From: Opitutus sp.
GTDB taxonomy: Bacteria; Verrucomicrobiota; Verrucomicrobiia; Opitutales; Opitutaceae
Direction of reading: 5' to 3'
Length of the DNA: 64,000 bases
Assembly: GCA_024998815.1 (NCBI GenBank)
Contig: JACEUQ010000001.1
Coordinates: forward strand, 1-64,000
Below, in pieces: positions 1 through 64,000 of this stretch. A program made the position numbers and the translations under genes. The number at the start of each line of letters is the position of its first letter. The first letter of the stretch is position 1. Under the pieces are notes generated by a model, which worked only from the letters and a program-made list of their open reading frames with translations, did no database searches and was not told where the DNA came from.

Positions 1-167
1 GCTTTCGCGCGATGACCATGGGCGAATTGCTTTCCGGCGATTTGTCGGCCGAACTGACGGCGCTGCTTGCAGCCAGGCCGGAATTTGGCGATTTCGATGC
101 TGATGGCGCGGCTCGGGTCGTTGCCTGCTTAACCTCGCCTCCCCAGACCCCTGTTTCAATTCCATGA
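1..167 (+). CDS. C-terminal end of an unidentified protein (5' end outside window)
   Basis: An open frame enters the window at base 3 and ends at TGA 165-167, giving about 54 residues with no family I recognise. Its stop overlaps the neuB start as ATGA (164-167), the same junction used by the next genes, so it is very probably the upstream member of the same operon. In nonulosonate clusters this position often holds a sugar-nucleotide enzyme or cytidylyltransferase, but nothing in these residues shows that. Confidence 0.55.
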   Translation, partial: FRAMTMGELLSGDLSAELTALLAARPEFGDFDADGAARVVACLTSPPQTPVSIP

Positions 168-1192
168 ATCCCCCCCTTCCCCTTCTCGTGGCCGAAATCG
201 GCATCAATCACAACGGTGACATGGCGCTCGCCGAGGCGATGGTACGTGCGGCAGCGGACGCCGGTGCCGATGCGGTGAAATTTCAAAACTACGCCACCGA
301 GGATTTTCTCTCCGATCATGCGCTCACCTATACCTACCGTAGCCAGGGGCGGGAGATCACCGAATCGCAGTTCGCGATGTTTAAGCGCTGCGAGCTTGGC
401 GACGCTGATCTGGCGCGGCTGAAGGCCTGTTGCGACGCGTGCGGGGTGATGTTTTTCAGCACGCCGACCAGCTCGGCCGGGGTGGATGCGCTGGTGCGCG
501 CCGGGGCCACGCACCTGAAAAACGGTTCTGATTACCTCGGGCATCTTCCGCTGATCCGGCACATGGCGCGGAGTGGGCTGCCGACTATTCTTTCAACTGG
601 CATGGCCACCGAGGTCGAAATTGTCGAAGCGGTGGACGCCTACCGGGGCGCGGGGGGGCGCGAGTTGGTGTTGCTGGCGTGCACCTCGGCCTATCCGACG
701 CCCCCGGAGCAGGCCCACCTCCGGCGCATACCGGCGCTGGCTGCTCGTTTCGGCTGCGCCCCGGGTTTTAGCGACCACACAGCGGGCTGGGAGGCGGCGG
801 TCGCCGCGGTGTGTTTGGGCGCCGTTATGGTGGAGAAGCATTTCACCACCGATCGCACTTTGCCGGGGCCCGACCAGTGGTTCTCCTCCGATCCGGCGGA
901 GTTTGCTGAACTCGTACGCCGGGTGCGAGACGCCGAGACCCTGCTGGGCCACGCCGACCTCGGACCGACCGCGGCCGAGAAGCGTTCCCGCGTTGATTTT
1001 CGCCTGTCTTGCGTGGCAGCCCGGGATTTGCCGGCAGCTCACGTTGTTGAAGCGGGGGACATCGCCTTCCGGCGCCCGGCCACCGGTCTTCCCCCGTCGC
1101 AGGTTGAGCGGCTGGTGGGCCTTCGCCTGCCTGGCCAGCTCAAACGCGGTGAACCATTTACTGAACAACAACTACTTACACTTTTATCATGA
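164..1192 (+). CDS. neuB: NeuB-family nonulosonate (sialic/legionaminic/pseudaminic acid) synthase
   Basis: 342 residues, the normal length for NeuB-type synthases, which condense phosphoenolpyruvate with a six-carbon amino sugar to make a nine-carbon nonulosonic acid in the cytoplasm. The N-terminal TIM barrel shows the family signature AEIGINHNGD (about residues 10-19), then DAVKFQ, FFSTPTS, LKNGSDYLGHLPLI, STGMAT, CTSAYPTP, GFSDHT and EKHFTTDRTLPGPDQWFS. The last 60 residues form a SAF (antifreeze-like) domain. The start is set by the ATGA overlap with the preceding gene, and its own stop overlaps the next start the same way. The sequence does not say which acid is made. A sugar formyltransferase and PIG-L deacetylase downstream suggest a modified, perhaps N-formylated, residue. 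Confidence 0.93.
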   Translation: MNPPLPLLVAEIGINHNGDMALAEAMVRAAADAGADAVKFQNYATEDFLSDHALTYTYRSQGREITESQFAMFKRCELGDADLARLKACCDACGVMFFSTPTSSAGVDALVRAGATHLKNGSDYLGHLPLIRHMARSGLPTILSTGMATEVEIVEAVDAYRGAGGRELVLLACTSAYPTPPEQAHLRRIPALAARFGCAPGFSDHTAGWEAAVAAVCLGAVMVEKHFTTDRTLPGPDQWFSSDPAEFAELVRRVRDAETLLGHADLGPTAAEKRSRVDFRLSCVAARDLPAAHVVEAGDIAFRRPATGLPPSQVERLVGLRLPGQLKRGEPFTEQQLLTLLS

Positions 1193-1358
1193 ATACAGCT
1201 CCAATCGACCCGGCTTGGGAAGATGCCATTTATTCGCAAGGTCGGCACCTCAACCGCTACCCCTTTGATGCGGTAGTCAGTTTTGTTTATCGCTATCGCC
1301 CCACAGGCCGCGCGCCGCAGGAAATCCGTATACTCGAAGTGGGTTGCGGAGCGGGTAA
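1189..1358 (+). pseudogene. Class I SAM methyltransferase, N-terminal fragment (split by IS630)
   Basis: Starts at ATG 1189 inside the neuB stop (ATGA). It encodes the N-terminus of a SAM-dependent methyltransferase up to the glycine-rich SAM loop ILEVGCGAGN, where the IS630 element interrupts it. The bases TAA at 1356-1358 recur at 2513-2515 after the element. Joining the halves with one TAA copy gives GCGAGNNLWFAARE, an uninterrupted motif I of this family. As it stands, translation runs into the IS and stops after 76 codons, so no active enzyme is made. Confidence 0.88.
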
Positions 1359-2512
1359 TACCGTTTATTTAGCTAAACAGGTCTATTGGAATGATTGCTG
1401 CTTTAGGGGAAACCAATGAAACCGAAAATCAAGTTGGTGGATGAGCAGGGGCGAAAAGAGGTGAAGGCGCTGTTGGCCGGGGAGGAGCAGGCAGGATTGC
1501 CAAAGGCCAGGTTGATGGCCGTGAGGTTGGCGTTTACTGGACAGCATAGCCTGGAGGAGATTGCGGAGTTGACGGGGATGGTACGCAGTCGGGTGATCGA
1601 GTGGATCGGACGTTTCCGCAAAGAGGGAGTACAGGGGCTCAAGAATAAGCCCAGAGGGGGCGCGAAGGCGGGTAGCACCCAAGTGACCCCGAGCGCTGAA
1701 TCCGGGTTGATCGAAGGGCTCAAAGAGGGCCGATGGAAGCGGGCCGAAGAAGTCCAACGTTGGGCGAAGAGCCAGGGGGTGAACTTGTCACGGCCCGGGG
1801 TGTATGGATGGCTGCGGCGGGTGGGGGCGAAGCTGAAGTTGCCGCGCAAAAGTCACGCGAAAAAGGATCCTGCCAAAGCCGATGCGTTCAAGCGGGAGTT
1901 GGACACTCGCCTAGCCGCGCTGGGTTTACCAAAAGGAACGAAGGTAAGGGTTTGGGTGGCCGACGAACACCGCTACGGACTGATCAGTGTCTTGCGCCGC
2001 GTGTGGACTTTAAGGGGGCACCGCCCCACTGCGCCTTACCGCACTCGTTACCAATGGGGCTATCTTTACTCCGCGCTCGAGGTAGCCGGCGATGGTTTGG
2101 CCGAAGCCATGTTCGCCGATGGAGTAAGTCTGGACATGAGCCACGCCTTTCTTCGCCAAATCAGCACCCGTGATCCCGAAGCAGTCCACGTCATCATCTG
2201 GGATCAGGCTGGTTTCCACCAGAACACCGACACCTCGCTCGATCAACTGCCCCCGAACGTACGCATTATCTCGCTGCCTCCCTATAGCCCTGAACTTAAC
2301 CCGGTCGAAAAACTTGGTGATCTGATCAAGGACCGCATCGGCAACATTCTTTACGACACCCTTGGCGACATCGAAGCGGCCATCAGCGAGAAACTCCATC
2401 CCATCTGGCACGGTCCAGAGCGCGTTCGAAAATTGATCGGCGAGGGTTGGCTTCTCGCTAAAACAAACTGTTCCTTCAAACGCTATAGACCCGTTTTGGC
2501 ATAGAAATAGTA
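1359..2512 (+). mobile_element. IS630-family insertion sequence, complete (1154 bp)
   Basis: The ends TACCGTTTATTTAG at 1359 and, in reverse complement, TACTATTTCTATG at 2512 form imperfect inverted repeats of about 30 bp that share the inner block GGTCTAT. Flanks are TAA on both sides (1356-1358 and 2513-2515). IS630/Tc1 elements duplicate TA, so the duplication is TA, or TAA if the termini begin at TACC. It carries one transposase gene. It sits inside a methyltransferase gene of a tightly coupled operon and should reduce expression of the genes after it unless it supplies a promoter. Confidence 0.93.
1416..2504 (+). CDS. IS630-family transposase
   Basis: 362 residues. The N-terminal part is a helix-turn-helix region (about residues 25-85, LEEIAELTGMVRSRVIEWI). 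The C-terminal part is a DDE_3 catalytic domain with the triad visible as VADEHRYG (first Asp), IIWDQAGFH (second Asp) and SPELNPVEKL (Glu), the usual IS630 layout. The gene fills the element almost end to end and looks intact, so the element may be active. A decayed relative lies near 51.64-51.79 kb. Confidence 0.94.
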   Translation: MKPKIKLVDEQGRKEVKALLAGEEQAGLPKARLMAVRLAFTGQHSLEEIAELTGMVRSRVIEWIGRFRKEGVQGLKNKPRGGAKAGSTQVTPSAESGLIEGLKEGRWKRAEEVQRWAKSQGVNLSRPGVYGWLRRVGAKLKLPRKSHAKKDPAKADAFKRELDTRLAALGLPKGTKVRVWVADEHRYGLISVLRRVWTLRGHRPTAPYRTRYQWGYLYSALEVAGDGLAEAMFADGVSLDMSHAFLRQISTRDPEAVHVIIWDQAGFHQNTDTSLDQLPPNVRIISLPPYSPELNPVEKLGDLIKDRIGNILYDTLGDIEAAISEKLHPIWHGPERVRKLIGEGWLLAKTNCSFKRYRPVLA

Positions 2513-3044
2513 TAACAACTTGTGGTTTGCCGCTCGGGAAGGGTTCGATGTGGCCGGTATCGACGGCAGTGTTTCGGCCGTGGACCATGCGCGGCGGCGC
2601 TTTGAACAGGAGGGACTCAAGGGCGACCTTCGGGTGGGTTTGTTTGGGCAGTTGCCTTGGCCCGATGACAGCTTCGACTTGGTGGTGGACCGCGGTTCGC
2701 TGACCTGTGTTGCGCCCGCTGGGCAGCAGGAGGCGGTGACGGAGATTCACCGCGTGCTGCGACCGGGCGGATATTTTTTCCATAACGGCTATTCTTCCCG
2801 GCATTTAAGCGCCCAGTTGGGGACTAAACTGCCGGATGGTCGCACCACCGATATTACCAGCGGAAGCTTGGTGGGCGTTGGCGCATTGTATTTCAGCACG
2901 CGTGAGGACATTTTTGCCCGCTTTTCGCATGGCTGGGAAATCGGCTCGTTTGAACACGTCGTGAGTGAATCGGTGGCGCTCTCGGCGGATACCTCGCCTG
3001 CTTGTACCCACGCTGAGTGGAGGGTGGTCGTTCGTAAGCTATGA
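2513..3044 (+). pseudogene. Class I SAM methyltransferase, C-terminal part (split by IS630)
   Basis: This is the distal two thirds of the gene begun at 1189. It reads LWFAAREGFDVAGIDGS (the acidic residue binding the SAM ribose), then PWPDDSFDLVVDRGSLTC and HRVLRPGGYF, the standard motifs II and III of a small-molecule methyltransferase. No good start exists in this half, so any product would lack the SAM loop. The TGA stop at 3042-3044 overlaps the formyltransferase ATG at 3041. The target in the parent pathway is probably a sugar, which is inferred from neighbours only. Confidence 0.87.
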
Positions 3045-3988
3045 GTATGTCGCTGCGGGTCGTCTTCCTCGGCAACCACACCGTGGGTGTACGCACACTC
3101 ACGGCCATCCGCCAGCAGGCGCTGCTTGTGGGCGTGGTCGCCCATCCCGATGACCCCGAGGACGGCGTGCGCTACGAGTCGGTTCACGCTGAGGCCGTTC
3201 GCCTCGGAGTGCCGGCGATCCGCTCGACGGGCAAGGCCCCAGCGCTGAAGGAATTTATCCGCGCCTGTGCTCCCGATTTGTTGTGGATTGCGGATTTTCG
3301 CTACCTGCTGCCGCCCGACGTAGTGGCGCTCGCCTCTCTGGGCGCGGTAAATCTCCATCCCAGCCTGTTGCCGGCTTATCGGGGCCGGGCTTCGATTAAC
3401 TGGGCCATCCTGCGCGGCGAAGCTCGCCTGGGACTCACCGCCCATATCGTGGAGGCGGGCATGGATACCGGGGATATCGTTGGGCAAAGTTCCTATGAGC
3501 TACGCGCTGATCAGGACGTGGGCGATGCGCTCAATTTGCTTTATCCGATTTACGGACACCTCACGGCCGAGGTCTTATCCGCCTACATTGCCGGGAGGGT
3601 TACGCGTCGGCCCCAAAATCAAAGCGAGGCCAGTGAGTTTCCTCGCCGCACGCCCGCAGACGGGGCTGTTGATTGGACACGGAGTGCACGTGAGGTGCGT
3701 GATCTCATTCGGGCGGTTGCCCGCCCTTATCCTGGTGCATTTGCACCCACTCTCGGTGGCTGTGTGCGACTTTGGCGCGCAGGGGAGATTTTGCGCTTTT
3801 CGGGCACGAGCCATCCCGCCCCAGGTGAAATTCTGGAGGCTGCGCACGACGGCCATCTGCGGGTGGCCTGTAAAGACGCCAGCCTTCTTATAATCGAAAG
3901 TGCATGGGAGGGCGTTGTTCATGCCCGTCCATCCGTCGGCGTTATCCTTGGCGATGGCTCACCCCAAAATTCCCTACGCGGCAAATGA
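3041..3988 (+). CDS. Formyltransferase family protein (sugar N-formyltransferase-like)
   Basis: 315 residues with the Fmt/ArnA fold. After a Rossmann-like N-terminus (LRVVFLGNHTVGVRTL) come the N10-formyltetrahydrofolate-dependent catalytic features: NLHPSLLPAYRGR with the catalytic Asn and His, and GMDTGDIV with the catalytic Asp. An OB-fold-like C-terminal region starts near residue 205. The housekeeping Fmt acts on methionyl-tRNA, but a copy inside a surface-glycan operon next to neuB more likely formylates an amino sugar. This assignment is inferred. ATGA overlaps join it to both neighbours. Confidence 0.82.
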   Translation: MSMSLRVVFLGNHTVGVRTLTAIRQQALLVGVVAHPDDPEDGVRYESVHAEAVRLGVPAIRSTGKAPALKEFIRACAPDLLWIADFRYLLPPDVVALASLGAVNLHPSLLPAYRGRASINWAILRGEARLGLTAHIVEAGMDTGDIVGQSSYELRADQDVGDALNLLYPIYGHLTAEVLSAYIAGRVTRRPQNQSEASEFPRRTPADGAVDWTRSAREVRDLIRAVARPYPGAFAPTLGGCVRLWRAGEILRFSGTSHPAPGEILEAAHDGHLRVACKDASLLIIESAWEGVVHARPSVGVILGDGSPQNSLRGK

Positions 3989-4614
3989 CCTCCCTCGATT
4001 CCTCCACTGCCCGCGATGATCAAACCACCATCGCATTTTTCAGTAAACAGTTGGAACGCCACCAAGAGGGACCATTGGCGGTGAATTGGGGCAGCCAAGC
4101 CGGTCAGGATCGCCGCTTTGCTGTGTTGGCTGGAATTGGGGATATGACCGGTTGTCGGGTGCTTGATGTGGGCTGTGGTCTTGGAGGGTTCTATGATTGG
4201 CAACTGCGGCAGGGACTCGGACTGGACTACGTCGGGGTGGATATCACTCCGGGCATGATTGAAGCGGCGCGCTTGCGCCACCCAGGGGTGGATTTTCAAG
4301 TGGCCAATGTTTTGGCGACCGACCCCGGCCAGTTTGATTACGTTATCGCCAGTGGCATTTTCTACCTGCGGCAACACGAGCCCGAAGCGTTCCTTGAACG
4401 GATGGTGACCCGGTTGTTCGGGCTAGCCCGGCGCGGCGTGGCCGTTAACTCGCTCAGCACTTGGAGTCCGCGGCGCGATGCCGGTGAATTCTACGCTGAC
4501 CCGGTGCACACCCTTGAATTTTGTCGCTCTTTAACCTCCGCCGTTGTGCTTCGGCACGATTATCATCCCGGAGACTTTACCCTTTATCTCCACCAAGCAG
4601 CCTTCGCCTCATGA
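3985..4614 (+). CDS. Class I SAM-dependent methyltransferase
   Basis: 209 residues starting at the ATG that overlaps the previous stop (3985-3988). An earlier in-frame ATG at 3904 would overlap the formyltransferase by 85 bp and is unlikely. Motif I is VLDVGCGLGGFYDW (about residues 54-67), followed by YVGVDITPGMIEAAR and the acidic FDYVIASGIF. The family resembles trans-aconitate or sugar methyltransferases. The acceptor is unknown; the operon suggests a sugar nucleotide or glycan. The stop overlaps the WbqC-like ATG. Confidence 0.82.
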   Translation: MTSLDSSTARDDQTTIAFFSKQLERHQEGPLAVNWGSQAGQDRRFAVLAGIGDMTGCRVLDVGCGLGGFYDWQLRQGLGLDYVGVDITPGMIEAARLRHPGVDFQVANVLATDPGQFDYVIASGIFYLRQHEPEAFLERMVTRLFGLARRGVAVNSLSTWSPRRDAGEFYADPVHTLEFCRSLTSAVVLRHDYHPGDFTLYLHQAAFAS

Positions 4615-5336
4615 TCGTCTCCATCATGCAACCTGCCTACCTGCCTTGGTTGGGCTATTTCGATCGCATCGCCAAAAGCGATCTTCACATCGTGCTGGAC
4701 GACGTCGCTATCGATGCCAACAGCAAGACCAAGTTCGCCAACCGTAACAAAATCCGCACGCCGGATGGCTGGATTTGGCTTACCGTGCCGCTCCGCTCAA
4801 AGGGCAAGCACGGCAACTTGCTCCTCAGTGAGGCTGAGATTACCCCTGACACCCCTTGGAGGCAAAAACACCTTGGGGCGCTGCAATCCAACTACACCCG
4901 CACGCCTTACTTTGCCGAGCACCGGGCCTATTTCGGGGATATCTATGCGCGGGATTGGGCCCACTTGGATGCGCTCACGGCGGAGACCACCGGTTATCTC
5001 CGTGGCGCTCTGGGCATCACCTGTCCGATTCAGCGCAGCTCGGCCATGAATGCCAGCGGCGAGAAGGATGCGCTCATCCTGAATTTATGCCGCGAGGTGG
5101 GCGCAACCACCTACATTTCGGGCCCGTTCGGCAGGGAGTACCTTGACGCAGCCGCCTTCGCTGCGGCTGGAATCCAGCTGGTGTTTCATGATTATGCGCA
5201 TCCCGAGTATGCACAGGGCTTCCCTGGTTTTGAGCCCTACATGTCTGTCGTGGACTTGCTTTGCACCCAAGGCCCGGCTGCTGGCGACATCCTGCGCAGC
5301 AGCGAAACTTCACTGGTTAAAGCCGACCTTTTATGA
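4611..5336 (+). CDS. WbqC-like family protein
   Basis: 241 residues from the ATG overlapping the preceding stop. The N-terminus IVSIMQPAYLPWLGYFDRI is the hallmark of the WbqC family, followed by HIVLDDVAIDANSK, FANRNKIRTPDGWIWLTVPL and a late YISGPFGREYLD. WbqC proteins occur in O-antigen and other glycan clusters and are thought to take part in making or modifying rare amino sugars; the reaction is not settled. Neighbours (formyltransferase, deacetylase, neuB) fit that role. The ATGA overlap to the PIG-L gene follows. Confidence 0.9.
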   Translation: MIVSIMQPAYLPWLGYFDRIAKSDLHIVLDDVAIDANSKTKFANRNKIRTPDGWIWLTVPLRSKGKHGNLLLSEAEITPDTPWRQKHLGALQSNYTRTPYFAEHRAYFGDIYARDWAHLDALTAETTGYLRGALGITCPIQRSSAMNASGEKDALILNLCREVGATTYISGPFGREYLDAAAFAAAGIQLVFHDYAHPEYAQGFPGFEPYMSVVDLLCTQGPAAGDILRSSETSLVKADLL

Positions 5337-6016
5337 ACCGAATTCTTGTAATCGCCGCCCATCCTGATGACGAAGTGCTCGGCTGCGGGGGCACCCTGGC
5401 GAAGTTCGCCGCCGAGGGCGCCGCCGTCTCCGTGCTCATTCTCGCCAACGGCCTCACCTCGCGCCCCGGCTTCGATCCGGTGCGCGACGCCGAAATGCTC
5501 AAAGTCCACCACGAGCGCGCTCGCCGCGCCGGTGCGCTGCTTGGCGTGCGCGAAGTCAACGTGGCCGGCTTCCCCGACCAGCGCATGGACACCCTGCCGC
5601 TGCTCGACATCACCCAGACAATCGAGCGTGAGATCGCCCGCGTGCAGCCGTCGATCGTCTTCACCCAGCACGGCGGGGATTTGAACCTCGATCACGTTAT
5701 CACCTTCCGCGCCACCCTGACCGCCACCCGCCCGATGGCCGGAGGCGTTGTGCGCGAGCTTTACAGTTACGAGGTGCCGTCATCGTCGGAGTGGGCGTTC
5801 GGTCAATTCGAGCCGCGTTTCCAGCCGTCGGTCTTTTTCGACATCGCCGACCACCTCGACGCGAAAATCGCGGCCATGCAGGTTTACGAGAGCGAGACGC
5901 GCGTCTTCCCGCACCCGCGCTCGCCCGAGGCCCTGCGCGCCTTAGCCCTCCAGCGCGGGGCCGCCTCCGGCCTGCGCGCCGCTGAGGCCTTCCACTGCGT
6001 GCGTTGCCTTCGCTAA
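5333..6016 (+). CDS. PIG-L family N-acetylglucosaminyl deacetylase
   Basis: 227 residues. The metal-binding motif AAHPDDEVLGCGG lies at residues 7-19, and the later histidine motif QHGGDLNLDHV is present, as in LmbE/PIG-L zinc deacetylases that remove an N-acetyl group from sugar substrates. The order deacetylase plus formyltransferase is what an N-acetyl to N-formyl exchange on an amino sugar would need; that link is inference. Codons here are extremely GC-rich at third positions. It is the last gene of the ATGA chain and is followed by a 36-bp gap before the glycosyltransferase. Confidence 0.9.
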   Translation: MNRILVIAAHPDDEVLGCGGTLAKFAAEGAAVSVLILANGLTSRPGFDPVRDAEMLKVHHERARRAGALLGVREVNVAGFPDQRMDTLPLLDITQTIEREIARVQPSIVFTQHGGDLNLDHVITFRATLTATRPMAGGVVRELYSYEVPSSSEWAFGQFEPRFQPSVFFDIADHLDAKIAAMQVYESETRVFPHPRSPEALRALALQRGAASGLRAAEAFHCVRCLR

Positions 6017-6052
6017 GTCAATTCCTGGTCCGCCCCCTCTTTCTGTCCCCTG

Positions 6053-9000
6053 ATGAAAAACATCCTGTTCTTTTCGCCCTACGCTTTTTGGAAACTGCAT
6101 GCGTTGTATGAGGTCGGGCTGTTTCACCACTTTAAGCACCGCGGGCTTAATGTGGATTACATCCACTGCGACGGGGTTTTTGGCGACTGCGATCTGTACT
6201 GGGAGGCCACCGTCGGCCCACGTCCCGCCTGTGCCTGCGAGGTTTGCCAACGTGAGGTCAATGCCTTCCTCAAGCAGTATCACTTGCCCGTCGATCCGCT
6301 CGGCGCTTACACCCGACCCGAGGAGAAAATCGCCGCGCGCGGGTTTGTCGACGCGTTGCCCAACACCGGGCTGCTACAGGCGGAGTTTCTTGGCTTCCCC
6401 TTGGCCACGTGGATCAAGTCCTCGGTTCACACCCACCTGCGCGTCAACGTACTTGATCCGGCCAACCCGGGGCATGCCCGGAGCCTGCGCAGCTACCTTT
6501 ACCATGGAGCTGTCGCGCTACAGGCGATTCAGCGCGTGTTGACCGAGAAACGCCCCGACGTGGTCGTGTTGTTCAACGGCCGCATGTCCTATCCCAACAT
6601 CGCCCTCGAGCTCGCCAGACTGCGCGGCATCCGGGTGGTCTGCCACGAGCGCGGCGTGCTGCGCGAGTCGCTCGCGCTTTGGGAAAACAACCACTGCATT
6701 TCGTTCGGGGTCTTTGCCGAGATGGCGGAAAAGTGGGGCGCAGTCCCCCTGAATGGACCGGAGGCGACCCTGGCCGCCAAATGGCTGGCGGACCGCGCCA
6801 AGGGCAAAAACCTCAACTGGCGGGCGTTCAGCACCGACGGGTCCAGCGGCGCTTTCCCAGGGTTCATGGCCCGGCACCCCGGTAAGAAAGTCGCTGTGCT
6901 GTTCACTAGCAGCATGGATGAGATGATCGCCTGCGAGGACTACCAATGCGTTTTCGGCGATCAGATTCCTTGGATCGAGCGCACCGTGGCCGAGTTTGCG
7001 ACCATGTCAGACGCCGTGCTCGTGATACGCGCTCACCCGAACTCGGGCAGTAAACAATCCACCGGCGTCAACCTCGACGAACTGGGCTATTACCGGGAAC
7101 TGCAAGCGAGGCTTCCGGCCAACGTGTTTCTGGTTCAGCCCCAGGACTCGGTGAGCTCCTATGCACTGATGGAGGCGGGTGACCTGGGCTTGGTTTTCGG
7201 CAGCACTGCTGGGCTGGAGATGTTAGGACGGGGCAAACCGGTGTTGGTGGCCGCCCGTTGCCAATGGACCTATGCCCAGGTCCTGCCGCAGATCATGGAT
7301 TCCTCCGGCTACGGCGATTTGCTCCGCAGCACTCTCGCCGCGCCCAGCACGCTGGCCGAGAAGTTGGCGCGGATGCGCACCGCTTACCGGTTCATTTACG
7401 CTTACCTCTACCGTTGGCAAATCGCGTTCCCACTGGTGGCCATGCCCGATCCGCACACCGGCGAACTGCGCGCCCAGACCCTCGAGGATTTCAAACCTGG
7501 CCGCCACGCGTGCCTCGATGCGGTCGCTGGCATCGTCCTGGGTGAGAATTCACTGGTTCCCGAGGTGAGCGGCCGTTCATTAACCGACGATTCCGCCGAG
7601 ACCGCCGCTTTGGAGCGTTATGAGCGGCAGGGCGGTTATCGCTCGGGCCGCGCCGAGGGTGTGACCATCAGCGCGGTGGTGACGTGTTATAACTATGCCG
7701 ATTTCCTCCTCCCGTGTGTGCGCAGTGTCGTCGAGCAAACCCGGCCGGTGGATGAGATCATCATCGTCGATGATGGTAGCACCGACGACAGCGCTTTGGT
7801 TGCCGAGCGCTGCATTGCCGCGTTTCCCCAGGCCAATATCCGGCTTCTGCGTCAGGCCAACTCCGGCCAACCGGCGCTGGCCCGCAACGCCGGCATCCAC
7901 CAGGCGCGCGGCGATTACATCCTGCCAGTCGATGCCGACGACCGGATTGATCCCGGCTACATTGAGGCCTGCTGTGAGGCCATCGAGGACCAGCCCACCG
8001 TCGGGCTCATTTATGCTGACCCGATTTATATTAAAAACGGCCAGGCCAAGCAGGTGGTCGCGGGGCAGTTTTCTGTAGCATCGATGAAGCTGGGCAACCA
8101 GCTCGTCTATTGCTCGCTGTATAAACGCGAACTGTGGTGCCGGATCGGCGGATACCGGGACAATATTCGCGGCTATGAGGACTGGGATTTCTGGGTGGCG
8201 ATCGCTCTGCTGGAGGTAAAGGTGGTACACCTTTCGCGTCCCGGCCTGCTTTATAACGAGAAGGATACCGGAGTGTTTTCGCAGACCACCGGCTCGCATC
8301 AGCAACGCGTCGCCCGGCTGACGTTGAACAATCCCGGCGCCTTCACCGCCACCGAATTGCAGGCGGCCGCCCGGCTCCTGCGCAGCCAGGGGCAAGATGT
8401 CCCCGCGCTGTTTACTCCGGCGGCGGTCGATCGTTTTCGTAAGGAGGTCGCACTGTTGCAGGCTCGCCGTGATCGGCTCGCCGGGGCCACCGTCGGTGAC
8501 GCCCCCGAGGCGGCGGGGCAGCTCACCGCCGAGTTGTTGTTGGCCTGGCGCCATCACGACTGGATGTTGGGCGCGCAGCTGGCCGGACAGTGGCTCGCCG
8601 CCGTGGGGGCCGATCCGTTTGTGCTCACGGTGCAAGCGACCTGCTGGCAGCGCACGATGCACCCCGACCTGGCCGCCGCCGCTCGCCAAGCGGCGCAAGC
8701 GTGGACCCCGGAGTTTGTTTCGAACAACGCGCAGCCACTCGCCTTGAGCGGGGACTGGCGAAGCCTCGTGCGGGCAGGGCTGGCGCAGATGACGCCGCCG
8801 CGCCGCGAGGGCAGGGGGGCCTGGAGCTTGGCCTGGGCGTTGGTGCGGCTGGGGCGCGCCGATTTGGCCGAGGCAGTGGTGCGCGCTTGGCGCTCGACCG
8901 CGCTCGAGGCGGGGCTGGCCGATCTGATGGAAGCGGCGCTGGCAGGGATGCCCCGGCCGCAGCCGATCGCCGGTGAGGTGACGCCGGCGGCCAGCGAAGG

Positions 9001-10615
9001 TGATTTTACGGCCGACGATGTGGCGGCGGTCGCCGCCCTGGCCGAGGAGGCGCGCAACGATTCGACCAACGAGGAGTTGCGCGGGCAATTACAGGAACTC
9101 GGCGATGAATGCGCCCGGCGTTTGCTCGCGCTTCCGCCCGCGGAGGTGCGGGGGCTGTTTGCGAGTAATTTTGGCGCGATCTGGGAGGCGGTCAGCGGGG
9201 CTGGCATGGGATTGTCCGCCGCGCCGGTTAAACCCGGTGCGATCAGCGCCCCGGGTTCGGCAGGCTGGGCTCAGTCCGTTCTGGTGGCCTGGTTGCATCC
9301 GGAGGCGGTGCCGTCCGACACGGCTTGGGATCAAGCTCCGTTGTGGGTCTGGGAAGCGATTCAGTCCTCCTGCGCAGGGCGGGCGCGGGTGCGTGTCGAC
9401 GCGGCCGCAGCGTCGGCCGGGGCGAAAGCGACCTTCGCCGGTTTAGCCGGCAAGCGGGTTTTGCTCTACGCCGACGACGAGGGGCAGGGGGGCGCGGCCC
9501 ATTATAACCACCACCTCAGTCTAGCCCTGCGAGCGGCGGGAGCGGTCGTGGTGGTTGCCCAGCCCAAGTCGGCTACGCCCATGCTCCAGGAGCAGGCGCG
9601 CGCCGGTATCCGCCATGTGTGGACGGCCTACGATGCTTCCGGGATTTTCCCCCGCTCGATGACCGATGAGGCGGATGCGGAACGCATCATCGCCCAGGCG
9701 CGCCCGGACCTGATTTATTTTAGCGATTGCTGTGCGGTGTCGCACCTCGCGGCCAAACGTTATGCCGCGCGCAGTGGGCACGCCTACATGGTGATCTGCC
9801 ACTCGGAGGCGGCCTACCTGGCCGACCGCTTCAAAGCCAGTCTGCCCGAGGTGGCTAGGCTGCTGGCCGCCGCCGCCGAAGTGGTCGCCGTTTCCGAGAG
9901 CAGCCGCCGGGTCTTGCAGAGTTGTTTCGGCCTGGCGGAGGGGCGCGGCCAGGTGATCTACAACGGCCGGCCAGCGTCGTATTTCGCGCCGGTTGATCCA
10001 GCCGAGCGCCAGCGGGTACGTCAGCAGTGGGGCGTCACCGACTCGACGTTGGTTGTCCTCACGGCGGCGCGCTTCGATAGCGGCAAGGGTTACCCGTTTC
10101 AGATCGAGGCGATGAAACACCTGCGTTCGGCCGGTGCGCTTGAGGGAGTGCAATTCATCTGGGTAGGGGAAGGCGAACTACGCGGGCAGATCGAGGACCA
10201 GGTCGCCCAGGACCAGCTCGCGGCGCACGTGCGCTTCCTCGGTTATCGTTGGGATGTACCTGAACTACTCGCGGGGGCCGATGCGTTCATTTTGCCCTCC
10301 CTGCACGAGGCGATGCCGCTGAGTATCATTGAGGCGATGGCGCGCGGGGTGCCGGTGATCGCCACCGCTGTCGGCGGCATCCCGGAGGAACTCGGTGACA
10401 CTGGGCAACTTTTGCCCGATCCCAACCGCGATCCTCTGGCGACGAGCCGGGTGATGGCCCAGACGCTCGTGGAGTGGAGTAAGGACCGAGCTGGGTTGCG
10501 CGAGCGCGGCCGGCGGTCGCACGAACGGGCGAGCGGGCTTTTCCGGCAGGAACAGATGCTGGAAAAAACCCTCCAGTTGATCACCGCCACGCTCAAGGCG
10601 CTCGGCCTGAGTTAA
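6053..10615 (+). CDS. Multi-domain glycosyltransferase (capsule-type module, GT2, GT4)
   Basis: 1520 residues with three recognisable parts. Residues about 1-500 resemble capsule-polysaccharide-type transferases, with a Cys-rich patch near residue 40-65 (DGVFGDC, ACACEVCQ). Residues about 535-745 form a GT2 domain: VVTCYNYADFLLPC, IIVDDGSTDDS, the DADD metal motif and EDWDFW. Residues about 750-1125 are an Ala/Arg-rich helical linker of unknown role. Residues about 1130-1520 form a GT4 domain: VLLYADDEGQGGAAHY, FIWVGEGELRG, RFLGYRWDVPELLAGAD and the E-x7-E-like HEAMPLSIIEAMA. It probably builds or attaches the glycan made by the upstream genes, in the cytoplasm. There is no signal peptide. 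Confidence 0.87.
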   Translation: MKNILFFSPYAFWKLHALYEVGLFHHFKHRGLNVDYIHCDGVFGDCDLYWEATVGPRPACACEVCQREVNAFLKQYHLPVDPLGAYTRPEEKIAARGFVDALPNTGLLQAEFLGFPLATWIKSSVHTHLRVNVLDPANPGHARSLRSYLYHGAVALQAIQRVLTEKRPDVVVLFNGRMSYPNIALELARLRGIRVVCHERGVLRESLALWENNHCISFGVFAEMAEKWGAVPLNGPEATLAAKWLADRAKGKNLNWRAFSTDGSSGAFPGFMARHPGKKVAVLFTSSMDEMIACEDYQCVFGDQIPWIERTVAEFATMSDAVLVIRAHPNSGSKQSTGVNLDELGYYRELQARLPANVFLVQPQDSVSSYALMEAGDLGLVFGSTAGLEMLGRGKPVLVAARCQWTYAQVLPQIMDSSGYGDLLRSTLAAPSTLAEKLARMRTAYRFIYAYLYRWQIAFPLVAMPDPHTGELRAQTLEDFKPGRHACLDAVAGIVLGENSLVPEVSGRSLTDDSAETAALERYERQGGYRSGRAEGVTISAVVTCYNYADFLLPCVRSVVEQTRPVDEIIIVDDGSTDDSALVAERCIAAFPQANIRLLRQANSGQPALARNAGIHQARGDYILPVDADDRIDPGYIEACCEAIEDQPTVGLIYADPIYIKNGQAKQVVAGQFSVASMKLGNQLVYCSLYKRELWCRIGGYRDNIRGYEDWDFWVAIALLEVKVVHLSRPGLLYNEKDTGVFSQTTGSHQQRVARLTLNNPGAFTATELQAAARLLRSQGQDVPALFTPAAVDRFRKEVALLQARRDRLAGATVGDAPEAAGQLTAELLLAWRHHDWMLGAQLAGQWLAAVGADPFVLTVQATCWQRTMHPDLAAAARQAAQAWTPEFVSNNAQPLALSGDWRSLVRAGLAQMTPPRREGRGAWSLAWALVRLGRADLAEAVVRAWRSTALEAGLADLMEAALAGMPRPQPIAGEVTPAASEGDFTADDVAAVAALAEEARNDSTNEELRGQLQELGDECARRLLALPPAEVRGLFASNFGAIWEAVSGAGMGLSAAPVKPGAISAPGSAGWAQSVLVAWLHPEAVPSDTAWDQAPLWVWEAIQSSCAGRARVRVDAAAASAGAKATFAGLAGKRVLLYADDEGQGGAAHYNHHLSLALRAAGAVVVVAQPKSATPMLQEQARAGIRHVWTAYDASGIFPRSMTDEADAERIIAQARPDLIYFSDCCAVSHLAAKRYAARSGHAYMVICHSEAAYLADRFKASLPEVARLLAAAAEVVAVSESSRRVLQSCFGLAEGRGQVIYNGRPASYFAPVDPAERQRVRQQWGVTDSTLVVLTAARFDSGKGYPFQIEAMKHLRSAGALEGVQFIWVGEGELRGQIEDQVAQDQLAAHVRFLGYRWDVPELLAGADAFILPSLHEAMPLSIIEAMARGVPVIATAVGGIPEELGDTGQLLPDPNRDPLATSRVMAQTLVEWSKDRAGLRERGRRSHERASGLFRQEQMLEKTLQLITATLKALGLS

Positions 10616-10660
10616 GGAGATGCGGGCGGGGTGGTCACGAGGGGCGGTGTTGCGCCCCCC

Positions 10661-10687
10661 GTTGGGCTGGGCCTGCCCCAGCCCAAC
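10661..10687 (+). terminator. GC-rich hairpin after the glycosyltransferase operon
   Basis: GTTGGGCTGGG (10661-10671) pairs perfectly with CCCAGCCCAAC (10677-10687) over a 5-base loop, 45 bp after the glycosyltransferase stop. There is no T-run after it, so it is a candidate rather than a textbook intrinsic terminator. Confidence 0.45.
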
Positions 10688-10726
10688 GGCCCGTGGTTAA
10701 TCGCGTTTGCGCATCAAAACCTTAAT

Positions 10727-12467
10727 CCTAAATCCGGCAATAGAAAGTGCGGCCGGCGGGCGTTGCCCGTCGGATAGATGAGGGTGGAGAGTGCTGCGGC
10801 AGGCTGAACGGAAGCGCGATCAGCTTGGGGCGGTGGCCAAAGGCGGTTCAGGGCCGAGTACAGGGAAGTTTTCCTGTAAAATCCTCGCTACGATTTGCCC
10901 CCAGCGCTGGGCGACACTCCATTGCTCCGCATTATGAAGGATACCATGTAACCATCTGGCCAGCTTTGTGATGAGTTCACTCAGGCGAGGTGCCTCGGCA
11001 TGGCTCAAGCGCACGTCCAGGCGGCGTTGACCGGAGTGTTCGCTCTGCCGGGTCGCTCCGCAGAGCAGACGGGGACGTGTACTCACCGCCTCGTGGTGCT
11101 GACCGGGTTGAAGCAGGCGGTGATAGAGCGTCCACCAGTTGTAAACCAGTGCGGCCAAACGCGCGGCGTGCTGACAGGAGTTTAGCTCCTGGGAGGTAAA
11201 CCCCGACCAGCTCCACTGGTTCTTGAGCTCGTCGAAGGGGTTTTCCGCGCCCCCACGTTCCCGATACAGGGTGGCAAGGGTAAGGATCTCGTAGGGCAGG
11301 CTCGTAACGAGGATCTGATGTTCGTAGATGATCGGCTCGCAGGCGGCCGCGTCGGGGATGTTCAGCAGCAAAGCGTGGTCGGCTTGCTCGCGCACGAGGC
11401 GGCGGCGGGCCCGGGGGTGGCGTTGGTCGTTGAGGCGACGGCGCAAGACCACCACACGTCGGGCCCGGTTCCAGCCTTGCAGGCGCAGGCAGCTTTCGCA
11501 GCCCTGCCAGCCTTGTCCGGCGTCGGTCCAAGCGGTGGTGGTGGTGCGTTCAAGCGCGGCCACCAGCTCGCGGGCCTTGGCGGTGCGGCGCAGTTTGAAC
11601 AAATAGTTGAGTTTACGCGCTTCAGCTTCACTGAGCAGCGCCTCCTGGCCATAGGCGCAGTCACCGCGCAAAAGATGGGGCCGGCGCTCGGCTGGCAGTC
11701 GGTCGATGAGCGCCCACAGCCCCGCAAAACCATGTCCGGCGGCGGATTGATCGCCGGGGTGCACCTCCACGTCCAGACACAGGCGCAAGGTGGCGATCCA
11801 GTAGGTGTGGTAGGCGTGGCTGGGGCGTCCGGGCTTTTGCGGGTTATAGCCGATGCTGGCACCTTCCTGACGTCCATAGATGGGCTTGATGGTGACATCG
11901 ATGTCGAGGATCCACTGGTTATCCAAAAACCCATGACAGGTTTGGTCGAGGTGACGCCGCAACCAGTCCTGCCCCTGCTCGGCACCGATGCGAGCCAGCG
12001 CCCGGCGCACACAATCCTCGCTGACAATCGACTTAAGTCCGAGCAGGCTCGGGGCAATGTCGTCGCCGCGCAGGGCCGCGAGGTGCGCGTAGCGATAGTG
12101 CCCGGAGAGCATCCCCAAAAGCAGGGTTCCAATCACGTCGCGAGGGCGGTGTGCGCGGTTGCTGCTGTAACAAAGCGGCGTGTCCGCAACCAGTGCCTCG
12201 AAGCCTCCTGTCGCACACAAGTACTGCGTGAAAAACACCAGTGCCCCCAAGGGGCTCACCGGCAACTCTGGGGCGAACTGCGCACGAAAACGTCCTCCGG
12301 GTGTATCCACAATCAACACCTCGGCGGCATCGCTTGGCGTTGCCTTGTGATCAGGGTTTTCTGACTCACCCTCGGGGTGAGCTTTTTCCGGCGGTAAAAA
12401 CGGCGGCATATGACAGCCAAACAATCACCTGCGTGATTTTTGGCTAGTTTCTATTGCCGGATTTAGG
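10727..12467 (-). mobile_element. IS1380-like insertion sequence, copy 1 (1741 bp, complete)
   Basis: It begins CCTAAATCCGGCAATAGAAA and ends with the reverse complement TTTCTATTGCCGGATTTAGG, a 20-bp perfect terminal repeat. The length equals copy 3 (59395-61135). The flanks do not match each other: TTAAT on the left, GTAAC on the right. The right flank is the interior of an IS21-like helper gene, whereas the left is unrelated DNA, so one side has been lost by a deletion or rearrangement after insertion. Confidence 0.88.
10820..12424 (-). CDS. IS1380-like transposase (copy 1)
   Basis: 534 residues. The DDE domain shows ILDIDVTIKPIYGRQEGA and GYNPQKPGRPS (first Asp and the typical IS1380 QEGA/GRPS stretch), LLRGDCAYGQE (second Asp) and YRERGGAENPFDELK (Glu with the Y-R-E pattern). 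The product is predicted to cut and paste the element through its 20-bp ends. The protein is identical to that of copy 3, which implies recent movement. The exact start among the first ATGs is uncertain; the MPPFLPPEK Met six codons in is an alternative. Confidence 0.87.
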   Translation of the reverse strand: MFGCHMPPFLPPEKAHPEGESENPDHKATPSDAAEVLIVDTPGGRFRAQFAPELPVSPLGALVFFTQYLCATGGFEALVADTPLCYSSNRAHRPRDVIGTLLLGMLSGHYRYAHLAALRGDDIAPSLLGLKSIVSEDCVRRALARIGAEQGQDWLRRHLDQTCHGFLDNQWILDIDVTIKPIYGRQEGASIGYNPQKPGRPSHAYHTYWIATLRLCLDVEVHPGDQSAAGHGFAGLWALIDRLPAERRPHLLRGDCAYGQEALLSEAEARKLNYLFKLRRTAKARELVAALERTTTTAWTDAGQGWQGCESCLRLQGWNRARRVVVLRRRLNDQRHPRARRRLVREQADHALLLNIPDAAACEPIIYEHQILVTSLPYEILTLATLYRERGGAENPFDELKNQWSWSGFTSQELNSCQHAARLAALVYNWWTLYHRLLQPGQHHEAVSTRPRLLCGATRQSEHSGQRRLDVRLSHAEAPRLSELITKLARWLHGILHNAEQWSVAQRWGQIVARILQENFPVLGPEPPLATAPS

Positions 12468-12635
12468 GTAACTCAGCCCGTCGGCGTCACCCACGGTTAC
12501 CAGGACCAGATAAAGTCCCCAGGCGGGGGCACTGGCCCGCCCCAGGTAATTGCCCCGCACCAGCCGGTGGTCCAGCCAGCTAAACTGGGCCGGCGTGCGC
12601 CGGAGTTGTTCGCGATCGATCGGTTGTTTTTGCAT
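12468..12635 (-). pseudogene. IS21-associated helix-turn-helix protein, truncated by IS1380
   Basis: The first 53 or so codons match the 119-residue protein at 18003-18362 (FSWLDHRLVRGNYLGRAS, then VTVGDADGLSY). After that the IS1380 end begins at 12467 and the frame soon ends. The C-terminal helices of the intact copy are missing, so no functional product is expected. Confidence 0.85.
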
Positions 12636-13137
12636 AATCGGGCGGCTGGACGTCGATGCCCAGGATCACCCGCCCCCGGGATTGCAGGTGTCGCAGCATG
12701 GGTTCGAGGTCCTCTTGTAACGTCACTCCGGCGAACTGCGCGATAAGCCCCACGAGCACAGGGTTTTGCGACTCCCAGCTGTCTTGTAACGCCGCGCAGG
12801 GATTCGGTAACGCCACCTCGGCGACCGGCTCGGCTTTAGGCTGGTGCACAACGGATTGCGTAGTTGGGATGTCTTGTAACGCCACCCGCCGTCGCGGCCC
12901 CCTCCGCCTTGAGTACCCCGGATTGGCCTTCCGCCACTCCTGCACCCGTTGGACATTTTCTGGGCCTTTCCAGTGGTCGAGGTTCTCCGGCTTCGCCAAC
13001 CATTTGGCCTGACTGGCCGCCCGGCTCGCCCGTCGGCATCCCGGCTTCCCGCAGTAGCGCTGACGCTCGCGGTTATGCGCGTCGGGCAGAAAGAAATCGG
13101 CACAGTGCAAACACTTGCGTGAACCGGTTGGATGCAT
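12580..13137 (-). CDS. IS21-associated zinc-ribbon-like protein (remnant element copy)
   Basis: 185 residues, intact even though the element around it is broken. Cys pairs CLHC (residues 9-12) and the CGKPGC region (about 29-34) look like a zinc-binding knuckle, followed by the basic stretch RRASRAASQAKWLAKPENLDHWKG and VQEWRKANPGYSRR. It overlaps the helix-turn-helix gene by 56 bp in another frame. It differs from the copy at 18307-18864 by only a few residues. I recognise the family as a companion of mobile elements but know no assigned function. Confidence 0.68.
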   Translation of the reverse strand: MHPTGSRKCLHCADFFLPDAHNRERQRYCGKPGCRRASRAASQAKWLAKPENLDHWKGPENVQRVQEWRKANPGYSRRRGPRRRVALQDIPTTQSVVHQPKAEPVAEVALPNPCAALQDSWESQNPVLVGLIAQFAGVTLQEDLEPMLRHLQSRGRVILGIDVQPPDYAKTTDRSRTTPAHAGPV

Positions 13138-13329
13138 CGCTGTGCATCCGCCAAGCGTCCCGCCGGTTCAATCTCCACCCATTCGCACCCCTCATATCCC
13201 CAGCCGGACAGGGAAGAAAACCCACCCACGGAAGAAGAGTATTACTCTTTTTAAGGGGAAGAAGATCCACCGAAGAAGAAGTGCATTCCTAACCGCCAGA
13301 AATAGACGCTTTCCCGCTCGCCGCTCACA

Positions 13330-14353
13330 AAAGCCCGGACGCCCCAGCCACGCCTACCACACCTACTGGATCGCCACCTTGCGCCTGTGTCTGGACGTGG
13401 AGGTGCACCCCGGCGATCAATCCGCCGCCGGACATGGTTTTGCGGGGCTGTGGGCGCTCATCGACCGACTGCCAGCCGAGCGCCGGCCCCATCTTTTGCG
13501 CGGTGACTGCGCCTATGGCCAGGAGGCGCTGCTCAGTGAAGCTGAAGCGCGTAAACTCAACTATTTGTTCAAACTGCGCCGCACCGCCAAGGCCCGCGAG
13601 CTGGTGGCCGCGCTTGAACGCACCACCACCACCACCACCGCTTGGACCGACGCCGGACAAGGCTGGCAGGGCTGCGAAAGCTGCCTGCGCCTGCAAGGCT
13701 GGAGCCGGGCCCGCCGCGTGGTGGTCTTGCGCCGTCGCCTCAACGACCAACGCCATCCCCGGGCCCGCCGCCGCCTCGTGCGCGAGCAAGCTGACCACGC
13801 TTTGCTGCTAAACATCCCCGACGCGGCCGCCTGCGAGCCGATCATCTACGAACATCAGATCCTCGTTACGAGCCTGCCCTACGAGATCCTTACCCTGGCC
13901 ACCCTGTATCGGGAACGTGGGGGCGCGGAAAACCCCTTCGACGAGCTCAAGAACCAGTGGAGCTGGTCGGGGTTTACCGCCCAGGAGCTAAACTCCTGTC
14001 AGCACGCCGCGCGTTTGGCCGCACTGGTTTACAACTGGTGGACGCTCTATCACCGCCTGCTTCAACCCGGTCAGCACCACGAGGCGGTGAGCACACGTCC
14101 CCGTTTGCTCTGCGGAACGACCCGGCAGAGCGAACACCCCGGTCAACGCCGCCTGGACGTGCGCTTGAGCCATGCCGAGGCACCTCGCCTGTGTGAACTC
14201 ATCACAAAGCTGGCCAGATGGTTACATGGTATCCTTCATAATGCGCAGCAATGGAGTGTCGCCCAGCGCTGGGGGCAAATCATAGCGAGGATTTTACAAG
14301 GAAACTTCCCCTTACTCGGCCCTGAACCGCCGTTGACCACCGCCCCAAGCTGA
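13330..14353 (+). pseudogene. IS1380-like transposase, N-terminally truncated
   Basis: The C-terminal 340 residues match the 534-residue transposase of copies 1 and 3, including LLRGDCAYGQE and YRERGGAENPFDELK, but the part with the first catalytic Asp is missing. An upstream ATG at 13115 in the IS21 fragment gives a 412-residue chimeric open frame; its first 70 residues are out-of-context IS21 DNA. A small in-frame ACC expansion gives six rather than four Thr after residue ER compared with the other copies. Confidence 0.85.
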
Positions 14354-14446
14354 TCGCGCTTGCGTTCAGCCTGCCGCAACACCCTCCAACCTCATCTATC
14401 TGACGGGCGAAGCCCGCCGGCCGCACTTTCTATTGCCGGATTTAGG
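13330..14446 (+). mobile_element. IS1380-like insertion sequence, copy 2 (5' part missing)
   Basis: The sequence matches copies 1 and 3 from the residues KPGRPSHAYH onward and ends with the complete terminal repeat GCCGGATTTAGG at 14446. The first part, about 620 bp including the other terminus, is absent; an IS21-like end lies at the break. The flank after the element (ATTAAC) mirrors the flank at the 3' end of copy 1, where the minus strand also reads ATTAA. Confidence 0.88.
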
Positions 14447-14491
14447 ATTAACATTTTGCATCAGCTTTTCATCTTCGTAAAGCGTTGATTG

Positions 14492-15457
14492 CTAAAGTAC
14501 GACGATGGCCTCGTGGATGTGGAGCGTGTCGAGACTGATCGTGAGGGTTTGTCCCTTGTGCGTCCACTTCGGCTTAGAGCCTTCCCACGCTGCGCTAACC
14601 GATGTGGGCGGCTTTGTGGTTTTCATCGTGATGACGATCGGGCCTACTTTGGGGATCTCGTCGATCGCGCCGTTGTTCGGCTGGTTCGGGATGCCGCTGG
14701 CGCGGTTGACGAAGTGGAGGATCGAGCGGTCTCCCTTGCGGCGCAGCGCGACATCAACGCAGAGCGGGGCCCGCACGCTGATCGGCAGTTTCCCGGCAAG
14801 CGCACGCGTCACTTCGCCGATGAAGGCTCGGATCACGCGCACCTGGTCGGCGTCGAGGCCGGTGAGAAGCGCCATCAGGCTCATCGGTTGGGTGTGGCCG
14901 TCCTCATCGCGTCCCATATCAAATCCGCAACCCGCCGCTGCCGCGAGATCGCCGTCTCCGGTGGCATCAACAAACATTCCCGCCGTCCAGGCTTCGCGAC
15001 CGGACTTTGATTCCGTGATCACATGGGTGAGGCGTTTGGTTTCATCCACCCCGGCGGCGACGACTCGCGTGTGCAATCGGATGTGAACCCCGGCCTCCAT
15101 GCACATCTCTTCGAGAACGCTTTTCATTCCCTCGGGGTCGTAGGCGTTGGTCCAAGTGCCGTCGGCGAGGCGCGAGCGAAAACCTCCGGCCTGTAAACGT
15201 TCGAGGATCTCCGCCATTATGCCCGGTTTGTTCTCGTGATCGAGAATCCAGCTCAGCGCCCCCGCAGTCCAGACCCCGCCAAGGCACCCTTGCACCTCAA
15301 TAAGCGATGTGCGGGCACCCTCACGGGCGGCGGCGATGGCCGCGGCGATTCCAGCGGGGCCGCCGCCGCAGATCAGAACGTCCGATCGGTTCACCACGGA
15401 CGTCGAACGGGATGCTTCAATAATGGTTTCGAACATTTTTTCCGAATCAGGATTCAT
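14492..15457 (-). pseudogene. FAD-dependent oxidoreductase N-half fused in frame to a glycoside-hydrolase-type C-tail
   Basis: From ATG 15457 the first 205 or so residues follow the FAD_oxidored protein at 39054-40337 closely: DVLICGGGPAGIAAAIAAAREGA (split dinucleotide-binding motif), GCLGGVWTAGALSW, DATGDGDLAAAAGCGFDMGRD. After LTGLDADQVR, near 14838, the homology stops. The remaining 115 residues (ILHFVNRASG, VGPIVITMK, LHIHEAIVVL) look like the last beta-domain of a glycoside hydrolase. The same tail type ends the remnant at 15463. Half the flavoprotein is missing, so I call a non-functional chimera, although the frame is open throughout. Confidence 0.78.
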
Positions 15458-15462
15458 AGAGC

Positions 15463-15674
15463 CTATGAGTGAATGACAATGGCTTCGTGGATACGGCTGG
15501 AGGCCAGGTTGATCGCGAGCTTTGATTCCCGGTGTGTCCATTGCGGCTTGGAGCCTTCCCGAGGTACGGAAACGTATGCAGGCGAAACGCGAGGTCCTGT
15601 AGATCTTGTTTGGTCTTTGAGTGGGGTCTTCATGACTTTTGATCGGAGGTCTTCCGCCTTGGCAGAGGAGAAGC
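15463..15674 (-). pseudogene. GH13 remnant, distal part (continues from 19250 across the IS21)
   Basis: Read on the minus strand with the IS21 and one 7-bp duplication removed, the frame from ATG 19250 continues here as NAGFSSAKAEDL, matching NAGFSTGKAKDL of the GH13 at 44263-45879. It then passes into a different tail (EGSKPQWTH, SSRIHEAIVIHS) ending at TAG 15463-15465. That tail is related to the one ending at 14492. The parent ORF was therefore already a 132-residue deletion product before the IS21 landed. Confidence 0.7.
15668..15674. repeat. 7-bp target duplication, left copy (GAGAAGC)
   Basis: GAGAAGC directly precedes the TGTGAG end of the IS21-like element and is repeated at 19057-19063 directly after its other end. 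IS21 elements typically make 4-8 bp duplications. Confidence 0.9.
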
Positions 15675-15714
15675 TGTGAGCGGCGGCGCGAACACCGTCT
15701 ATTTCTGGCGGTTA
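15675..15714. repeat. IS21-like terminal inverted repeat, left
   Basis: Forty bases beginning TGTGAGC. Pairs with 19017-19056. A third copy, of the right-hand type, lies at 13290-13329. Confidence 0.88.
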
Positions 15715-15775
15715 CAAAATCACCTGTCGTAAAAGCCGATGACCGGCCCCGCCAGGGGCCGATCATCAGGCCCGG

Positions 15776-16543
15776 TCAGCTTGCAGGTTCGTCGGCCAGG
15801 CGGTCTTTCATGCGGTAGGATTTGCCCTCGATGACGACGGTCTGGGCCCGGTGCAGTAGGCGGTCCAGGATCGCCGCGGTGATGCCAGCGTCGTTGTTAA
15901 AGATCCCTGCCCAGTGTTTGTAGGCCTTGTTGGTGGTGACGATCAGCGAGCCGCGTTCGTAGCGTTGGCTGACGATCTGGAAGAGCAGGTCGGCCCCCGA
16001 CTTGTCGAGCGGCAGGTAGCCGACCTCATCGAGCACGAGCACCGCAGGGGTCATGTAACGCTTCAACTCGGCTTGCAACCGGTGCAGGGACTGGGCGGTG
16101 ACCAGGGCGTTGATCGCGTCCACCGCCGTCGTAAACAGCACCGTGTAGCCCGCCTGGCACGCCGCGTAGCCCAACGCGCTCGCGAGATGTGTCTTCCCAA
16201 GCCCCACACCACCGCAAAACACCGCGTTGGTGCGCTCCTTGACAAAGCCCAGTTCGAAGAGGTGCCGCACCTGCGCTTCGTTCAACTCCTTGGGCCAGTC
16301 CCACTGGAACTGGTCGACGGTTTTCTTGACCGGGAAGCGCGCTGCCTGGATGCGCCGCTCCAGCGCCCGGATCTGGCGGTCCTGGGTCTCGGCCTGCACC
16401 AGTCGGCGTAAAAATTCGGCGTGCGAACAGCGCGCCTTGGCCGCCTCGGCCGTGAGTTCGCCGTGGTGGCGCAGCAGGTAACCGAGTTTCAGGTACTTGA
16501 GTTGATCTTTTAATAAATCGGTTTTTTCGGGTTCTGTTTTCAT
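15776..16543 (-). CDS. istB: IS21 helper ATPase IstB
   Basis: 255 residues, the normal size for IstB, the DnaA-like AAA+ ATPase that binds target DNA and activates IstA. Walker A is GGVGLGKTHLASALG (about residues 110-124), Walker B is VLVLDEVGYLPLD (about 167-179), and sensor-type TTNKAYKHW follows. An N-terminal domain (residues 1-75) with LKLGYLLRHHGELTAEAA is as usual. ATG 16543 overlaps the istA stop by ATGA, so the two are translationally coupled. Confidence 0.95.
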   Translation of the reverse strand: MKTEPEKTDLLKDQLKYLKLGYLLRHHGELTAEAAKARCSHAEFLRRLVQAETQDRQIRALERRIQAARFPVKKTVDQFQWDWPKELNEAQVRHLFELGFVKERTNAVFCGGVGLGKTHLASALGYAACQAGYTVLFTTAVDAINALVTAQSLHRLQAELKRYMTPAVLVLDEVGYLPLDKSGADLLFQIVSQRYERGSLIVTTNKAYKHWAGIFNNDAGITAAILDRLLHRAQTVVIEGKSYRMKDRLADEPAS

Positions 16544-18006
16544 TGGGTATAGGGGCTTAAATCCGGGGGACGCAGTTCGAGTTCCAGTGCGGCCAACGCG
16601 TCGGCGCGGGTGAGGTGGATCGGCCCGGCTTGCGGCAAGGCCCGCGCGCGTTGTTCGAGCAAGTTGAGGATGTAATCGCTGGAGTAGGCGCCGAGTTCAT
16701 GGGCGCTTTCGATCGCCCGGCCGACTGCCTCCGTTCCATACAGGGCCACCAAACCCACGATAGTCGCCAGGTGGTGTCCCGCGTTGAGCCGGCGCTCCTC
16801 CAGCCCCCGTTGGTAGGCGGGTGCCGCCGGGCTCAGTTCCAAAAACCGTAGCCGCAGGCGCTGCCGCGCCCCCTGCCGTTTGCGCTCCTCGAGTTCGCGC
16901 ACATGCTCGGGGTTTTCCACATCGGCGCGGCGGGCAAAACTGCGGGCATGCTCGGCCACCAGGGTGCGGTCCGCATAAAACCTCACCTGCGCCCCCTCGA
17001 TCTGCGCGGTGAGTAGCGCCCCGGCAAACTTCGTGGGCACCGAGTAGCGGTTCGTTTCGATACTCACCCGGCACCGCCGCGACGCCCGCACGCTTAAGGT
17101 GCGCACCGCCGGACTGGCCACCGGGTTAAGCGGCAGGAGCGCAGCGCGCTCCTCGGGCAGCCGGTCCACCGGCCGGCCCTGGGTTTCAGCGTGAACGCGC
17201 ACGTTGGCCACCGTTTCCAGCCACAAGCTGGCGGCCGGCCCCAGCTCGGTAAACCCGTTCATCTGCCGCCCGCCAAGGAAGCTTTTTTTCACGTAACCCA
17301 CCGCGTTTTCCACCATGCCCTTGGACTGCGGATGCCCCGGCCCGCACGCTTTTATCGTAAACCCGTAGTGCCGGGCAAAGTCCAGGTACTGGGCGTTGTA
17401 CACCGGGTCGGTCCCGGGCACATGCGAGAGGACGGCCGTCTTGCAGTTGTCCACCATCACCTCGCGCGGCACCCCGCCGAGTTTTTCAAAGGCGCGCCGG
17501 TGACAGCCCAGCCACCACTCCTGGCCCTGCCCGAGGGTAAATTCCACATGCAGGAACCGGCTGTACCCCAAAACCATGACGAAAAAACTTAAAGCCCGCC
17601 GGGTGCCGTCCACCTCCACCGCGCCAAAACTGCCCCAGTCCACCTGCGCGGTCTGGCCGGGGGCAAACTTGAGGGTAAGAAACGCCTCCAGGTTCCTCGG
17701 CCGCACCCGCCGCACGTAGTCTTTCAAAATTGAATACCCGCCCGTGTACCCCCGCTCGCGCACCTTTTGCCAGAGCTGCATGGCGGTGAACGGATGGGCC
17801 TCCAGCCAGCGCGCGATCGCCGGCTTGTGCACGTCGAGCTTGCTTGGCCTAGGCACCTGCGCGGCCTGGCTGCGCACGTACTTTTCCTGCGCCTGCCAGC
17901 GCCTCACCGTCTGCACGTGCAACTGGAGCGAGCGGGCGATTTGCGGCGCACTGTGACCGGCCGCCTCCGCCTGTTTTATCCGGCAATACAGTTCGTAATC
18001 GATCAC
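16540..18006 (-). CDS. istA: IS21-family transposase IstA
   Basis: 488 residues. The N-terminal helix-turn-helix (MIDYELYCRIKQAEAAGHSA, IARSLQLHVQTVRRW) is followed by an integrase-type DDE core with QVDWGSFGAVEV (Asp), EVMVDNCKTAVL (Asp) and SKGMVENAVGYVK (Glu), then a Mu-transposase-like C-terminal beta-barrel (SIETNRYSVPTKFAG). The start is GTG 18006, overlapping the preceding gene's stop as GTGA; no ATG fits better. Together with IstB it should move the element by copy-and-paste through a circle. Confidence 0.94.
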   Translation of the reverse strand: MIDYELYCRIKQAEAAGHSAPQIARSLQLHVQTVRRWQAQEKYVRSQAAQVPRPSKLDVHKPAIARWLEAHPFTAMQLWQKVRERGYTGGYSILKDYVRRVRPRNLEAFLTLKFAPGQTAQVDWGSFGAVEVDGTRRALSFFVMVLGYSRFLHVEFTLGQGQEWWLGCHRRAFEKLGGVPREVMVDNCKTAVLSHVPGTDPVYNAQYLDFARHYGFTIKACGPGHPQSKGMVENAVGYVKKSFLGGRQMNGFTELGPAASLWLETVANVRVHAETQGRPVDRLPEERAALLPLNPVASPAVRTLSVRASRRCRVSIETNRYSVPTKFAGALLTAQIEGAQVRFYADRTLVAEHARSFARRADVENPEHVRELEERKRQGARQRLRLRFLELSPAAPAYQRGLEERRLNAGHHLATIVGLVALYGTEAVGRAIESAHELGAYSSDYILNLLEQRARALPQAGPIHLTRADALAALELELRPPDLSPYTQ

Positions 18007-18362
18007 GCGCCCACCTCCCGGCTCGGCGGCGGCGTTGCCGCCAGCGTGTGCGTTGGCCTGCCCCGGTCCAAGGAGAGCACCTGGTAAAGTGGCGCGGCGT
18101 AGGCGATCACCCCGGCCTCGATTAACTGCCGGCGCGCCTCGACCAGGCCGTCCTCGCTGAGCGTGAGCAGCCGGGCCAGGGTGCGCGTGGCGTAGTAACT
18201 CAGCCCGTCGGCGTCGCCCACGGTGACCAGGACCAGATAGAGGCCCCAGGCGGGGGCACTGGCCCGCCCCAGGTAATTGCCCCGCACCAGCCGGTGGTCC
18301 AGCCAGCTAAACTGGGCCGGCGTGCGCCGGAGTTGTTCGCGATCGATCGGTTGTTTTTGCAT
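18003..18362 (-). CDS. IS21-associated winged-helix/helix-turn-helix-like protein
   Basis: 119 residues. Pattern FSWLDHRLVRGNYLGRAS, LYLVLVTVGDADGLSYYATRTLARLL and LVEARRQLIEAGVIAYAAPLYQVLSL suggests a small all-helical DNA-binding domain of the winged-helix kind, the second half resembling a helix-turn-helix with a wing. It lies between the zinc-ribbon gene (56-bp overlap) and istA (GTGA overlap), so it is made as part of the transposition operon. It could regulate the operon or help target-site choice; neither is shown. The copy at 12468-12635 is truncated. Confidence 0.68.
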   Translation of the reverse strand: MQKQPIDREQLRRTPAQFSWLDHRLVRGNYLGRASAPAWGLYLVLVTVGDADGLSYYATRTLARLLTLSEDGLVEARRQLIEAGVIAYAAPLYQVLSLDRGRPTHTLAATPPPSREVGA

Positions 18363-18864
18363 AATCGGGCGGCTGGACGTCGATGCCCAGGATCACCCGC
18401 CCCCGGGATTGCAGGTGTCGCAGCATGGGTTCGAGGTCCTCTTGTAACGTCACTCCGGCGAACTGCGCGATAAGCCCCACGAGCACAGGGTTTTGCGACT
18501 CCCATCTGTCTTGTAACGGCACGCAGGGATTCGGTAACGCCACCTCGGCGACCGGCTCGGCTTTAGGCTGGTGCACAACGGATTGCGTAGTTGGGATGTC
18601 TTGTAACGCCACCCGCCGTCGCGGCCCCCTCCGCCTTGAGTACCCCGGATTGGCCTTCCGCCACTCCTGCACCCGTTGGACATTTTCTGGGCCTTTCCAG
18701 TGGTCGAGGTTCTCCGGCTTCGCCAACCATTTGGCCTGACTGGCCGCCCGGCTCGCCCGTCGGCATCCCGGCTTCCCGCAGTAGCGCTGACGCTCGCGGT
18801 TATGCGCGTCGGGCAGAAAGAAATCGACACAGTGCAAACACTTGCGTGAACCGGTTGGATGCAT
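18307..18864 (-). CDS. IS21-associated zinc-ribbon-like protein
   Basis: 185 residues and first gene of the four-gene IS21 operon. The Cys pattern CLHC (9-12) with the CGKPGC region (about 29-34) suggests one zinc knuckle, followed by a strongly basic stretch RRASRAASQAKWLAKP and VQRVQEWRKANPGYSRRRG, consistent with nucleic-acid binding. The C-terminal half (LVGLIAQFAGVTLQEDLEPMLRHLQSRGRVILG) looks helical. ATG 18864 is the first start after the terminal repeat region. Function unknown; its conservation in both element copies argues that the element needs or profits from it. Confidence 0.68.
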   Translation of the reverse strand: MHPTGSRKCLHCVDFFLPDAHNRERQRYCGKPGCRRASRAASQAKWLAKPENLDHWKGPENVQRVQEWRKANPGYSRRRGPRRRVALQDIPTTQSVVHQPKAEPVAEVALPNPCVPLQDRWESQNPVLVGLIAQFAGVTLQEDLEPMLRHLQSRGRVILGIDVQPPDYAKTTDRSRTTPAHAGPV

Positions 18865-19016
18865 CGCTGTGCATCCGCCAAGCGTCCCGCCGGTTCAATC
18901 TCCACCCATTCGCACCCCTCATATCCCCAGCCGGACAGGGAAGAAAACCCACCCACGGAAGAAGAGTATTACTCTTTTTAAGGGGAAGAAGATCCACCGA
19001 AGAAGAAGTGCATTCC

Positions 19017-19056
19017 TAACCGCCAGAAATAGACGCTTTCCCGCTCGCCGCTCACA
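19017..19056. repeat. IS21-like terminal inverted repeat, right
   Basis: Forty bases ending CGCTCACA. Reverse complement of the left repeat with about seven mismatches. The second duplication copy GAGAAGC follows at 19057-19063. Confidence 0.88.
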
Positions 19057-19063
19057 GAGAAGC

Positions 19064-19250
19064 CGGCGTTTTTGGCGGAAGACCACTGCATCGGGGCGCG
19101 TGATCCGGTGCGGTTGAAGCCGTCTTCCCAGTGGACGAGACCGTGGACATAGCTCATGCCGATCTCGTCGCCATTGGTATCGAGAATGCTCCGCGAATAA
19201 CCGTCGTAGATGAAGGCGTTGGCCAGCCAGGAGGGTGTGTTTTGCTTCAT
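19064..19250 (-). pseudogene. GH13 alpha-glucosidase remnant, proximal part
   Basis: ATG 19250 begins KQNTPSWLANAFIYDGYS, a close copy of the start of the GH13 at 45879. After ILDTNGD it jumps to EIGMSYVHGL, FNRTGSRAPMQWSSAKNAGFS, which in the intact enzyme lies some 360 residues later. The deletion joins two NGD/SGDEIG-like points, so short sequence similarity may have guided it. All three catalytic residues are lost. The IS21 insertion cuts it at 19063. Confidence 0.82.
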
Positions 19251-19304
19251 AAGAATCTAAAAACTTGCGTGGTTGAATTGAATCAGGCGTTGGCGTTCCG
19301 TCTT

Positions 19305-20455
19305 TCAGAGCACCAGGTGCTCGCTGCTCACCACACAATCCTGTGCGTCGAATAAATTCAGGTAACAGACGGTTGTCGCGGCGGGGAGGGTGGCCGTGGT
19401 CATACCACCGGAAACATCCAGCTCCGCCGGTCGTGTCTGCCAGTGCCGATCCACCCAGCGGCCTGTGTCGGTCGTATAGCTTAACTCGGCCTTGGTGATG
19501 GGCTCCCGGCTCTCAAAGCTGGCGCGAACATTCCTTCCTTCCAAGCTGCACTGGCTGATTTGAGCGAGCGGGCTGCCGCCCTGAAAGAGCGCCTTGGCCA
19601 GGGCATGGATCTCCGGCGAATTTCCACCCGGCCCGTGCCCATGGTCCATGCGCCACCCGGAGCGACATGGTCCGCTGTCCTTCAGGCAACCGGTAAGATT
19701 TCTGCCAGGAATCCATTGGAAATGCGAAGTCGTTAGTTCCGTTGACCCAGAGCATGGGGCACTTCACCAGCGGCAGGTAACCCGAAGGATCCCATAGGCG
19801 CCCCCAGCGTTGCGCACTGCCGGGCTTCATTTTTCAAACTCCCCCAGCCACGTCGAATTCTCAGTCAGGAATCCGCAGCCATAAACCGGCGCGGCGAAAG
19901 CGAACCGATGATCGATCCCGGCGGCAATGCATGTCAGGTATCCGCCCCAGGAAACACCAGTGACGCCGATCCTTGCTGGGTCCACCTGATGGAAGGATCG
20001 GAGCAGCGAGTGCGCCCTGACCACCGCCGACACGGCATGGAATGTCCACTGATCTTCGATGGGTTCATCGATCTGACCAAACCCGCCCCAACCGGCAGGG
20101 CCGCCATCCGCATGGCGGGTATGGTTTTCGTAGCCGCCTCCGCTGATGCAGCCGCAGGTGTCCATGGCGATGGCGGCGTAACCGCGACTCACCCACAGCT
20201 TTACCCATGGGATAAATGCCGCCCCCCCCCCCCCCCCCCACCGCCATGCACCAGCACCATGGCGGGAACCTTTTCGCCTGGCTGCGAGGATGGCATGCCG
20301 TAATACTCAAAGACGCGGGTCGGCTTGCCTTTCCATGGAACCCCCTCGTAGAAAATCACCTTGAGCCCTTCGACGCTACTCTCCGTATCCGCGTAAACAA
20401 GGGGCACCGCCGAGAGCGAATCCATATTCCATGCAGAGAGTATTGGTGTTGTCAT
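19305..20455 (-). pseudogene. Acetyl-xylan-esterase-like alpha/beta hydrolase, multiply frameshifted
   Basis: Three open stretches in different frames make one hydrolase of about 380 residues. The N-part ends in PAMVLVHGGGG (oxyanion loop). The middle has GYAAIAMDTCG and the nucleophile elbow GVSWGGYLT, ending GEFEK. The C-part has PMLWVNGTNDFAFPMDS (Asp region) and MDHGHGPGG (catalytic His region). Frame breaks lie in the 18-G run near 20222-20239, at an A run near 19830 (one A missing restores GEFEKMKPGS) and near 19650. Cognate role would be removing acetyl groups from plant glycans. A similar short tail (VVSSEH) survives at 47.1 kb. Confidence 0.78.
20222..20239. repeat. Homopolymer run of 18 C (18 G in the esterase gene)
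   Basis: Eighteen consecutive C on the + strand lie within the conserved VHGGGG oxyanion loop of the esterase pseudogene. A gain of one base or a loss of two joins the upstream frame to the downstream frame that reads FIPWVKLWVSRGYAAIAMD. Confidence 0.95.
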
Positions 20456-20462
20456 TGGCGAT

Positions 20463-20844
20463 TCAGCTGTGAACCACGGCCTCCAGGCACAGCTCTTCGA
20501 GAACGCTTTTCATTCCTTCGGGGTCGTAGGCGTTGGTCCAAGTGCCGTCGGCGAGGCGCGAGCGAAAGCCTCCGGCCTGTAAACGTTCGAGGATCTCCGC
20601 CATTATGCCCGGTTTGTTCTCGTGATCGAGAATCCAGCTCAGCGCCCCCGCCGTCCAGACACCCCCGAGACGGCCGTGCAATTCGATTAAAGTTGCGCGG
20701 GCAACCCTTGCGAGCGAATGCGATGGTGGCAGCAATTCCAGTCGGACCGCCGCCGCAGGCAAGGACATCGCAGTTTGCCGCCAAATGAGTCCTAGGGGTG
20801 GGTTCGGAAAAAACCGTTGGGTCGGGATTTGCAGGAGTTGGCAT
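20463..20844 (-). pseudogene. FAD-dependent oxidoreductase fragment, frameshifted and truncated
   Basis: ATG 20844 starts PTPANPDPTVFSEPTPRTH and CDVLACGGGPTGIAATIA (nucleotide-binding motif). One extra base near 20700 shifts the frame to ATLIELHGRLGGVWTAGALSW, then ILDHENKPGIMAEILERLQA, and the homology stops at VLEELCLEA next to the esterase start. The segment 20480-20668 is almost base-identical to 15100-15290, so it stems from a recent duplication. Confidence 0.82.
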
Positions 20845-20889
20845 AGAGTTAACCCGGCATCAGCGCTATCATCATGGATGTGTGGCAGT

Positions 20890-21582
20890 TTAGAATCCAA
20901 GGGTAACCAGCGTCCACTCCTGCTGCCGATGGAAGGAGAGTTTCTTGTGTAGTGAGGTCGAGTAAAGCTCCTGGGTCATACCATCCGCCGTTCGTGTGTA
21001 GTCGTAGCGGGAAAATGAAGCGAGCAGCTGCGATCCGGGTTGGATCGAATTCTCTGAAATCGCGTCTAAAGGGATTTCTGCAAAAACCTCCCACCGTTCA
21101 TTCGGACGGTCGATGCGAACGACACTTTTGAGGGGCACGGTGACGGGTTTAGAGCGAATGATCTCGCCCTCTTGCGCTTCCGCCAAGTTCTTCGGAAACC
21201 GAGCTTGGTAATGTTGGTTGGACGGTGAGATGTGCAACTCGTAATAGGCGGCCTGTGAAACCGGACGAAGGAAAATCTCAAATACATCGCCTTTGAGGTA
21301 GGCGGGTTCGTTGAACTCTGTCACTGGGTTGAAAATATCCCGGTCGGGCAGCGTGGCGTGAATCAAAAGACTTTCCCCATTCCAGGCCAGGCGCACGTTG
21401 CCTCCTATGAGGTCAGAATGCGTCTTCCACGCCTGCCGCATGATCAAGACGGGCTCGTCACCTGGCGGGCGGTCCATCCAGTCCGTCAAACAACAGTCCT
21501 CGGTATTTGGGCAGTGCAGATGCTTTTCCATGGGAGCAACCGGATCACATCCTCCGGCTTGGGTTGTTTGAGAATCAGACAT
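20890..21582 (-). CDS. CBM9-like carbohydrate-binding domain protein
   Basis: 230 residues. A single CBM9-like (DOMON-related) beta-sandwich spans most of it: VRLAWNGESLLIHATLPDRDIFNP, GDVFEIFLRPVSQAAYYELHISPSN and RWEVFAEIPLDAI are the typical strands. No signal peptide is visible, so it may act inside the cell or be the displaced ancillary domain of a larger enzyme. It overlaps the FAD oxidoreductase gene by 8 bp and is the last intact gene of the long operon. A role in binding a glycan product is inferred from the fold. Confidence 0.75.
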   Translation of the reverse strand: MSDSQTTQAGGCDPVAPMEKHLHCPNTEDCCLTDWMDRPPGDEPVLIMRQAWKTHSDLIGGNVRLAWNGESLLIHATLPDRDIFNPVTEFNEPAYLKGDVFEIFLRPVSQAAYYELHISPSNQHYQARFPKNLAEAQEGEIIRSKPVTVPLKSVVRIDRPNERWEVFAEIPLDAISENSIQPGSQLLASFSRYDYTRTADGMTQELYSTSLHKKLSFHRQQEWTLVTLGF

Positions 21583-23062
21583 AAAGAGGTTTTTCTACGC
21601 TTTGGGCCTGCGAATTAATCAGACGTTCTGTTTCAACGATAGGGCGGGGCCATTCGAGTTCGACATGTTCCTTGCGGAGGCAGCGCCGCAGCTCGCTAGC
21701 GGGCACTTCGCGCAACGATAAGGATTTTTCCTTGGCCAGCGCGCAGGCTGTTCCGGCGGCGTGGCCTAGTGCCATCATCGTGCGGGAGAGCCGGCAACTC
21801 GAGGCGGCGATGGAGCTGAAACTCGCACCGCGACAGGCGACGAGAAGGTTGTTGATTCCCTTGGGCAGCAGGCAGCGGTAGGGAACGCCGTAGGGTTCCT
21901 TTAACTCCACACATCCCCCACTATCGCCGTGACGATCCAGTGCGTGGTCGGCGATCGTGATAATGTCCGGATGCTCCTGCCGGCTGAGTCCGGCCATCAG
22001 GTCATACTGGGTCAAAACGTATTCTCCCACCACGCGCACGGTCTCGCGAACGCCCAGCGCCGGCGCGATCCAGGAGATCGTGTAACGCTGGAACTCGGGA
22101 AAATCCGGGCGCGTCTGGAGGTAATGCCAGTGGGCGAGCACGCGGCGGCGGCACTCGGTGTAAGCCGCAGGGTAACCGAGCCGCAGAAACTCCTCGCCCT
22201 GCATCGTCGGCAGCATGTTGATATTCAGGTCACCGTTCGGGTAGGAGGAATTGAGGGAAGCAGGGAAACGGGCCTGCCACCAGCAGTCCGAAGGAACATC
22301 CGGCGGCAGCGGATCAATCGCTACCTCATCGCGGGGCTTGACCCGATAGATGAGAGTCACGGCATTCACCTTAGAAGAGGGTTGTTCCGGCGCGTCAGGC
22401 TCGCCAAAGGCCTCCCGTCCTTCCTGGCCACGCATCAGTGTGCAGCCAGCGGCCTGACAGAGCTTGGCGTCGGCGGTGCCATCGACGTAAAACGAAGCCT
22501 TCACCACGTCTCCGTTGTCCAGCACGAGACTCGTGATACGACCTTCCTGCACGCACACATCGCGAAAGGCGGTTTCCATGAGAATTGTGCAGTTGCCCGT
22601 TTCCGCGAGCATTTCGCCCACAACACTTGAGTAGGCATGTGGCTCAAACACTACGGCCCGGAACAGAGTCTGCGGGCCAAATTTTTCTAGTAACGAAAGT
22701 TCCTTGAGCGAGTGCCTCTGCAAAGAATCGGCGTAGCGGGCGAGAGGATCAGGCAAAACCTCGCCTCCCGGATAAGCTGGCTTGCCGGGTGCCGGCGCGC
22801 AGCAATGGCGACCCATTTTAGTGATCGTCACCGCTCCCGGAATCGCACGCAGACGGCGGTAAATCTCATACGGAAAATCCGTCCCGCCCACCCCCGGCTC
22901 CCAATTGTGAACCCCGCCCCGGACAGCGTTGCCGCCGAGCGTGTCTGACTTCTCCACCAGTAAAACCGACAAGCCCGCTCGGGCTCCGGCCAGCGCAGCT
23001 CCAATGCCCCCGCTGCCAGCGCCAACCACGCAGAGATCGTAATGAGATTTGGACATGTGCAA
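21575..23062 (-). CDS. FAD-dependent oxidoreductase (FAD_oxidored family)
   Basis: 495 residues. The N-terminal Rossmann motif is YDLCVVGAGSGGIGAALAGARAGLSVLLVEK, followed by LGGNAVRGGVHNWEPG and VDGTADAKLCQAAGC, typical of PF12831 flavoproteins, which are common in Verrucomicrobia and Planctomycetes sugar clusters but have no firm substrate. The C-terminus has CRGASFSSIAASSCRLSRTMMALGHAAGTA, the FAD-closing segment. Codon 3 (ATG at 23056) is an alternative start. It lies 5 bp after the SDR stop. Probably oxidises a sugar or glycoside; this is inference. Confidence 0.86.
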   Translation of the reverse strand: MHMSKSHYDLCVVGAGSGGIGAALAGARAGLSVLLVEKSDTLGGNAVRGGVHNWEPGVGGTDFPYEIYRRLRAIPGAVTITKMGRHCCAPAPGKPAYPGGEVLPDPLARYADSLQRHSLKELSLLEKFGPQTLFRAVVFEPHAYSSVVGEMLAETGNCTILMETAFRDVCVQEGRITSLVLDNGDVVKASFYVDGTADAKLCQAAGCTLMRGQEGREAFGEPDAPEQPSSKVNAVTLIYRVKPRDEVAIDPLPPDVPSDCWWQARFPASLNSSYPNGDLNINMLPTMQGEEFLRLGYPAAYTECRRRVLAHWHYLQTRPDFPEFQRYTISWIAPALGVRETVRVVGEYVLTQYDLMAGLSRQEHPDIITIADHALDRHGDSGGCVELKEPYGVPYRCLLPKGINNLLVACRGASFSSIAASSCRLSRTMMALGHAAGTACALAKEKSLSLREVPASELRRCLRKEHVELEWPRPIVETERLINSQAQSVEKPLYV

Positions 23063-23067
23063 ATGGA

Positions 23068-23802
23068 TCAGAGCGGCATGATTTCCTGCACGGTCGGAAC
23101 CACCGTGAGCTCGAGGATGCCCAAGTGGGCGGGCGTCTCGACGATGTCGGCCACGATTTTACCGAGTTCCAGCGGATGGGTGCATTTGGCGCGCACGGCG
23201 GGATCCATCGCCGGGTGTCCGCCGATGCCTGAGACATCGCAGAAATCCGTGGCACCCCAGGAAGGAGTAAGCGTCGTGACGCGCACGCCGCTCGTCCGCA
23301 CTTCGAGATAGAGCCCCTTGCTGAAACGCTCCACCCCGGCCTTGGCGGCGGAGTAGATCGACCAGCCCGGCCAGGAGTATTTCGCGCAGACGCTGGAGAT
23401 ATTGACGATGGTTCCCGAGCCTTGAGCGGACATCACGGCAGACACGCGGCGACTACCAAGAATCACGCTGGTGAGATTCAGGCTCAGCGTTTGGACGATC
23501 TCCTCGTCGGTCAGTTCCGCCGTCGGGGCGATGCGCCCGGCGGCCCCGGCATTATTGACCAGCGCGTCGATGCGGCCAGCGGCATCGAGCACGGTCTTGA
23601 TGACGCGATCCCAATCGGCGGAGTTGGTGGCATCCGCGACAATGGCGGTAGCGCCGATACGCGATGCGACCTCCTCAAGTTTCTTTCCGTTTCGGGCGGT
23701 GATCCAGACGCGATAGCCGCGCTGAGTGAAGGTTTCGGCGATCCCGGCTCCGTAGCCGCCAGAGGCGCCCGTGATGATGACGGTGGGTTGTGTGTTTTTC
23801 AT
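23068..23802 (-). CDS. Short-chain dehydrogenase/reductase (SDR)
   Basis: 244 residues, classical SDR size. Cofactor motif TGASGGYGAGIA (residues 11-22), NNAG (about 88-91), catalytic Ser in VNISSV and YSAAK near residue 151-155. It should use NAD(P)H to interconvert a hydroxyl and a carbonyl. It sits between a TIM-barrel isomerase and a flavoprotein in the catabolic operon, consistent with handling an oxidised sugar, but the substrate cannot be read from the sequence. Confidence 0.92.
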   Translation of the reverse strand: MKNTQPTVIITGASGGYGAGIAETFTQRGYRVWITARNGKKLEEVASRIGATAIVADATNSADWDRVIKTVLDAAGRIDALVNNAGAAGRIAPTAELTDEEIVQTLSLNLTSVILGSRRVSAVMSAQGSGTIVNISSVCAKYSWPGWSIYSAAKAGVERFSKGLYLEVRTSGVRVTTLTPSWGATDFCDVSGIGGHPAMDPAVRAKCTHPLELGKIVADIVETPAHLGILELTVVPTVQEIMPL

Positions 23803-23830
23803 GAATTCTATTTTTGATTAGGGTTTAAGA

Positions 23831-24595
23831 TTAATTGGCTATCAGAAGCTCGCGCAAAACAACGGCGTCATCGATCAAGGCTGCCGGATCATCGTTGGGG
23901 ACGAATTCCAGAAGAATATCCGGGTCGCAGCCAGACGAACGGAGTGTAGCAATGTAGGCAGCCCAGCGAACTGAACCTTCACGCAGTGGAAGACGGTGCG
24001 AAGGATCCGGCCACCAGTGGAATGCATGCACATGATGGAGCCGCGGAGCCAGAAGGCGAAGGCTGGAAAGACATTCGTCAAGCGGACGTCCGTGCGGAGG
24101 CTGCCAAAGGGTTTTGATGAATGGATGCTGCGTTTCAGCAAGCAGATCGCAGGCGGATTCGACCGTGTCCGTGAGCGTGCCGCCGTGAAATTCGTAGCAA
24201 ATGCGAATACCCTCCGCCGCAGCGAGATCAGCGCAGCGCAAGGCGTCGTCAATGACTCGCCCGCGCCAGTTTGCATCAGCGTCCGCCGATCCCCGGGTTC
24301 CCGCCCAGACCCGGATCGCCTTGGTGTCCAGTGCAACGGCAGAGGCGAGGACACTGGAAAAGGGGAGTCCCTGATGGGGGCTTACCGCCAATCGATAATA
24401 GGAACCGTAGGCTGCCGAAATAAGATTATTCTGACGCATCAGTTCCCGAATTTCTGCGGCAGCAGTTTGATCACCATGGGGGATATGCACATCCCCTCCC
24501 CACTCGATGGCCTTGAGTTGGTTTTCCCGGCAAAGTGAGACGATCTGTCTTGGGGACAGCTTGCGAAAAGTGATTGAGACGAGTCCTGGCAACAT
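23831..24595 (-). CDS. Sugar phosphate isomerase/epimerase-like TIM-barrel protein
   Basis: 254 residues of the AP-endonuclease-2/xylose-isomerase-like barrel. Features include ITFRKLSPRQIVSLC, AIEWGGDVHIPHGD, AYGSYYRLAVSP, RVWAG, CYEFHGGTLTDT (metal Glu/His) and HVHAFHWWPD (metal His). Members isomerise or epimerise sugars or inositols, and some act on 3-keto sugars. It lies 14 bp after the hydroxyacid dehydrogenase gene and 28 bp before the SDR, so the three probably handle one pathway intermediate. Confidence 0.85.
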   Translation of the reverse strand: MLPGLVSITFRKLSPRQIVSLCRENQLKAIEWGGDVHIPHGDQTAAAEIRELMRQNNLISAAYGSYYRLAVSPHQGLPFSSVLASAVALDTKAIRVWAGTRGSADADANWRGRVIDDALRCADLAAAEGIRICYEFHGGTLTDTVESACDLLAETQHPFIKTLWQPPHGRPLDECLSSLRLLAPRLHHVHAFHWWPDPSHRLPLREGSVRWAAYIATLRSSGCDPDILLEFVPNDDPAALIDDAVVLRELLIAN

Positions 24596-24609
24596 GATCG
24601 GAGAAAAGT

Positions 24610-25608
24610 TTAGGCCATGCGGGCAAGCATCTCCTCGGAGACGGCATGGCGGAGAGGTTGGCCTGCGAGATAGAGTGCGAGTTCGTCTTTCATCCAGAAT
24701 CCCATGCGTGCTATCTCGCCGCCGATGCTTCCCGCGATGTGCGGCGTGAGAACGACATTGGGCAATGTTCTCAAGGGTGAGTCTGGAAGGGGTGGTTCGG
24801 GGTAAGTTACATCGAGAATCGCCGTGAGATCGGTGCGCTCGGCGAGGACGTCGCAGAGATCGCGCTCATCGATCAAAGCCCCACGCGAGGTGTTGATGAT
24901 CGCCGCCCGGGCAGGCATCGAACGGAGCAAGGCAGCGTTGATCATTTTTTCAGTCTCCGGCAACCAAGGCGCGTGCAGGCTCACCACATGGCTTTGTGCA
25001 AAAAGTTCCTCCAAGGAAACCAATGTAACGCCAAACGAAGCGGCGGTGGCCGCACTCACAATCGGATCGTAGGCGAGGACTTTGACTTCGTGTTTTGCCA
25101 GATGGCCGGCAACGAGTTTTCCGATGGCACCAAGGGAAACCAGCCCGACCGTGGAACGGAATGCGCCGGGCAGAAAAAACTGCTGATGTCGAAAGTGTCC
25201 CTCCCGCGAGATGCGCTGGCTGATCCAGAATCCTTTCAGGCCGAGCAGAATGGTGGAGAGTGCGTATTCCGCCACTGGAATGGCGTTGGCCTGCCAGGCG
25301 CTGGAAATCACGATTCCCCGCTTGTAGGCCTCCGGCGTGGCGAATCCCTTCACCGAGCCTGCGGCATAAAACACCGCCCGCAAACGGGGCGCCGCCGCGA
25401 GAAATTCCCCATCCAGCTTGGGCATTCCCCACGTGGCAAAGATCACGTCCGCCTCAGCAAGCGCCGCCGTGTGCATTTTCCATTTGGCGCCCTCGATAGG
25501 TTCAGGGAGTAGGTGAACAAGTTTGCCAATCGCGACGCGGAGGTCGTCGGGATAAGCAAGCGGCAGATAGCCAGGAATTCCCAGCAGAAGAGCAGTTGGT
25601 GAAGTCAT
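24610..25608 (-). CDS. D-2-hydroxyacid dehydrogenase family protein
   Basis: 332 residues if started at ATG 25608 (MTSPTALLLGIPGY). Earlier starts add residues unlike the family and overlap the heparinase-like gene. The NAD-binding domain carries VGLVSLGAIGKLVA (about residues 155-170); catalytic residues appear as INTSRG (Arg), DVTYPEPP (Glu) and VLTPHIAGS (His). It oxidises or reduces a 2-hydroxyacid with NAD. The domain KGFATPEAYKRGI, SSAWQANAIPVAEYAL is also standard. Its acid could derive from an oxidised sugar of this operon; that is a guess. Confidence 0.87.
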   Translation of the reverse strand: MTSPTALLLGIPGYLPLAYPDDLRVAIGKLVHLLPEPIEGAKWKMHTAALAEADVIFATWGMPKLDGEFLAAAPRLRAVFYAAGSVKGFATPEAYKRGIVISSAWQANAIPVAEYALSTILLGLKGFWISQRISREGHFRHQQFFLPGAFRSTVGLVSLGAIGKLVAGHLAKHEVKVLAYDPIVSAATAASFGVTLVSLEELFAQSHVVSLHAPWLPETEKMINAALLRSMPARAAIINTSRGALIDERDLCDVLAERTDLTAILDVTYPEPPLPDSPLRTLPNVVLTPHIAGSIGGEIARMGFWMKDELALYLAGQPLRHAVSEEMLARMA

Positions 25609-25654
25609 TGGTTTTTTGTGTTGTTCAACGATTCCGTCCCGGGACGCATCGTCT

Positions 25655-28132
25655 TCAATTGAGGGGCTCCAGGTGGATCTTCGTCTCAAGCTTTCCGGTC
25701 GGGGCGTTGTTACGAAAGCGGATGGTGGAAAGGTCCCTCGTGCCGAGCATGCGGCTTGGAATTATTTCAACGGTTGTGCCAGCAGGCGGTGTGATGAGCG
25801 CGCGACCTCGTGCTCCGTTGATGATGACTTGGCCATTTTCATTTGTGACGGTCAGGGGCGTGTGCCAGAGGAACTCGACACCATCGGCTTTGTTCAGTTC
25901 GTAATCATCCGTGATGGTGATTTCGCTCGCAGATGGAGAAGTGAAAGTGCGTTTCCATGATTTGTAAAAACTGGGCCAGAGGACGCCAGAGTTGATCGTG
26001 GCGTTGAAGGCGGTGGCATCGCCGGTGGCTTCGGGAATGACGGCGACACGTGCCGGGTTGCTGGCGCCTGGGCGGTTGCCGGTTTTGACCACGGGAACGA
26101 GCATATTGTGGTTCTGCGCGTGCTTCATCGCCTGTGCCGTGGCGTCGGAATAGGTCAAGCCACCCGGATCGGCCGCGAAAGTTTCGCCGGCAAACTCGAG
26201 CACAAAGCTACCGCGATCCTCATGATTGTGTCCCGCTTTGGCCGGTCCACCAACGACGATGAGTTTGCTCAGGAGTTCTCCATTCTTGCGGCAAGAGGCC
26301 GCGATGCCGTTGTGGGGAAGGAGAATGAATGGCTCATAGAATGTGGCCTCCACGCCGGTCAAATCCGGCGATGGCAAGGCCCAGAGATTCATACCCAGGC
26401 GCTGCGAAGGGCTCGTGCCGGCAAGCATTCGCGCAGACGCGCCGCCTGGGCGGATCTTGCTCATGACGCTCAGCACCGAAGGGCTCAACGACGCGAAAGG
26501 ACCTCCCTGGGCGTCGCCAACCAGAACAAGCTTCGTCGGGTCCGCCGTGCTGCGGAGTGCCTCGATGTAATCGTCGGTTTTTCCCAGCAGCGGCGGCAGC
26601 ATCTCGCTATAAAGCTTGCCACGTGCATTGGCATAAATGGCAATCGCCGGAAGAGCTGTTTCGAGGGTGTAGGCCAGATATCCGGAGCCTTCCGGAAAAC
26701 CTCCGTCGGGCAGGAAAATTTTCCCCAGGCTCTCATTCAGTTCCGCAAACGCGAGATCGGTGTAGGGTTCGACGTGCCCCCAGTATGACTGCTTTTCGAG
26801 CAAGGCATAGGCCGCCAGACGTCCCGGTGAAAAGGCGGCGAGCTGGTTGCAGGTGAAAATGTAGGGATATTTCCAGACGTTGTAATTGATGTTTCCCAGG
26901 CCATCCTCGGCCAGACGGCGGACGATCAAGGCTTGCCCGGCGGGAGTGATCCACGATCCCGCCAGATCGAGCGCCACCGAAAGCGCCTCGCAGACTTGGG
27001 ATTGGACGAAACAACGCTGATCCCACGAACCGTCCGGAAACGCCGTGATAAAATCAGCATCCCAATGCGGAATCAGGGCGAGCTGAATGGCCGCCTTGGC
27101 CACCTCACGCAGGCCCTCCTTATCACTGACCAAGGCCGCCTTCTGCGCAGCGTCTAGCAAGCTGATGCTCCCCTTGGTGCCATCCCCCTTGGTTATCGCA
27201 AAGGTCTGGCCTATCCGGTTCGGGCTTTTCGTGCGACGGCCATAGAGGTTTTGATTCGAGGCACCTGAGAGGTGCGGTTCCAGCGTGATGCGAGGTTCCA
27301 CGGCAATCGGTTTGAGTCCCGCTTCTTTGGCTCTTGTCTGCGCCTCTTCAAATCCTACCTTCGAAGCGAGGAGGTTATAGAGTGGTGCCGCGCTGGACGG
27401 CTCGGGTTCCTTGCGCAGGAACACGTCCATGGGTTGCTCGGAAAACCGCTTCCAACGCGCCGCCTCGATTTCTGCGACCTGAGGGTCACGCAGTCCGAGC
27501 CAGAGAACGGAGCCGGACACGGGGCCGTTTTCGGCGGCACCCAGAGATACCTCCACTTTGTTCAGATGCGTCGCCCCCTGCGGAAGGGGAAGAACGAACT
27601 GGTCCGTGAAACCAACCTCGCACACGAACTCCTTGGTGACATTCCCCGCAGGCGTTGTGGCGGTGAGGGTGACCTTGGTTCCTTTCGTAAATCCCGCACT
27701 CAGCACAAGCTGGGAATAAGGAAAAAGATCCACTCCGGCTCCGGCGTAACTGCGCGCGAGCACAGCCCCCTCCCCGGCTGCCTCCGCATTCCAATTCAAC
27801 ACGACCCGCGACCATTGGTGCACCACTTGGAATTTGGGATTGTCTCCGAGAACCTTCCACTTCGGCCATGCACCCAGACTGCGATCCCAGAACGGCTCAA
27901 TGATCGCATCGCCGCCGGACACGGGCACGACCCGGGCATCCGTAGGGCCGGACGGAGTCGGGGATGGAGTTGTTGTAGGAGATGTGGACACGATTGGCGT
28001 TGCGGATGCCTTTGGCTCAACGGGCGGCGCGGAAGGCGCGGGATATCCTTTGCAATCTGCACCTGCAAATGTGAAAGCCAATGCGGCGATAAAGATGGAT
28101 GGATTTAAATGAGAGAGAGCGGATTTAGTCAT
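25655..28132 (-). CDS. Heparinase II/III-like polysaccharide lyase family protein, exported
   Basis: 825 residues. An N-terminal hydrophobic stretch (FIAALAFTFAGA, about residues 14-25) acts as signal or anchor, followed by a Pro/Ser/Thr-rich linker (about 30-66). A beta-sandwich-like region comes next, then an alpha-toroid (about 330-600) and a C-terminal sandwich with the hallmark AGHNHEDRGSFVLEFAGE (about 633-650). Such proteins eliminate uronic-acid-containing glycans, but several have other activities, so the substrate is open. It is the only clear exported depolymerase-like enzyme near the 3' end of the operon. Confidence 0.83.
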   Translation of the reverse strand: MTKSALSHLNPSIFIAALAFTFAGADCKGYPAPSAPPVEPKASATPIVSTSPTTTPSPTPSGPTDARVVPVSGGDAIIEPFWDRSLGAWPKWKVLGDNPKFQVVHQWSRVVLNWNAEAAGEGAVLARSYAGAGVDLFPYSQLVLSAGFTKGTKVTLTATTPAGNVTKEFVCEVGFTDQFVLPLPQGATHLNKVEVSLGAAENGPVSGSVLWLGLRDPQVAEIEAARWKRFSEQPMDVFLRKEPEPSSAAPLYNLLASKVGFEEAQTRAKEAGLKPIAVEPRITLEPHLSGASNQNLYGRRTKSPNRIGQTFAITKGDGTKGSISLLDAAQKAALVSDKEGLREVAKAAIQLALIPHWDADFITAFPDGSWDQRCFVQSQVCEALSVALDLAGSWITPAGQALIVRRLAEDGLGNINYNVWKYPYIFTCNQLAAFSPGRLAAYALLEKQSYWGHVEPYTDLAFAELNESLGKIFLPDGGFPEGSGYLAYTLETALPAIAIYANARGKLYSEMLPPLLGKTDDYIEALRSTADPTKLVLVGDAQGGPFASLSPSVLSVMSKIRPGGASARMLAGTSPSQRLGMNLWALPSPDLTGVEATFYEPFILLPHNGIAASCRKNGELLSKLIVVGGPAKAGHNHEDRGSFVLEFAGETFAADPGGLTYSDATAQAMKHAQNHNMLVPVVKTGNRPGASNPARVAVIPEATGDATAFNATINSGVLWPSFYKSWKRTFTSPSASEITITDDYELNKADGVEFLWHTPLTVTNENGQVIINGARGRALITPPAGTTVEIIPSRMLGTRDLSTIRFRNNAPTGKLETKIHLEPLN

Positions 28133-28150
28133 AGGATTGGTGTTGGTTTT

Positions 28151-30646
28151 TTAAAAAGATGAGAGGGATTCGATAAGATGGAGTTTGGGTGCACCTAGGT
28201 GGTGTGGCCAGGGCAGCACGGATGGAATGCCGGGATAAATGTCGAAGAAGTTGTCGGGTAAGGCCTGCTCGCCTTTGAGGTCGAGGCAGACACGCCATGC
28301 GAAGGTGTCGCTGGTGAAGACGGCCTTACCGCCTTTGCAGGTGACACGAACCTTGGCCTTCGGCCATTTCATTTCGCGGAAGAGCGGCAGGATGAGGCAA
28401 TCGCGGGCAATCTCGCCCGCATCGTTGGAGAGGACGGCAAAGGCCACATGCGTCGTGACGCCGAGCTTGTCCCACTGCGTGGCCGGGAGCTCGGCGATCA
28501 CCGTGCTCGCATTGGCAGGTAGCGTGACGGCTTTGCTTTGATTGAGCGGGTATTTTCCCATCAGCGCCATGAGGCCGTAGCGGAGCGTGGCGGTTGTTTC
28601 CGCGCCTTCATTGATGCCATAAACCTTCACGCTGTTTCCCTCGCAGGTCACCACGACGGTGATCGGCGCGAAGGCGCGGCGCACCGGCCAGAAGGCGGGA
28701 TTGCGGCGCTGTTTCCAGTCGATAATCGTCCAACTGCGCGTGCAGGGCCACATGTCGTTGAACATCCAGAAGACGGCCGCCGAGCTGTCGAACATACGGC
28801 GTCGGAAATTTTTGATGTATTCCGAAAGGCCAACGCCCTGAAGCACGCCGCCGTAATAGACATATTCTTCCAGCGACAAGTCAGCAACCCGCTTGCCGAG
28901 CCATTGTTCAAACATTAGGTCTGGGGCGTAGGCGGGCTTGATTTCCCAAGAGGTCACAGCGTTGTCGTGAAGCTCCCAAGGAAATGTGCCGATCTTGCTC
29001 GGCGCATCACCGAAGCATTCGCGGGTCGCCAGAAGATTGTTCGGACCAAGGATACCGCCTTCGTTCGGGAAGCGGCAAATCATGTCGCGGTATTTGCGGA
29101 AATCATTGTCGCGAAAACCAAGGCTCCACGGGTGCTGGTCGCCGAGATGGTCGGCGGTCGGCGATTCTCCGTCGGGTGAAAACGGCGAGCTTGGTTGATA
29201 ATACCGGCCCGGATCCTCCTCTTTCATGAGGCGCGGCAGCACGAGATGATAGAGCGCGTAGTCGGGGAAGGCCACGCCCTGCTCGTAGTTCCACTCCCAG
29301 TTTCCCTGCTCGATCTCGTTGTTGCCACACCATGCGACGAGACTCGGGTGGTGCGCGAGTCTCCGCACCTGATGCCTCGCCTCCTGCGTGACATCGGCAA
29401 GGAACGCCTCGTCGGTCGCGGGATACTTGCCGCAGGCAAAGATGAAATCCTGCCAGACCATGATACCCTTCTCGTCGCAGATGTCGTAAAAGTCATCGCT
29501 CTCGTAAACACCGCCACCCCACACGCGCAGGAAATTGCAGTTCGCCTCCAAGGCCCGATCAGTGAGTACAGCGTGACGCTGGCGATCAATGCGGCTGAGG
29601 ATGAGGTCCGCCGGGACATAGTTGCCACCCTTGCAGAAGATCGGTTTGCCGTTGATCTCGATGATGAAATAACGCCCGCGTTCGGGATGCTTTTCCTGAT
29701 TCACCCGCACATGTCGGAAGCCTATTTTGCGGGTCAGGCTTCCTGCGGGATTTCCCCCGACCACGAGTTTTACAGTAACCTCGATGCGGGTTTGTTTACC
29801 ATGCCCGACCGGCCACCAGAGTTTGGGGTTAGCCACGGGAAGGACCGCTTCGAGTCGGTTCATGCCTTGTTCAAGCAGCACCGGCATGCGGACGGGATCA
29901 TTGGATTTCCCAAGCTTGAGCAACAGCTCTCCATGCAACGGCTTATCCGTTAGGTTTTCCGCTAAAACCCGTGCCGTGACGCGGCCGCAGCGCAAATCGG
30001 CAGAAAGGTCCGGAAGCAATGCCGCTCCCTCCCACCGGATGGTCGAGCAGATTTCCAAACGCACGCTGCCGTGAATGCCGACATTGACGAGGCGGGGAGA
30101 CCAATCCCACCCAAATTCGCTCTGGGTTTTGCGCAACCAGTTTGATTTCGTCTGGCGATGGTTGAGGCGTAATCCATAGCCCTCGGACGAGCGCGTCATC
30201 GCGTGATAAATGCCGCTCTCGATCTCGACCACGAGTTCGTTTTCACCAGTCCGTAGCGCGGCGGTCGCCTCCAACCGGCACGGATGAAAGGCGTTGGCAT
30301 GCGTGCCGATCTGCACGCCGTTGAGGTAAATCTTGGCTGCCAAGTCGAGCGTTTCAAAAAACAACCACGTGCGTTCGCCTTTACGCAGGCGCGGCAGCTT
30401 AAATGTTCGGCGGTAATACCAAACCGTTTCCTCCACCCATCGGCAGGCGAGCACATTTGTGCCGATGCCCGGATCGGGAATCACGCCGTGAGCCAGCAGC
30501 GTCTCATGCACGCTACCTGGCACAGAGGCACTCCACGCGCGGCCCCAGTTCACCTCGCCAGCAGTCACCCGCTTGGGGCGCTCACCGCGCTCGCCGTCGT
30601 TCCAGCGAAGTTGCCAGGTGCCGTTGAGGTTGAGGGTTTGGTTCAT
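28151..30646 (-). CDS. GH2 beta-mannosidase
   Basis: 831 residues, right for GH2 beta-mannosidases that release mannose from non-reducing ends. The N-terminal jelly-roll has LNGTWQLRWND and VWYYRRTF. The catalytic barrel has FCKGGNYVPADL, LRVWGGGVYESDDFYDICDE and the acid/base region AWCGNNEIEQGNWEW (about residue 442). The nucleophile is probably the Glu of RFPNEGG (about 530). No signal peptide, so it acts in the cytoplasm on imported mannosides. It follows the GH130 gene by 9 bp, a common pairing in mannan pathways. Confidence 0.92.
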   Translation of the reverse strand: MNQTLNLNGTWQLRWNDGERGERPKRVTAGEVNWGRAWSASVPGSVHETLLAHGVIPDPGIGTNVLACRWVEETVWYYRRTFKLPRLRKGERTWLFFETLDLAAKIYLNGVQIGTHANAFHPCRLEATAALRTGENELVVEIESGIYHAMTRSSEGYGLRLNHRQTKSNWLRKTQSEFGWDWSPRLVNVGIHGSVRLEICSTIRWEGAALLPDLSADLRCGRVTARVLAENLTDKPLHGELLLKLGKSNDPVRMPVLLEQGMNRLEAVLPVANPKLWWPVGHGKQTRIEVTVKLVVGGNPAGSLTRKIGFRHVRVNQEKHPERGRYFIIEINGKPIFCKGGNYVPADLILSRIDRQRHAVLTDRALEANCNFLRVWGGGVYESDDFYDICDEKGIMVWQDFIFACGKYPATDEAFLADVTQEARHQVRRLAHHPSLVAWCGNNEIEQGNWEWNYEQGVAFPDYALYHLVLPRLMKEEDPGRYYQPSSPFSPDGESPTADHLGDQHPWSLGFRDNDFRKYRDMICRFPNEGGILGPNNLLATRECFGDAPSKIGTFPWELHDNAVTSWEIKPAYAPDLMFEQWLGKRVADLSLEEYVYYGGVLQGVGLSEYIKNFRRRMFDSSAAVFWMFNDMWPCTRSWTIIDWKQRRNPAFWPVRRAFAPITVVVTCEGNSVKVYGINEGAETTATLRYGLMALMGKYPLNQSKAVTLPANASTVIAELPATQWDKLGVTTHVAFAVLSNDAGEIARDCLILPLFREMKWPKAKVRVTCKGGKAVFTSDTFAWRVCLDLKGEQALPDNFFDIYPGIPSVLPWPHHLGAPKLHLIESLSSF

Positions 30647-30655
30647 GGGCTTTTC

Positions 30656-31585
30656 TCAACGCGCTGCGAGACAGAACTCGAGCATGCGCTCAACCGTCGT
30701 CTCCGCGACGCACATGCGCGTGTCGGCTCCGCCGTAGTAAACCAGCAGGCGACCGTCGGGCATTTCCACTGCGCCGCCGGTGAAGACGACATTGGGCACT
30801 TGGCCCACGCATTCGTAAGGGGTCTCTGCGGCAAGGATCATGTTGCGCGGCGCGGCGATGATCTTCGAGGGATCCTCCAGATCGAGCAGTACGGCTCCGA
30901 GGAAGTAGTTTTCGGTGGAGGCGGTCATGCAGGTGCCGTGATAGATCTCGAGCCAACCGGCGCGGGTCTTGATCGGGATGGCGCCCGCACCGCTTTTCTT
31001 GAGCTGCCAGTTGGTTTTCGGAATCGGGATCGGCGACGAGCGCCCCCAGAACTCGAGGTCGGGCGAGTAGCTGACCCACATCCGACCTGTGCCGTTCACA
31101 TCCTGCGGACGCTCCAAGCGGGCGTAGAGACCGTTGATCTTTTCCGGGAACAGCACGGCATTGCGGTTCGACGGCACGGAGAGATGCGGGAACGGGGTGA
31201 ATGTCTTGAAATCTTTGGTCTCGCAAGTGGCGATGCAGGAGCCATAGCCGGTGAGCCACACCGCGTGCATGACAATGATGCGGCCATCAATTTTGGTGAC
31301 GCGCATGTCGAAGCGGTGCGCGTCATGCGCCGCCTCGATCGGGCGCATCGGGTAATTTACCGGTTCGGTCTCCACCGTGAATTTTATGCCATCGCGACTG
31401 CGGGCGACATAAAAGTTTGTCGCGCGTGTGAGGTCTTCGACGCGCAGCAACAGGATCACCTCGCCTTCGTGCAGGATGGCGCCGGCATTGAAGACGGTGT
31501 AGCAGGGAAACGGCATATCCTCGGGACTGAGGATCGGATTTTTCGGGTGGCGTATGAGGGGCGAGCGACTGATTTTGAGGTTCAT
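30656..31585 (-). CDS. GH130-family glycosidase/phosphorylase
   Basis: 309 residues from ATG 31585 (MNLKISRSPLIRHPKNPIL). A longer frame upstream adds about 40 residues that overlap the next gene and lack family similarity. The five-bladed propeller pattern is visible: VFNAGAILHEGEVILLLRVED, RPIEAAHDAHRFDMRVTKIDG, GRMWVSYSPDLEFWG and VFTGGAVEMPDGRLLVYYGGADTRM. GH130 enzymes phosphorolyse or hydrolyse beta-mannosides. With the beta-mannosidase next to it this supports a mannan-type oligosaccharide as substrate. Confidence 0.89.
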   Translation of the reverse strand: MNLKISRSPLIRHPKNPILSPEDMPFPCYTVFNAGAILHEGEVILLLRVEDLTRATNFYVARSRDGIKFTVETEPVNYPMRPIEAAHDAHRFDMRVTKIDGRIIVMHAVWLTGYGSCIATCETKDFKTFTPFPHLSVPSNRNAVLFPEKINGLYARLERPQDVNGTGRMWVSYSPDLEFWGRSSPIPIPKTNWQLKKSGAGAIPIKTRAGWLEIYHGTCMTASTENYFLGAVLLDLEDPSKIIAAPRNMILAAETPYECVGQVPNVVFTGGAVEMPDGRLLVYYGGADTRMCVAETTVERMLEFCLAAR

Positions 31586-31598
31586 AGGAAAAATTTGC

Positions 31599-34500
31599 TC
31601 AAAAAGTTGCAGCAATGAGGCGCTCAGCAGCGCGTGCAGCAACCGGGTTGGTCTTGATGCGGTTGTGGAGATCGAGCTGGCAGATGATCCAACACCCTTT
31701 GCCATCCTGCTTCAAAGCAACTGCGTGAACAGGTCCCCACGAGGTGGCCATGCCACCCGAACCGGAGAAATAGACTGGCTCCCAACTCTCGGACTTGAAG
31801 GTCGTGTGCAGAAACGGCGAAACATAACCGAGATCCTCGTCGAACCAGAATTTGACGCTATTTGCCTCCAGTCCCTCGACCAGCGGGTGATCAGTATCGC
31901 GGCTGACAAAATGCACGGGGTTGCTGGTGCATCTGAAAAACTCAATTTCTTCACCAACGATGCGATGGACGCCTTCTTGAACGCTCAGAAAAACACAGCG
32001 CGCGCCACGACGAACCGCAGCGGTTATGTCCACTTCGTGTGCGGCATAGAGAGCGAGATCATCGATGAGGATCAATTGAGCCTTCGCCAGTTGATCGATC
32101 TTCGAAACTCTAAGGCTCAATGCCTTGACCAGCCGCTCGGCCTTGCCCGATGGTTGTCCGATGACGACCGTTTCCAGCGGCGGCACGGCAGGCACTTGCG
32201 GGTAAACCTGAAAGGTTTGTTGCGCACTCTGAATCGTGCGTCCATCGCGATCGATCAAGGCGACCTCCACAACCACGGCCCCGGTTTCTTGCGGCGCATG
32301 GAATGATGCAACGCCCTGGAAGGCGGCCTCCATCGGCACGATGCCTGCGGTAGCCGATCCTCCCTCGAGAATCCGCTCACCCTGACGAATGCGCCACGCT
32401 AGGCGCACGCCTTCGGGAACGTTGTGGGTGTCGTTACAGAGCCAGAGTTCGATCGGCATCGCCTCGCCTGCAAAAAAGCGGTCACGGTCGCTGCGCAGGC
32501 TGATCATCAGTGGAGCGCAGGCATCACGGTAGGCGTAAAAGGCGAGCTTCGGCCGGCGCTCGCAATCCATGATCGTCTTCATCCATCCCGAGGGGAAGGC
32601 GTCTATGAAAAGATGGACGGCAAAGCTGTTGTTGCGGTTGTCGCGGCGGAAGGCCTCGGTCATCAGGCGCACGCCCCAGGCCTGATGTGCCTGGCTGGTT
32701 GCGATCCATTCCCCGACCGACTTCCCGGCTTCAAACCATAGGTAATGGAACTTGCCGCTCTGAGCCCTCACGATCGAAGTTGGGCTCCAAGCCTTCTCCG
32801 CTTCCGGAGTCCATGGCAGCCACTCGCGCGGATAGAACTTCCTCATAAGCGATTCGTCTTCGAGGCCCTCTGCTCCGAATTCGCCGCAGGCATACATCCA
32901 GTCGGGTTTGACCTTGAGCCAATAGCCTTTGTGCAGTTTCCCGAGGTCGAGGCCGTGGCCGTTATACCAGATGTTGTAGCAGTGGTTGTCAGGGAGCGAC
33001 GCGCAGGGTGGATCGTAATCGCCATCGACATGTTTGATCACGCGGTCGGGATTTTCCAAATGGATGACGCGGTCGGCGCACTCGAAAAACGCCTCCATTT
33101 CGGGTCGCTGAAGGTGCCTCTCAGGCTTCTTCCGCGCATTGGGGAATGGCTCATTGATATAGGTGACCATGATGTTGGCCGGGCTGTTGCGCACGAGGCG
33201 CTCCATTTCCCGGGCCTGCCGCACCAGCTCGCAGACCAAGTTGCGCCGCACCACGCCGAAGAGAGGAAGGTCGGTTTGCAGCATGAGGCCAAGCATGTCG
33301 GCATACTCGTAGATCTCCGACTGGACCGGACGCTGGGTGAGTCGCAGGAAATTCATGTTGCAGACCTTCGCCAGCAGGAGGTCCTCGACGAGTTGATCGA
33401 AGTCGCCGCGCATCACGCATTGCTGCTCGTGCCCCATGGTGTTGGCACCACGTAGGCGTATTTCGCGGCCGTTCAGGTAGAGGCGGCCCTTGGGCGTGGA
33501 TTCCTCGTCGATACGGAAAGAGCGCATGCCGAAATGACGGGAGGCCGCGTCGAGCAACTTGCCCTCCGCATCGAGCAACACCGCGTGCAATTCGTAGAGC
33601 CAAGGCGCGTCTGGTTCCCAATCGCGCAGCCCCTCGGCCTTCACCGTGACGCGGTAGAAATTCACTCCCGATCCGGCGGGGTTGATCGCTTTGAGTTTCT
33701 GATCCATGCAGACCGTGGCCTCGAAATTCCGACCGAAGATCGAAAAGGATATATCCACCGGTTCATTGCCGCGCGTGCAGTTCCAAACTTCGAAGGTGAG
33801 GTCGAGCAGACCATCCTCGCGACGCGGGCGGATGAAAAGATCGTGGAAATGCTGGGGTGCTCGCGCTTCGATCCGCACGGCTTGGTAGATTCCCATGCCC
33901 GGCGGACAGTGGTGCCAGCCTACGGCGGGATCATCATAGCCCGGACCGGTGGCGGCGTAAATTTTGTCGCCCTGCTCGGAGGTATCGGTCCAACTCGTGT
34001 TGCCCAACTGCACCGCGTCGTTCTCGACCTTCACCACGAGTGTGTTGATGCCGGAGCGCAGCGACTTGGTGATCTCGAATTCAAAAGGCGCGAAAAACCC
34101 TTCGTGCGAACCATGGTAGTTGCCGTTCACGAAGACATGGGCGATGTAGTCCACGCCCTTGAAGCAGAGGAACACCGCACCCGGCGCGGCGAAGTCCGTC
34201 GGCAATTCAAACTCCCGCCGGTAGTAGGTCACTGCTCGGCCGAGAGGCTCGCCATAGTGCGGGATCGTCACCGTTTCCCAAGCCCCATCACCTGTCAGCG
34301 CGCTTGAAAAATCCGCCCTGTCCGCATCCGTGCCGATCCTCCATGAAAAGCTATCAAGCGGCATGGCCGCCCGCTTCATCGGTAGTGCCGGAGCCAGTCG
34401 CTGCATGAAGGGCGCGAAGGTTTTCTTCAAGGCCTCCAAGTCGGCCCGCACCGCCTCCGGCGTGTCGCGCGCGGAAAGCGGAGTGAAAAACTCCCTTCCA

Positions 34501-34646
34501 CTGGCGGGTTCCACCGGCAGAGAGGTGTTCGTCAGCACAGGCGGTTGAGGCTCCACCAGGCCCGCCGTGCGATCGGTGGGGTTCGCGGTGGCAATGAGGG
34601 CGAACTGGTCGGCTCCGCCGGAGTTCTTCGCAGATGGTTGGTTCAT
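31599..34646 (-). CDS. GH2-family glycoside hydrolase (beta-galactosidase/glucuronidase-like)
   Basis: 1015 residues. After an atypical 90-residue N-terminus comes the sugar-binding domain (VTYYRREFELP, CFKGVDYIAHVFVNGNYHGSHEG), then the barrel with LNGREIRLRGANTMGHEQQ, VTYINEPFPNARK (acid/base Glu near residue 497) and YACGEFGAEGLED (nucleophile Glu near 590). The last 200 residues (after VYPQVPAVPP) include a glutamine-amidotransferase-like trimerisation region. No signal peptide. The exact sugar is not evident; GH2 covers galactosidases, glucuronidases and others. Confidence 0.85.
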   Translation of the reverse strand: MNQPSAKNSGGADQFALIATANPTDRTAGLVEPQPPVLTNTSLPVEPASGREFFTPLSARDTPEAVRADLEALKKTFAPFMQRLAPALPMKRAAMPLDSFSWRIGTDADRADFSSALTGDGAWETVTIPHYGEPLGRAVTYYRREFELPTDFAAPGAVFLCFKGVDYIAHVFVNGNYHGSHEGFFAPFEFEITKSLRSGINTLVVKVENDAVQLGNTSWTDTSEQGDKIYAATGPGYDDPAVGWHHCPPGMGIYQAVRIEARAPQHFHDLFIRPRREDGLLDLTFEVWNCTRGNEPVDISFSIFGRNFEATVCMDQKLKAINPAGSGVNFYRVTVKAEGLRDWEPDAPWLYELHAVLLDAEGKLLDAASRHFGMRSFRIDEESTPKGRLYLNGREIRLRGANTMGHEQQCVMRGDFDQLVEDLLLAKVCNMNFLRLTQRPVQSEIYEYADMLGLMLQTDLPLFGVVRRNLVCELVRQAREMERLVRNSPANIMVTYINEPFPNARKKPERHLQRPEMEAFFECADRVIHLENPDRVIKHVDGDYDPPCASLPDNHCYNIWYNGHGLDLGKLHKGYWLKVKPDWMYACGEFGAEGLEDESLMRKFYPREWLPWTPEAEKAWSPTSIVRAQSGKFHYLWFEAGKSVGEWIATSQAHQAWGVRLMTEAFRRDNRNNSFAVHLFIDAFPSGWMKTIMDCERRPKLAFYAYRDACAPLMISLRSDRDRFFAGEAMPIELWLCNDTHNVPEGVRLAWRIRQGERILEGGSATAGIVPMEAAFQGVASFHAPQETGAVVVEVALIDRDGRTIQSAQQTFQVYPQVPAVPPLETVVIGQPSGKAERLVKALSLRVSKIDQLAKAQLILIDDLALYAAHEVDITAAVRRGARCVFLSVQEGVHRIVGEEIEFFRCTSNPVHFVSRDTDHPLVEGLEANSVKFWFDEDLGYVSPFLHTTFKSESWEPVYFSGSGGMATSWGPVHAVALKQDGKGCWIICQLDLHNRIKTNPVAARAAERLIAATF

Positions 34647-34667
34647 GATGTGAATTTCAAAGAGGTT

Positions 34668-35765
34668 CTATCGAAGGGTGATGGATTGGTTCCACGAGGC
34701 GGTGACTTTGCCGATGTGGTCGGAACCGACGGCGGTGGCGAAGTAGATGTGGGTGAGGCGTCCGTCCTGGATGAGAACCTGCGGGCGCTCCAAAAATGAT
34801 TGTTGCGACGAACTCCCGTCCGACCATGAGAGGTCGCGGGTGTAGGCGGGGTCACGGCTCACCAAGGACCAGTTCAGGCCATCATCGGAGCGGAACAGCA
34901 GACCGGCTTTCGGTTGCGAGCAAACGCGGCCCTCCATGCACTTCGCGAGCATTTCGTAATGATCCCCTGCCCACCAGATGCAGGGGTCCTCGAGGTCGTC
35001 ATCATCTTCATCAAAGGCCACGATCGGCTCGTCTGAGAGTCGCGTGAAGGGGCCTGTCGGCGTCTCTGCCGCCGCAACGCCGAGGTGCATCGGCCCGCCG
35101 CGATACTCGACGGATTTGTAAACCATGAGCGTGTGGCCGTCGGGGCGGATGGAGATCGATGGGTTGGTGGTGATGAGGCCATCCCATTGCCCGGGTCGCG
35201 GCAGAAGCAGTGGCGCATCCATGCGTTTCCACGGGCCCGATGGCGATGAACTCGTTGCCACGCCGACGCGCTGACCCGAGTGAGCCTTGACGAGCAACTC
35301 GGGCACGGCGGCCGGATCGCTCAGGTTTCCTGGATCGCTGGCGGGAATGGGGGTTTCCAGCGAGGGCGTGGGCCCCTCATAGGTCGTGCCGGTGTAAAAC
35401 AGATAGTAGGTGCCGTCGTGAAAATGGATCGTGGGGTTGTGCGTCATCCGCCCATCCCAGTATTCCGCTCCACGCGGTGGCAGCGCGACATCGCTAAATT
35501 CGAAAGGCCCTTCCGGTCGATCCGCCACGGCATGGACGACTTCGGAGTTGGTGATCCAGTGCGGACTGAAAGCCAAATTGTCCGGCCAGCGCGAGGCAAA
35601 GAGATGGTAGCGACCATCGCCGCCGCGAATCACGGAGCCGCACCAGATCCAGTAGCCCGGCATGCGAAAGCCCGCGCCGCGCTTGACGCCGGAGAAGCGG
35701 ACATGGCCGCCGTTTTCAAGGCTGAGCCAAGAGGACTCAGTGGGTGAGGATGTTGGAGAATTCAT
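34668..35765 (-). CDS. GH43/GH117-like five-bladed beta-propeller glycosidase
   Basis: 365 residues, apparently cytoplasmic. Blades are seen as WIWCGSVIRGGDGRYHLFASRW, WDGRMTHNPTIHFHDGTYYLFYTG, GQWDGLITTNPSISIRPDG, FDEDDDDLEDPCIWWAGDHYEML and RPQVLIQDGRLTHIYFATA. Acidic residues in DGRM, DLEDP and the ERPQ region are the likely catalytic set. Families GH43, GH117 and related propellers share this layout, so the substrate stays undefined. It lies 21 bp before the GH2 gene and 8 bp after the DUF6067 gene. Confidence 0.78.
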   Translation of the reverse strand: MNSPTSSPTESSWLSLENGGHVRFSGVKRGAGFRMPGYWIWCGSVIRGGDGRYHLFASRWPDNLAFSPHWITNSEVVHAVADRPEGPFEFSDVALPPRGAEYWDGRMTHNPTIHFHDGTYYLFYTGTTYEGPTPSLETPIPASDPGNLSDPAAVPELLVKAHSGQRVGVATSSSPSGPWKRMDAPLLLPRPGQWDGLITTNPSISIRPDGHTLMVYKSVEYRGGPMHLGVAAAETPTGPFTRLSDEPIVAFDEDDDDLEDPCIWWAGDHYEMLAKCMEGRVCSQPKAGLLFRSDDGLNWSLVSRDPAYTRDLSWSDGSSSQQSFLERPQVLIQDGRLTHIYFATAVGSDHIGKVTASWNQSITLR

Positions 35766-35773
35766 CGAATTTT

Positions 35774-38700
35774 TTATGGGTTTGAAGGTGATGGCTGCAG
35801 GCTCACAAGGGTGTAGTTCCTCGCTTTAACTGGAACGGTGAATTGACCGTTGTTCCATGGGATGCTCGCGCCTGTTCGCTCATCGGTGAGAACGGGTTCG
35901 GAACCTGATGGCCAACCGAGAGCTGCCAGATCCACGCTCACATCAACCGGCGTTTCCTTGGGAAGCGTGTTGGCAATGGCCAGCACCGCGCGTTGGCTAT
36001 CGAATGCGTAGGCCGAGACCAATGCCTTGTCCGTGCTCGTTTTTGCCGGGCACCCCGGACGCCAGTAGGGGAAGAAGCGAGCTTGGGGTGAACCGATGCC
36101 GAGGCGCGCGCGCAACTTCCACCACTCGGGAGATTGGTCTTTCATCTCCCACGAGGCGATAAACTCCACGCCCTCGACCGCGCAGCGGGCGATGACCGAA
36201 TCAGCAGCTTCGTTTTTCTGTTCTGTCGTCACGGTCCCGCCCAGGTTCGTAGCACCCCAGTAGCCGGGATCGCGCTTGAAGGACCAGCGCAAGAAATCGG
36301 TGATCAAGACACTGGGCACCCCCGAGGCCTGCTCGGCGGCAGACTCAACGCGAAAGTGCTCGGGGGAAATGGTTCCATCGATCAGGGCAAACGGCCCCAC
36401 CTTTGCGCAGATATCGTTATACTGCTCGCCCGGATACCACCAATCGGCATAACCGTGGTAAACAGGGCAGAAGCGGTTCTGATCGTGTGCCATCCAACTC
36501 AGTGGCCTCTCCGGCGTGCTGTTCTCGCGCACGATACCCGCGAGACGGCGAGCCAGATCACGCAGGCCAAGAATCCGGTAATCAAAGACTTTGCGTCCGA
36601 ACTGATCTACCTGAAGGTGGGCCGGGTTCACCTTGTTCAAATCCGTGGTCCAGGCCGGATCGACATGGCTCGAAAGGTCGGTGTAAAGGCTGGTCGGCCC
36701 GACCTGGCGTTGGAGTTCCTCCGCTGACCAGCAGAGGTAGTCGGCATAGGAGGGGATACCCGGGTTGACCCGTGTCAGGTTGTGTGTAACCAGGGTCTTG
36801 ATGAGTTCGTCGCCGACATAGGGGTTGGCACGCTTTCCATCCTTCTCGTAGCTCGGGAAATTCCGGGAATAGTTGAACGGGCCGAAGACATAACCGCCCG
36901 GCGCGTGCCAGAGTGGCTTGAAGAAATCATAGACCGGGTTGTTGTCACCCGTGCCGTTGATCGAGCCGTAGGGAAAGCAGGAAATGCCTCTTGCCAAATG
37001 GTCATCGAGGAATTTCTTGAGCTTGGGGGTATCCATGGGCACCCACATGCCCACTCGTTGTGCATAGCCTGGGAGGTAAATGTAATCGCTGACTTCCGGT
37101 TGGTGGGCGGTCTCGCCCCAGCGGTGCGAGAAGCGATCCTCACGTAGCGGCTTCACCGGCGTGGCTTGGAATCCCAGCGAGTAGGTGACAGGTCCGGTCA
37201 GCGTGGTGGGTTTGTCGATGAGGCGCAGTGTGATGCCCGCCTCGGCTCCGCTATCCACCACGATCGGTGCGCGATCGCCGCTGTTCACCCAGTTGGCATC
37301 GGAATTGGCGAACCACACAAAACCCTCGTCCAAGTTGTTAAGCCAGAGATAAGGCATGAAACGCCCCAACTCGACTCGCTGGCCGTGGAGACGCATGGGC
37401 CTGCTCGCCGAGCTTCCGTGAGCCTGGAATTTGAGCGGATGCTCGCCCATCGCGCCAAAGAGATATTTCGTCATGTCTGGACGCAGCGGAATTGAAAGAC
37501 TCAGCGCATCGAGTTGCACATTTTTCCGAATTGGCGTGAGGGTGACTGTGGTGTGGGTGACACCATCGTATTCGGTCCATGAGGTCCACGAGACCTTGAG
37601 ATCTTTGATCCCGGGAAATGTGGCATCGCCTTTGAACTCGGCGCGAACTGGGCTTTCCACCACCGTGGCGCGATCGGTTTCGGTGAGTCGCGCCTGTTCC
37701 TTGCCTGCCTGAGCCTTGAGCGTGATCGGCGCACGCAGCATTTCGCGGCCTTGGTTGAGGATGCTTTTCGGAAACGGGCCATCAAAGAGATAGCGGCGTC
37801 CCCAGGACTCGACAGAACGCCCATCGGAAGTTTGCAGCGGTGTCCAAGGTGTCATCACCTCGGTCGGGGCCTTTCCTTGGCCGATCCATGGAGTCGGAGG
37901 TTTGATCACCGGGCGCGAAGCCGTGAGCACGCTGTCCCCGCCTTCAAGACTTAATCCTACCTCATGTCTGCCGTCCGACCATTGGTAAGGCATCCAGTAG
38001 GTCGCCGTCTTGGGATCATAAGTGAAACGCGCCTCCTGCTTGGCGCTCGCGCCTTTGTTGGGCCCTTGCACGGTCACCGTGAGTGCCGCCTTACCTTTTG
38101 CCTCCGCAGCTTGAAGCGCTGCCCGTTCCTTGGACGAGAGCCGAGGCTCGGCCCGCATTCCCAGACGATCCCCGGAAACATCCGGCACCACCTCGAAGAC
38201 CAAGGGAGCCACGGTGATGCCGGGCTGCTCGCAGGCCAGCGAGACGATTTCCGATGCGTCCAGCGCGCTATTGAAAAGACGCAGGTCGCTGATTTCCCCC
38301 CTCATGTCCCAAGTATTGGCCTGTCGAGAGTCGCCCCAAAGCCGTCCGATGCGTAGGGGGCCTTGGCCCTCCTCTGGCTCCAGGAGCATTTCTCTGGACC
38401 CCACTTGGATGCCATTGAGGTAGATTTCGACTCGTCCCTTGGCGGCAGCGAGCGGATCGGTATTCGGCCGGTAAACCGCAGCCAAATGGACCCACTCTCC
38501 CTCCTTCACTATCTTGGCTGCTGACTTGGTGTCGCACGACCAATCGCCCTTTTTCGCCATGATGTTAAAATAGATGCGAGCATCGGCGTTGAAGCCGAAA
38601 AGCCACTCGCCGACTTTGCCGGCGATGATGTGGTTTTTAATCGCATCGAGCTTCACGGTGGCCGCCACCGTGAGTCCCTTGGAGAGTGAAAACTCATTCA

Positions 38701-38995
38701 AGGAGGGCCGCTCGATGTAGTCGCCATTGCCGTCGAGAATCAGAATTCCGTCCTGGATTCGTGCATTGCCTTTCAGGGAGTCCTCCACCACTTCATCGCT
38801 CAATGAAAAGACCGGCGACGGTTCTGGTGCGGCAGGAGGAACTGACAACGCTTGCTGACCGGCTGACGTGCAGCCGGTGAAAGCAATAGAAGCACAGGCT
38901 AAGAAGCTGGTGATAAGAAAAAGACTTCGAGTCCAAACCGCATTGATGCTGCAGATCAATTTTCCAAAAGCAGGCAGGTCTTGTCGGATTTTCAT
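35774..38995 (-). CDS. LamG plus DUF6067 glycoside-hydrolase-like lipoprotein
   Basis: 1073 residues. The signal peptide ends in a lipobox AFTGC (Cys about 42), so it is probably anchored in the outer membrane. A LamG/concanavalin-like domain spans about residues 62-255 (LILDGNGDYIERPSLNEFSLSKG, VEIYLNGIQVGS). From about 380 the large DUF6067-type region has VWFANSDANWVN, LKKFLDDHLARGISCFPYG, DWWYPGEQYNDICAK and FLRWSFKRDPGYWGATNL, which looks like a TIM-barrel glycosidase with acidic residues in GEQYNDI. It may start surface breakdown of the glycan. Activity is unproven for this family as far as I know. Confidence 0.82.
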   Translation of the reverse strand: MKIRQDLPAFGKLICSINAVWTRSLFLITSFLACASIAFTGCTSAGQQALSVPPAAPEPSPVFSLSDEVVEDSLKGNARIQDGILILDGNGDYIERPSLNEFSLSKGLTVAATVKLDAIKNHIIAGKVGEWLFGFNADARIYFNIMAKKGDWSCDTKSAAKIVKEGEWVHLAAVYRPNTDPLAAAKGRVEIYLNGIQVGSREMLLEPEEGQGPLRIGRLWGDSRQANTWDMRGEISDLRLFNSALDASEIVSLACEQPGITVAPLVFEVVPDVSGDRLGMRAEPRLSSKERAALQAAEAKGKAALTVTVQGPNKGASAKQEARFTYDPKTATYWMPYQWSDGRHEVGLSLEGGDSVLTASRPVIKPPTPWIGQGKAPTEVMTPWTPLQTSDGRSVESWGRRYLFDGPFPKSILNQGREMLRAPITLKAQAGKEQARLTETDRATVVESPVRAEFKGDATFPGIKDLKVSWTSWTEYDGVTHTTVTLTPIRKNVQLDALSLSIPLRPDMTKYLFGAMGEHPLKFQAHGSSASRPMRLHGQRVELGRFMPYLWLNNLDEGFVWFANSDANWVNSGDRAPIVVDSGAEAGITLRLIDKPTTLTGPVTYSLGFQATPVKPLREDRFSHRWGETAHQPEVSDYIYLPGYAQRVGMWVPMDTPKLKKFLDDHLARGISCFPYGSINGTGDNNPVYDFFKPLWHAPGGYVFGPFNYSRNFPSYEKDGKRANPYVGDELIKTLVTHNLTRVNPGIPSYADYLCWSAEELQRQVGPTSLYTDLSSHVDPAWTTDLNKVNPAHLQVDQFGRKVFDYRILGLRDLARRLAGIVRENSTPERPLSWMAHDQNRFCPVYHGYADWWYPGEQYNDICAKVGPFALIDGTISPEHFRVESAAEQASGVPSVLITDFLRWSFKRDPGYWGATNLGGTVTTEQKNEAADSVIARCAVEGVEFIASWEMKDQSPEWWKLRARLGIGSPQARFFPYWRPGCPAKTSTDKALVSAYAFDSQRAVLAIANTLPKETPVDVSVDLAALGWPSGSEPVLTDERTGASIPWNNGQFTVPVKARNYTLVSLQPSPSNP

Positions 38996-39053
38996 GACGT
39001 GGTTTTCAATGTTTTAAAATCGCTGATTGCAGGATTGTTCATGCCTGAAACTT

Positions 39054-40337
39054 CTACTTCAGGCTTACAGCAGCCTTTGCCGCATGGCGGCCGGCGGCTT
39101 CTCCGGTCGCCACAGCATTGCCGGTGACGCGGTAGCTGGCGTGGGCGAAAAAATCTCCACTAATGCAACGGCCTGCCAAGAGCAGGCCATCGACATCGCG
39201 GGCGATCAGGGCGCGCAGCGGTATCTGGTAGGGCTTTGTCTTGATTCCGCCATTGTGCAGGCCCTTGTCCTTCTTCGGATCGACCGAGTGGATATCAACG
39301 CAGAAGGTGACTTCAGTCACGGCGTCTTCGTGGCGGGCGCCGTTACGCAAGTCGTCAGCGCTCACGGTGTAGCGGCCATGGATGCGACGACCTTCGCGCA
39401 CACCGATCTGGGCGCCAGTGGAGACGAGACGCAGGTTGGACCAGCAGCCGCCAAGCTTCCGTAGCCCATCTACGATGCGCCGCACTTCCGCGCGGGCTTC
39501 GAGAGTGGCGCGGCTGACGTCATCCGCATTCGTTCCTTTGACCAAATATTGGTGATTGGCCATCAGGGTGAAAAGGTTGTCGTGGATGCGGAAGAGCGTG
39601 GGCTTCGAGTAGGATGGCTCCACACCCGCGCGGTTAATTTCCCTGCGAAGGGCCTCCAAGGAAACGCCCCATGGCAGGCCCTCGTCGGAGATAAAGCCGC
39701 GCACTTGGGCGGCATCGAGTCCGGTGAGCAGAGCCATCAGGCTCATCGGCTGGGTTTGACCGTCCTCATCGCGCCCCATATCGAAACCGCATCCGGCGGC
39801 TGCGGCGAGGTCGCCATCGCCCGTGGCATCGACAAACATCGTCGCCGACCAAGCTTGGCGGCCGGATTTTGATTCCGTGATCACATGGGTGAGGCGTTTG
39901 GTTTCATCCACCCCGGCAGCGACCACTCGCGTGTGGAGGCGGATGCGGATACCGGCTTCCATGCACATCTCTTCGAGCACGCTTTTCATACCCTCCGGAT
40001 CGTAGCCGTTGGTCCAGGTGCCATCGGACAGGCGGGCGCGAAAGCCGCCGGCTTCCAAGCGATTGAGGATCTCCTTCATCACGCCGACTTTGTTTTCGTG
40101 ATCGATAATCCAACTCAGTGCACCCGCAGTCCAGACGCCGCCTAGGCAGCCGTTTACCTCGATGAGCGTCGTGCTTGCCCCCTCGCGGGCGGCAGCGATC
40201 GCGGCGGCGACTCCCGCCGGCCCACCGCCGCAAATCAACACGTCCAATTGATTTACCACGGGAGTTGAACGGGATGCTTCAGTAAAGGTGCCGAGAGTTG
40301 GTGTGGTGTCAGGATTCATCGTCTTAGGGTGGTTCAT
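39054..40337 (-). CDS. FAD-dependent oxidoreductase (FAD_oxidored family)
   Basis: 427 residues from ATG 40337, which overlaps the alpha-galactosidase stop as ATGA; an inner Met (40319) is the alternative. VLICGGGPAGVAAAIAAAREGA binds FAD, NGCLGGVWTAGALSW and VDATGDGDLAAAAGCGFDMGRDEDG are family marks, and ALIARDVDGLLLAGRCISGD with TGNAVATGEAAG closes the flavin site. It is the intact parent of the fragments at 14838-15457 and 20463-20844, with long stretches nearly identical at the base level. Translational coupling to GH36 suggests it works on the same glycoside; the reaction is unknown. Confidence 0.88.
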   Translation of the reverse strand: MNHPKTMNPDTTPTLGTFTEASRSTPVVNQLDVLICGGGPAGVAAAIAAAREGASTTLIEVNGCLGGVWTAGALSWIIDHENKVGVMKEILNRLEAGGFRARLSDGTWTNGYDPEGMKSVLEEMCMEAGIRIRLHTRVVAAGVDETKRLTHVITESKSGRQAWSATMFVDATGDGDLAAAAGCGFDMGRDEDGQTQPMSLMALLTGLDAAQVRGFISDEGLPWGVSLEALRREINRAGVEPSYSKPTLFRIHDNLFTLMANHQYLVKGTNADDVSRATLEARAEVRRIVDGLRKLGGCWSNLRLVSTGAQIGVREGRRIHGRYTVSADDLRNGARHEDAVTEVTFCVDIHSVDPKKDKGLHNGGIKTKPYQIPLRALIARDVDGLLLAGRCISGDFFAHASYRVTGNAVATGEAAGRHAAKAAVSLK

Positions 40338-42493
40338 GAGTGTCGCAAAGAAATGACGGTCGCGCGGAATTCGTCGGCGAGTTCTAGCCGCAGCGATTTG
40401 CCGATTAGGCGGCATTTGAGTCCGGACTTTAACGGCCAAGCTTCCTCCACTTCCCATCCAGTATCCGGCAAAGGTATCCCTACGGATTTCGGAAACGGTT
40501 TGCCGAAGGTATGGGCGACGAGCAGGGCGCGCTTGCCGTTTTTCGAGGTGCGGAGTACGGCCTGCCAACCTTGCGGGTGGCGCCAGCTTTTGCCGACTTC
40601 GCCGTGGAAGGTAGAATGGCCATCGCGGATTATTGGAAACACGCGGCGGTAGAGTTCCATCGCGGACTCGGTGAGTTGCCATTGTGCAGGGCTGAGGTCG
40701 TTGACCTCTCCCGATAGGCACATCCGGCCGAGGAAATTCGCCGCCAGCGAGTAGGCAAGGCGCTGTGCGGTGTCCGTCTTGCGCAATACGGCCCAGATCT
40801 GAGACTGGCGCGGCAGGATGAGGCGCTGGAGGTTGGCTGCGATGATCGGGATCTCCCGCGTCTCGTGGGCGTCGGAAAACGATCCCATCGCGCAGAGGCC
40901 CATCATCGAGGGTTCGAGCCGGTGTCCGCCCGACGAGCAATTTTCGATCACGAGGTCGGGAATCGCTTCTCGCATCTTGCGGAAGAATCTTTGCACGCCT
41001 TCGAGGTGTTGGCGCAGCCCTTCGCCTGGAGATTCGGCACCGTCCACACCGAAGCCGATGGTCTCGTTGTAATCAACCTTGAGGTAACCAAAACCATTGT
41101 CGCGCAGGAGGTGGATGACCTTCTTGGTGAGATATTCGAACGTGAACGGGTCGCGGAAATCCCAGTAGCGGCGACTGCCGACCTGAAGCACGCGACCATC
41201 GCGCTGAAGATGGTGATCGGTAAGATCGAAGGCCTTTGATCCCGGATTGCAGACCTCGAACTCGAACCAGATGCCGGGGATGAGCCCGTAGTCGCGGATA
41301 GCCTTACAGGAGGCGGCAAGACCATCGGGAAAGGCCTTGCGGTTGATTATCCAGTCGCCGTTTTGCTGGATGCCGCCGTCTGGCCGCTCCGCCCAGCCAT
41401 CATCTATGACGAGGTACTTCGCCGGCGTCCCCTGGAGGCGTTTGGCCAACGCCAGAAGGTTTTCCTGAGTCGGATTGCCCCAGCTCGTGCACCACTCGTT
41501 CACCACGATGGGCAGCTCGTTTTCAAACTTTGGAAGAGCGGTCAGCGGGAGTTCCTGCGCAGAGGTGAGGCGCTGGGCAAGTTGATCGAGATTCCCCTTG
41601 ATGCAGGCAAGCGTGGCGGGCGGAGTCTCGTAGGAATCGCCCTGCTCGAGCGTCTTGCACCAATGCCCGAGTTCACGGTCGGCCTGGCCACCCGAGAGCG
41701 CGACGAAATCATCCTTGCGGAACACGTCCATCTGCCACGAGCCGGGACAGGCGATTTGCGCACCCCAGAGCACACCCGCTTCGCGATCCTCCAGAGCGAC
41801 GAAGGGGAAAAATCCACGCACGGGCATCGAGCCGACCTGGCCAAATCGTTCGCAGGCGATGCCGTGACCGATCCACGAACGTTCGAGCTGGAGTTGCTCG
41901 ATACTTTGCGTGTCGAGGCGGCCTTCGGCGCTCCAAGTGGAACGATAGCGATGCACGAACAAACGGTTCGGCGCATCGTCGGGAGCATAGGGCGTCATGC
42001 CGCCAAGCGAGAAACTGCTGAGCATCTCGAGGGTGACCGGTTTTTTGCTGGTATTGCGCACGATTACACGGCTTGAGAAGACAGGCGTTTTTCCCTGCCA
42101 GGAAAGCTGATGCTCGCAGTCCAGTCCCGAGGGATGCGCAAGCGAGGTAATGACGCAGGTAGCACCGTTTTTCTTGTGAACCTTCTGGCCGACGAATTCG
42201 AGAACGGTCGTTGAGCGCCCCGCCCGCATCGTTCGTCCTTGGGAAAAGCAGCCGCCGTAGTTGTCCTGCATGCACTTGAGCTGGACGAGCGAATCAAGCG
42301 ACCATGCGCGCATCGGTTGCCAACGTGCCGGCAGGCCAACGATCTCAACATCCGGCGGCAGGAACTCGCGGTGTTTCACTGGCGCTAGGGCTTTCGGATG
42401 AAGCGAAAGTTGCGGCGCGCCTTTGCCTTCGGCTGGGGCATCGAAGCGGACGATCGTGTCGCCAACAGTGAATTTGGAGAGGAGTTTGGTCAT
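40334..42493 (-). CDS. GH36 alpha-galactosidase
   Basis: 719 residues, typical for GH36 enzymes that release alpha-linked galactose from galactomannan or raffinose-type sugars. The N-terminal beta-supersandwich is followed by the barrel with YLVIDDGW, GIWFEFEVCNPGS, FGYLKVDYNETIG (nucleophile Asp near residue 473), ENCSSGGHRLEPSMMG and SFSDAHETREIP (acid/base Asp near 541). No signal peptide, so cytoplasmic. The stop overlaps the FAD oxidoreductase start, and it lies 19 bp after an SGNH esterase gene. Confidence 0.93.
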   Translation of the reverse strand: MTKLLSKFTVGDTIVRFDAPAEGKGAPQLSLHPKALAPVKHREFLPPDVEIVGLPARWQPMRAWSLDSLVQLKCMQDNYGGCFSQGRTMRAGRSTTVLEFVGQKVHKKNGATCVITSLAHPSGLDCEHQLSWQGKTPVFSSRVIVRNTSKKPVTLEMLSSFSLGGMTPYAPDDAPNRLFVHRYRSTWSAEGRLDTQSIEQLQLERSWIGHGIACERFGQVGSMPVRGFFPFVALEDREAGVLWGAQIACPGSWQMDVFRKDDFVALSGGQADRELGHWCKTLEQGDSYETPPATLACIKGNLDQLAQRLTSAQELPLTALPKFENELPIVVNEWCTSWGNPTQENLLALAKRLQGTPAKYLVIDDGWAERPDGGIQQNGDWIINRKAFPDGLAASCKAIRDYGLIPGIWFEFEVCNPGSKAFDLTDHHLQRDGRVLQVGSRRYWDFRDPFTFEYLTKKVIHLLRDNGFGYLKVDYNETIGFGVDGAESPGEGLRQHLEGVQRFFRKMREAIPDLVIENCSSGGHRLEPSMMGLCAMGSFSDAHETREIPIIAANLQRLILPRQSQIWAVLRKTDTAQRLAYSLAANFLGRMCLSGEVNDLSPAQWQLTESAMELYRRVFPIIRDGHSTFHGEVGKSWRHPQGWQAVLRTSKNGKRALLVAHTFGKPFPKSVGIPLPDTGWEVEEAWPLKSGLKCRLIGKSLRLELADEFRATVISLRHS

Positions 42494-42512
42494 GAGAGTG
42501 GCAGGCGTTGGC

Positions 42513-43844
42513 TCATAATGCCTTTGGGCGGATACACTCGAGCGAGTAGGCGTATGCCGCGGGTTGGTTGATGCGGTAAATCTCGTCTTCGATTGCCCGG
42601 ATTCGTGCCAGCATGGCCTGCTCGTTATCGATCTCCTTCAAGTAGGTTCGGGCGAGCAACATGTAGTATGCAGTGCGCTCTGGGGGATCGTCCTTCTGTG
42701 AAAGCATTTTCGCAACGAAGGCATCCAGCCCCTTTTTCACAGCTTCTCTGTCCTTCAGATCTACTCCGACGAGATCTTTCATTTCAACCCGGCGAAGCAT
42801 CCGGATCGTTTTGCCGAGCGAGTGGTGGTCCGCGCAAAGTTTGCCGATCTCCTGCGCGAGGACATTCTGCGGGGTGGCTGGATTTTCGGCCAGATTCACC
42901 CCTTTCTCGAAGGCGCTGTGGGGGTAGGTTCCGACCTCGGTTCCGTTGATTTTGAGCGTGTGCTTGCCCGCAGGCATATTGTGAATCTGCAGCACTTGTT
43001 GGTTCAGGCGCTCGATGAAAGGAACGAGGTTCAATGCCTCCTTGGCGTCTTCGATGAGCGGGAAAGGCAGCGCCATTTCCTTGTTTGAAAATGTGAGCCC
43101 TGTCGGCGTCGGTACAAGATCGGTGATCGCTGCGTTCTTTTGTGCCAAAACCACATTGGCCTTTGCATCCAATGAGATTCGCCACACATCCCGCCCGGCG
43201 TTTGTTTGATCCAAAAACAAATAGGCCATCACTAGGTGCCCGATCGGTCCGGGATGAACGCGGTCATTGCCGACCAAAGTGAAAGACGCATTCGCTTGCT
43301 GGCGAGTGCGGTTGATCTCGTTCATCGAATGCCAGAAATCGACAACCGGGATGTTCCTGGCATTTCCGAATTCCAAGACAAAGTCCCTGCATTTGCCCAA
43401 GGCCGCATTTACTTCGCGCATGCTTTCGTCCGATGATTCCACATGTTCGTCGTAGATGGTCGGGGTGATGAGAATCTGGCTCACTCCCTTTTCTCCAAGT
43501 GCGTCTGATATTCTTTCGATGTTTTGTTTGAATGCATCGATCGCATTCCGTTTCCGGCTTTCGGCATTGTCTGGCACCCTGATGAGAGAGTAAAGATCGC
43601 GGCCCACATCATTCATCCCTGCGCTCAAGGTAACGACAGTGGGGTTGTTTGAAAATACATCCTGATTCAAGCGCCCGAGCATTCCTGCTGCTGAGTCGCC
43701 TGCGATGCCGCAGTTTACGAACCGAAGGCGCATCAGTGGGTGCCTGGTGGCATAATAAAGGAAAATATAGGAATGGTAAGTTCCGCTGTCCGTGATGCTA
43801 TCGCCGACAAGGCAGATCGTGTCGTGGTTTTGAAAAGGCGTCAT
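42513..43844 (-). CDS. SGNH/GDSL-family hydrolase (esterase)
   Basis: 443 residues from ATG 43844; upstream in-frame starts at 43910 run into an intergenic palindrome and are unlikely. SGNH blocks are clear: block I ICLVGDSITDSG (Ser), block II NCGIAGDSAAGM (Gly), block III TLSAGMNDVG (Asn), block V DRVHPGPIGH (Asp and His). A 200-residue C-terminal part (LNQQVLQIHNMPAGKHTLKING) is common in sugar O-acetylesterases of this type. It probably removes acetyl groups from glycan fragments. No signal peptide. Confidence 0.88.
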   Translation of the reverse strand: MTPFQNHDTICLVGDSITDSGTYHSYIFLYYATRHPLMRLRFVNCGIAGDSAAGMLGRLNQDVFSNNPTVVTLSAGMNDVGRDLYSLIRVPDNAESRKRNAIDAFKQNIERISDALGEKGVSQILITPTIYDEHVESSDESMREVNAALGKCRDFVLEFGNARNIPVVDFWHSMNEINRTRQQANASFTLVGNDRVHPGPIGHLVMAYLFLDQTNAGRDVWRISLDAKANVVLAQKNAAITDLVPTPTGLTFSNKEMALPFPLIEDAKEALNLVPFIERLNQQVLQIHNMPAGKHTLKINGTEVGTYPHSAFEKGVNLAENPATPQNVLAQEIGKLCADHHSLGKTIRMLRRVEMKDLVGVDLKDREAVKKGLDAFVAKMLSQKDDPPERTAYYMLLARTYLKEIDNEQAMLARIRAIEDEIYRINQPAAYAYSLECIRPKAL

Positions 43845-43878
43845 TTTGAGTGCTGAGTAATATCGCCAGCTGGATGAA

Positions 43879-43946
43879 TTTAGACTTTGGCCCGATGTAG
43901 ACCCGACCACCGGTCGGGCCTACACCGAGCCAGCCTAAAGTCTAAA
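43879..43946. repeat. 68-bp imperfect palindrome
   Basis: TTTAGACTTT (43879-43888) pairs with AAAGTCTAAA (43937-43946). Inside, TGTAG pairs with CTACA and CCCGACC with GGTCGGG around a 3-base tip. It lies between the SGNH gene start and the remnant that follows the GH13 gene. It resembles a repetitive extragenic palindrome; as an RNA hairpin it could also protect or attenuate the operon transcript. Confidence 0.88.
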
Positions 43947-44262
43947 ACCGCCGTGCGGTTGGTATAAGTTGAAGAAGTTGATTCCTGCCGTCATTTTGTT
44001 GACCAATTTCAAAATGAATCCGGCTTCGTCCAGACCTTCAGATTGCGGAAGAGGATGTCGGAGCCTCACATGCAGCGGATGGCCAGGGTGCCGTTGCGCA
44101 CGACCGGACCAAAGCCGAAAAGGTTTTATCTTCGACATCGAGCATCTGGACGCACTCGGAAACCTACGCTTAGGCGCTTATCCTCGATGGAAGTTGAGCT
44201 GGAGGCCTACGAAATGGTGCGGAGAGTATGGCGGGTATCAGGCCTCTTGGGTTTCGGAAGTC
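43947..44262 (-). pseudogene. Decayed coding remnant between GH13 and SGNH genes
   Basis: No intact gene lies in this stretch. Minus-strand translation of about 44030-44110 gives VRNGTLAIRCM, a stop, then GSDILFRNLKVWTKP, which resembles the C-terminal strands of DUF1080 (3-keto-disaccharide hydrolase/LamG-like) proteins. The match is short, so the parent is uncertain. It fills most of an otherwise unexplained 418-bp gap in a tightly packed operon. Confidence 0.35.
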
Positions 44263-45879
44263 TCAGTTTTTAAAGACACCGTGCGAAATACCCTTCATTT
44301 CGAATTTCACTCCGGTCGTCGTGCGTTGGATGGTGGTGCCCTTTGTGAGCAGTTCGGTAGGCAGGGAGCGCAGGCCCTTGATGGGAATGGTCACACTGAC
44401 CGGTTGGTCTGAGGGGTTAACCGCAACTATGTACGTCTCTTTGCCGAGTTTGCGGCGATAGATAAAAGGGTATTTGTTTTTCTCGGCGAAGAGTGGCTCT
44501 AAATCCCCATCGCCGCCGAGCGCGGGATGCTCGCGGCGCAGTGCCGCAAGTTGGCGGACATGGTTGAGCAAGGAATCGGCATCTTTTTCCTGCGCCTCGA
44601 CGGTCGGGTGGTCCTTGGCGGGATCGATCGGCAGGTAGAGATCCTTGGCCTTGCCTGTTGAGAATCCTGCGTTCTCGCCGGAAGTCCACTGCATCGGAGT
44701 GCGTGAGCCTGTGCGGTTGTAGCCACCTTCCTTGGAGACAAGCCCGCGAACATAGCGCATGCCGATTTCGTCGCCACTGTAAAGATACGGCACGCCGGGC
44801 ATGGTCATGAGGAAGGTGAAGGCGACCTTGAGTTCTTCCATCGTGCGACCTTCGGCGAGGCGCATGATGTCGTGGTTGCCGCTTGGGATCGAAATGTGGC
44901 CCGCACCGCGCGTCTTGCGGTAGTGTTTGAGATAATAATCCAGAAACACACGAATATCGCCTTTGCCCATTTTATCGAAAAAGCTGGGCGGAATATCCTC
45001 AAAAAAACCGAAAAGATCACGCGGGGCCTCGCTGCGGAAGAGCGATGTGTAGGCCGGATCATTGAAGTGAATGAGGAAATCGATGTGGAATCCGGCGGCG
45101 ATGGCGCAGGCTGGATCCGACCACTCGGCAATGAGGACGGCCTCGGGGTATTCGGTGTCATACATGTTGCGCATGTCGGCCCAGAGTTTCATAGTTTCCT
45201 TGAAATCCTTGTCGCCTTTCACCAGCGAGGAGGCCATGTCGACGCGGAAGCCGTCGGCACCGGCATCAAGCCAGTAGCGCATGATCCTTTTCATCTCCTG
45301 ACGCGTGGCAACACAGTCAGGATGGTTCACCGGCAGCTGCCATGGCTGCTTTGGATCAGGCTTGGCGAATCCGTAGTTAAGCGCCGGTTGGAAGTGAAAA
45401 AAATTAGTGATGTATTTGCCCTCGCGCTCGGAATAGCCCGAAATCGCGTTCAAGCCAGCTGCCTTTCCGTTGAAAACTTTGTCGGTCCACACATAGCGGT
45501 TCGTGAACTCGTTCTTCCCGGCCTTGGCAGATGCCTCGAACCACGGGTGCGCGGTGGAAGTGTGCCCTGCCACGAGGTCGAGACAGACGCGCATGCCTCG
45601 CTTATGAGCTTCCTTGAAGAGCCGCTTGAGGTCAGCATTCGTGCCGTATCGGGGTGCGACTTTGTAGAAATCGCTGATGTCGTAGCCTGCATCGCCGAAA
45701 GGCGACTCGAAGCACGGATTCAGCCAGATCGCATCGCATCCGAGCGAACGGATGTAATCGAGCTTGGCAATGACGCCCGGCAGATCGCCGATGCCGTCGC
45801 CGTTAGTGTCGAGAAAGCTCTGCGGATAGACTTCGTAGAAGAAGGCGTTGGCGAGCCAAGAAGGTGTGTTGCTTTTCAT
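44263..45879 (-). CDS. GH13 alpha-glucosidase/oligo-1,6-glucosidase-type enzyme
   Basis: 538 residues. Barrel motifs include FFYEVYPQSFLDTNGDGIGDL, LDLVAGHTS (region I), GFRVDMASS (nucleophile Asp near 213), LIAEWSD (acid/base Glu near 250) and SGNHD (third Asp near 334), then the domain-C beta sheet. No signal peptide. It hydrolyses alpha-glucosidic bonds of short oligosaccharides, or isomerises them. ATG 45879 overlaps the SGNH stop as ATGA. A decayed relative lies at 19250/15674. Confidence 0.9.
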   Translation of the reverse strand: MKSNTPSWLANAFFYEVYPQSFLDTNGDGIGDLPGVIAKLDYIRSLGCDAIWLNPCFESPFGDAGYDISDFYKVAPRYGTNADLKRLFKEAHKRGMRVCLDLVAGHTSTAHPWFEASAKAGKNEFTNRYVWTDKVFNGKAAGLNAISGYSEREGKYITNFFHFQPALNYGFAKPDPKQPWQLPVNHPDCVATRQEMKRIMRYWLDAGADGFRVDMASSLVKGDKDFKETMKLWADMRNMYDTEYPEAVLIAEWSDPACAIAAGFHIDFLIHFNDPAYTSLFRSEAPRDLFGFFEDIPPSFFDKMGKGDIRVFLDYYLKHYRKTRGAGHISIPSGNHDIMRLAEGRTMEELKVAFTFLMTMPGVPYLYSGDEIGMRYVRGLVSKEGGYNRTGSRTPMQWTSGENAGFSTGKAKDLYLPIDPAKDHPTVEAQEKDADSLLNHVRQLAALRREHPALGGDGDLEPLFAEKNKYPFIYRRKLGKETYIVAVNPSDQPVSVTIPIKGLRSLPTELLTKGTTIQRTTTGVKFEMKGISHGVFKN

Positions 45880-47072
45880 TTTATAATTCCGTGGTCGATT
45901 GAAATACCGAACTGCAAGACTCGCACAGCATGGCCGGTGCTGAGTGGATTGTGGCGATCAGCTACACGCAGCTGGGCCGTATGGGGGCCCTCTGGAAGCC
46001 CGTGAGCAAGAACATGGAAAACCGGTCGATGGAAGCGGTGGCAGTAGTTGTCAAAGAGGTCCATTTCGATGAATGCCCCGTCGTCGATCGAAATCTCCAG
46101 TATGCCAGCATCCATTCCGGCGATGGCATTCATAGTGAGCATCGTTCCAACAAATGGCAGTGTCAGTGTTTTACCCGGCGTTGTCGCGGTGAGGACATCG
46201 ACCGGGCCGCTGTAGTTGCAGACCTTTTCGGCGAGCCATTCGTGAACCATAGTCCAGCCTCGCGCGTCCTTCGTACCGATCAGGCGAGCAGCGGCCAAAT
46301 GATCTTCACACAGAGGCGCAGGCAATGGGTGGTATTTGATTTGGAAGGATGGTGAAGCATCCTTCCACGCCGCATTGAGGAATTCTTTGATGCAGCCTGC
46401 ATATTGGTCATCCCCCAAGGGGAGAGGGTGGCAACTGTCGCGGGAAAAATCATTCCAAACAAAAAGTCCGGCATCCAGCCGACGGGTCATTTCCAGCGCG
46501 AGGTTGATGACCGGAATGCCGTAGTGCGCCATGATTCGCTCGTGATGAGTTATCACGAGCGGTTCCTTGCTTTCGCGATAAGCCTGCACCTTCCCCTCGT
46601 TGACTAGGTAGAGAACCAGAATGTCGGTCAAGGGATTCGCCTGTCGTGCTTTGCGGATGATGCCTTCCATCGCCTGCATCCGTTGGTTGTTGAGTCGATA
46701 CTCGGAGGCGTCGTTGACCGCGAACTCGATAAATAACAAATCCACTGAGCCCTTAGCCAAAACATCATCATCAAAACGGAAGACTCCGAACGTGGAGTTC
46801 GTGCCGCCGATTCCCGCATTGATGAATTGGAATTTCGTTTCGGGAAAACGGGTGCACATATCCTCTTCGATCAGTTTGCTCCATCCGTTCATCTGGGTGA
46901 TCGAGCCGCCGAGGAATGCGACGCGTCCGGTCTTTTCCCTAAGGAACTTCGCGCCGCTGTTGGTCAAGCCGCTGCGGAGAATCGCCGTGGGCGCGGAGAG
47001 CGCCGCCTGATCCAGCGCAACGACAGCGTCGTTGGCGTAGATCATTTTGTCTTCGGTGTGGTTCTTGCTCAT
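45876..47072 (-). CDS. SGNH/GDSL-family hydrolase (esterase), second
   Basis: 398 residues. Blocks are RVAFLGGSITQM (Ser), NAGIGGTNS (Gly), EFAVNDASE (Asn) and DSCHPLPLGDD (Asp/His), an arrangement seen in carbohydrate O-acetylesterases. A beta-rich C-terminal domain (TLPFVGTMLTMNAIAGMDAGILEISID) follows. The ATG 47072 overlaps the TGA of a short decayed tail upstream (47069-47072), a trace of a lost translationally coupled gene. It is also coupled to GH13 by ATGA. Confidence 0.88.
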   Translation of the reverse strand: MSKNHTEDKMIYANDAVVALDQAALSAPTAILRSGLTNSGAKFLREKTGRVAFLGGSITQMNGWSKLIEEDMCTRFPETKFQFINAGIGGTNSTFGVFRFDDDVLAKGSVDLLFIEFAVNDASEYRLNNQRMQAMEGIIRKARQANPLTDILVLYLVNEGKVQAYRESKEPLVITHHERIMAHYGIPVINLALEMTRRLDAGLFVWNDFSRDSCHPLPLGDDQYAGCIKEFLNAAWKDASPSFQIKYHPLPAPLCEDHLAAARLIGTKDARGWTMVHEWLAEKVCNYSGPVDVLTATTPGKTLTLPFVGTMLTMNAIAGMDAGILEISIDDGAFIEMDLFDNYCHRFHRPVFHVLAHGLPEGPHTAQLRVADRHNPLSTGHAVRVLQFGISIDHGIIK

Positions 47073-47195
47073 ATCTCAAGCTGATTCAGCATGTGCTCGC
47101 TGCTCACCACGCGACGGGAGCATTGATGTGTTCATGGGAGTTCTTCTGCTTCCAATCCAGGGCGAGCCAGGAGCTTGGATTGAGTGCAACTGAAA
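47069..47195 (-). pseudogene. Short decayed gene tails between GH31 and SGNH genes
   Basis: Minus-strand 47069-47110 reads RVVSSEHMLNQLEI then TGA, similar to the VVSSEHLVL end of the esterase pseudogene at 19305; its TGA overlaps the SGNH ATG. A second frame (about 47195-47118) reads ALDWKQKNSHEHINAPVAW then stop. These look like leftovers of one or two deleted genes, possibly the esterase that precedes GH13 in the decayed copy. Confidence 0.4.
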
Positions 47196-47210
47196 GTATT
47201 CCGGTATTTA

Positions 47211-49517
47211 TCATGCTTCCCCTCCACAAACCACCGGGGGCGCTTCAGTATAATTCTCGTAACCAAACCCTGCCATGTTGACTGCTCGGAAGATGTGCCT
47301 TTCGATCATTCCATCAAAGGAACCTTGGCGCGCATGAACATGAAGTTGGGACGCGGCGTCATGCCAAGTTAGCGGAATAATCGAGTAAGCTCCCGATTCG
47401 TAAGCATAACCCTCGCCTTCGTCCTCATAAAGATCAAATGAGGCATCCGCTCCGGGATAGATCATCAATATCAAGTCATCAGAGATTTTCTCGCCGACGA
47501 ACTGTTGGCACGGACCGAGCGGAATGATCGAACCGGCGCGCACATACAGCGGAATCTTTTCCAGCACCGCATCTGCCTTGATGTGTTGACCGCCTTTCAA
47601 CTTCTTGCCCGTCCAGAAATCATACCAGTCGCAACCCTTCGGGAGATAAACGGAACGAGTCTTATCCTCCATTGCAAGCGGCTTCGAACCGGCTTCATAA
47701 TACATCGGTTCCAGCACCGGACAGACCATCAGTGACGGCCCGAACATGAACTGGTCCTTCAGATCATAGACCTGCGGATCATTCATGAAATCAAAGGCCA
47801 GCGGGCGCACCATTGTGTAGTGTCGTTGGGTGATCCAACCGGCGATTGAATAAATATAGGGTAGCAGGCGATAGCGCAGTTCAATGAAGCGCAGCAGCAC
47901 ATCATAGAACGGAGTGCCGGCTTCGCCAAAGCGCCAGGGCTCCCTTGGGGTGTCGGTTCCATGGCTTCTGAAAAGGGGGAGAAAAGCACCGAATTGGAAC
48001 CAGCGGGTGTAGAGTTCACGGTAGCCAAGGTCCTCGCAGCCGGCCTCATACTCGCCCGACCAGAACCATTGTTCTTTGGTCCGCACAAAGAATGCGCCGA
48101 TATCCATCGTGCTGTATGGGCAACCCGAAGCAGAAAAGTTCAGAAGCGCAGGAATGTGCTGACGCAAGGTTGACCATTTGGCGGACGGGTCGCCCGGCCA
48201 GGTGATCGTGCCATAGCGCTGCTGGCCGGCATAGGCAGAGCGGGTCAAATTCACCACACGCTTGTCGGGAGCCGCGGCGCGTTGGTTTTCATAGATGCCC
48301 TTGGAATGGTAAAGACTGTAGGCATTCACGCGTGCGGCATCCATATGCAGCTTGAACTCGTCCAGATTTCGCTTGGCCCGCTCAGCTGATGATCCGCTCG
48401 TTTCGCCGCTCCAGTCGGCGATGTAGGGCTCGGTGGAATCGCACCACCAGGCATCGAACCCGTGACGATGGATCCCGTCATGGGTCTGCTTCCAGTAGAG
48501 ATCGCGCGCGGCGGGATCAAAGGCGTTATAGACGCTGTGATCGTTGAGCATGCCGCCGGCCGCAATCATTTCGGGGCGGTTGATGGAATCCATCATGTTG
48601 GGCCAGATAGAAATCATGACCTTCATGTCCAGCGCGTGGATTTCATCACAAAGTTGCTTGGGGTCTGGATAACGGGCTGCATCAAAATGCTTTCCTCCCC
48701 ACCCATCTGGCCAGTAGTGCCAATCCTGCACAATCAGGTCGATGGGGATTTTTCGTTCGCGGAATTCTCGCGCCACGGAGACGAGTTCCTCCTGGGTATT
48801 GTAACGCTCTTTGCTCTGGCAGTAACCAAAGAGCCACTTTGGCATCATACCCACCCGTCCCGTCAGTTCGCGGTAACCGGTGATCACTCCGTCGAGTGAT
48901 CCGCCCTGAATGAAGAAGAAATCAATTTCATCAGTGGAGTCATACTCCATGTAACTGCCGGCCTCGTCGTCATGAAATTCAAAGGCGCACTCTTTGTTGA
49001 AGAGGATGCCGTAGCCCTTGGTCGATGTGAGCATCGGCACCGATGCCTTCAAGTTGTGCTGATAGACATACTGCATCTTGCCGCGCAGGCTCAACGCTTC
49101 TTCCTCATGCATGCCTAGGCCGTATAGTGCCTCGGTCTCGTCCCACTCAAAGTAAACTCGCGCCTTCCAATCCCGTCGGATCACTGTCTGCTTTGCAATT
49201 TTTGCCTGAACTCGCTCCCCGTCCACCGTGGCCTTCAAGACCAGTGATTTCGGATCCATCTCCGTTTGGATCACTTCAACAGCTTCAAAAGAAAAGTTCG
49301 AAATACTTAGGAGCGTTCTCCCCTCAGAGGAAAAGACGATTCTTCGCTCAGCATCCTGATCAACTTCCAAAACTGCATCCTGCCCTGCCGCTTGCGGACG
49401 GAGAACCACCATTTCCGAATTCGACTCCGTAGCAAAATCCGTTGGCGTCACCAGGACGCGGACAATCCGATCCGTGTAACGATCAAGACGAAATCTGAGA
49501 TGTTCAATTGAATGCAT
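47211..49517 (-). CDS. GH31 alpha-xylosidase/alpha-glucosidase-type enzyme
   Basis: 768 residues. The N-terminal galactose-mutarotase-like domain is followed by the barrel: IVQDWHYWPDGWGG, FDAWWCDSTEPY with the nucleophile Asp near residue 359, TITWPGDPSAKW with the acid/base Asp near 427, YSTMDIGAFF and LPLFRSHGTDTPREPW. GH31 includes alpha-xylosidases, alpha-glucosidases and others; the long WWCDSTEP form fits a xylosidase-like subgroup but is not decisive. No signal peptide. It lies 2 bp after the FAD oxidoreductase stop. Confidence 0.91.
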   Translation of the reverse strand: MHSIEHLRFRLDRYTDRIVRVLVTPTDFATESNSEMVVLRPQAAGQDAVLEVDQDAERRIVFSSEGRTLLSISNFSFEAVEVIQTEMDPKSLVLKATVDGERVQAKIAKQTVIRRDWKARVYFEWDETEALYGLGMHEEEALSLRGKMQYVYQHNLKASVPMLTSTKGYGILFNKECAFEFHDDEAGSYMEYDSTDEIDFFFIQGGSLDGVITGYRELTGRVGMMPKWLFGYCQSKERYNTQEELVSVAREFRERKIPIDLIVQDWHYWPDGWGGKHFDAARYPDPKQLCDEIHALDMKVMISIWPNMMDSINRPEMIAAGGMLNDHSVYNAFDPAARDLYWKQTHDGIHRHGFDAWWCDSTEPYIADWSGETSGSSAERAKRNLDEFKLHMDAARVNAYSLYHSKGIYENQRAAAPDKRVVNLTRSAYAGQQRYGTITWPGDPSAKWSTLRQHIPALLNFSASGCPYSTMDIGAFFVRTKEQWFWSGEYEAGCEDLGYRELYTRWFQFGAFLPLFRSHGTDTPREPWRFGEAGTPFYDVLLRFIELRYRLLPYIYSIAGWITQRHYTMVRPLAFDFMNDPQVYDLKDQFMFGPSLMVCPVLEPMYYEAGSKPLAMEDKTRSVYLPKGCDWYDFWTGKKLKGGQHIKADAVLEKIPLYVRAGSIIPLGPCQQFVGEKISDDLILMIYPGADASFDLYEDEGEGYAYESGAYSIIPLTWHDAASQLHVHARQGSFDGMIERHIFRAVNMAGFGYENYTEAPPVVCGGEA

Positions 49518-49519
49518 TT

Positions 49520-51364
49520 TTAGTTATAGGCCCGCACCTCGACCACGCGTGCGTGATCGATGCCGTTGGAGGCGAGCACTTCGATACGGATTCGCGCTGT
49601 TGCGACGGCTGCGAAACTGTGGATTCGCTGACGCAGGAAATTCCCCCTCACTTCGGCAAGGGTCACGGGTCCGACGGAAGTCTCGGCGACCAGATTGTAA
49701 TTGCGAATGCTCTCGGGCTGAGGACCCCAGATGTTGCGCGCATGAACGCCATCGCTCTGCGTAAGGGAGAACCAGCGGTGCAGGCCGGTATCAAAGGTGA
49801 GTTGCAGGCGGGACAGTGTGACGGGTTTATCCCACTTCAGCTCCAACCATGCGGGAAGTTTTTCCGACATCCATCGGTGCGTTCCCTCGGGCATCGCTCC
49901 CGGGCGTGTGCCGTGAGGGCCGGTGGTGATGCGCGTGAAACCATCGATGACATTTTGCGGTTCACCGCCTTCGCGATGATCGGATGCCGTGACTTTCGCG
50001 CTGCGTGCGAGATCGAGAGGATCGGCATTCGGCACGCCTATGAGGAAACCATCCTGTCGCAGAATCTCCTGCTGGATTTGCTGAATCAGCTCCTGCGATG
50101 TGCATGCTTCGAAGGTGCCTTTGCCCTGTGCCGCTGCCTTGGCTGCTGCGATGCCAGTGCCTTGGCCCATGGCGAAACAAGTGGCCATCACGCGCGTTGA
50201 GGCGAAGGCAACATGGGTAGCCGAAATGTTGCGTCCGGCAAACCAGAGATTCTCAAGCGTTCCACTGGCACAGCAGGAGAGGGGAAGCGGATACAGATGC
50301 GGCACTTCGATCTGTGTGCATGGGGCCTCCAGAGGCGCATCGACGCCCTTGGGTGGATGCAGATCCATCGGCCAGCCTCCGTAGGCGATGGCATCCGGCG
50401 CATCAGGTGCGTTTAGGACATCCTGCTCGGTCAGCGTCTTGCGGCCGATGAGGCGGCGGGACTCGCGCTTGCCAGGCAGCATGCCGACCCAAGTGAGCAC
50501 CCAGTTTTCCGCGCCGTGTTTGCCACCGTTTTTCAAGTGATCCCAGATTCCGTAGGCGATGGAGAGGAGTTCGTGGCGGATGTGGTCGTTGTCGGCAATC
50601 GTGTCGAGATGCCCGCCCCACTCGAGCCACCAGAATCCATACTCAAAACCGCATTCCTCGCCTCCGGCTGTTTGGCCTAGGCTGTGCGGACGGTTCGCCA
50701 AATCCTCTTCGGTGAACTTTCTTGCCCAAGATGGTGAGGTGAAGGGGACCGGGTGGTCCATCTTCACCGCTTGGAAAAGCACGGTAGATCCGAGGGACCA
50801 GTTGTCGGCTTTCTCCAAGGCATACTGCTCGCCGAACTCCTCGCGGGATTCGCGGCCTCGGCGGAAGCGATTCCCCGCCGCAACGGCCATAGCGGAGTCG
50901 CCGCTCGCATCGATGAACTGAGACGCGGTGATTTTAAATTGTTCTTCGTGCGCCGGGCGGTCTGCATGGATCAAAACGATGCGCCCGCCATCTACCTTTG
51001 CCGCAGACACATGCGTATCTAGAAGAAGCGTGATGTTCGGTTCGCTGCGCACCATATCATAAAGCACGAGATCGATCCCGTGCGGTGAGCGCGCTGGGTT
51101 TTCGCAGGCCTGACGCAGACGGAGTTCCTCGACGAGGCCCGACTCGCGTGCCTCGGTTTGAAGCGGGTACTTGTTGCGGAAACCATTGGCATCCGCGCCT
51201 ACGATGTGCATGCGGATTTCGCTGGAGGCGTTTCCTCCCAGCACAGAACGGTTTTGACAAAGAATGACGGTGGAGCCGGCACGGGCTGCGGCAAGCGCAG
51301 CCGAAACTCCCGCCGCGCCACCACCACACACCAGAATATCCGCGCAAAGGTTTATTGTATTCAT
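49520..51364 (-). CDS. FAD-dependent oxidoreductase with C-terminal F5/8-type (discoidin-like) domain
   Basis: 614 residues. The flavin domain shows DILVCGGGAAGVSAALAAARAG, LGGNASSEIRMHIVGADANG, IDASGDSAMAVAAGNRFRRGRE and LENLWFAGRNISATHVAFASTRVM. From about residue 455 there is a galactose-binding-like beta-sandwich (SAKVTASDHREGGEPQNVIDG, LELKWDKPVTLSRLQLTFD). No signal peptide. It is the largest of three intact FAD_oxidored proteins here and the first complete gene of the operon. ATG 51364 overlaps the stop of a truncated gene as ATGA. The joining of a sugar-binding domain to the flavoprotein supports action on glycans. Confidence 0.88.
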   Translation of the reverse strand: MNTINLCADILVCGGGAAGVSAALAAARAGSTVILCQNRSVLGGNASSEIRMHIVGADANGFRNKYPLQTEARESGLVEELRLRQACENPARSPHGIDLVLYDMVRSEPNITLLLDTHVSAAKVDGGRIVLIHADRPAHEEQFKITASQFIDASGDSAMAVAAGNRFRRGRESREEFGEQYALEKADNWSLGSTVLFQAVKMDHPVPFTSPSWARKFTEEDLANRPHSLGQTAGGEECGFEYGFWWLEWGGHLDTIADNDHIRHELLSIAYGIWDHLKNGGKHGAENWVLTWVGMLPGKRESRRLIGRKTLTEQDVLNAPDAPDAIAYGGWPMDLHPPKGVDAPLEAPCTQIEVPHLYPLPLSCCASGTLENLWFAGRNISATHVAFASTRVMATCFAMGQGTGIAAAKAAAQGKGTFEACTSQELIQQIQQEILRQDGFLIGVPNADPLDLARSAKVTASDHREGGEPQNVIDGFTRITTGPHGTRPGAMPEGTHRWMSEKLPAWLELKWDKPVTLSRLQLTFDTGLHRWFSLTQSDGVHARNIWGPQPESIRNYNLVAETSVGPVTLAEVRGNFLRQRIHSFAAVATARIRIEVLASNGIDHARVVEVRAYN

Positions 51365-51561
51365 AGAATGTTGTTGATCGTGCCATTTTTATCGAAGGCC
51401 TCCACCAGCAGGGTAGATGTGCCGAACGCCCCGGTCAGCGCCCACATGGCGCAGTGTATTTTGTTATACGCCGTAGCATCCAGCAACTCGATACTAGTGA
51501 ACCCTTCCCTACCATTTCCTTGGGTGGCATTAGTCCCTAAATGTGATGAGGACTCATTCAT
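51361..51561 (-). pseudogene. Truncated 3' end of the operon's preceding gene
   Basis: About 45 residues, SIELLDATAYNKIHCAMWALTGAFGTSTLLVEAFDKNGTINNIL, look like a beta-rich protein C-terminus; the first 20 codons of the open frame look accidental. The stop overlaps the next start as ATGA, so it belonged to this operon. The upstream part has been replaced by IS remnants. I do not recognise the parent family. Confidence 0.55.
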
Positions 51562-51639
51562 CTATAAATATCTATTCCGGCATAGAGCCAAAGTTCAAAA
51601 CACAAAAGCTGTTAATCGTCGCATGCCGCCTTGAATTCC

Positions 51640-51790
51640 GCCACGCCAGAGACGCTCAGGCGTGAATCAAGAACCGCCCGCGCAAGAAGCTCACCGAAAG
51701 CGCGGAACGGCAGCCGCTGCGGCGCATTGGAGGTAAGTTGAAGTTGCCACGTAAGTCACACCCCAAAAGGACTCGGCCAAAGCAGCCCAG
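51640..51790 (+). pseudogene. IS630-type transposase remnant
   Basis: Plus-strand translation gives IKNRPRKK and then LRRIGGKLKLPRKSHPKRTRPKQ. These match KNKPRGG and LRRVGAKLKLPRKSHAKKDPAKA of the transposase at 1416-2504, with about 60 residues deleted between them. A stop codon precedes the first part. No terminal repeats remain. Confidence 0.7.
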
Positions 51791-51861
51791 TTTAGTCGGC
51801 CCTAAATAATTCATAAAACACTAATTATTATATACTTAATTTTTTTAGTTTCCCTATTTTC

Positions 51862-52755
51862 TTGGTTGATTTTAACCACACTAACAAAAACTGGGAAAAT
51901 CGATGTGCGTACTCCAACTCTGGCCGCAATCTGATCGATGGACTTTCGCTCCACCTCCCTCCAAAGCCCCTCCAGGTATCCTCGATGCGTGGAGCCGCAG
52001 GGTACTCGGTTGCCCGCCAGATGAAACGGGCGCGGGCGTGCACCCGCAAACTCCGGACCAATTTGGGCCGAGTGATCCGCGAGATCGAACGCCAACAATC
52101 ACAGCCACAAGGACTGCTCGGCAAGTTACTGGAGACAGCAAAACGCATCCATGCACAAGAGCGCGGCGATGGGCAAAAAGTGTAAAGTGTGCATGAGCCC
52201 GAGGTGGCGTGCATCGCCAAAGGTAAGGCCGGTAAAAAGTACGAGTTCGGCAACAAGGTCAGCCTGGCCGCAACCAGCAAGGGAGGATGGTTACTCGGAG
52301 CGTTGAGTTTATTGGGCAATCTCTATGACGGACACACCCTGGATGCGCAACTGGCTCAAGTGCGCCGGTTGGTCGCCACGCATGCAGTAAAAGAAGGCCA
52401 TGTGGACATGGGCTACCGGGGCAATAATCATTAGGGCCCCGAGACGATCATCGTCGATAAACGCCGCCGGGGAACGATCCCCAAGCGAGTTTGGAAATGG
52501 ATGAAACGCCGCGCCGCTATCGAGCCGACCTTCGGACACCTCAAGGCTGAACACCGATTGGAACGCAATCGCCTCAAAGGCACGCAGGGCAATGCCATCA
52601 ATGCCCTGCTCAGTGCCGCCGCCATGAACTTCCAGAAGCTCCTCGGCTTCTTTTTGTGCCGATTACTCCACGTCCTTCGTTCGTTGTTCGTCCCGGCATC
52701 CCGGGATCAGTTTTTGGCAATGATGCCGGAAGGTGCCTTTTTCAGGGCCGACTAA
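51862..52755 (+). pseudogene. IS5-family transposase with two in-frame stops
   Basis: One reading frame holds LRTNLGRVIREIERQ, then KV-stop-SVHEPEVACIAKGKAGKKYEFGNKVS (TAA 52183-52185, where the family has Tyr), GNLYDGHTLDAQLAQV, VDMGYRGNNH-stop (TAG 52432-52434), and then KRRAAIEPTFGHLKAEHRLERNRLKG with the catalytic Glu region. The part before about 52020 does not match the family, so the first Asp region is missing too. The lack of frameshifts suggests slow decay by substitutions. Confidence 0.83.
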
Positions 52756-52760
52756 CTATG

Positions 52761-52834
52761 TCTAAATCCAGCATAGGAACTAGCCGAAAATCATGCAGGT
52801 GCTGGTTTGGTTAGTTCCTACTGCCGGATTTAGG
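52761..52834. repeat. 74-bp MITE-like element made of IS1380-like ends
   Basis: Starts CTAAATCCAGCATAGGAACT and ends GTTCCTACTGCCGGATTTAG, an inverted repeat of about 22 bp around a 30-bp centre. The first 50 bp also match the 5' end of the full IS1380 copies beyond the repeat (ACTAGCC, AAAATCA, GCAGGTG, GTTTGG). It therefore looks like an internally deleted IS1380 derivative that the full-length transposase might still move. Confidence 0.82.
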
Positions 52835-52898
52835 TTCGCGCTTGATGCCAGTGCCGGGCCCCGTTCAATTTCAGCGCCACGCCTCATCCAGCGCTGGC

Positions 52899-55800
52899 CT
52901 AAAACCCGGCGCCTACACTAAGATTAACCCGGTACTCGGCGGATTGCGGATTTAGGATCGCGTCGTAACTCAGGCGCACGGTCCACCCGGTGGGCAGCAC
53001 CGCTGAGAGGCTCGCGCCCGGGTTAATATACTCACTTCCACCGGCCTGTGGGTTAACCCTAAAGGCGTCTCCACCGGCGGCCAAACGAGCGGTGATACTA
53101 TTGGGGTTAAACGACTGACGGCTGGCACTCAGACTCAGATCGGGAATCCAGCCAATTTTATTGGCTACAAAGGGCCGACTTACATGAACCCCGAGCCTCG
53201 TGGTGAGTGAGTCGGCGTTTTGACGCCCGACGCGCAAGTCGGCGGCGGAACCGGTTTCGTCAAAGCCGTTGATGTGCGCGTGGTCGTAGGCCACCGAGGC
53301 GGTTGGCCCCATTATATAATTGCCCACTTTAAAGTCGTAGCCGGTGGACAACTGGCCGCCACAACTGAAACCCTGCGTTTCACCGCTGGCGGTTTGATTT
53401 AAAAAGGCGATTTTGCGCTTACTGTCATAGTCCGAAAAGCCGGCCGACACCGAGGTATTCATAAAAAACCCCGCGTTATGGTAATCGTGAAACAAGCCGA
53501 CGCGGCTCGTTGTGGTGCGGGCGCTTCCGCTGTTGGCGGAGAAATCCGTGTCAGCCAAAGCCTGGCTGACCACCAGGCCTACCGTTTGGTTTTGGTTGAT
53601 CGCGTAATCGACCCCGGCGGTGGCCGCACCGGTCTGCGAGAAGGAGCCGAGGCGATCGACCGAACCATCAACTGCGGCAAACGCACCCGTGGCGGAAGCA
53701 AAGTAACCGTAGCGCTTTTGGGGCTTAGCTTTGGCAACTCGATAATGCACGCCGTCTTCAATCACCGTTTCGACTTGGGCGGCTTCGGCTGCGGCGGGAC
53801 GCGCCACGCCGTTGAGGCTGACCGAAGCGGGGCCGTAGCGGCGGATTTCCGCGCTGCGCTGCTGGAGGCTGGAATTGAGGATCGAGGCGGACTGGAAGGT
53901 GCTTGCGGCGAGGGCGGTGAGTTTTTCCGGGGTGAGCTGGTCGTAGGCCGTGCGCAGGCCGGCGGCGGTTTGGGTTTTCAGGCCGTTAAACAGGGTGGCG
54001 CGGTCGTCCATGGTGGTGCGCTGGTCGAGTTCAAACTTGAGTCCCAAATTGCGCAGGGATTGGAGCGCCGCGCCGACTTGGGTTTGGTTGGCGTTGAGGC
54101 CGGGCACTGCGGTGGCGTAGTCGGACGGGACGGCGTAGAGGTTAACGGCGGTGGCGGTGTATTCGGGCAGCCAGGTGATGCCGGCGGCATTGTCGTCGGG
54201 GTCGAACGTGTATGAGGTAAACTTCCCTGTCACCGCGCTGCCGGTGATCACGGCGTGAACAGCGCCGAGGGTCGGCACGTAGGCCGGCACACTCGAACCG
54301 GTGAAAATCGTCTGTCCGATTAAAGTGCCGCCGGTGAGAGTGACCGCGCCCGCTGAGATGACCTGATCGTGAAACCCGGCTCCGGTGCCGGCGGTGGCGC
54401 CATCGAGTTCGATCGTGACGGAGCCGCCGGTATTTACCGTAAGCGAGCCGACGTGCTGGATCGCGGGGGAGTTACCCGGGCTGTAAGTGCCGCCTGAGTT
54501 AACGATCACGGCCCCGCCGATGTCACCCCGGCCTTTAAGGGTGCCGGTGCCGCTGACGGTGACGTTACCCGCCGAGTGGCCACCGGCAGCGGTGCCGATC
54601 ACCAAGGTGCCAGCAGTGACCGTGGCCGTCCCGCTAGAGGTGTTTAAGCCGGTCAGGGTGATCGATCCCGTGCCTGATTGATTAACCGTGGTGGTGCCGG
54701 TGATCGGCGTGGCGATGACCAGGTCGGTGCCGCCGGAGTTGAGGTAGTTCGTGGACAACGGGACGATAAAGCCGTCGTCATCGATGCGCGCCGCGACGTT
54801 GCCGAATTCGACAAACCGAAAAAGGCCCAACTGGGTGGCAGTCAGGCCGCCACTGGTGGTGCCAAAGCGCAGGGAGTTGGTGCCGACCTCGAAATGGCTT
54901 ACCGAAAGCGTTGCGGAGTTCCAATCGAGCGCCGAACTGTTGGCAAACACCAGGGCCGCCGAGCCACTCAGGCTGAGCGCGGAGGAGGCATTGAGATCGA
55001 GTGTGCCGAGGGTTTGGCTAAAGACGCCTAGGTCCATGGTGCCTCCATTGAGCGTGAGGCTGGCGGCGGCGTTGATTTGATTGGCCGCGCCGAGTGAAAC
55101 CGAGGCACCGCTGGCGATCACCACCGCCGAGGTGTTGACGAGCGCCGTAGTGCCCGGGTTGTTAAGCGCAAGCGTACCGGCTGAAACCGTGGTCGTGCCA
55201 GTGTACGTGTTGGTCCCGGTGAGCGTGAGGGTGCCGGAACTGGTTTTGGTGAGGCTGCTGCCGGTGCCAGTGATCACTCCGGCACTGGTGCCGCCACTCA
55301 CGGTGAGCGCGGTGCCGGAACCCAAGTTAACCGTACCGCCGTTGAGCGTCGTGATGGCACTGGTGGCGCCGTTCAAGTTGGCGGTGCCGCCGGAGAGCGT
55401 GCCGATCGTCGCCACGCCACCCACCGTGGTTGTACCACCGGAGATGTTGGCGGTGAGGTTGCCGACCGAGGTCACCGTGCCAGCCGAGATGTCGCCGGTA
55501 ACGATGCCGTTGCTGCCGAAGGTCGTGTTACCTGCGCCGCTCAGGCTGGCGAGCGTCACCGTGCCGGTCGAAGCACTGAAGTTAAGTGCGTTGGTCGTCG
55601 TGTTGGCGTTGCTGACTGCGCCGAGGGTTTGGCCCGCGTTGGCGAAGGTGGCTAAGCCGCTTGCACCCACTGTGAGCGCGTTGCCGCTGGCAAGGCTGCC
55701 GGCGCTACCGATTGCCAAGGAACCCGCGCTGACCGTGGTCGCGCCGGTGTAGGTGTTGTTACCGGAGAGAACTAGGTTGCCGGCCCCTGTCTTGGTGATG

Positions 55801-58205
55801 CCCAGGGCGTTGCCGCCGTCACCGATCGCTCCGGAGAAGGTCAGCTTTTCCGTTCCCACGGTAGAGCCGGTTAGAACGTTCAGGGTGTGGTTGCCACCGC
55901 TCAAAAGGATGGTGCCGGTGAAAGTCAGCGATTTCTCGCTGGCGATGGTGGCAAAGGGCGTGTCGGCGGAGATCGTGACGTTGTTGCCGATTGTCCGCGA
56001 AGCTGTGGTTCCCGCCCGAATCTGCGCGCCGGCGAGATTGACTGTGCCCGTGCCTAGGGCGCCGCTGGTCGGAGCACCAGCAGGGCCGGCGGAATCTACG
56101 TTGACGGCCACAAAACCACTGCCACCCAGTGTGGCCCCGCCGCTGAAGGTGTTGGCGTTGCCTAACACCAAATTTCCCGCTCCGGTTTTGCTTAAGGCGC
56201 CGGAACCGTCGATCAGTCCCACGGCCAACTGGCCGCTTGTGACGTCAAAAATGCCAGTGCCACCGGCAGCCATGGTGAACTTCTTGGTGGCTGTAACGAC
56301 GTTGGTGTTAAAGCTCAGCGCGCCGCTCTTGCCGGTGCTGCCGAGTATCACCGAGGAGGTGCTGTTGCCCAGCACCCCATCCACTGCCGAGTTGTTGACC
56401 GTGCTCACCGAGATCGCGCCTTCCGCCACGGTGAGCTGACCGGTGAAGATATTGTTGCCGGAGAGGACCTGCGTGCCCGCGCCGGTTTTCGTGACCGTCA
56501 GGCCGGCTGCGCCATTGGCGATGACGCCGGAGTAGCTGTTCGACGCGCCGGTTTGGGGATTAAGGGTGAGCGCGGTAACTCCCGCGTAGCCGCCAGATGT
56601 GGTGGTGAAAATCGTGGAAAGGTCCTTATTGCCGGTTAAACCTCCAATAGTCAGTGTCGTCACCGTGGCTTGGAGGCCTGCGGTCGTGTTGCCGGTGATG
56701 CTGCTCGTCGTATCAATCGCGCTGTTTTGGAGCGCCAAGCTGTTCGAGAGGGTTAGGACACCTGCGCTCACAATGGTGGCGCCCGAGAAGGTGTTGGCCG
56801 CATTGAGGGTCGTCGTGCCCGAGCCGAGCTGGGTGAAAGAGCCGTTGCCCGTGATCGCCGCTCCACTGAAGTGGGTGCCCTGGGTCAGGCTGCCGGTGCT
56901 GTTGGCGGTCAGGTTGGCGTTGTTGGTGATCGCGCTGCTGGTGGACAAATGGCCGCCCGTGCCGATCGCAAGGGTGCCCCCGCTGATGATCGTCGCTCCG
57001 GTGTTGCTGTTGGTGCCGGTAAGAGTGAGCGTGCCCGCGCCGGACTTCGTCAGGGCCAGGCTGCCGGTGATGTTCCCGCTGTAGGTCGTGCTGGCGGTTT
57101 GGTTGATCGTAAGGGTGGCCGCGCTGCCGCTGTTGGTCACGAAACTGCCGCCGGTCCCAGAGCCTGCGCCGGTCCGCTGCAGGCCGGCCACGGTCTGGTT
57201 AAAGCCGTTCAGGTCGAAGATAGCGTCAACAGATGCATTTGAAGAATCCACGTCGAGCGTCGTCCCCGTTGGCAGGGTGTTTGCCGCGCCGAGCTTCAGG
57301 GTGCCCTGCACGACCTGCGTGTTTCCACTGTAGGTGTTACTGCCACTGGCGGAGGAAACGATGATTGTGGCGGCGGCGTTATTACCGCGGACCTGCAGAG
57401 GTTGGCTGCCGATTCCCTGGATCGCTCCACTGAGGGTAAGCGTGCCGTTATCGCCCGCGCCGACGCGGGATGACGATCCTAGAATCACCGTGCCGTTCCA
57501 AGTCGCCGAGGTATTCGCGGCCACGTTCAACGCTCCGAAAAAATCCCCCGAGCCAGTACCGTTGATCGTCACCGTTTCCCCGGTGACGTTGACTCCGTTG
57601 GCCAGCACCAGCGCGGCGCCGGTGGTGACGCTGTTGGTGCCGCCTGTCGTGCCCAGGGCATTGTTGTTGCTGACCACCAACCTCCCGGTCGAAACCGTGA
57701 GATTGCCGCTGAAGGTGTTGCTGCCGGAGAGGGTCAGCGTGCCGGTGCCCGCTTTACTCCAGTTAGTGGAGCCGGCAATTTCGGCGCTGATCTCCGCTGT
57801 GGAACTCGTTCCCACCGTGATCGAGGGCGTGGTGCCTGCCAGGGTGAGAATATTTGCTGCGCTGCCGTTGTTATCCAGGGTCCAACCGACGAAGGGAGTG
57901 GCCGTATCGGCGAACGTGAGCGCGGACAGCGTGCGCGCTCCGTCCAGGTGGACGATGTTGGCGCTGGTGATGTTCAGCGTGCTGAAGTCGGCAGTGAATC
58001 CGCTGCCGTCGGCCACGGTGCCGCCGGACCAGTTTGCCGTATTGCTCCAAAGGCCGCCGCTGGTCAACTGCGTCCATGTGCCGTTGGCGGCTTGCGTGGA
58101 TGTGCTGGCTAGGAGCGAGATGGCGGCGATTGCGGAGATGAGCTGAGCGGTTCTGGAGTTAATGGCGCTCATGCGGTTATTGAGTGGCCTTGGTTTATTT
58201 GGCAC
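52899..58205 (-). CDS. Autotransporter with PATR-type beta-strand repeats and C-terminal barrel
   Basis: 1768 residues; the better start may be Met 12 (58172), giving SAINSRTAQLISAIAAISLL and cleavage near STQAA. The passenger (about 40-1480) carries roughly nine autotransporter-associated strand repeats of the form GAGTLTLSGNNTYTGATTVS-x-GTL, building a beta-helix. Residues from about 1490 form the translocation barrel: GYFASATGAFAAVDGS, TAGVDYAINQNQTVG, MGPTASVAYDHAHINGF, and the final strand YRVNLSVGAGF ending in Phe. This is a type V secretion surface protein. The passenger's role (adhesin or other) is not visible. The gene is separate from the catabolic operon. Confidence 0.93.
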   Translation of the reverse strand: MPNKPRPLNNRMSAINSRTAQLISAIAAISLLASTSTQAANGTWTQLTSGGLWSNTANWSGGTVADGSGFTADFSTLNITSANIVHLDGARTLSALTFADTATPFVGWTLDNNGSAANILTLAGTTPSITVGTSSTAEISAEIAGSTNWSKAGTGTLTLSGSNTFSGNLTVSTGRLVVSNNNALGTTGGTNSVTTGAALVLANGVNVTGETVTINGTGSGDFFGALNVAANTSATWNGTVILGSSSRVGAGDNGTLTLSGAIQGIGSQPLQVRGNNAAATIIVSSASGSNTYSGNTQVVQGTLKLGAANTLPTGTTLDVDSSNASVDAIFDLNGFNQTVAGLQRTGAGSGTGGSFVTNSGSAATLTINQTASTTYSGNITGSLALTKSGAGTLTLTGTNSNTGATIISGGTLAIGTGGHLSTSSAITNNANLTANSTGSLTQGTHFSGAAITGNGSFTQLGSGTTTLNAANTFSGATIVSAGVLTLSNSLALQNSAIDTTSSITGNTTAGLQATVTTLTIGGLTGNKDLSTIFTTTSGGYAGVTALTLNPQTGASNSYSGVIANGAAGLTVTKTGAGTQVLSGNNIFTGQLTVAEGAISVSTVNNSAVDGVLGNSTSSVILGSTGKSGALSFNTNVVTATKKFTMAAGGTGIFDVTSGQLAVGLIDGSGALSKTGAGNLVLGNANTFSGGATLGGSGFVAVNVDSAGPAGAPTSGALGTGTVNLAGAQIRAGTTASRTIGNNVTISADTPFATIASEKSLTFTGTILLSGGNHTLNVLTGSTVGTEKLTFSGAIGDGGNALGITKTGAGNLVLSGNNTYTGATTVSAGSLAIGSAGSLASGNALTVGASGLATFANAGQTLGAVSNANTTTNALNFSASTGTVTLASLSGAGNTTFGSNGIVTGDISAGTVTSVGNLTANISGGTTTVGGVATIGTLSGGTANLNGATSAITTLNGGTVNLGSGTALTVSGGTSAGVITGTGSSLTKTSSGTLTLTGTNTYTGTTTVSAGTLALNNPGTTALVNTSAVVIASGASVSLGAANQINAAASLTLNGGTMDLGVFSQTLGTLDLNASSALSLSGSAALVFANSSALDWNSATLSVSHFEVGTNSLRFGTTSGGLTATQLGLFRFVEFGNVAARIDDDGFIVPLSTNYLNSGGTDLVIATPITGTTTVNQSGTGSITLTGLNTSSGTATVTAGTLVIGTAAGGHSAGNVTVSGTGTLKGRGDIGGAVIVNSGGTYSPGNSPAIQHVGSLTVNTGGSVTIELDGATAGTGAGFHDQVISAGAVTLTGGTLIGQTIFTGSSVPAYVPTLGAVHAVITGSAVTGKFTSYTFDPDDNAAGITWLPEYTATAVNLYAVPSDYATAVPGLNANQTQVGAALQSLRNLGLKFELDQRTTMDDRATLFNGLKTQTAAGLRTAYDQLTPEKLTALAASTFQSASILNSSLQQRSAEIRRYGPASVSLNGVARPAAAEAAQVETVIEDGVHYRVAKAKPQKRYGYFASATGAFAAVDGSVDRLGSFSQTGAATAGVDYAINQNQTVGLVVSQALADTDFSANSGSARTTTSRVGLFHDYHNAGFFMNTSVSAGFSDYDSKRKIAFLNQTASGETQGFSCGGQLSTGYDFKVGNYIMGPTASVAYDHAHINGFDETGSAADLRVGRQNADSLTTRLGVHVSRPFVANKIGWIPDLSLSASRQSFNPNSITARLAAGGDAFRVNPQAGGSEYINPGASLSAVLPTGWTVRLSYDAILNPQSAEYRVNLSVGAGF

Positions 58206-58499
58206 TTCCAGTGGGTAGGTTAAACAAAATCACGCCGCCGCATTTTTTAATCGCGATTCCTAGGGTCGAAAAGTGGTTTAAATATAGGGAGCTTTCAAGA
58301 ATCAAGTTTAGCGGACAACTGGTGAAAAAACCGAAAACTCATTATGCAAATGATGCAGCCTGCCTAGATGAAGTGCTGGAGAGGTTCCACGGCGCAAGCA
58401 GACAGACGCCCCGAATGCGGGAACTTTCGATGATCAGCAATGCCTCTTCGGCTGCAGAGCGCTCGATGTTGTAGCCGCAGGTGGCATTTGGCGGCCGCC
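58206..58499. other. Region upstream of the autotransporter gene, no gene seen
   Basis: No convincing coding sequence. It must hold the minus-strand promoter of the autotransporter. A weak candidate is TTGATT (minus strand near 58303) with TTTAAA 17 bp further on; this is not strong. A minus-strand open stretch around 58400-58485 (NIERSAAEEALLIIESSRIR) has no family I can name. Confidence 0.4.
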
Positions 58500-58641
58500 T
58501 TTCGGCGCCGGTGCTTGGCCCAGCAACGACACGACGTGGCTCCAGGGCGTGAAGCTGCGCGCCTGCTTATCCACTCCGTGTTGGCGCGCCAACTTGGCCA
58601 CCAGGTGCGTGGGAATCAGTTCGCCGACACCGCCGATTCAT
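58500..58641 (-). pseudogene. IS4-type transposase N-terminal remnant (DUF4372-like)
   Basis: Minus-strand reading gives ELIPTHLVAKLARQHGVDK and ARSFTPWSHVVSLL, the typical N-terminus of IS4-type transposases with a DUF4372 domain. The similarity stops at VVSLL and no catalytic domain follows. It abuts the left end of the ISAs1-like element. Confidence 0.6.
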
Positions 58642-58720
58642 TGAACAGCTAAACACCTGAATACTAACAAAGGAGCGGAATAAGCGGGACAAGCCCCAGG
58701 AATTCATTTTGGCTGGGTGA

Positions 58721-59394
58721 ATGATGCCGGCCGAAACGAACCCGTCGAACCCCCAAGGGGAGGTGATTTCGCTGCGCCACTTGCAGGTGCAGGTGCTAGA
58801 CAGCCCCGAGTTAAACGCCCGAGCGCAGGGGCTGCTTGAGGAGCATCACTATCTGGGCGCGGTGAAACCGGTGGGCGAGCGGCTGCTGTACGCGGTGAGC
58901 GATGCGCAGGGCACCTGGGTGGCGGTGCTGGTGTTTGCGGCGGCGGCGCTGCACCTGCGCGGCCGGGAGGCGTGGATTGGCTGGAGTGGAGAACAGCGCC
59001 GACGCCGATTGGCGCTGGTGGTCAACAACGTGCGGTTCCTGCTGCTGCCCAAGCCGGCGGTGCCCAACTTGGGCTCGGCGGTTTTGAGCCGGGTGCTCGG
59101 CCGGCTCAGTGCCGACTGGCAGTCGCGTTACGAGCACCCCGTGCTCGTCGTGGAAACCTTCGTCGCCCCCGAGCGTTTTACGGGAAGTGTATACAAGGCA
59201 TCCGGGTGGACCGAGTTGGGCCTGACCAAGGGCAACACGCGTAAGTCGCGCGATTACTACGAGCACCACGCCAAGCCCAAGCGCTTGTTTGTGCGCGAGC
59301 TGGAGCCCCGGGCCCGGAGAGCTCTTCAGGCAGGGCAGATCAAACCCTCGCTGGCTGCGGTGGAGGCGAAAGTTCCGGTGCGAAGTACCCTGAA
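58721..59394 (+). pseudogene. DruA-like (DUF4338) N-terminal domain of an ISAs1 transposase fusion
   Basis: About 225 residues with the DUF4338 pattern: LLEEHHYLGAVKPVGERLLYAV, WVAVLVFAAAALHLRGREAWIGWS, NVRFLLLPKPAVPNLGSAVLSRVL, VVETFVAPERFTGSVYKASGW and LGLTKGNTRK. DUF4338 is the DruA family of the Druantia anti-phage system and also accompanies transposases. Here the frame leads directly into an ISAs1 transposase once IS1380 copy 3 and one CTGAA are removed: the codons read RSTLK then APDLISLAEAFRQVPEYR. The insertion ends the product after a few IS-encoded residues (TGA at 59437). Confidence 0.82.
59390..59394. repeat. 5-bp target duplication of IS1380 copy 3 (CTGAA)
   Basis: CTGAA at 59390-59394 is repeated at 61136-61140 directly after the other element end. 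It shows that this copy arrived by a simple transposition. Confidence 0.9.
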
Positions 59395-61135
59395 CCTAAA
59401 TCCGGCAATAGAAACTAGCCAAAAATCACGCAGGTGATTGTTTGGCTGTCATATGCCGCCGTTTTTACCGCCGGAAAAAGCTCACCCCGAGGGTGAGTCA
59501 GAAAACCCTGATCACAAGGCAACGCCAAGCGATGCCGCCGAGGTGTTGATTGTGGATACACCCGGAGGACGTTTTCGTGCGCAGTTCGCCCCAGAGTTGC
59601 CGGTGAGCCCCTTGGGGGCACTGGTGTTTTTCACGCAGTACTTGTGTGCGACAGGAGGCTTCGAGGCACTGGTTGCGGACACGCCGCTTTGTTACAGCAG
59701 CAACCGCGCACACCGCCCTCGCGACGTGATTGGAACCCTGCTTTTGGGGATGCTCTCCGGGCACTATCGCTACGCGCACCTCGCGGCCCTGCGCGGCGAC
59801 GACATTGCCCCGAGCCTGCTCGGACTTAAGTCGATTGTCAGCGAGGATTGTGTGCGCCGGGCGCTGGCTCGCATCGGTGCCGAGCAGGGGCAGGACTGGT
59901 TGCGGCGTCACCTCGACCAAACCTGTCATGGGTTTTTGGATAACCAGTGGATCCTCGACATCGATGTCACCATCAAGCCCATCTATGGACGTCAGGAAGG
60001 TGCCAGCATCGGCTATAACCCGCAAAAGCCCGGACGCCCCAGCCACGCCTACCACACCTACTGGATCGCCACCTTGCGCCTGTGTCTGGACGTGGAGGTG
60101 CACCCCGGCGATCAATCCGCCGCCGGACATGGTTTTGCGGGGCTGTGGGCGCTCATCGACCGACTGCCAGCCGAGCGCCGGCCCCATCTTTTGCGCGGTG
60201 ACTGCGCCTATGGCCAGGAGGCGCTGCTCAGTGAAGCTGAAGCGCGTAAACTCAACTATTTGTTCAAACTGCGCCGCACCGCCAAGGCCCGCGAGCTGGT
60301 GGCCGCGCTTGAACGCACCACCACCACCGCTTGGACCGACGCCGGACAAGGCTGGCAGGGCTGCGAAAGCTGCCTGCGCCTGCAAGGCTGGAACCGGGCC
60401 CGACGTGTGGTGGTCTTGCGCCGTCGCCTCAACGACCAACGCCACCCCCGGGCCCGCCGCCGCCTCGTGCGCGAGCAAGCCGACCACGCTTTGCTGCTGA
60501 ACATCCCCGACGCGGCCGCCTGCGAGCCGATCATCTACGAACATCAGATCCTCGTTACGAGCCTGCCCTACGAGATCCTTACCCTTGCCACCCTGTATCG
60601 GGAACGTGGGGGCGCGGAAAACCCCTTCGACGAGCTCAAGAACCAGTGGAGCTGGTCGGGGTTTACCTCCCAGGAGCTAAACTCCTGTCAGCACGCCGCG
60701 CGTTTGGCCGCACTGGTTTACAACTGGTGGACGCTCTATCACCGCCTGCTTCAACCCGGTCAGCACCACGAGGCGGTGAGTACACGTCCCCGTCTGCTCT
60801 GCGGAGCGACCCGGCAGAGCGAACACTCCGGTCAACGCCGCCTGGACGTGCGCTTGAGCCATGCCGAGGCACCTCGCCTGAGTGAACTCATCACAAAGCT
60901 GGCCAGATGGTTACATGGTATCCTTCATAATGCGGAGCAATGGAGTGTCGCCCAGCGCTGGGGGCAAATCGTAGCGAGGATTTTACAGGAAAACTTCCCT
61001 GTACTCGGCCCTGAACCGCCTTTGGCCACCGCCCCAAGCTGATCGCGCTTCCGTTCAGCCTGCCGCAGCACTCTCCACCCTCATCTATCCGACGGGCAAC
61101 GCCCGCCGGCCGCACTTTCTATTGCCGGATTTAGG
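59395..61135 (+). mobile_element. IS1380-like insertion sequence, copy 3 (1741 bp, complete)
   Basis: Same 20-bp terminal repeat and same length as copy 1, in the opposite orientation. The flanking CTGAA duplication is intact. It sits inside the DruA-like/ISAs1 fusion gene. The encoded protein is identical to that of copy 1. Confidence 0.93.
59438..61042 (+). CDS. IS1380-like transposase (copy 3)
   Basis: 534 residues, identical to the copy 1 product, with IDVTIKPIYGRQEGA, LLRGDCAYGQE and YRERGGAENPFDELK carrying the DDE residues. Because this copy has both ends and a clean target duplication, it is the best candidate for an active source element in the window. Confidence 0.9.
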   Translation: MFGCHMPPFLPPEKAHPEGESENPDHKATPSDAAEVLIVDTPGGRFRAQFAPELPVSPLGALVFFTQYLCATGGFEALVADTPLCYSSNRAHRPRDVIGTLLLGMLSGHYRYAHLAALRGDDIAPSLLGLKSIVSEDCVRRALARIGAEQGQDWLRRHLDQTCHGFLDNQWILDIDVTIKPIYGRQEGASIGYNPQKPGRPSHAYHTYWIATLRLCLDVEVHPGDQSAAGHGFAGLWALIDRLPAERRPHLLRGDCAYGQEALLSEAEARKLNYLFKLRRTAKARELVAALERTTTTAWTDAGQGWQGCESCLRLQGWNRARRVVVLRRRLNDQRHPRARRRLVREQADHALLLNIPDAAACEPIIYEHQILVTSLPYEILTLATLYRERGGAENPFDELKNQWSWSGFTSQELNSCQHAARLAALVYNWWTLYHRLLQPGQHHEAVSTRPRLLCGATRQSEHSGQRRLDVRLSHAEAPRLSELITKLARWLHGILHNAEQWSVAQRWGQIVARILQENFPVLGPEPPLATAPS

Positions 61136-61140
61136 CTGAA

Positions 61141-61807
61141 GGCCCCAGATTTAATCAGCCTGGCGGAGGCCTTCCGGCAAGTGCCTGAATACCGCGCCTA
61201 CATCGGGGCCTATCCCTTGCACGCGCTGCTGGCGATCACGGCGGCGGCCTATCTGGCCGGAGCACCCCGCGGCCAACGTGACCTGGCCGCTTTCGCCCGC
61301 CGGCTCTCCCCGGTCCAACGCCAAGCCCTTGGGGTGATCCGCCGCCGCGGCAAATACGGCGCTCCCAGCCAGCCCACCTTCAGCCGTCTGTTCGCCCGTG
61401 TGCAGGCCGCGCGCATCGAGGAGGTTTTACTCGCCCACCAACGCCAGGTGCGAGGCGAGCCTCCCGCCACCGAGATCGTGGTCATCGACGGCAAAGTCCC
61501 CAAGCACAGCGGCGGGCAAAACGTGGTAACCGCAGTGACCTCGCCGGGCCTGTTCTATCTCGGCAGCGAGGTCGTCGCCGAAAAAAGCAACGAGATCCCC
61601 GCCGCCCGCGCCCTGTGTGAGAGACTCGATTTGGTCGATAAACTCGTGAGCCTTGATGCCCTGCATACCCAGGCGGACACCGCGCGGGCGATCGTACTGG
61701 AGCATGGCGGCGACTACCTGTTCACCGTCAAAGGCAATCAGCCCGGCTTGCAGAAAATCGTAGCAGCGCAAGTGCCCGATCCGGGCGCCCCTTTTTTGAC
61801 CCGTTAA
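61141..61807 (+). pseudogene. ISAs1-family transposase, middle part
   Basis: Continues the fusion frame from 59394: SLAEAFRQVPEYRAYIGAYP, LLAITAAAYLAGAPRGQRDL, GAPSQPTFSRLFARV (DDE_Tnp_1-associated domain), then the catalytic core with EIVVIDGKVPKHSG (first Asp), VDKLVSLDALHTQADTAR (second Asp) and DYLFTVKGNQPGL. It ends at TAA 61805-61807, just after a run of six T. The conserved ending with the catalytic Glu lies in the -1 frame downstream. Confidence 0.85.
61792..61798 (+). other. T-TTT-TTG heptamer at the frame change in the ISAs1 gene
   Basis: In the upstream frame the codons read TTT TTG after a T, which is the canonical X-XXY-YYZ layout for -1 slippage. A -1 shift here gives APFFDPLKDPAAEQ and joins the two transposase parts. 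A simple loss of one T from a T7 run explains it equally well. Confidence 0.5.
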
Positions 61808-62289
61808 AAGATCCCGCTGCCGAGCAACGTACCACCCAGGAAAAGAAGCACCCCGTGACGCGCACCCTGGTGGCGCGCGAGTTGAGCGCGGAAAGCGCCT
61901 GCTTCCCCCTGGTGGCGCAAGCCGCGAGAATCTGCCGAAAACGCCACGGCAAGCCCACCGAGACCGTGGCGCTGATCACCAGTCGCCCCGCCGCCGAGTT
62001 GACTCCCGCCCAATGGCTGGAGGTCAATATTGCGCACTGGGGAATCGAAACCGGTTTGCATGCCCGCCTCGACGCCTCGCGCCAGGATGATCGCTGCCGA
62101 TTACGCCGCCCGAACGCTGTACGCATCCACGGCATGTTCAACCGCTGGGCCAACAGCCTGTTCATGCACTGGCGCGGTCAACGAACCCAAAAACGCCACC
62201 TTTATACCTCTGACTTTATCTCCCACATGTCCGAAAATCATGACCGTCGCGCGCTCCGCGCACTTACCTCGGTAAACTTCCCGCTATGA
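61808..62289 (+). pseudogene. ISAs1-family transposase, C-terminal part in the -1 frame
   Basis: Reads DPLKDPAAEQRTTQEKKH then TRTLVARELSAES, LITSRPAAELTPAQWLEV, AHWGIETGLHARLD (catalytic Glu) and a closing FNRWANSLFMHWRG, the standard end of ISAs1 transposases. A GTG at 61855 could start a short protein but that would lack both Asp residues. The TGA stop 62287-62289 lies within the element's right terminal repeat. Confidence 0.83.
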
Positions 62290-62371
62290 ATCGGCGCTGG
62301 GGATTCGGCGTGGCTGTTAATTAAGAGTTGCCGGACACCGCGCGCGTCCTACCGTGGCCCCTTTACTTTGG

Positions 62372-64000
62372 ATGCAAAACCACGGTCCGAAACGAGTCTA
62401 TACCCCGCAGTCGCTTGAGTTCTGGTTCGGTAAACTCGAACACGACTGGGAGCGGCATTTCAGCGACACCCAGCTGGAAGAAGGCCATCGCATCTATCGC
62501 GACGGCGAGGTGCGTGAACTGGAGTTGACCGCCGCCGACGCGATCATCCACCGCCGCGTCGATAAAAAGGACGAGTACGCCGTCGTCGAATGGAGCTCGA
62601 AGGGGCTTTCGGTGCGCTCCTCGTCCACTGATACGGATTACGCCCACGCCCTAGCGGTGGCTGGTCTGCATGAAATTGAGGAGCTGGTTGCAGATGAGAT
62701 TTCTCCGCTGCCCGAACCGGTGCCCTTGAGCCCACCTGCTGCGGCACCGGCTAATGGCAACGGTAGCGCGGCAGCGCGCGCCAGCCACACCCCGACGCAC
62801 GCGCCTTCACACGGCACTGCTGCCCACGCCGCCAGTCACTCTGTGGGCAAGGGGCTTGCCCATGCACAGGCGCAGGCCGCCAAAACCGTTCCAGTCACCG
62901 CCAAGTCGGCCCGCATCCCGTCGGGCGCACGAAGCACGCCTGCCGGTGCCGTTGCACGCGAAGCCTCGCGTACGCTGATCCTGGTTTTCACCACCACCAT
63001 CGAGGGGCTTACGTTTCAGGCCAATTGGATCAATCCCGGAAAAAAGCGCGTGCCCGCCTTGGGGCTCGCGTCGCAGGCCGCCGGTAACTGCCACGCCACG
63101 GTGAGTTCAAGCGAGCGCGCGAAGTTGATCGGCTTGGCCGCTTACGCCCGCAAGGCGCACTTCACCTATAGCCAGCAGACCGGCCTGTACCTCTTGGCCT
63201 CGGTGGTGGAGATCCCCAATTTCCTTCGCTCCACGCTGTCGGCTTGGAAAAAACTCTTCGCCGTCGAACTCGATGCGCAGTCGGGCATGTTGCTCAACGG
63301 GATTAAGGAAATCTCCGTCGAGGCCGTGGCCACTACGCGTAAGGGTAAGGGCAAGGCCGGTAGCCTCGGGCTGGACTTGCGCTGGATTTTCAAGGCTGGC
63401 GAACGCCTGCTCACCGACGAGGAGGTTTCTTTGCTCACGCGCAAGGCCACCTCGACGATGATTATCCCCGACATCGGCATCGTGTCGTTGCCGGTGGAAC
63501 GGCTGGCCTCGATCAGTGCCTGGCACCGCTCCGCAGCTGAATCGCGTACCCACGGTGAACTCTCGCCCTACTTGATTTTTTCGCTCTACAGCGACAATCG
63601 CGTAAAGCTTACCCTCTCGCCGGAACTAGAAACGTGGCGCAAAAACGTGCTCAGCGCTTCCGCCGCCACGCCGCAGTTACCCGAGCTGCTTCGCCCCTAC
63701 CAACGGCGTGGCGTCGAGTGGCTGCATCATCTCTGCGACATCGGTTGCCACGGCCTGCTCGCCGACGAGATGGGTCTGGGTAAAACCCTGCAAGTTCTCA
63801 GCTTGCTTGCGACGCGTCCGCAGACGGACCGCCCCAGCCTGATCATCTGTCCTGCCAGCGTTGTTCCGGTGTGGCAGGAGGAGATCCATCGGTTCTTTCC
63901 ACATCTTGCCGTTGATGTGCTCAAGAACGGTCATGACTTCAGCGCACGCAAAGATGCCGTCATCTGGATCGCCAGTTACACCCAGATGCGCAAGCACCGC
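62372..64000 (+). CDS. SNF2-family DEAD/DEAH-box helicase, N-terminal part (runs off window)
   Basis: 543 codons from ATG 62372 (GTG 62354 is an alternative) to the window edge with no stop. The N-terminus SLEFWFGKLEHDWERHFSD followed by AIIHRRVDKKDEYAVVEW is SWIM-associated in type. There is an Ala/His/Thr-rich linker (about 115-200), a region LGLDLRWIFKAGERLLTDEE, and the start of the SNF2 ATPase: LRPYQRRGVEWL, LLADEMGLGKTLQVLSL (motif I near residue 465) and LIICPASVVPVWQEEI (motif Ia). It remodels or translocates on DNA or nucleoprotein. It starts 75 bp after the ISAs1 end and is probably a resident gene. Confidence 0.9.
   Translation, partial: MQNHGPKRVYTPQSLEFWFGKLEHDWERHFSDTQLEEGHRIYRDGEVRELELTAADAIIHRRVDKKDEYAVVEWSSKGLSVRSSSTDTDYAHALAVAGLHEIEELVADEISPLPEPVPLSPPAAAPANGNGSAAARASHTPTHAPSHGTAAHAASHSVGKGLAHAQAQAAKTVPVTAKSARIPSGARSTPAGAVAREASRTLILVFTTTIEGLTFQANWINPGKKRVPALGLASQAAGNCHATVSSSERAKLIGLAAYARKAHFTYSQQTGLYLLASVVEIPNFLRSTLSAWKKLFAVELDAQSGMLLNGIKEISVEAVATTRKGKGKAGSLGLDLRWIFKAGERLLTDEEVSLLTRKATSTMIIPDIGIVSLPVERLASISAWHRSAAESRTHGELSPYLIFSLYSDNRVKLTLSPELETWRKNVLSASAATPQLPELLRPYQRRGVEWLHHLCDIGCHGLLADEMGLGKTLQVLSLLATRPQTDRPSLIICPASVVPVWQEEIHRFFPHLAVDVLKNGHDFSARKDAVIWIASYTQMRKHR

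Follow-up and report, generated by a model that had tools for sequence, protein, structure and literature searches.

Oxidative and hydrolytic routes of glycan degradation

Several described systems resemble the gene cluster reported here. The polysaccharide utilisation loci of Bacteroidota combine mixed glycosidases and esterases with SusC and SusD. The ycj-type oxidative glycan pathway of E. coli, ascribed to Nasseri et al. 2024, is said to proceed by oxidation, elimination and reduction, by means of a gene cluster that holds a TIM barrel. In the Agrobacterium GlycDH-OGE-HYD-Gfo operon, a flavin dehydrogenase, two sugar-phosphate-isomerase-like TIM barrels and a further oxidoreductase are encoded in one run (PMC10628242). 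In another group of systems, GMC-type glycoside 3-oxidases and pyranose oxidases accompany C-deglycosidases, and glycoside-oxidising flavin enzymes stand next to cleavage genes (PMC10646112).

The cluster studied here was found in a stretch of 64,000 nucleotides, called the window below, from Opitutus sp. (assembly GCA_024998815.1, contig JACEUQ010000001.1, positions 1-64,000 of the forward strand). It shares mixed glycosidases and esterases with the loci of Bacteroidota, but it carries three flavoproteins and an SDR, and none of its 18 proteins matched SusC/D or transporter families at E 1e-3; an initial reading made from the sequence alone (the sequence-only reading) had already noted this lack, and the assignment to SusC/D-type polysaccharide utilisation loci was rejected. 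The oxidise-eliminate-reduce idea and the TIM barrel recall the E. coli pathway, without a Gfo/Idh/MocA protein in the cluster. With a putative flavin dehydrogenase (likened to GlycDH by the description of the latter), a TIM barrel and another oxidoreductase in the same run, the cluster resembles the Agrobacterium operon; however, the operon has two TIM barrels where the cluster has a single one of this family, an SDR takes the place of Gfo, and glycosidases surround the redox genes. The Agrobacterium arrangement of two TIM barrels plus a Gfo/Idh/MocA protein is therefore not that of the window, where no Gfo/Idh/MocA protein occurs among the 18. The GMC-type systems have in common with the window flavin enzymes next to cleavage genes (oxidation being predicted in the window), whereas the flavoproteins found here belong to PF12831.

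Organisation of the cluster

Analysis of open reading frames and domains in the window gave 18 intact genes between positions 20890 and 51364, all of them on the minus strand:

20890..21582, minus, 230-aa protein, last gene of the run, CBM9-like at best (PF06452 E 0.04, 14.2 bits, below the cut-off of 23.4)
21575..23056, minus, FAD_A, full-length PF12831 flavoprotein (254.9 bits)
23068..23802, minus, SDR, partner of FAD_A (PF00106, 162 bits)
23831..24595, minus, xylose-isomerase-like TIM barrel, AsbF-like (PF01261, AP_endonuc_2; AsbF 3dx5 E 8e-9)
24610..25608, minus, D-2-hydroxyacid dehydrogenase, 2HADH (PF02826, 155.8 bits)
25655..28132, minus, heparinase-II/III-like (PF07940, 34.3 bits, cut-off 24), N-terminus signal-like by eye
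28151..30646, minus, GH2 of beta-mannosidase type (PF22666, PF02837 and PF00703 above cut-off, PF17786 below)
30656..31585, minus, GH130 (PF04041, 134.9 bits; nearest TM1225 and UHGB_MP)
31599..34646, minus, second GH2 (PF02836, PF00703 and others above cut-off)
34668..35765, minus, GH43-like (PF04616, 27.3 bits, below the cut-off of 32.2)
35774..38995, minus, lipoprotein-like with laminin-G and GH123_N-like domains (domain scan)
39054..40337, minus, FAD_B, PF12831 flavoprotein (330.8 bits), ATGA overlap with GH36
40334..42493, minus, GH36, alpha-galactosidase-like (PF02065, 103.8 bits; 8k1a, AgaA/B)
42513..43910, minus, GDSL/SGNH esterase 1, GDSL1 (PF00657)
44263..45879, minus, GH13 (PF00128, 264 bits)
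45876..47072, minus, GDSL/SGNH esterase 2, GDSL2 (PF13472)
47211..49517, minus, GH31 (PF01055, 295.7 bits)
49520..51364, minus, FAD_C, PF12831 flavoprotein with C-terminal beta domain, first gene of the run (282.6 bits)

The coordinates and intergenic distances agree with the tightly spaced run on one strand, interrupted by two gaps, that had been described from the sequence. The spacings are -8, 11, 28, 14, 46, 18, 9, 13, 21, 8, 58, -4, 19, 418, -4, 138 and 2 bp, most of them thus within -8 to 58 bp, and the exceptions are 138 bp and about 350-420 bp (the gap of 418 bp shrinks to 352 bp with a GTG start of GDSL1). The gene remnants also claimed for both gaps were recovered neither by tblastn nor by DNA comparison within the genus. 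The best tblastn matches covered 27 and 34 aa with 35-37% identity (E 8e-4 and 1e-4), in a search limited to the families represented among the called proteins of the window and of the fetched loci; neither gap was matched by DNA from elsewhere in 13 genomes of the genus. Remnants were found instead outside the cluster, at 14.5-20.8 kb:

14492..15457, minus, truncated FAD_B paralog (81% DNA identity over 622 bp), adjoining an IS21-type element
19057-19241, minus, GH13-like remnant, among the GH13-like pieces of 19057..20844 (DNA/protein comparison)
19827-20192, minus, AXE1 esterase piece (DNA/protein comparison)
20452-20844, minus, FAD_B-like remnant (DNA/protein comparison)

The cluster is absent from the other genomes of the genus that were examined, and therefore it looks like a mosaic.

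Glycosidases and esterases

Most of the families named in the sequence-only reading were recovered with Pfam: GH2 (two genes), GH13, GH31, GH36, GH130, two GDSL esterases, the SDR, the TIM barrel and the 2-hydroxyacid dehydrogenase. The GH43 assignment was abandoned because its score falls below the Pfam cut-off, and the heparinase-II/III-like and lipoprotein-like genes had previously gone unnamed. Residues 281-541 of GH36 align to residues 285-550 of 8k1a (catalytic domain), and the homology of GH130 spans the whole domain, with 1vkd and UHGB_MP as solved relatives. Since GH36 can be aligned over its catalytic core with alpha-galactosidases of solved structure, and GH130 likewise with mannoside phosphorylases, ordinary cleavage would need no prior oxidation, and the earlier view of a locus that oxidises sugars rather than hydrolysing them in the standard way was not sustained. 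Judged by these alignments, the glycosidases look like ordinary hydrolases together with one phosphorylase.

The PF12831 flavoproteins

The presence of three intact flavoproteins was confirmed, with scores above the PF12831 cut-off of 27 bits. All three are of full length and match positions 1-416 (FAD_A), 1-397 (FAD_B) and 1-404 (FAD_C) of the 416-position profile; they represent different subfamilies, mutually 25-27% identical. None of them matched the GMC family at E 1e-3, and they were accordingly rejected as GMC oxidoreductases (glycoside 3-oxidase, pyranose oxidase); no NCBIfam model reached its cut-off among the matches listed. The Pfam entry of PF12831 assigns no activity, and we know of no member with a known one.

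Calling gave 52 members or fragments of the family, with 98 neighbours on the same strand; these neighbours, many of whose loci come from one genome (G017), include 8 GDSL_2, 6 LacI, 5 GH16 and 4 GH2 proteins. In the control, made up of 98 proteins from only three genomes, these families lie outside the 25 commonest, which means at most one of each. Assuming a single GDSL_2 protein in the control, the Fisher p for this family is 0.017, and for LacI the enrichment is marginal (p 0.06); the four adh_short neighbours most probably represent the SDR partners of FAD_A. A tie between the flavoprotein family and glycan genes is supported in other genomes too.

FAD_C carries a C-terminal domain that had been described as sugar-binding-like. 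This stands weakly: DUF7402 reaches 29.2 bits when the domain is scanned alone (cut-off 27), and the Endo-D domain 2xqx, which we take to be a CBM32, is matched at E 0.0019, but DUF7402 falls to 26.6 bits in the whole protein. A GH36 gene is separated from FAD_C by distances between 23 bp and roughly 7 kb in 4 of the 15 other loci examined (out of 34 places found), on the same strand in L044 and L051 and on the opposite one in L040 and L042. The link is present in four of the nine genomes that hold both genes at E 1e-60, some of the genomes lacking it being in many contigs, and in 4/5 under a stricter FAD_C threshold of 1e-150, which was set post hoc. In L040 and L042, from other genera, GH2 and a GDSL2 homolog (30-32% identical) flank FAD_C, and in L041 it is adjoined by a heparinase-II/III-like gene.

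The ATGA overlap that couples FAD_B to the alpha-galactosidase-like gene is present in the window as reported. It did not recur elsewhere: GH36 stands beside FAD_B in none of the 8 other loci with at least 44% identity (eight of nine such places were fetched). In L055, from a congener, the FAD_B ortholog adjoins an MFS_2 sugar transporter. When the FAD_B alignment was used as a profile against the PDB, 85 sequences were recovered at E 1e-6; among the top 60 the matches stop by profile position 169 of 441, none of these 60 being a solved relative that extends past the FAD-binding part. The structure model of FAD_B (pLDDT 92) has as nearest solved folds the geranylgeranyl-reductase-like 3oz2 (Z 21.6, rmsd 3.7, 292 aligned) and flavocytochrome c3 fumarate reductase (Z 20.0), with FixC and urocanate reductase also among them. 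The first two act on C=C bonds, not on sugars.

An SDR homolog, 36-61% identical to that of the window, lies within about 1.5 kb of FAD_A in 13 of 26 other loci from 387 genomes sampled across the phylum, several of these loci being cut by contig ends; no homolog was seen in the other 13. The order varies, the SDR homolog being upstream in four loci, downstream in eight and divergently oriented in one, and the pair also occurs in L058 and L060, relatives outside that sample. By comparison, control loci from three genomes, 398,020 bases in all, yielded no match to the window SDR at E 1e-6. A GH29 alpha-L-fucosidase adjoins FAD_A in 3 of 20 fetched loci: L151 (7.5e-88), L155 (1e-11) and L154, where it was assigned by similarity to L155; in one of the three FAD_A was missed by the gene caller. 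An IclR regulator precedes the pair in L058 and L059, where no adjoining glycosidase homolog was seen, and many of the neighbours scanned in the FAD_A loci of the phylum are unrelated to sugars (Obg GTPase, MoxR-type ATPase, peptidase M18, secretin, DNA polymerase, radical-SAM protein).

The TIM barrel and the 2-hydroxyacid dehydrogenase

The E-x-H, H and E residues of the TIM-barrel site are conserved, a site similar to that of the C-glycoside eliminases of the Agrobacterium operon; 3-keto-glycoside eliminases show a similar layout of metal site and catalytic His, in which Glu/His is followed two residues later by the catalytic His and then by Asp (Asp163 in the Agrobacterium enzyme), His and Glu (PMC10628242). 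In the window the Asp position is Gln. The E-x-H is kept in all 10 other alignment rows spanning this motif, whereas Q, H and E are each kept in 11 of 11, five of the 16 fetched loci having given no row. No FAD_A, FAD_B or FAD_C homolog was called in these 16 loci. In L174, from another family, a 2HADH lies about 26 bp from the TIM-barrel relative, and in L073 two 2HADH genes flank GH36.

Possible roles of the redox genes

The reading that we favour, tentatively and at a little under an even chance, is a mixed or mosaic cluster for glycan or oligosaccharide catabolism whose flavoproteins oxidise sugar hydroxyls, FAD_A and the SDR forming a redox pair. Conventional glycosidases, the mannoside phosphorylase and the esterases would release or trim sugars, and FAD_A, FAD_B and FAD_C would be flavin dehydrogenases whose substrates are the hydroxyls of sugars or glycosides. 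One member of the pair may generate a keto-sugar that the other reduces, in either direction, resulting in redox epimerisation or in a route of oxidation, elimination/rehydration and reduction; in the latter the TIM barrel would be a lyase or hydratase, and the 2-hydroxyacid dehydrogenase might take the resulting 2-keto or 2-hydroxy acid. The gene content, with flavoproteins whose relatives stand next to glycosidase genes in other bacteria, suggests that this bacterium may also degrade sugars by oxidation, and if the flavoproteins do oxidise sugars, annotation based on hydrolases only has overlooked some of the ways in which these bacteria degrade glycans.

The nearest folds of the modelled FAD_B are also consistent with C=C reductases or alpha,beta-dehydrogenases that would act on the unsaturated or keto sugars produced by lyases, instead of first-step oxidases, and the heparinase-II/III-like genes in the cluster and beside FAD_C in L041 point the same way. 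However, the flavoprotein fold is generic and common to many reaction types, no electron donor partner was seen, and unsaturated uronates are usually processed without flavins, so that this explanation is considered unlikely. Similarly improbable is an ordinary hydrolytic cluster in which the flavoproteins act on an aglycone or decoration (amine, alcohol, phenol) and not on sugar rings: the core alignments of GH36 and GH130 favour it and decorations are to be anticipated from the presence of GDSL esterases, but three different subfamilies in one cluster and the links to GH29, GH36, GH16 and GH2 elsewhere fit a role on sugars at least as well.

It could also be proposed that a flavoprotein or the SDR oxidises free sugars at C1, yielding lactones and acids, and that the 2HADH acts on the sugar acids. 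The Amidohydro_2 family includes sugar lactonases, and a member is located near the SDR-FAD_A pair in L157, as similarity indicates for L159 too; besides, 2HADH adjoins the TIM barrel in the window and in L174 and occurs twice around GH36 in L073. Nevertheless, no lactonase or dehydratase family was matched among the 18 proteins, and the Amidohydro_2 link is found in only 2 of 20 fetched FAD_A loci, both of a single genus, which makes such an aldonate-type route distinctly unlikely.

Beyond the window, oxidation of sugar hydroxyls could extend to the family as a whole. PF12831 would then be a third, unrelated class of sugar or glycoside dehydrogenases beside GMC oxidases and Gfo/Idh/MocA proteins, which with its SDR partner would run redox-assisted glycan breakdown in the phylum, its subfamilies being matched to glycosidases (FAD_C to alpha-galactosidase, FAD_A to alpha-L-fucosidase). 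This generalisation is conceivable and rather doubtful. The recurrent FAD_A-SDR, FAD_C-GH36 and FAD_A-GH29 links give concrete candidate substrates and partners.

The family can be abundant: FAD_B alone found 19 matches at E 1e-30 in genome G017. In L152 a single reading frame joins a PF12831 protein to a right-handed beta-helix domain.

Organisation of the gene run

The three PF12831 flavoproteins of the run (FAD_A, FAD_B and FAD_C) belong to an uncharacterised family that is recurrently associated with glycan genes, and the run itself is a genome-specific mosaic of otherwise ordinary glycosidases. With such glycosidases, the proposal of the sequence-only reading that sugars are oxidised here instead of undergoing standard hydrolysis is unsupported; oxidation of sugars by the flavoproteins is a predicted activity, plausible but unproven. 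The run consists of 18 genes on the minus strand, from FAD_C, which is the first (51364), to the gene of a 230-aa protein, which is the last (20890). The genes named in the text are:

49520-51364, minus strand, FAD_C, PF12831 flavoprotein
47211-49517, minus strand, GH31
45876-47072, minus strand, GDSL2, esterase
44263-45879, minus strand, GH13
42513-43910, minus strand, GDSL1, esterase
40334-42493, minus strand, GH36
39054-40337, minus strand, FAD_B, PF12831 flavoprotein
23831-24595, minus strand, TIM barrel (AP_endonuc_2)
21575-23056, minus strand, FAD_A, PF12831 flavoprotein, beside a short-chain dehydrogenase (SDR)

Besides the three PF12831 proteins, the Pfam matches comprise the SDR, the TIM barrel, a 2-hydroxyacid dehydrogenase (2HADH), a heparinase-II/III-like protein, two GH2, GH130, GH36, GH13, GH31, the two GDSL esterases, a laminin-G/GH123_N protein and a GH43-like protein whose score is under the cut-off. 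Spacing between the genes is -8 to 58 bp, with the exceptions of GH31/GDSL2 (138 bp) and GH13/GDSL1 (352-418 bp). Gene remnants had been proposed for these two gaps, and a search of limited reach found none in them; the ATGA overlap described between GH36 and FAD_B is indeed present. Promoter and terminator scans gave counts close to those of shuffled sequence (9 vs 6.3 and 23 vs 16.6, respectively). Upstream of the run, an autotransporter of 1768 aa with six PATR repeat matches is encoded at 52899-58205.

Genomic company of the flavoprotein family

The neighbourhood of the family was surveyed with 98 same-strand neighbours of its members in relatives, and the control consisted of 98 proteins, chosen from the 248 encoded in 20 stretches picked arbitrarily from three genomes. 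Frequent neighbour families were GDSL_2 (8), LacI (6), GH16 (5), MFS_1 (4), GH2 (4) and adh_short (4, which are most likely FAD_A's own partners). All six are absent from the 25 families that are commonest among the control proteins, so each occurs in the control at most once. AraC regulators are common to both sets (4 near the family, 3 in the control). The gene calls were codon-scored, and missed the FAD gene in loci L054 and L156 and the TIM-barrel gene in L169, L173, L174, L175 and L178.

FAD_A is found at E 1e-70 in 27 of 387 genomes of the phylum, its own included. An SDR homolog lies within about 1.5 kb of it, in three arrangements, at 13 of the 26 other phylum loci, and the same link exists in two further relatives (L058 and L060); the SDR query had no match in 398,020 control bases. 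Neighbours were detailed for 20 larger FAD_A loci. GH29 adjoins FAD_A in three of them (L151, L154 and L155) and Amidohydro_2 stands by the SDR-FAD_A pair in two (L157 and L159). GDSL (L147), BNR (L161), DUF4838 (L165) and an AXE1-like protein (L148) adjoin FAD_A in one locus each. Gfo/Idh/MocA is beside FAD_A in L166 and at four genes' distance in L164. Several of the remaining neighbours scanned are housekeeping genes or otherwise unrelated. In L157 a 3-keto-disaccharide-hydrolase gene (9.7e-40) lies some 3 kb away from FAD_A, but was left uncounted because two RNA-modification genes separate them.

Fifteen further FAD_C loci, out of 34 places, were examined. Four of them (L040, L042, L044 and L051) have GH36 within about 7 kb of FAD_C, in the first two on the opposite strand. 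Both proteins are present at E 1e-60 in nine genomes (G000, G001, G003, G011, G012, G016, G018, G054 and G055), and they are linked in four of these (G000, G011, G016 and G018), which is estimated to be far commoner than position alone would give. The coupling of FAD_B to GH36, pointed out in the sequence-only reading, is not a general rule, GH36 being beside FAD_B in none of eight other loci (at least 44% identity). In G011, the FAD_B ortholog (82%) has an MFS_2 transporter gene as its neighbour, and a GH2 homolog comes next.

Some further arrangements were observed. In G003, 2-hydroxyacid dehydrogenase genes stand on both sides of GH36 (L073:6580-13785). A congener carries three PF12831 genes in about 8 kb, the first two slightly overlapping (L082:3082-5783 and L082:9758-11059). 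A protein of about 670 aa, 55-59% identical among L044:7881-9899, L051:10588-12588 and L093:13024-15030, is encoded beside or near PF12831 genes; it has no PDB match, and the L044 copy scores below threshold against GH127 (16.9 of 24.9 bits). A 928-aa protein of L162 has no Pfam match.

Origin of the cluster

The genus is represented by 12 further genomes, and none of them has a match across the entire run; they contain pieces only. Among these pieces, an SDR-FAD_A block in G011 is the longest (77% DNA identity, about 2.2 kb); FAD_B is matched at 79%, and GH36, GH13, FAD_C and a few others in stretches at 64-78%. Paralogs exist in the own genome for GH36 (contig 2, 82%, adjoining a FAD_C paralog), GH13 (contig 3, 79%) and FAD_B (81%, at 14836-15457), and decayed FAD_B-like and GH13-like pieces, with one esterase piece, occupy 19-20.8 kb. 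The GC content of the genes at 42.5-49.5 kb (0.527-0.560) is below that of ten genome stretches (0.585-0.631) and of the run's remaining genes (0.571-0.630), except the last at 0.538. Because of these piecewise matches, paralogs, decayed pieces and uneven GC, it is probable that separate modules came together to form the run.

The region contains several insertion sequences, and two copies of one of them (10720-12467 and 59395-61142), 99.9% identical and in opposite orientation, lie on either side of it. A composite transposon was considered; the flanking pair carries little weight, since the genome has 22 near-full-length copies of this element, these two counted in. Within ORF 14492-15457, homology to FAD_B ends at residue 215 and is followed by about 114 aa with no Pfam match.

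TIM barrel and 2-hydroxyacid dehydrogenase

The nearest match of the TIM barrel is AsbF (E 8e-9), and its aligned relatives retain the residues E-x-H, Q, H and E. Its likeness to 3-keto-glycoside eliminases, judged from these residues, is suggestive only, because an E-x-H/H/E-type layout may be general to its superfamily and because no FAD_A, FAD_B or FAD_C homolog was called in the 16 TIM-barrel loci. The metal-site and catalytic-His layout described for these eliminases (PMC10628242) agrees with that of the window's protein except that Asp is replaced by Gln in the latter. A 2HADH homolog lies near the TIM-barrel relative in two loci, about 26 bp from it in L174 and at one gene's distance in L176.

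Structure and fusions of the flavoproteins

The FAD_B model, built with 31 relatives (mean pLDDT 92.0, pTM 0.91), matches 3oz2 (Z 21.6, rmsd 3.7, 292 aligned), the FixC-type chain 7koe_C (Z 21.4, rmsd 3.8, 298 aligned) and flavocytochrome c3 (Z 20.0, rmsd 3.0, 229 aligned). That of FAD_C (pLDDT 79.2, pTM 0.86) matches an Hdr subunit (Z 18.4, rmsd 2.7, 178 aligned). As modelled, both have a generic flavoprotein fold that indicates no substrate, and no GMC enzyme is among the fold matches listed, an absence that carries no weight. In sequence profiles, the solved relatives among the matches listed match the FAD-binding N-terminal part only. Conserved motifs in the alignments of FAD_B and FAD_C include R-E-x-R-R and D-x-H.

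In L152:4478-7498 the reading frame of a PF12831 flavoprotein also encodes a right-handed beta-helix domain, as a fusion, and in L166:4383-7415 another is extended at its N-terminus by 580 aa that belong to no known family and have no Pfam match; solved-structure searches with the extra parts of both gave no match. The homologs of L088 and L090 open with an RRDFLK stretch of twin-arginine-like type, and some members of the family may therefore be exported.
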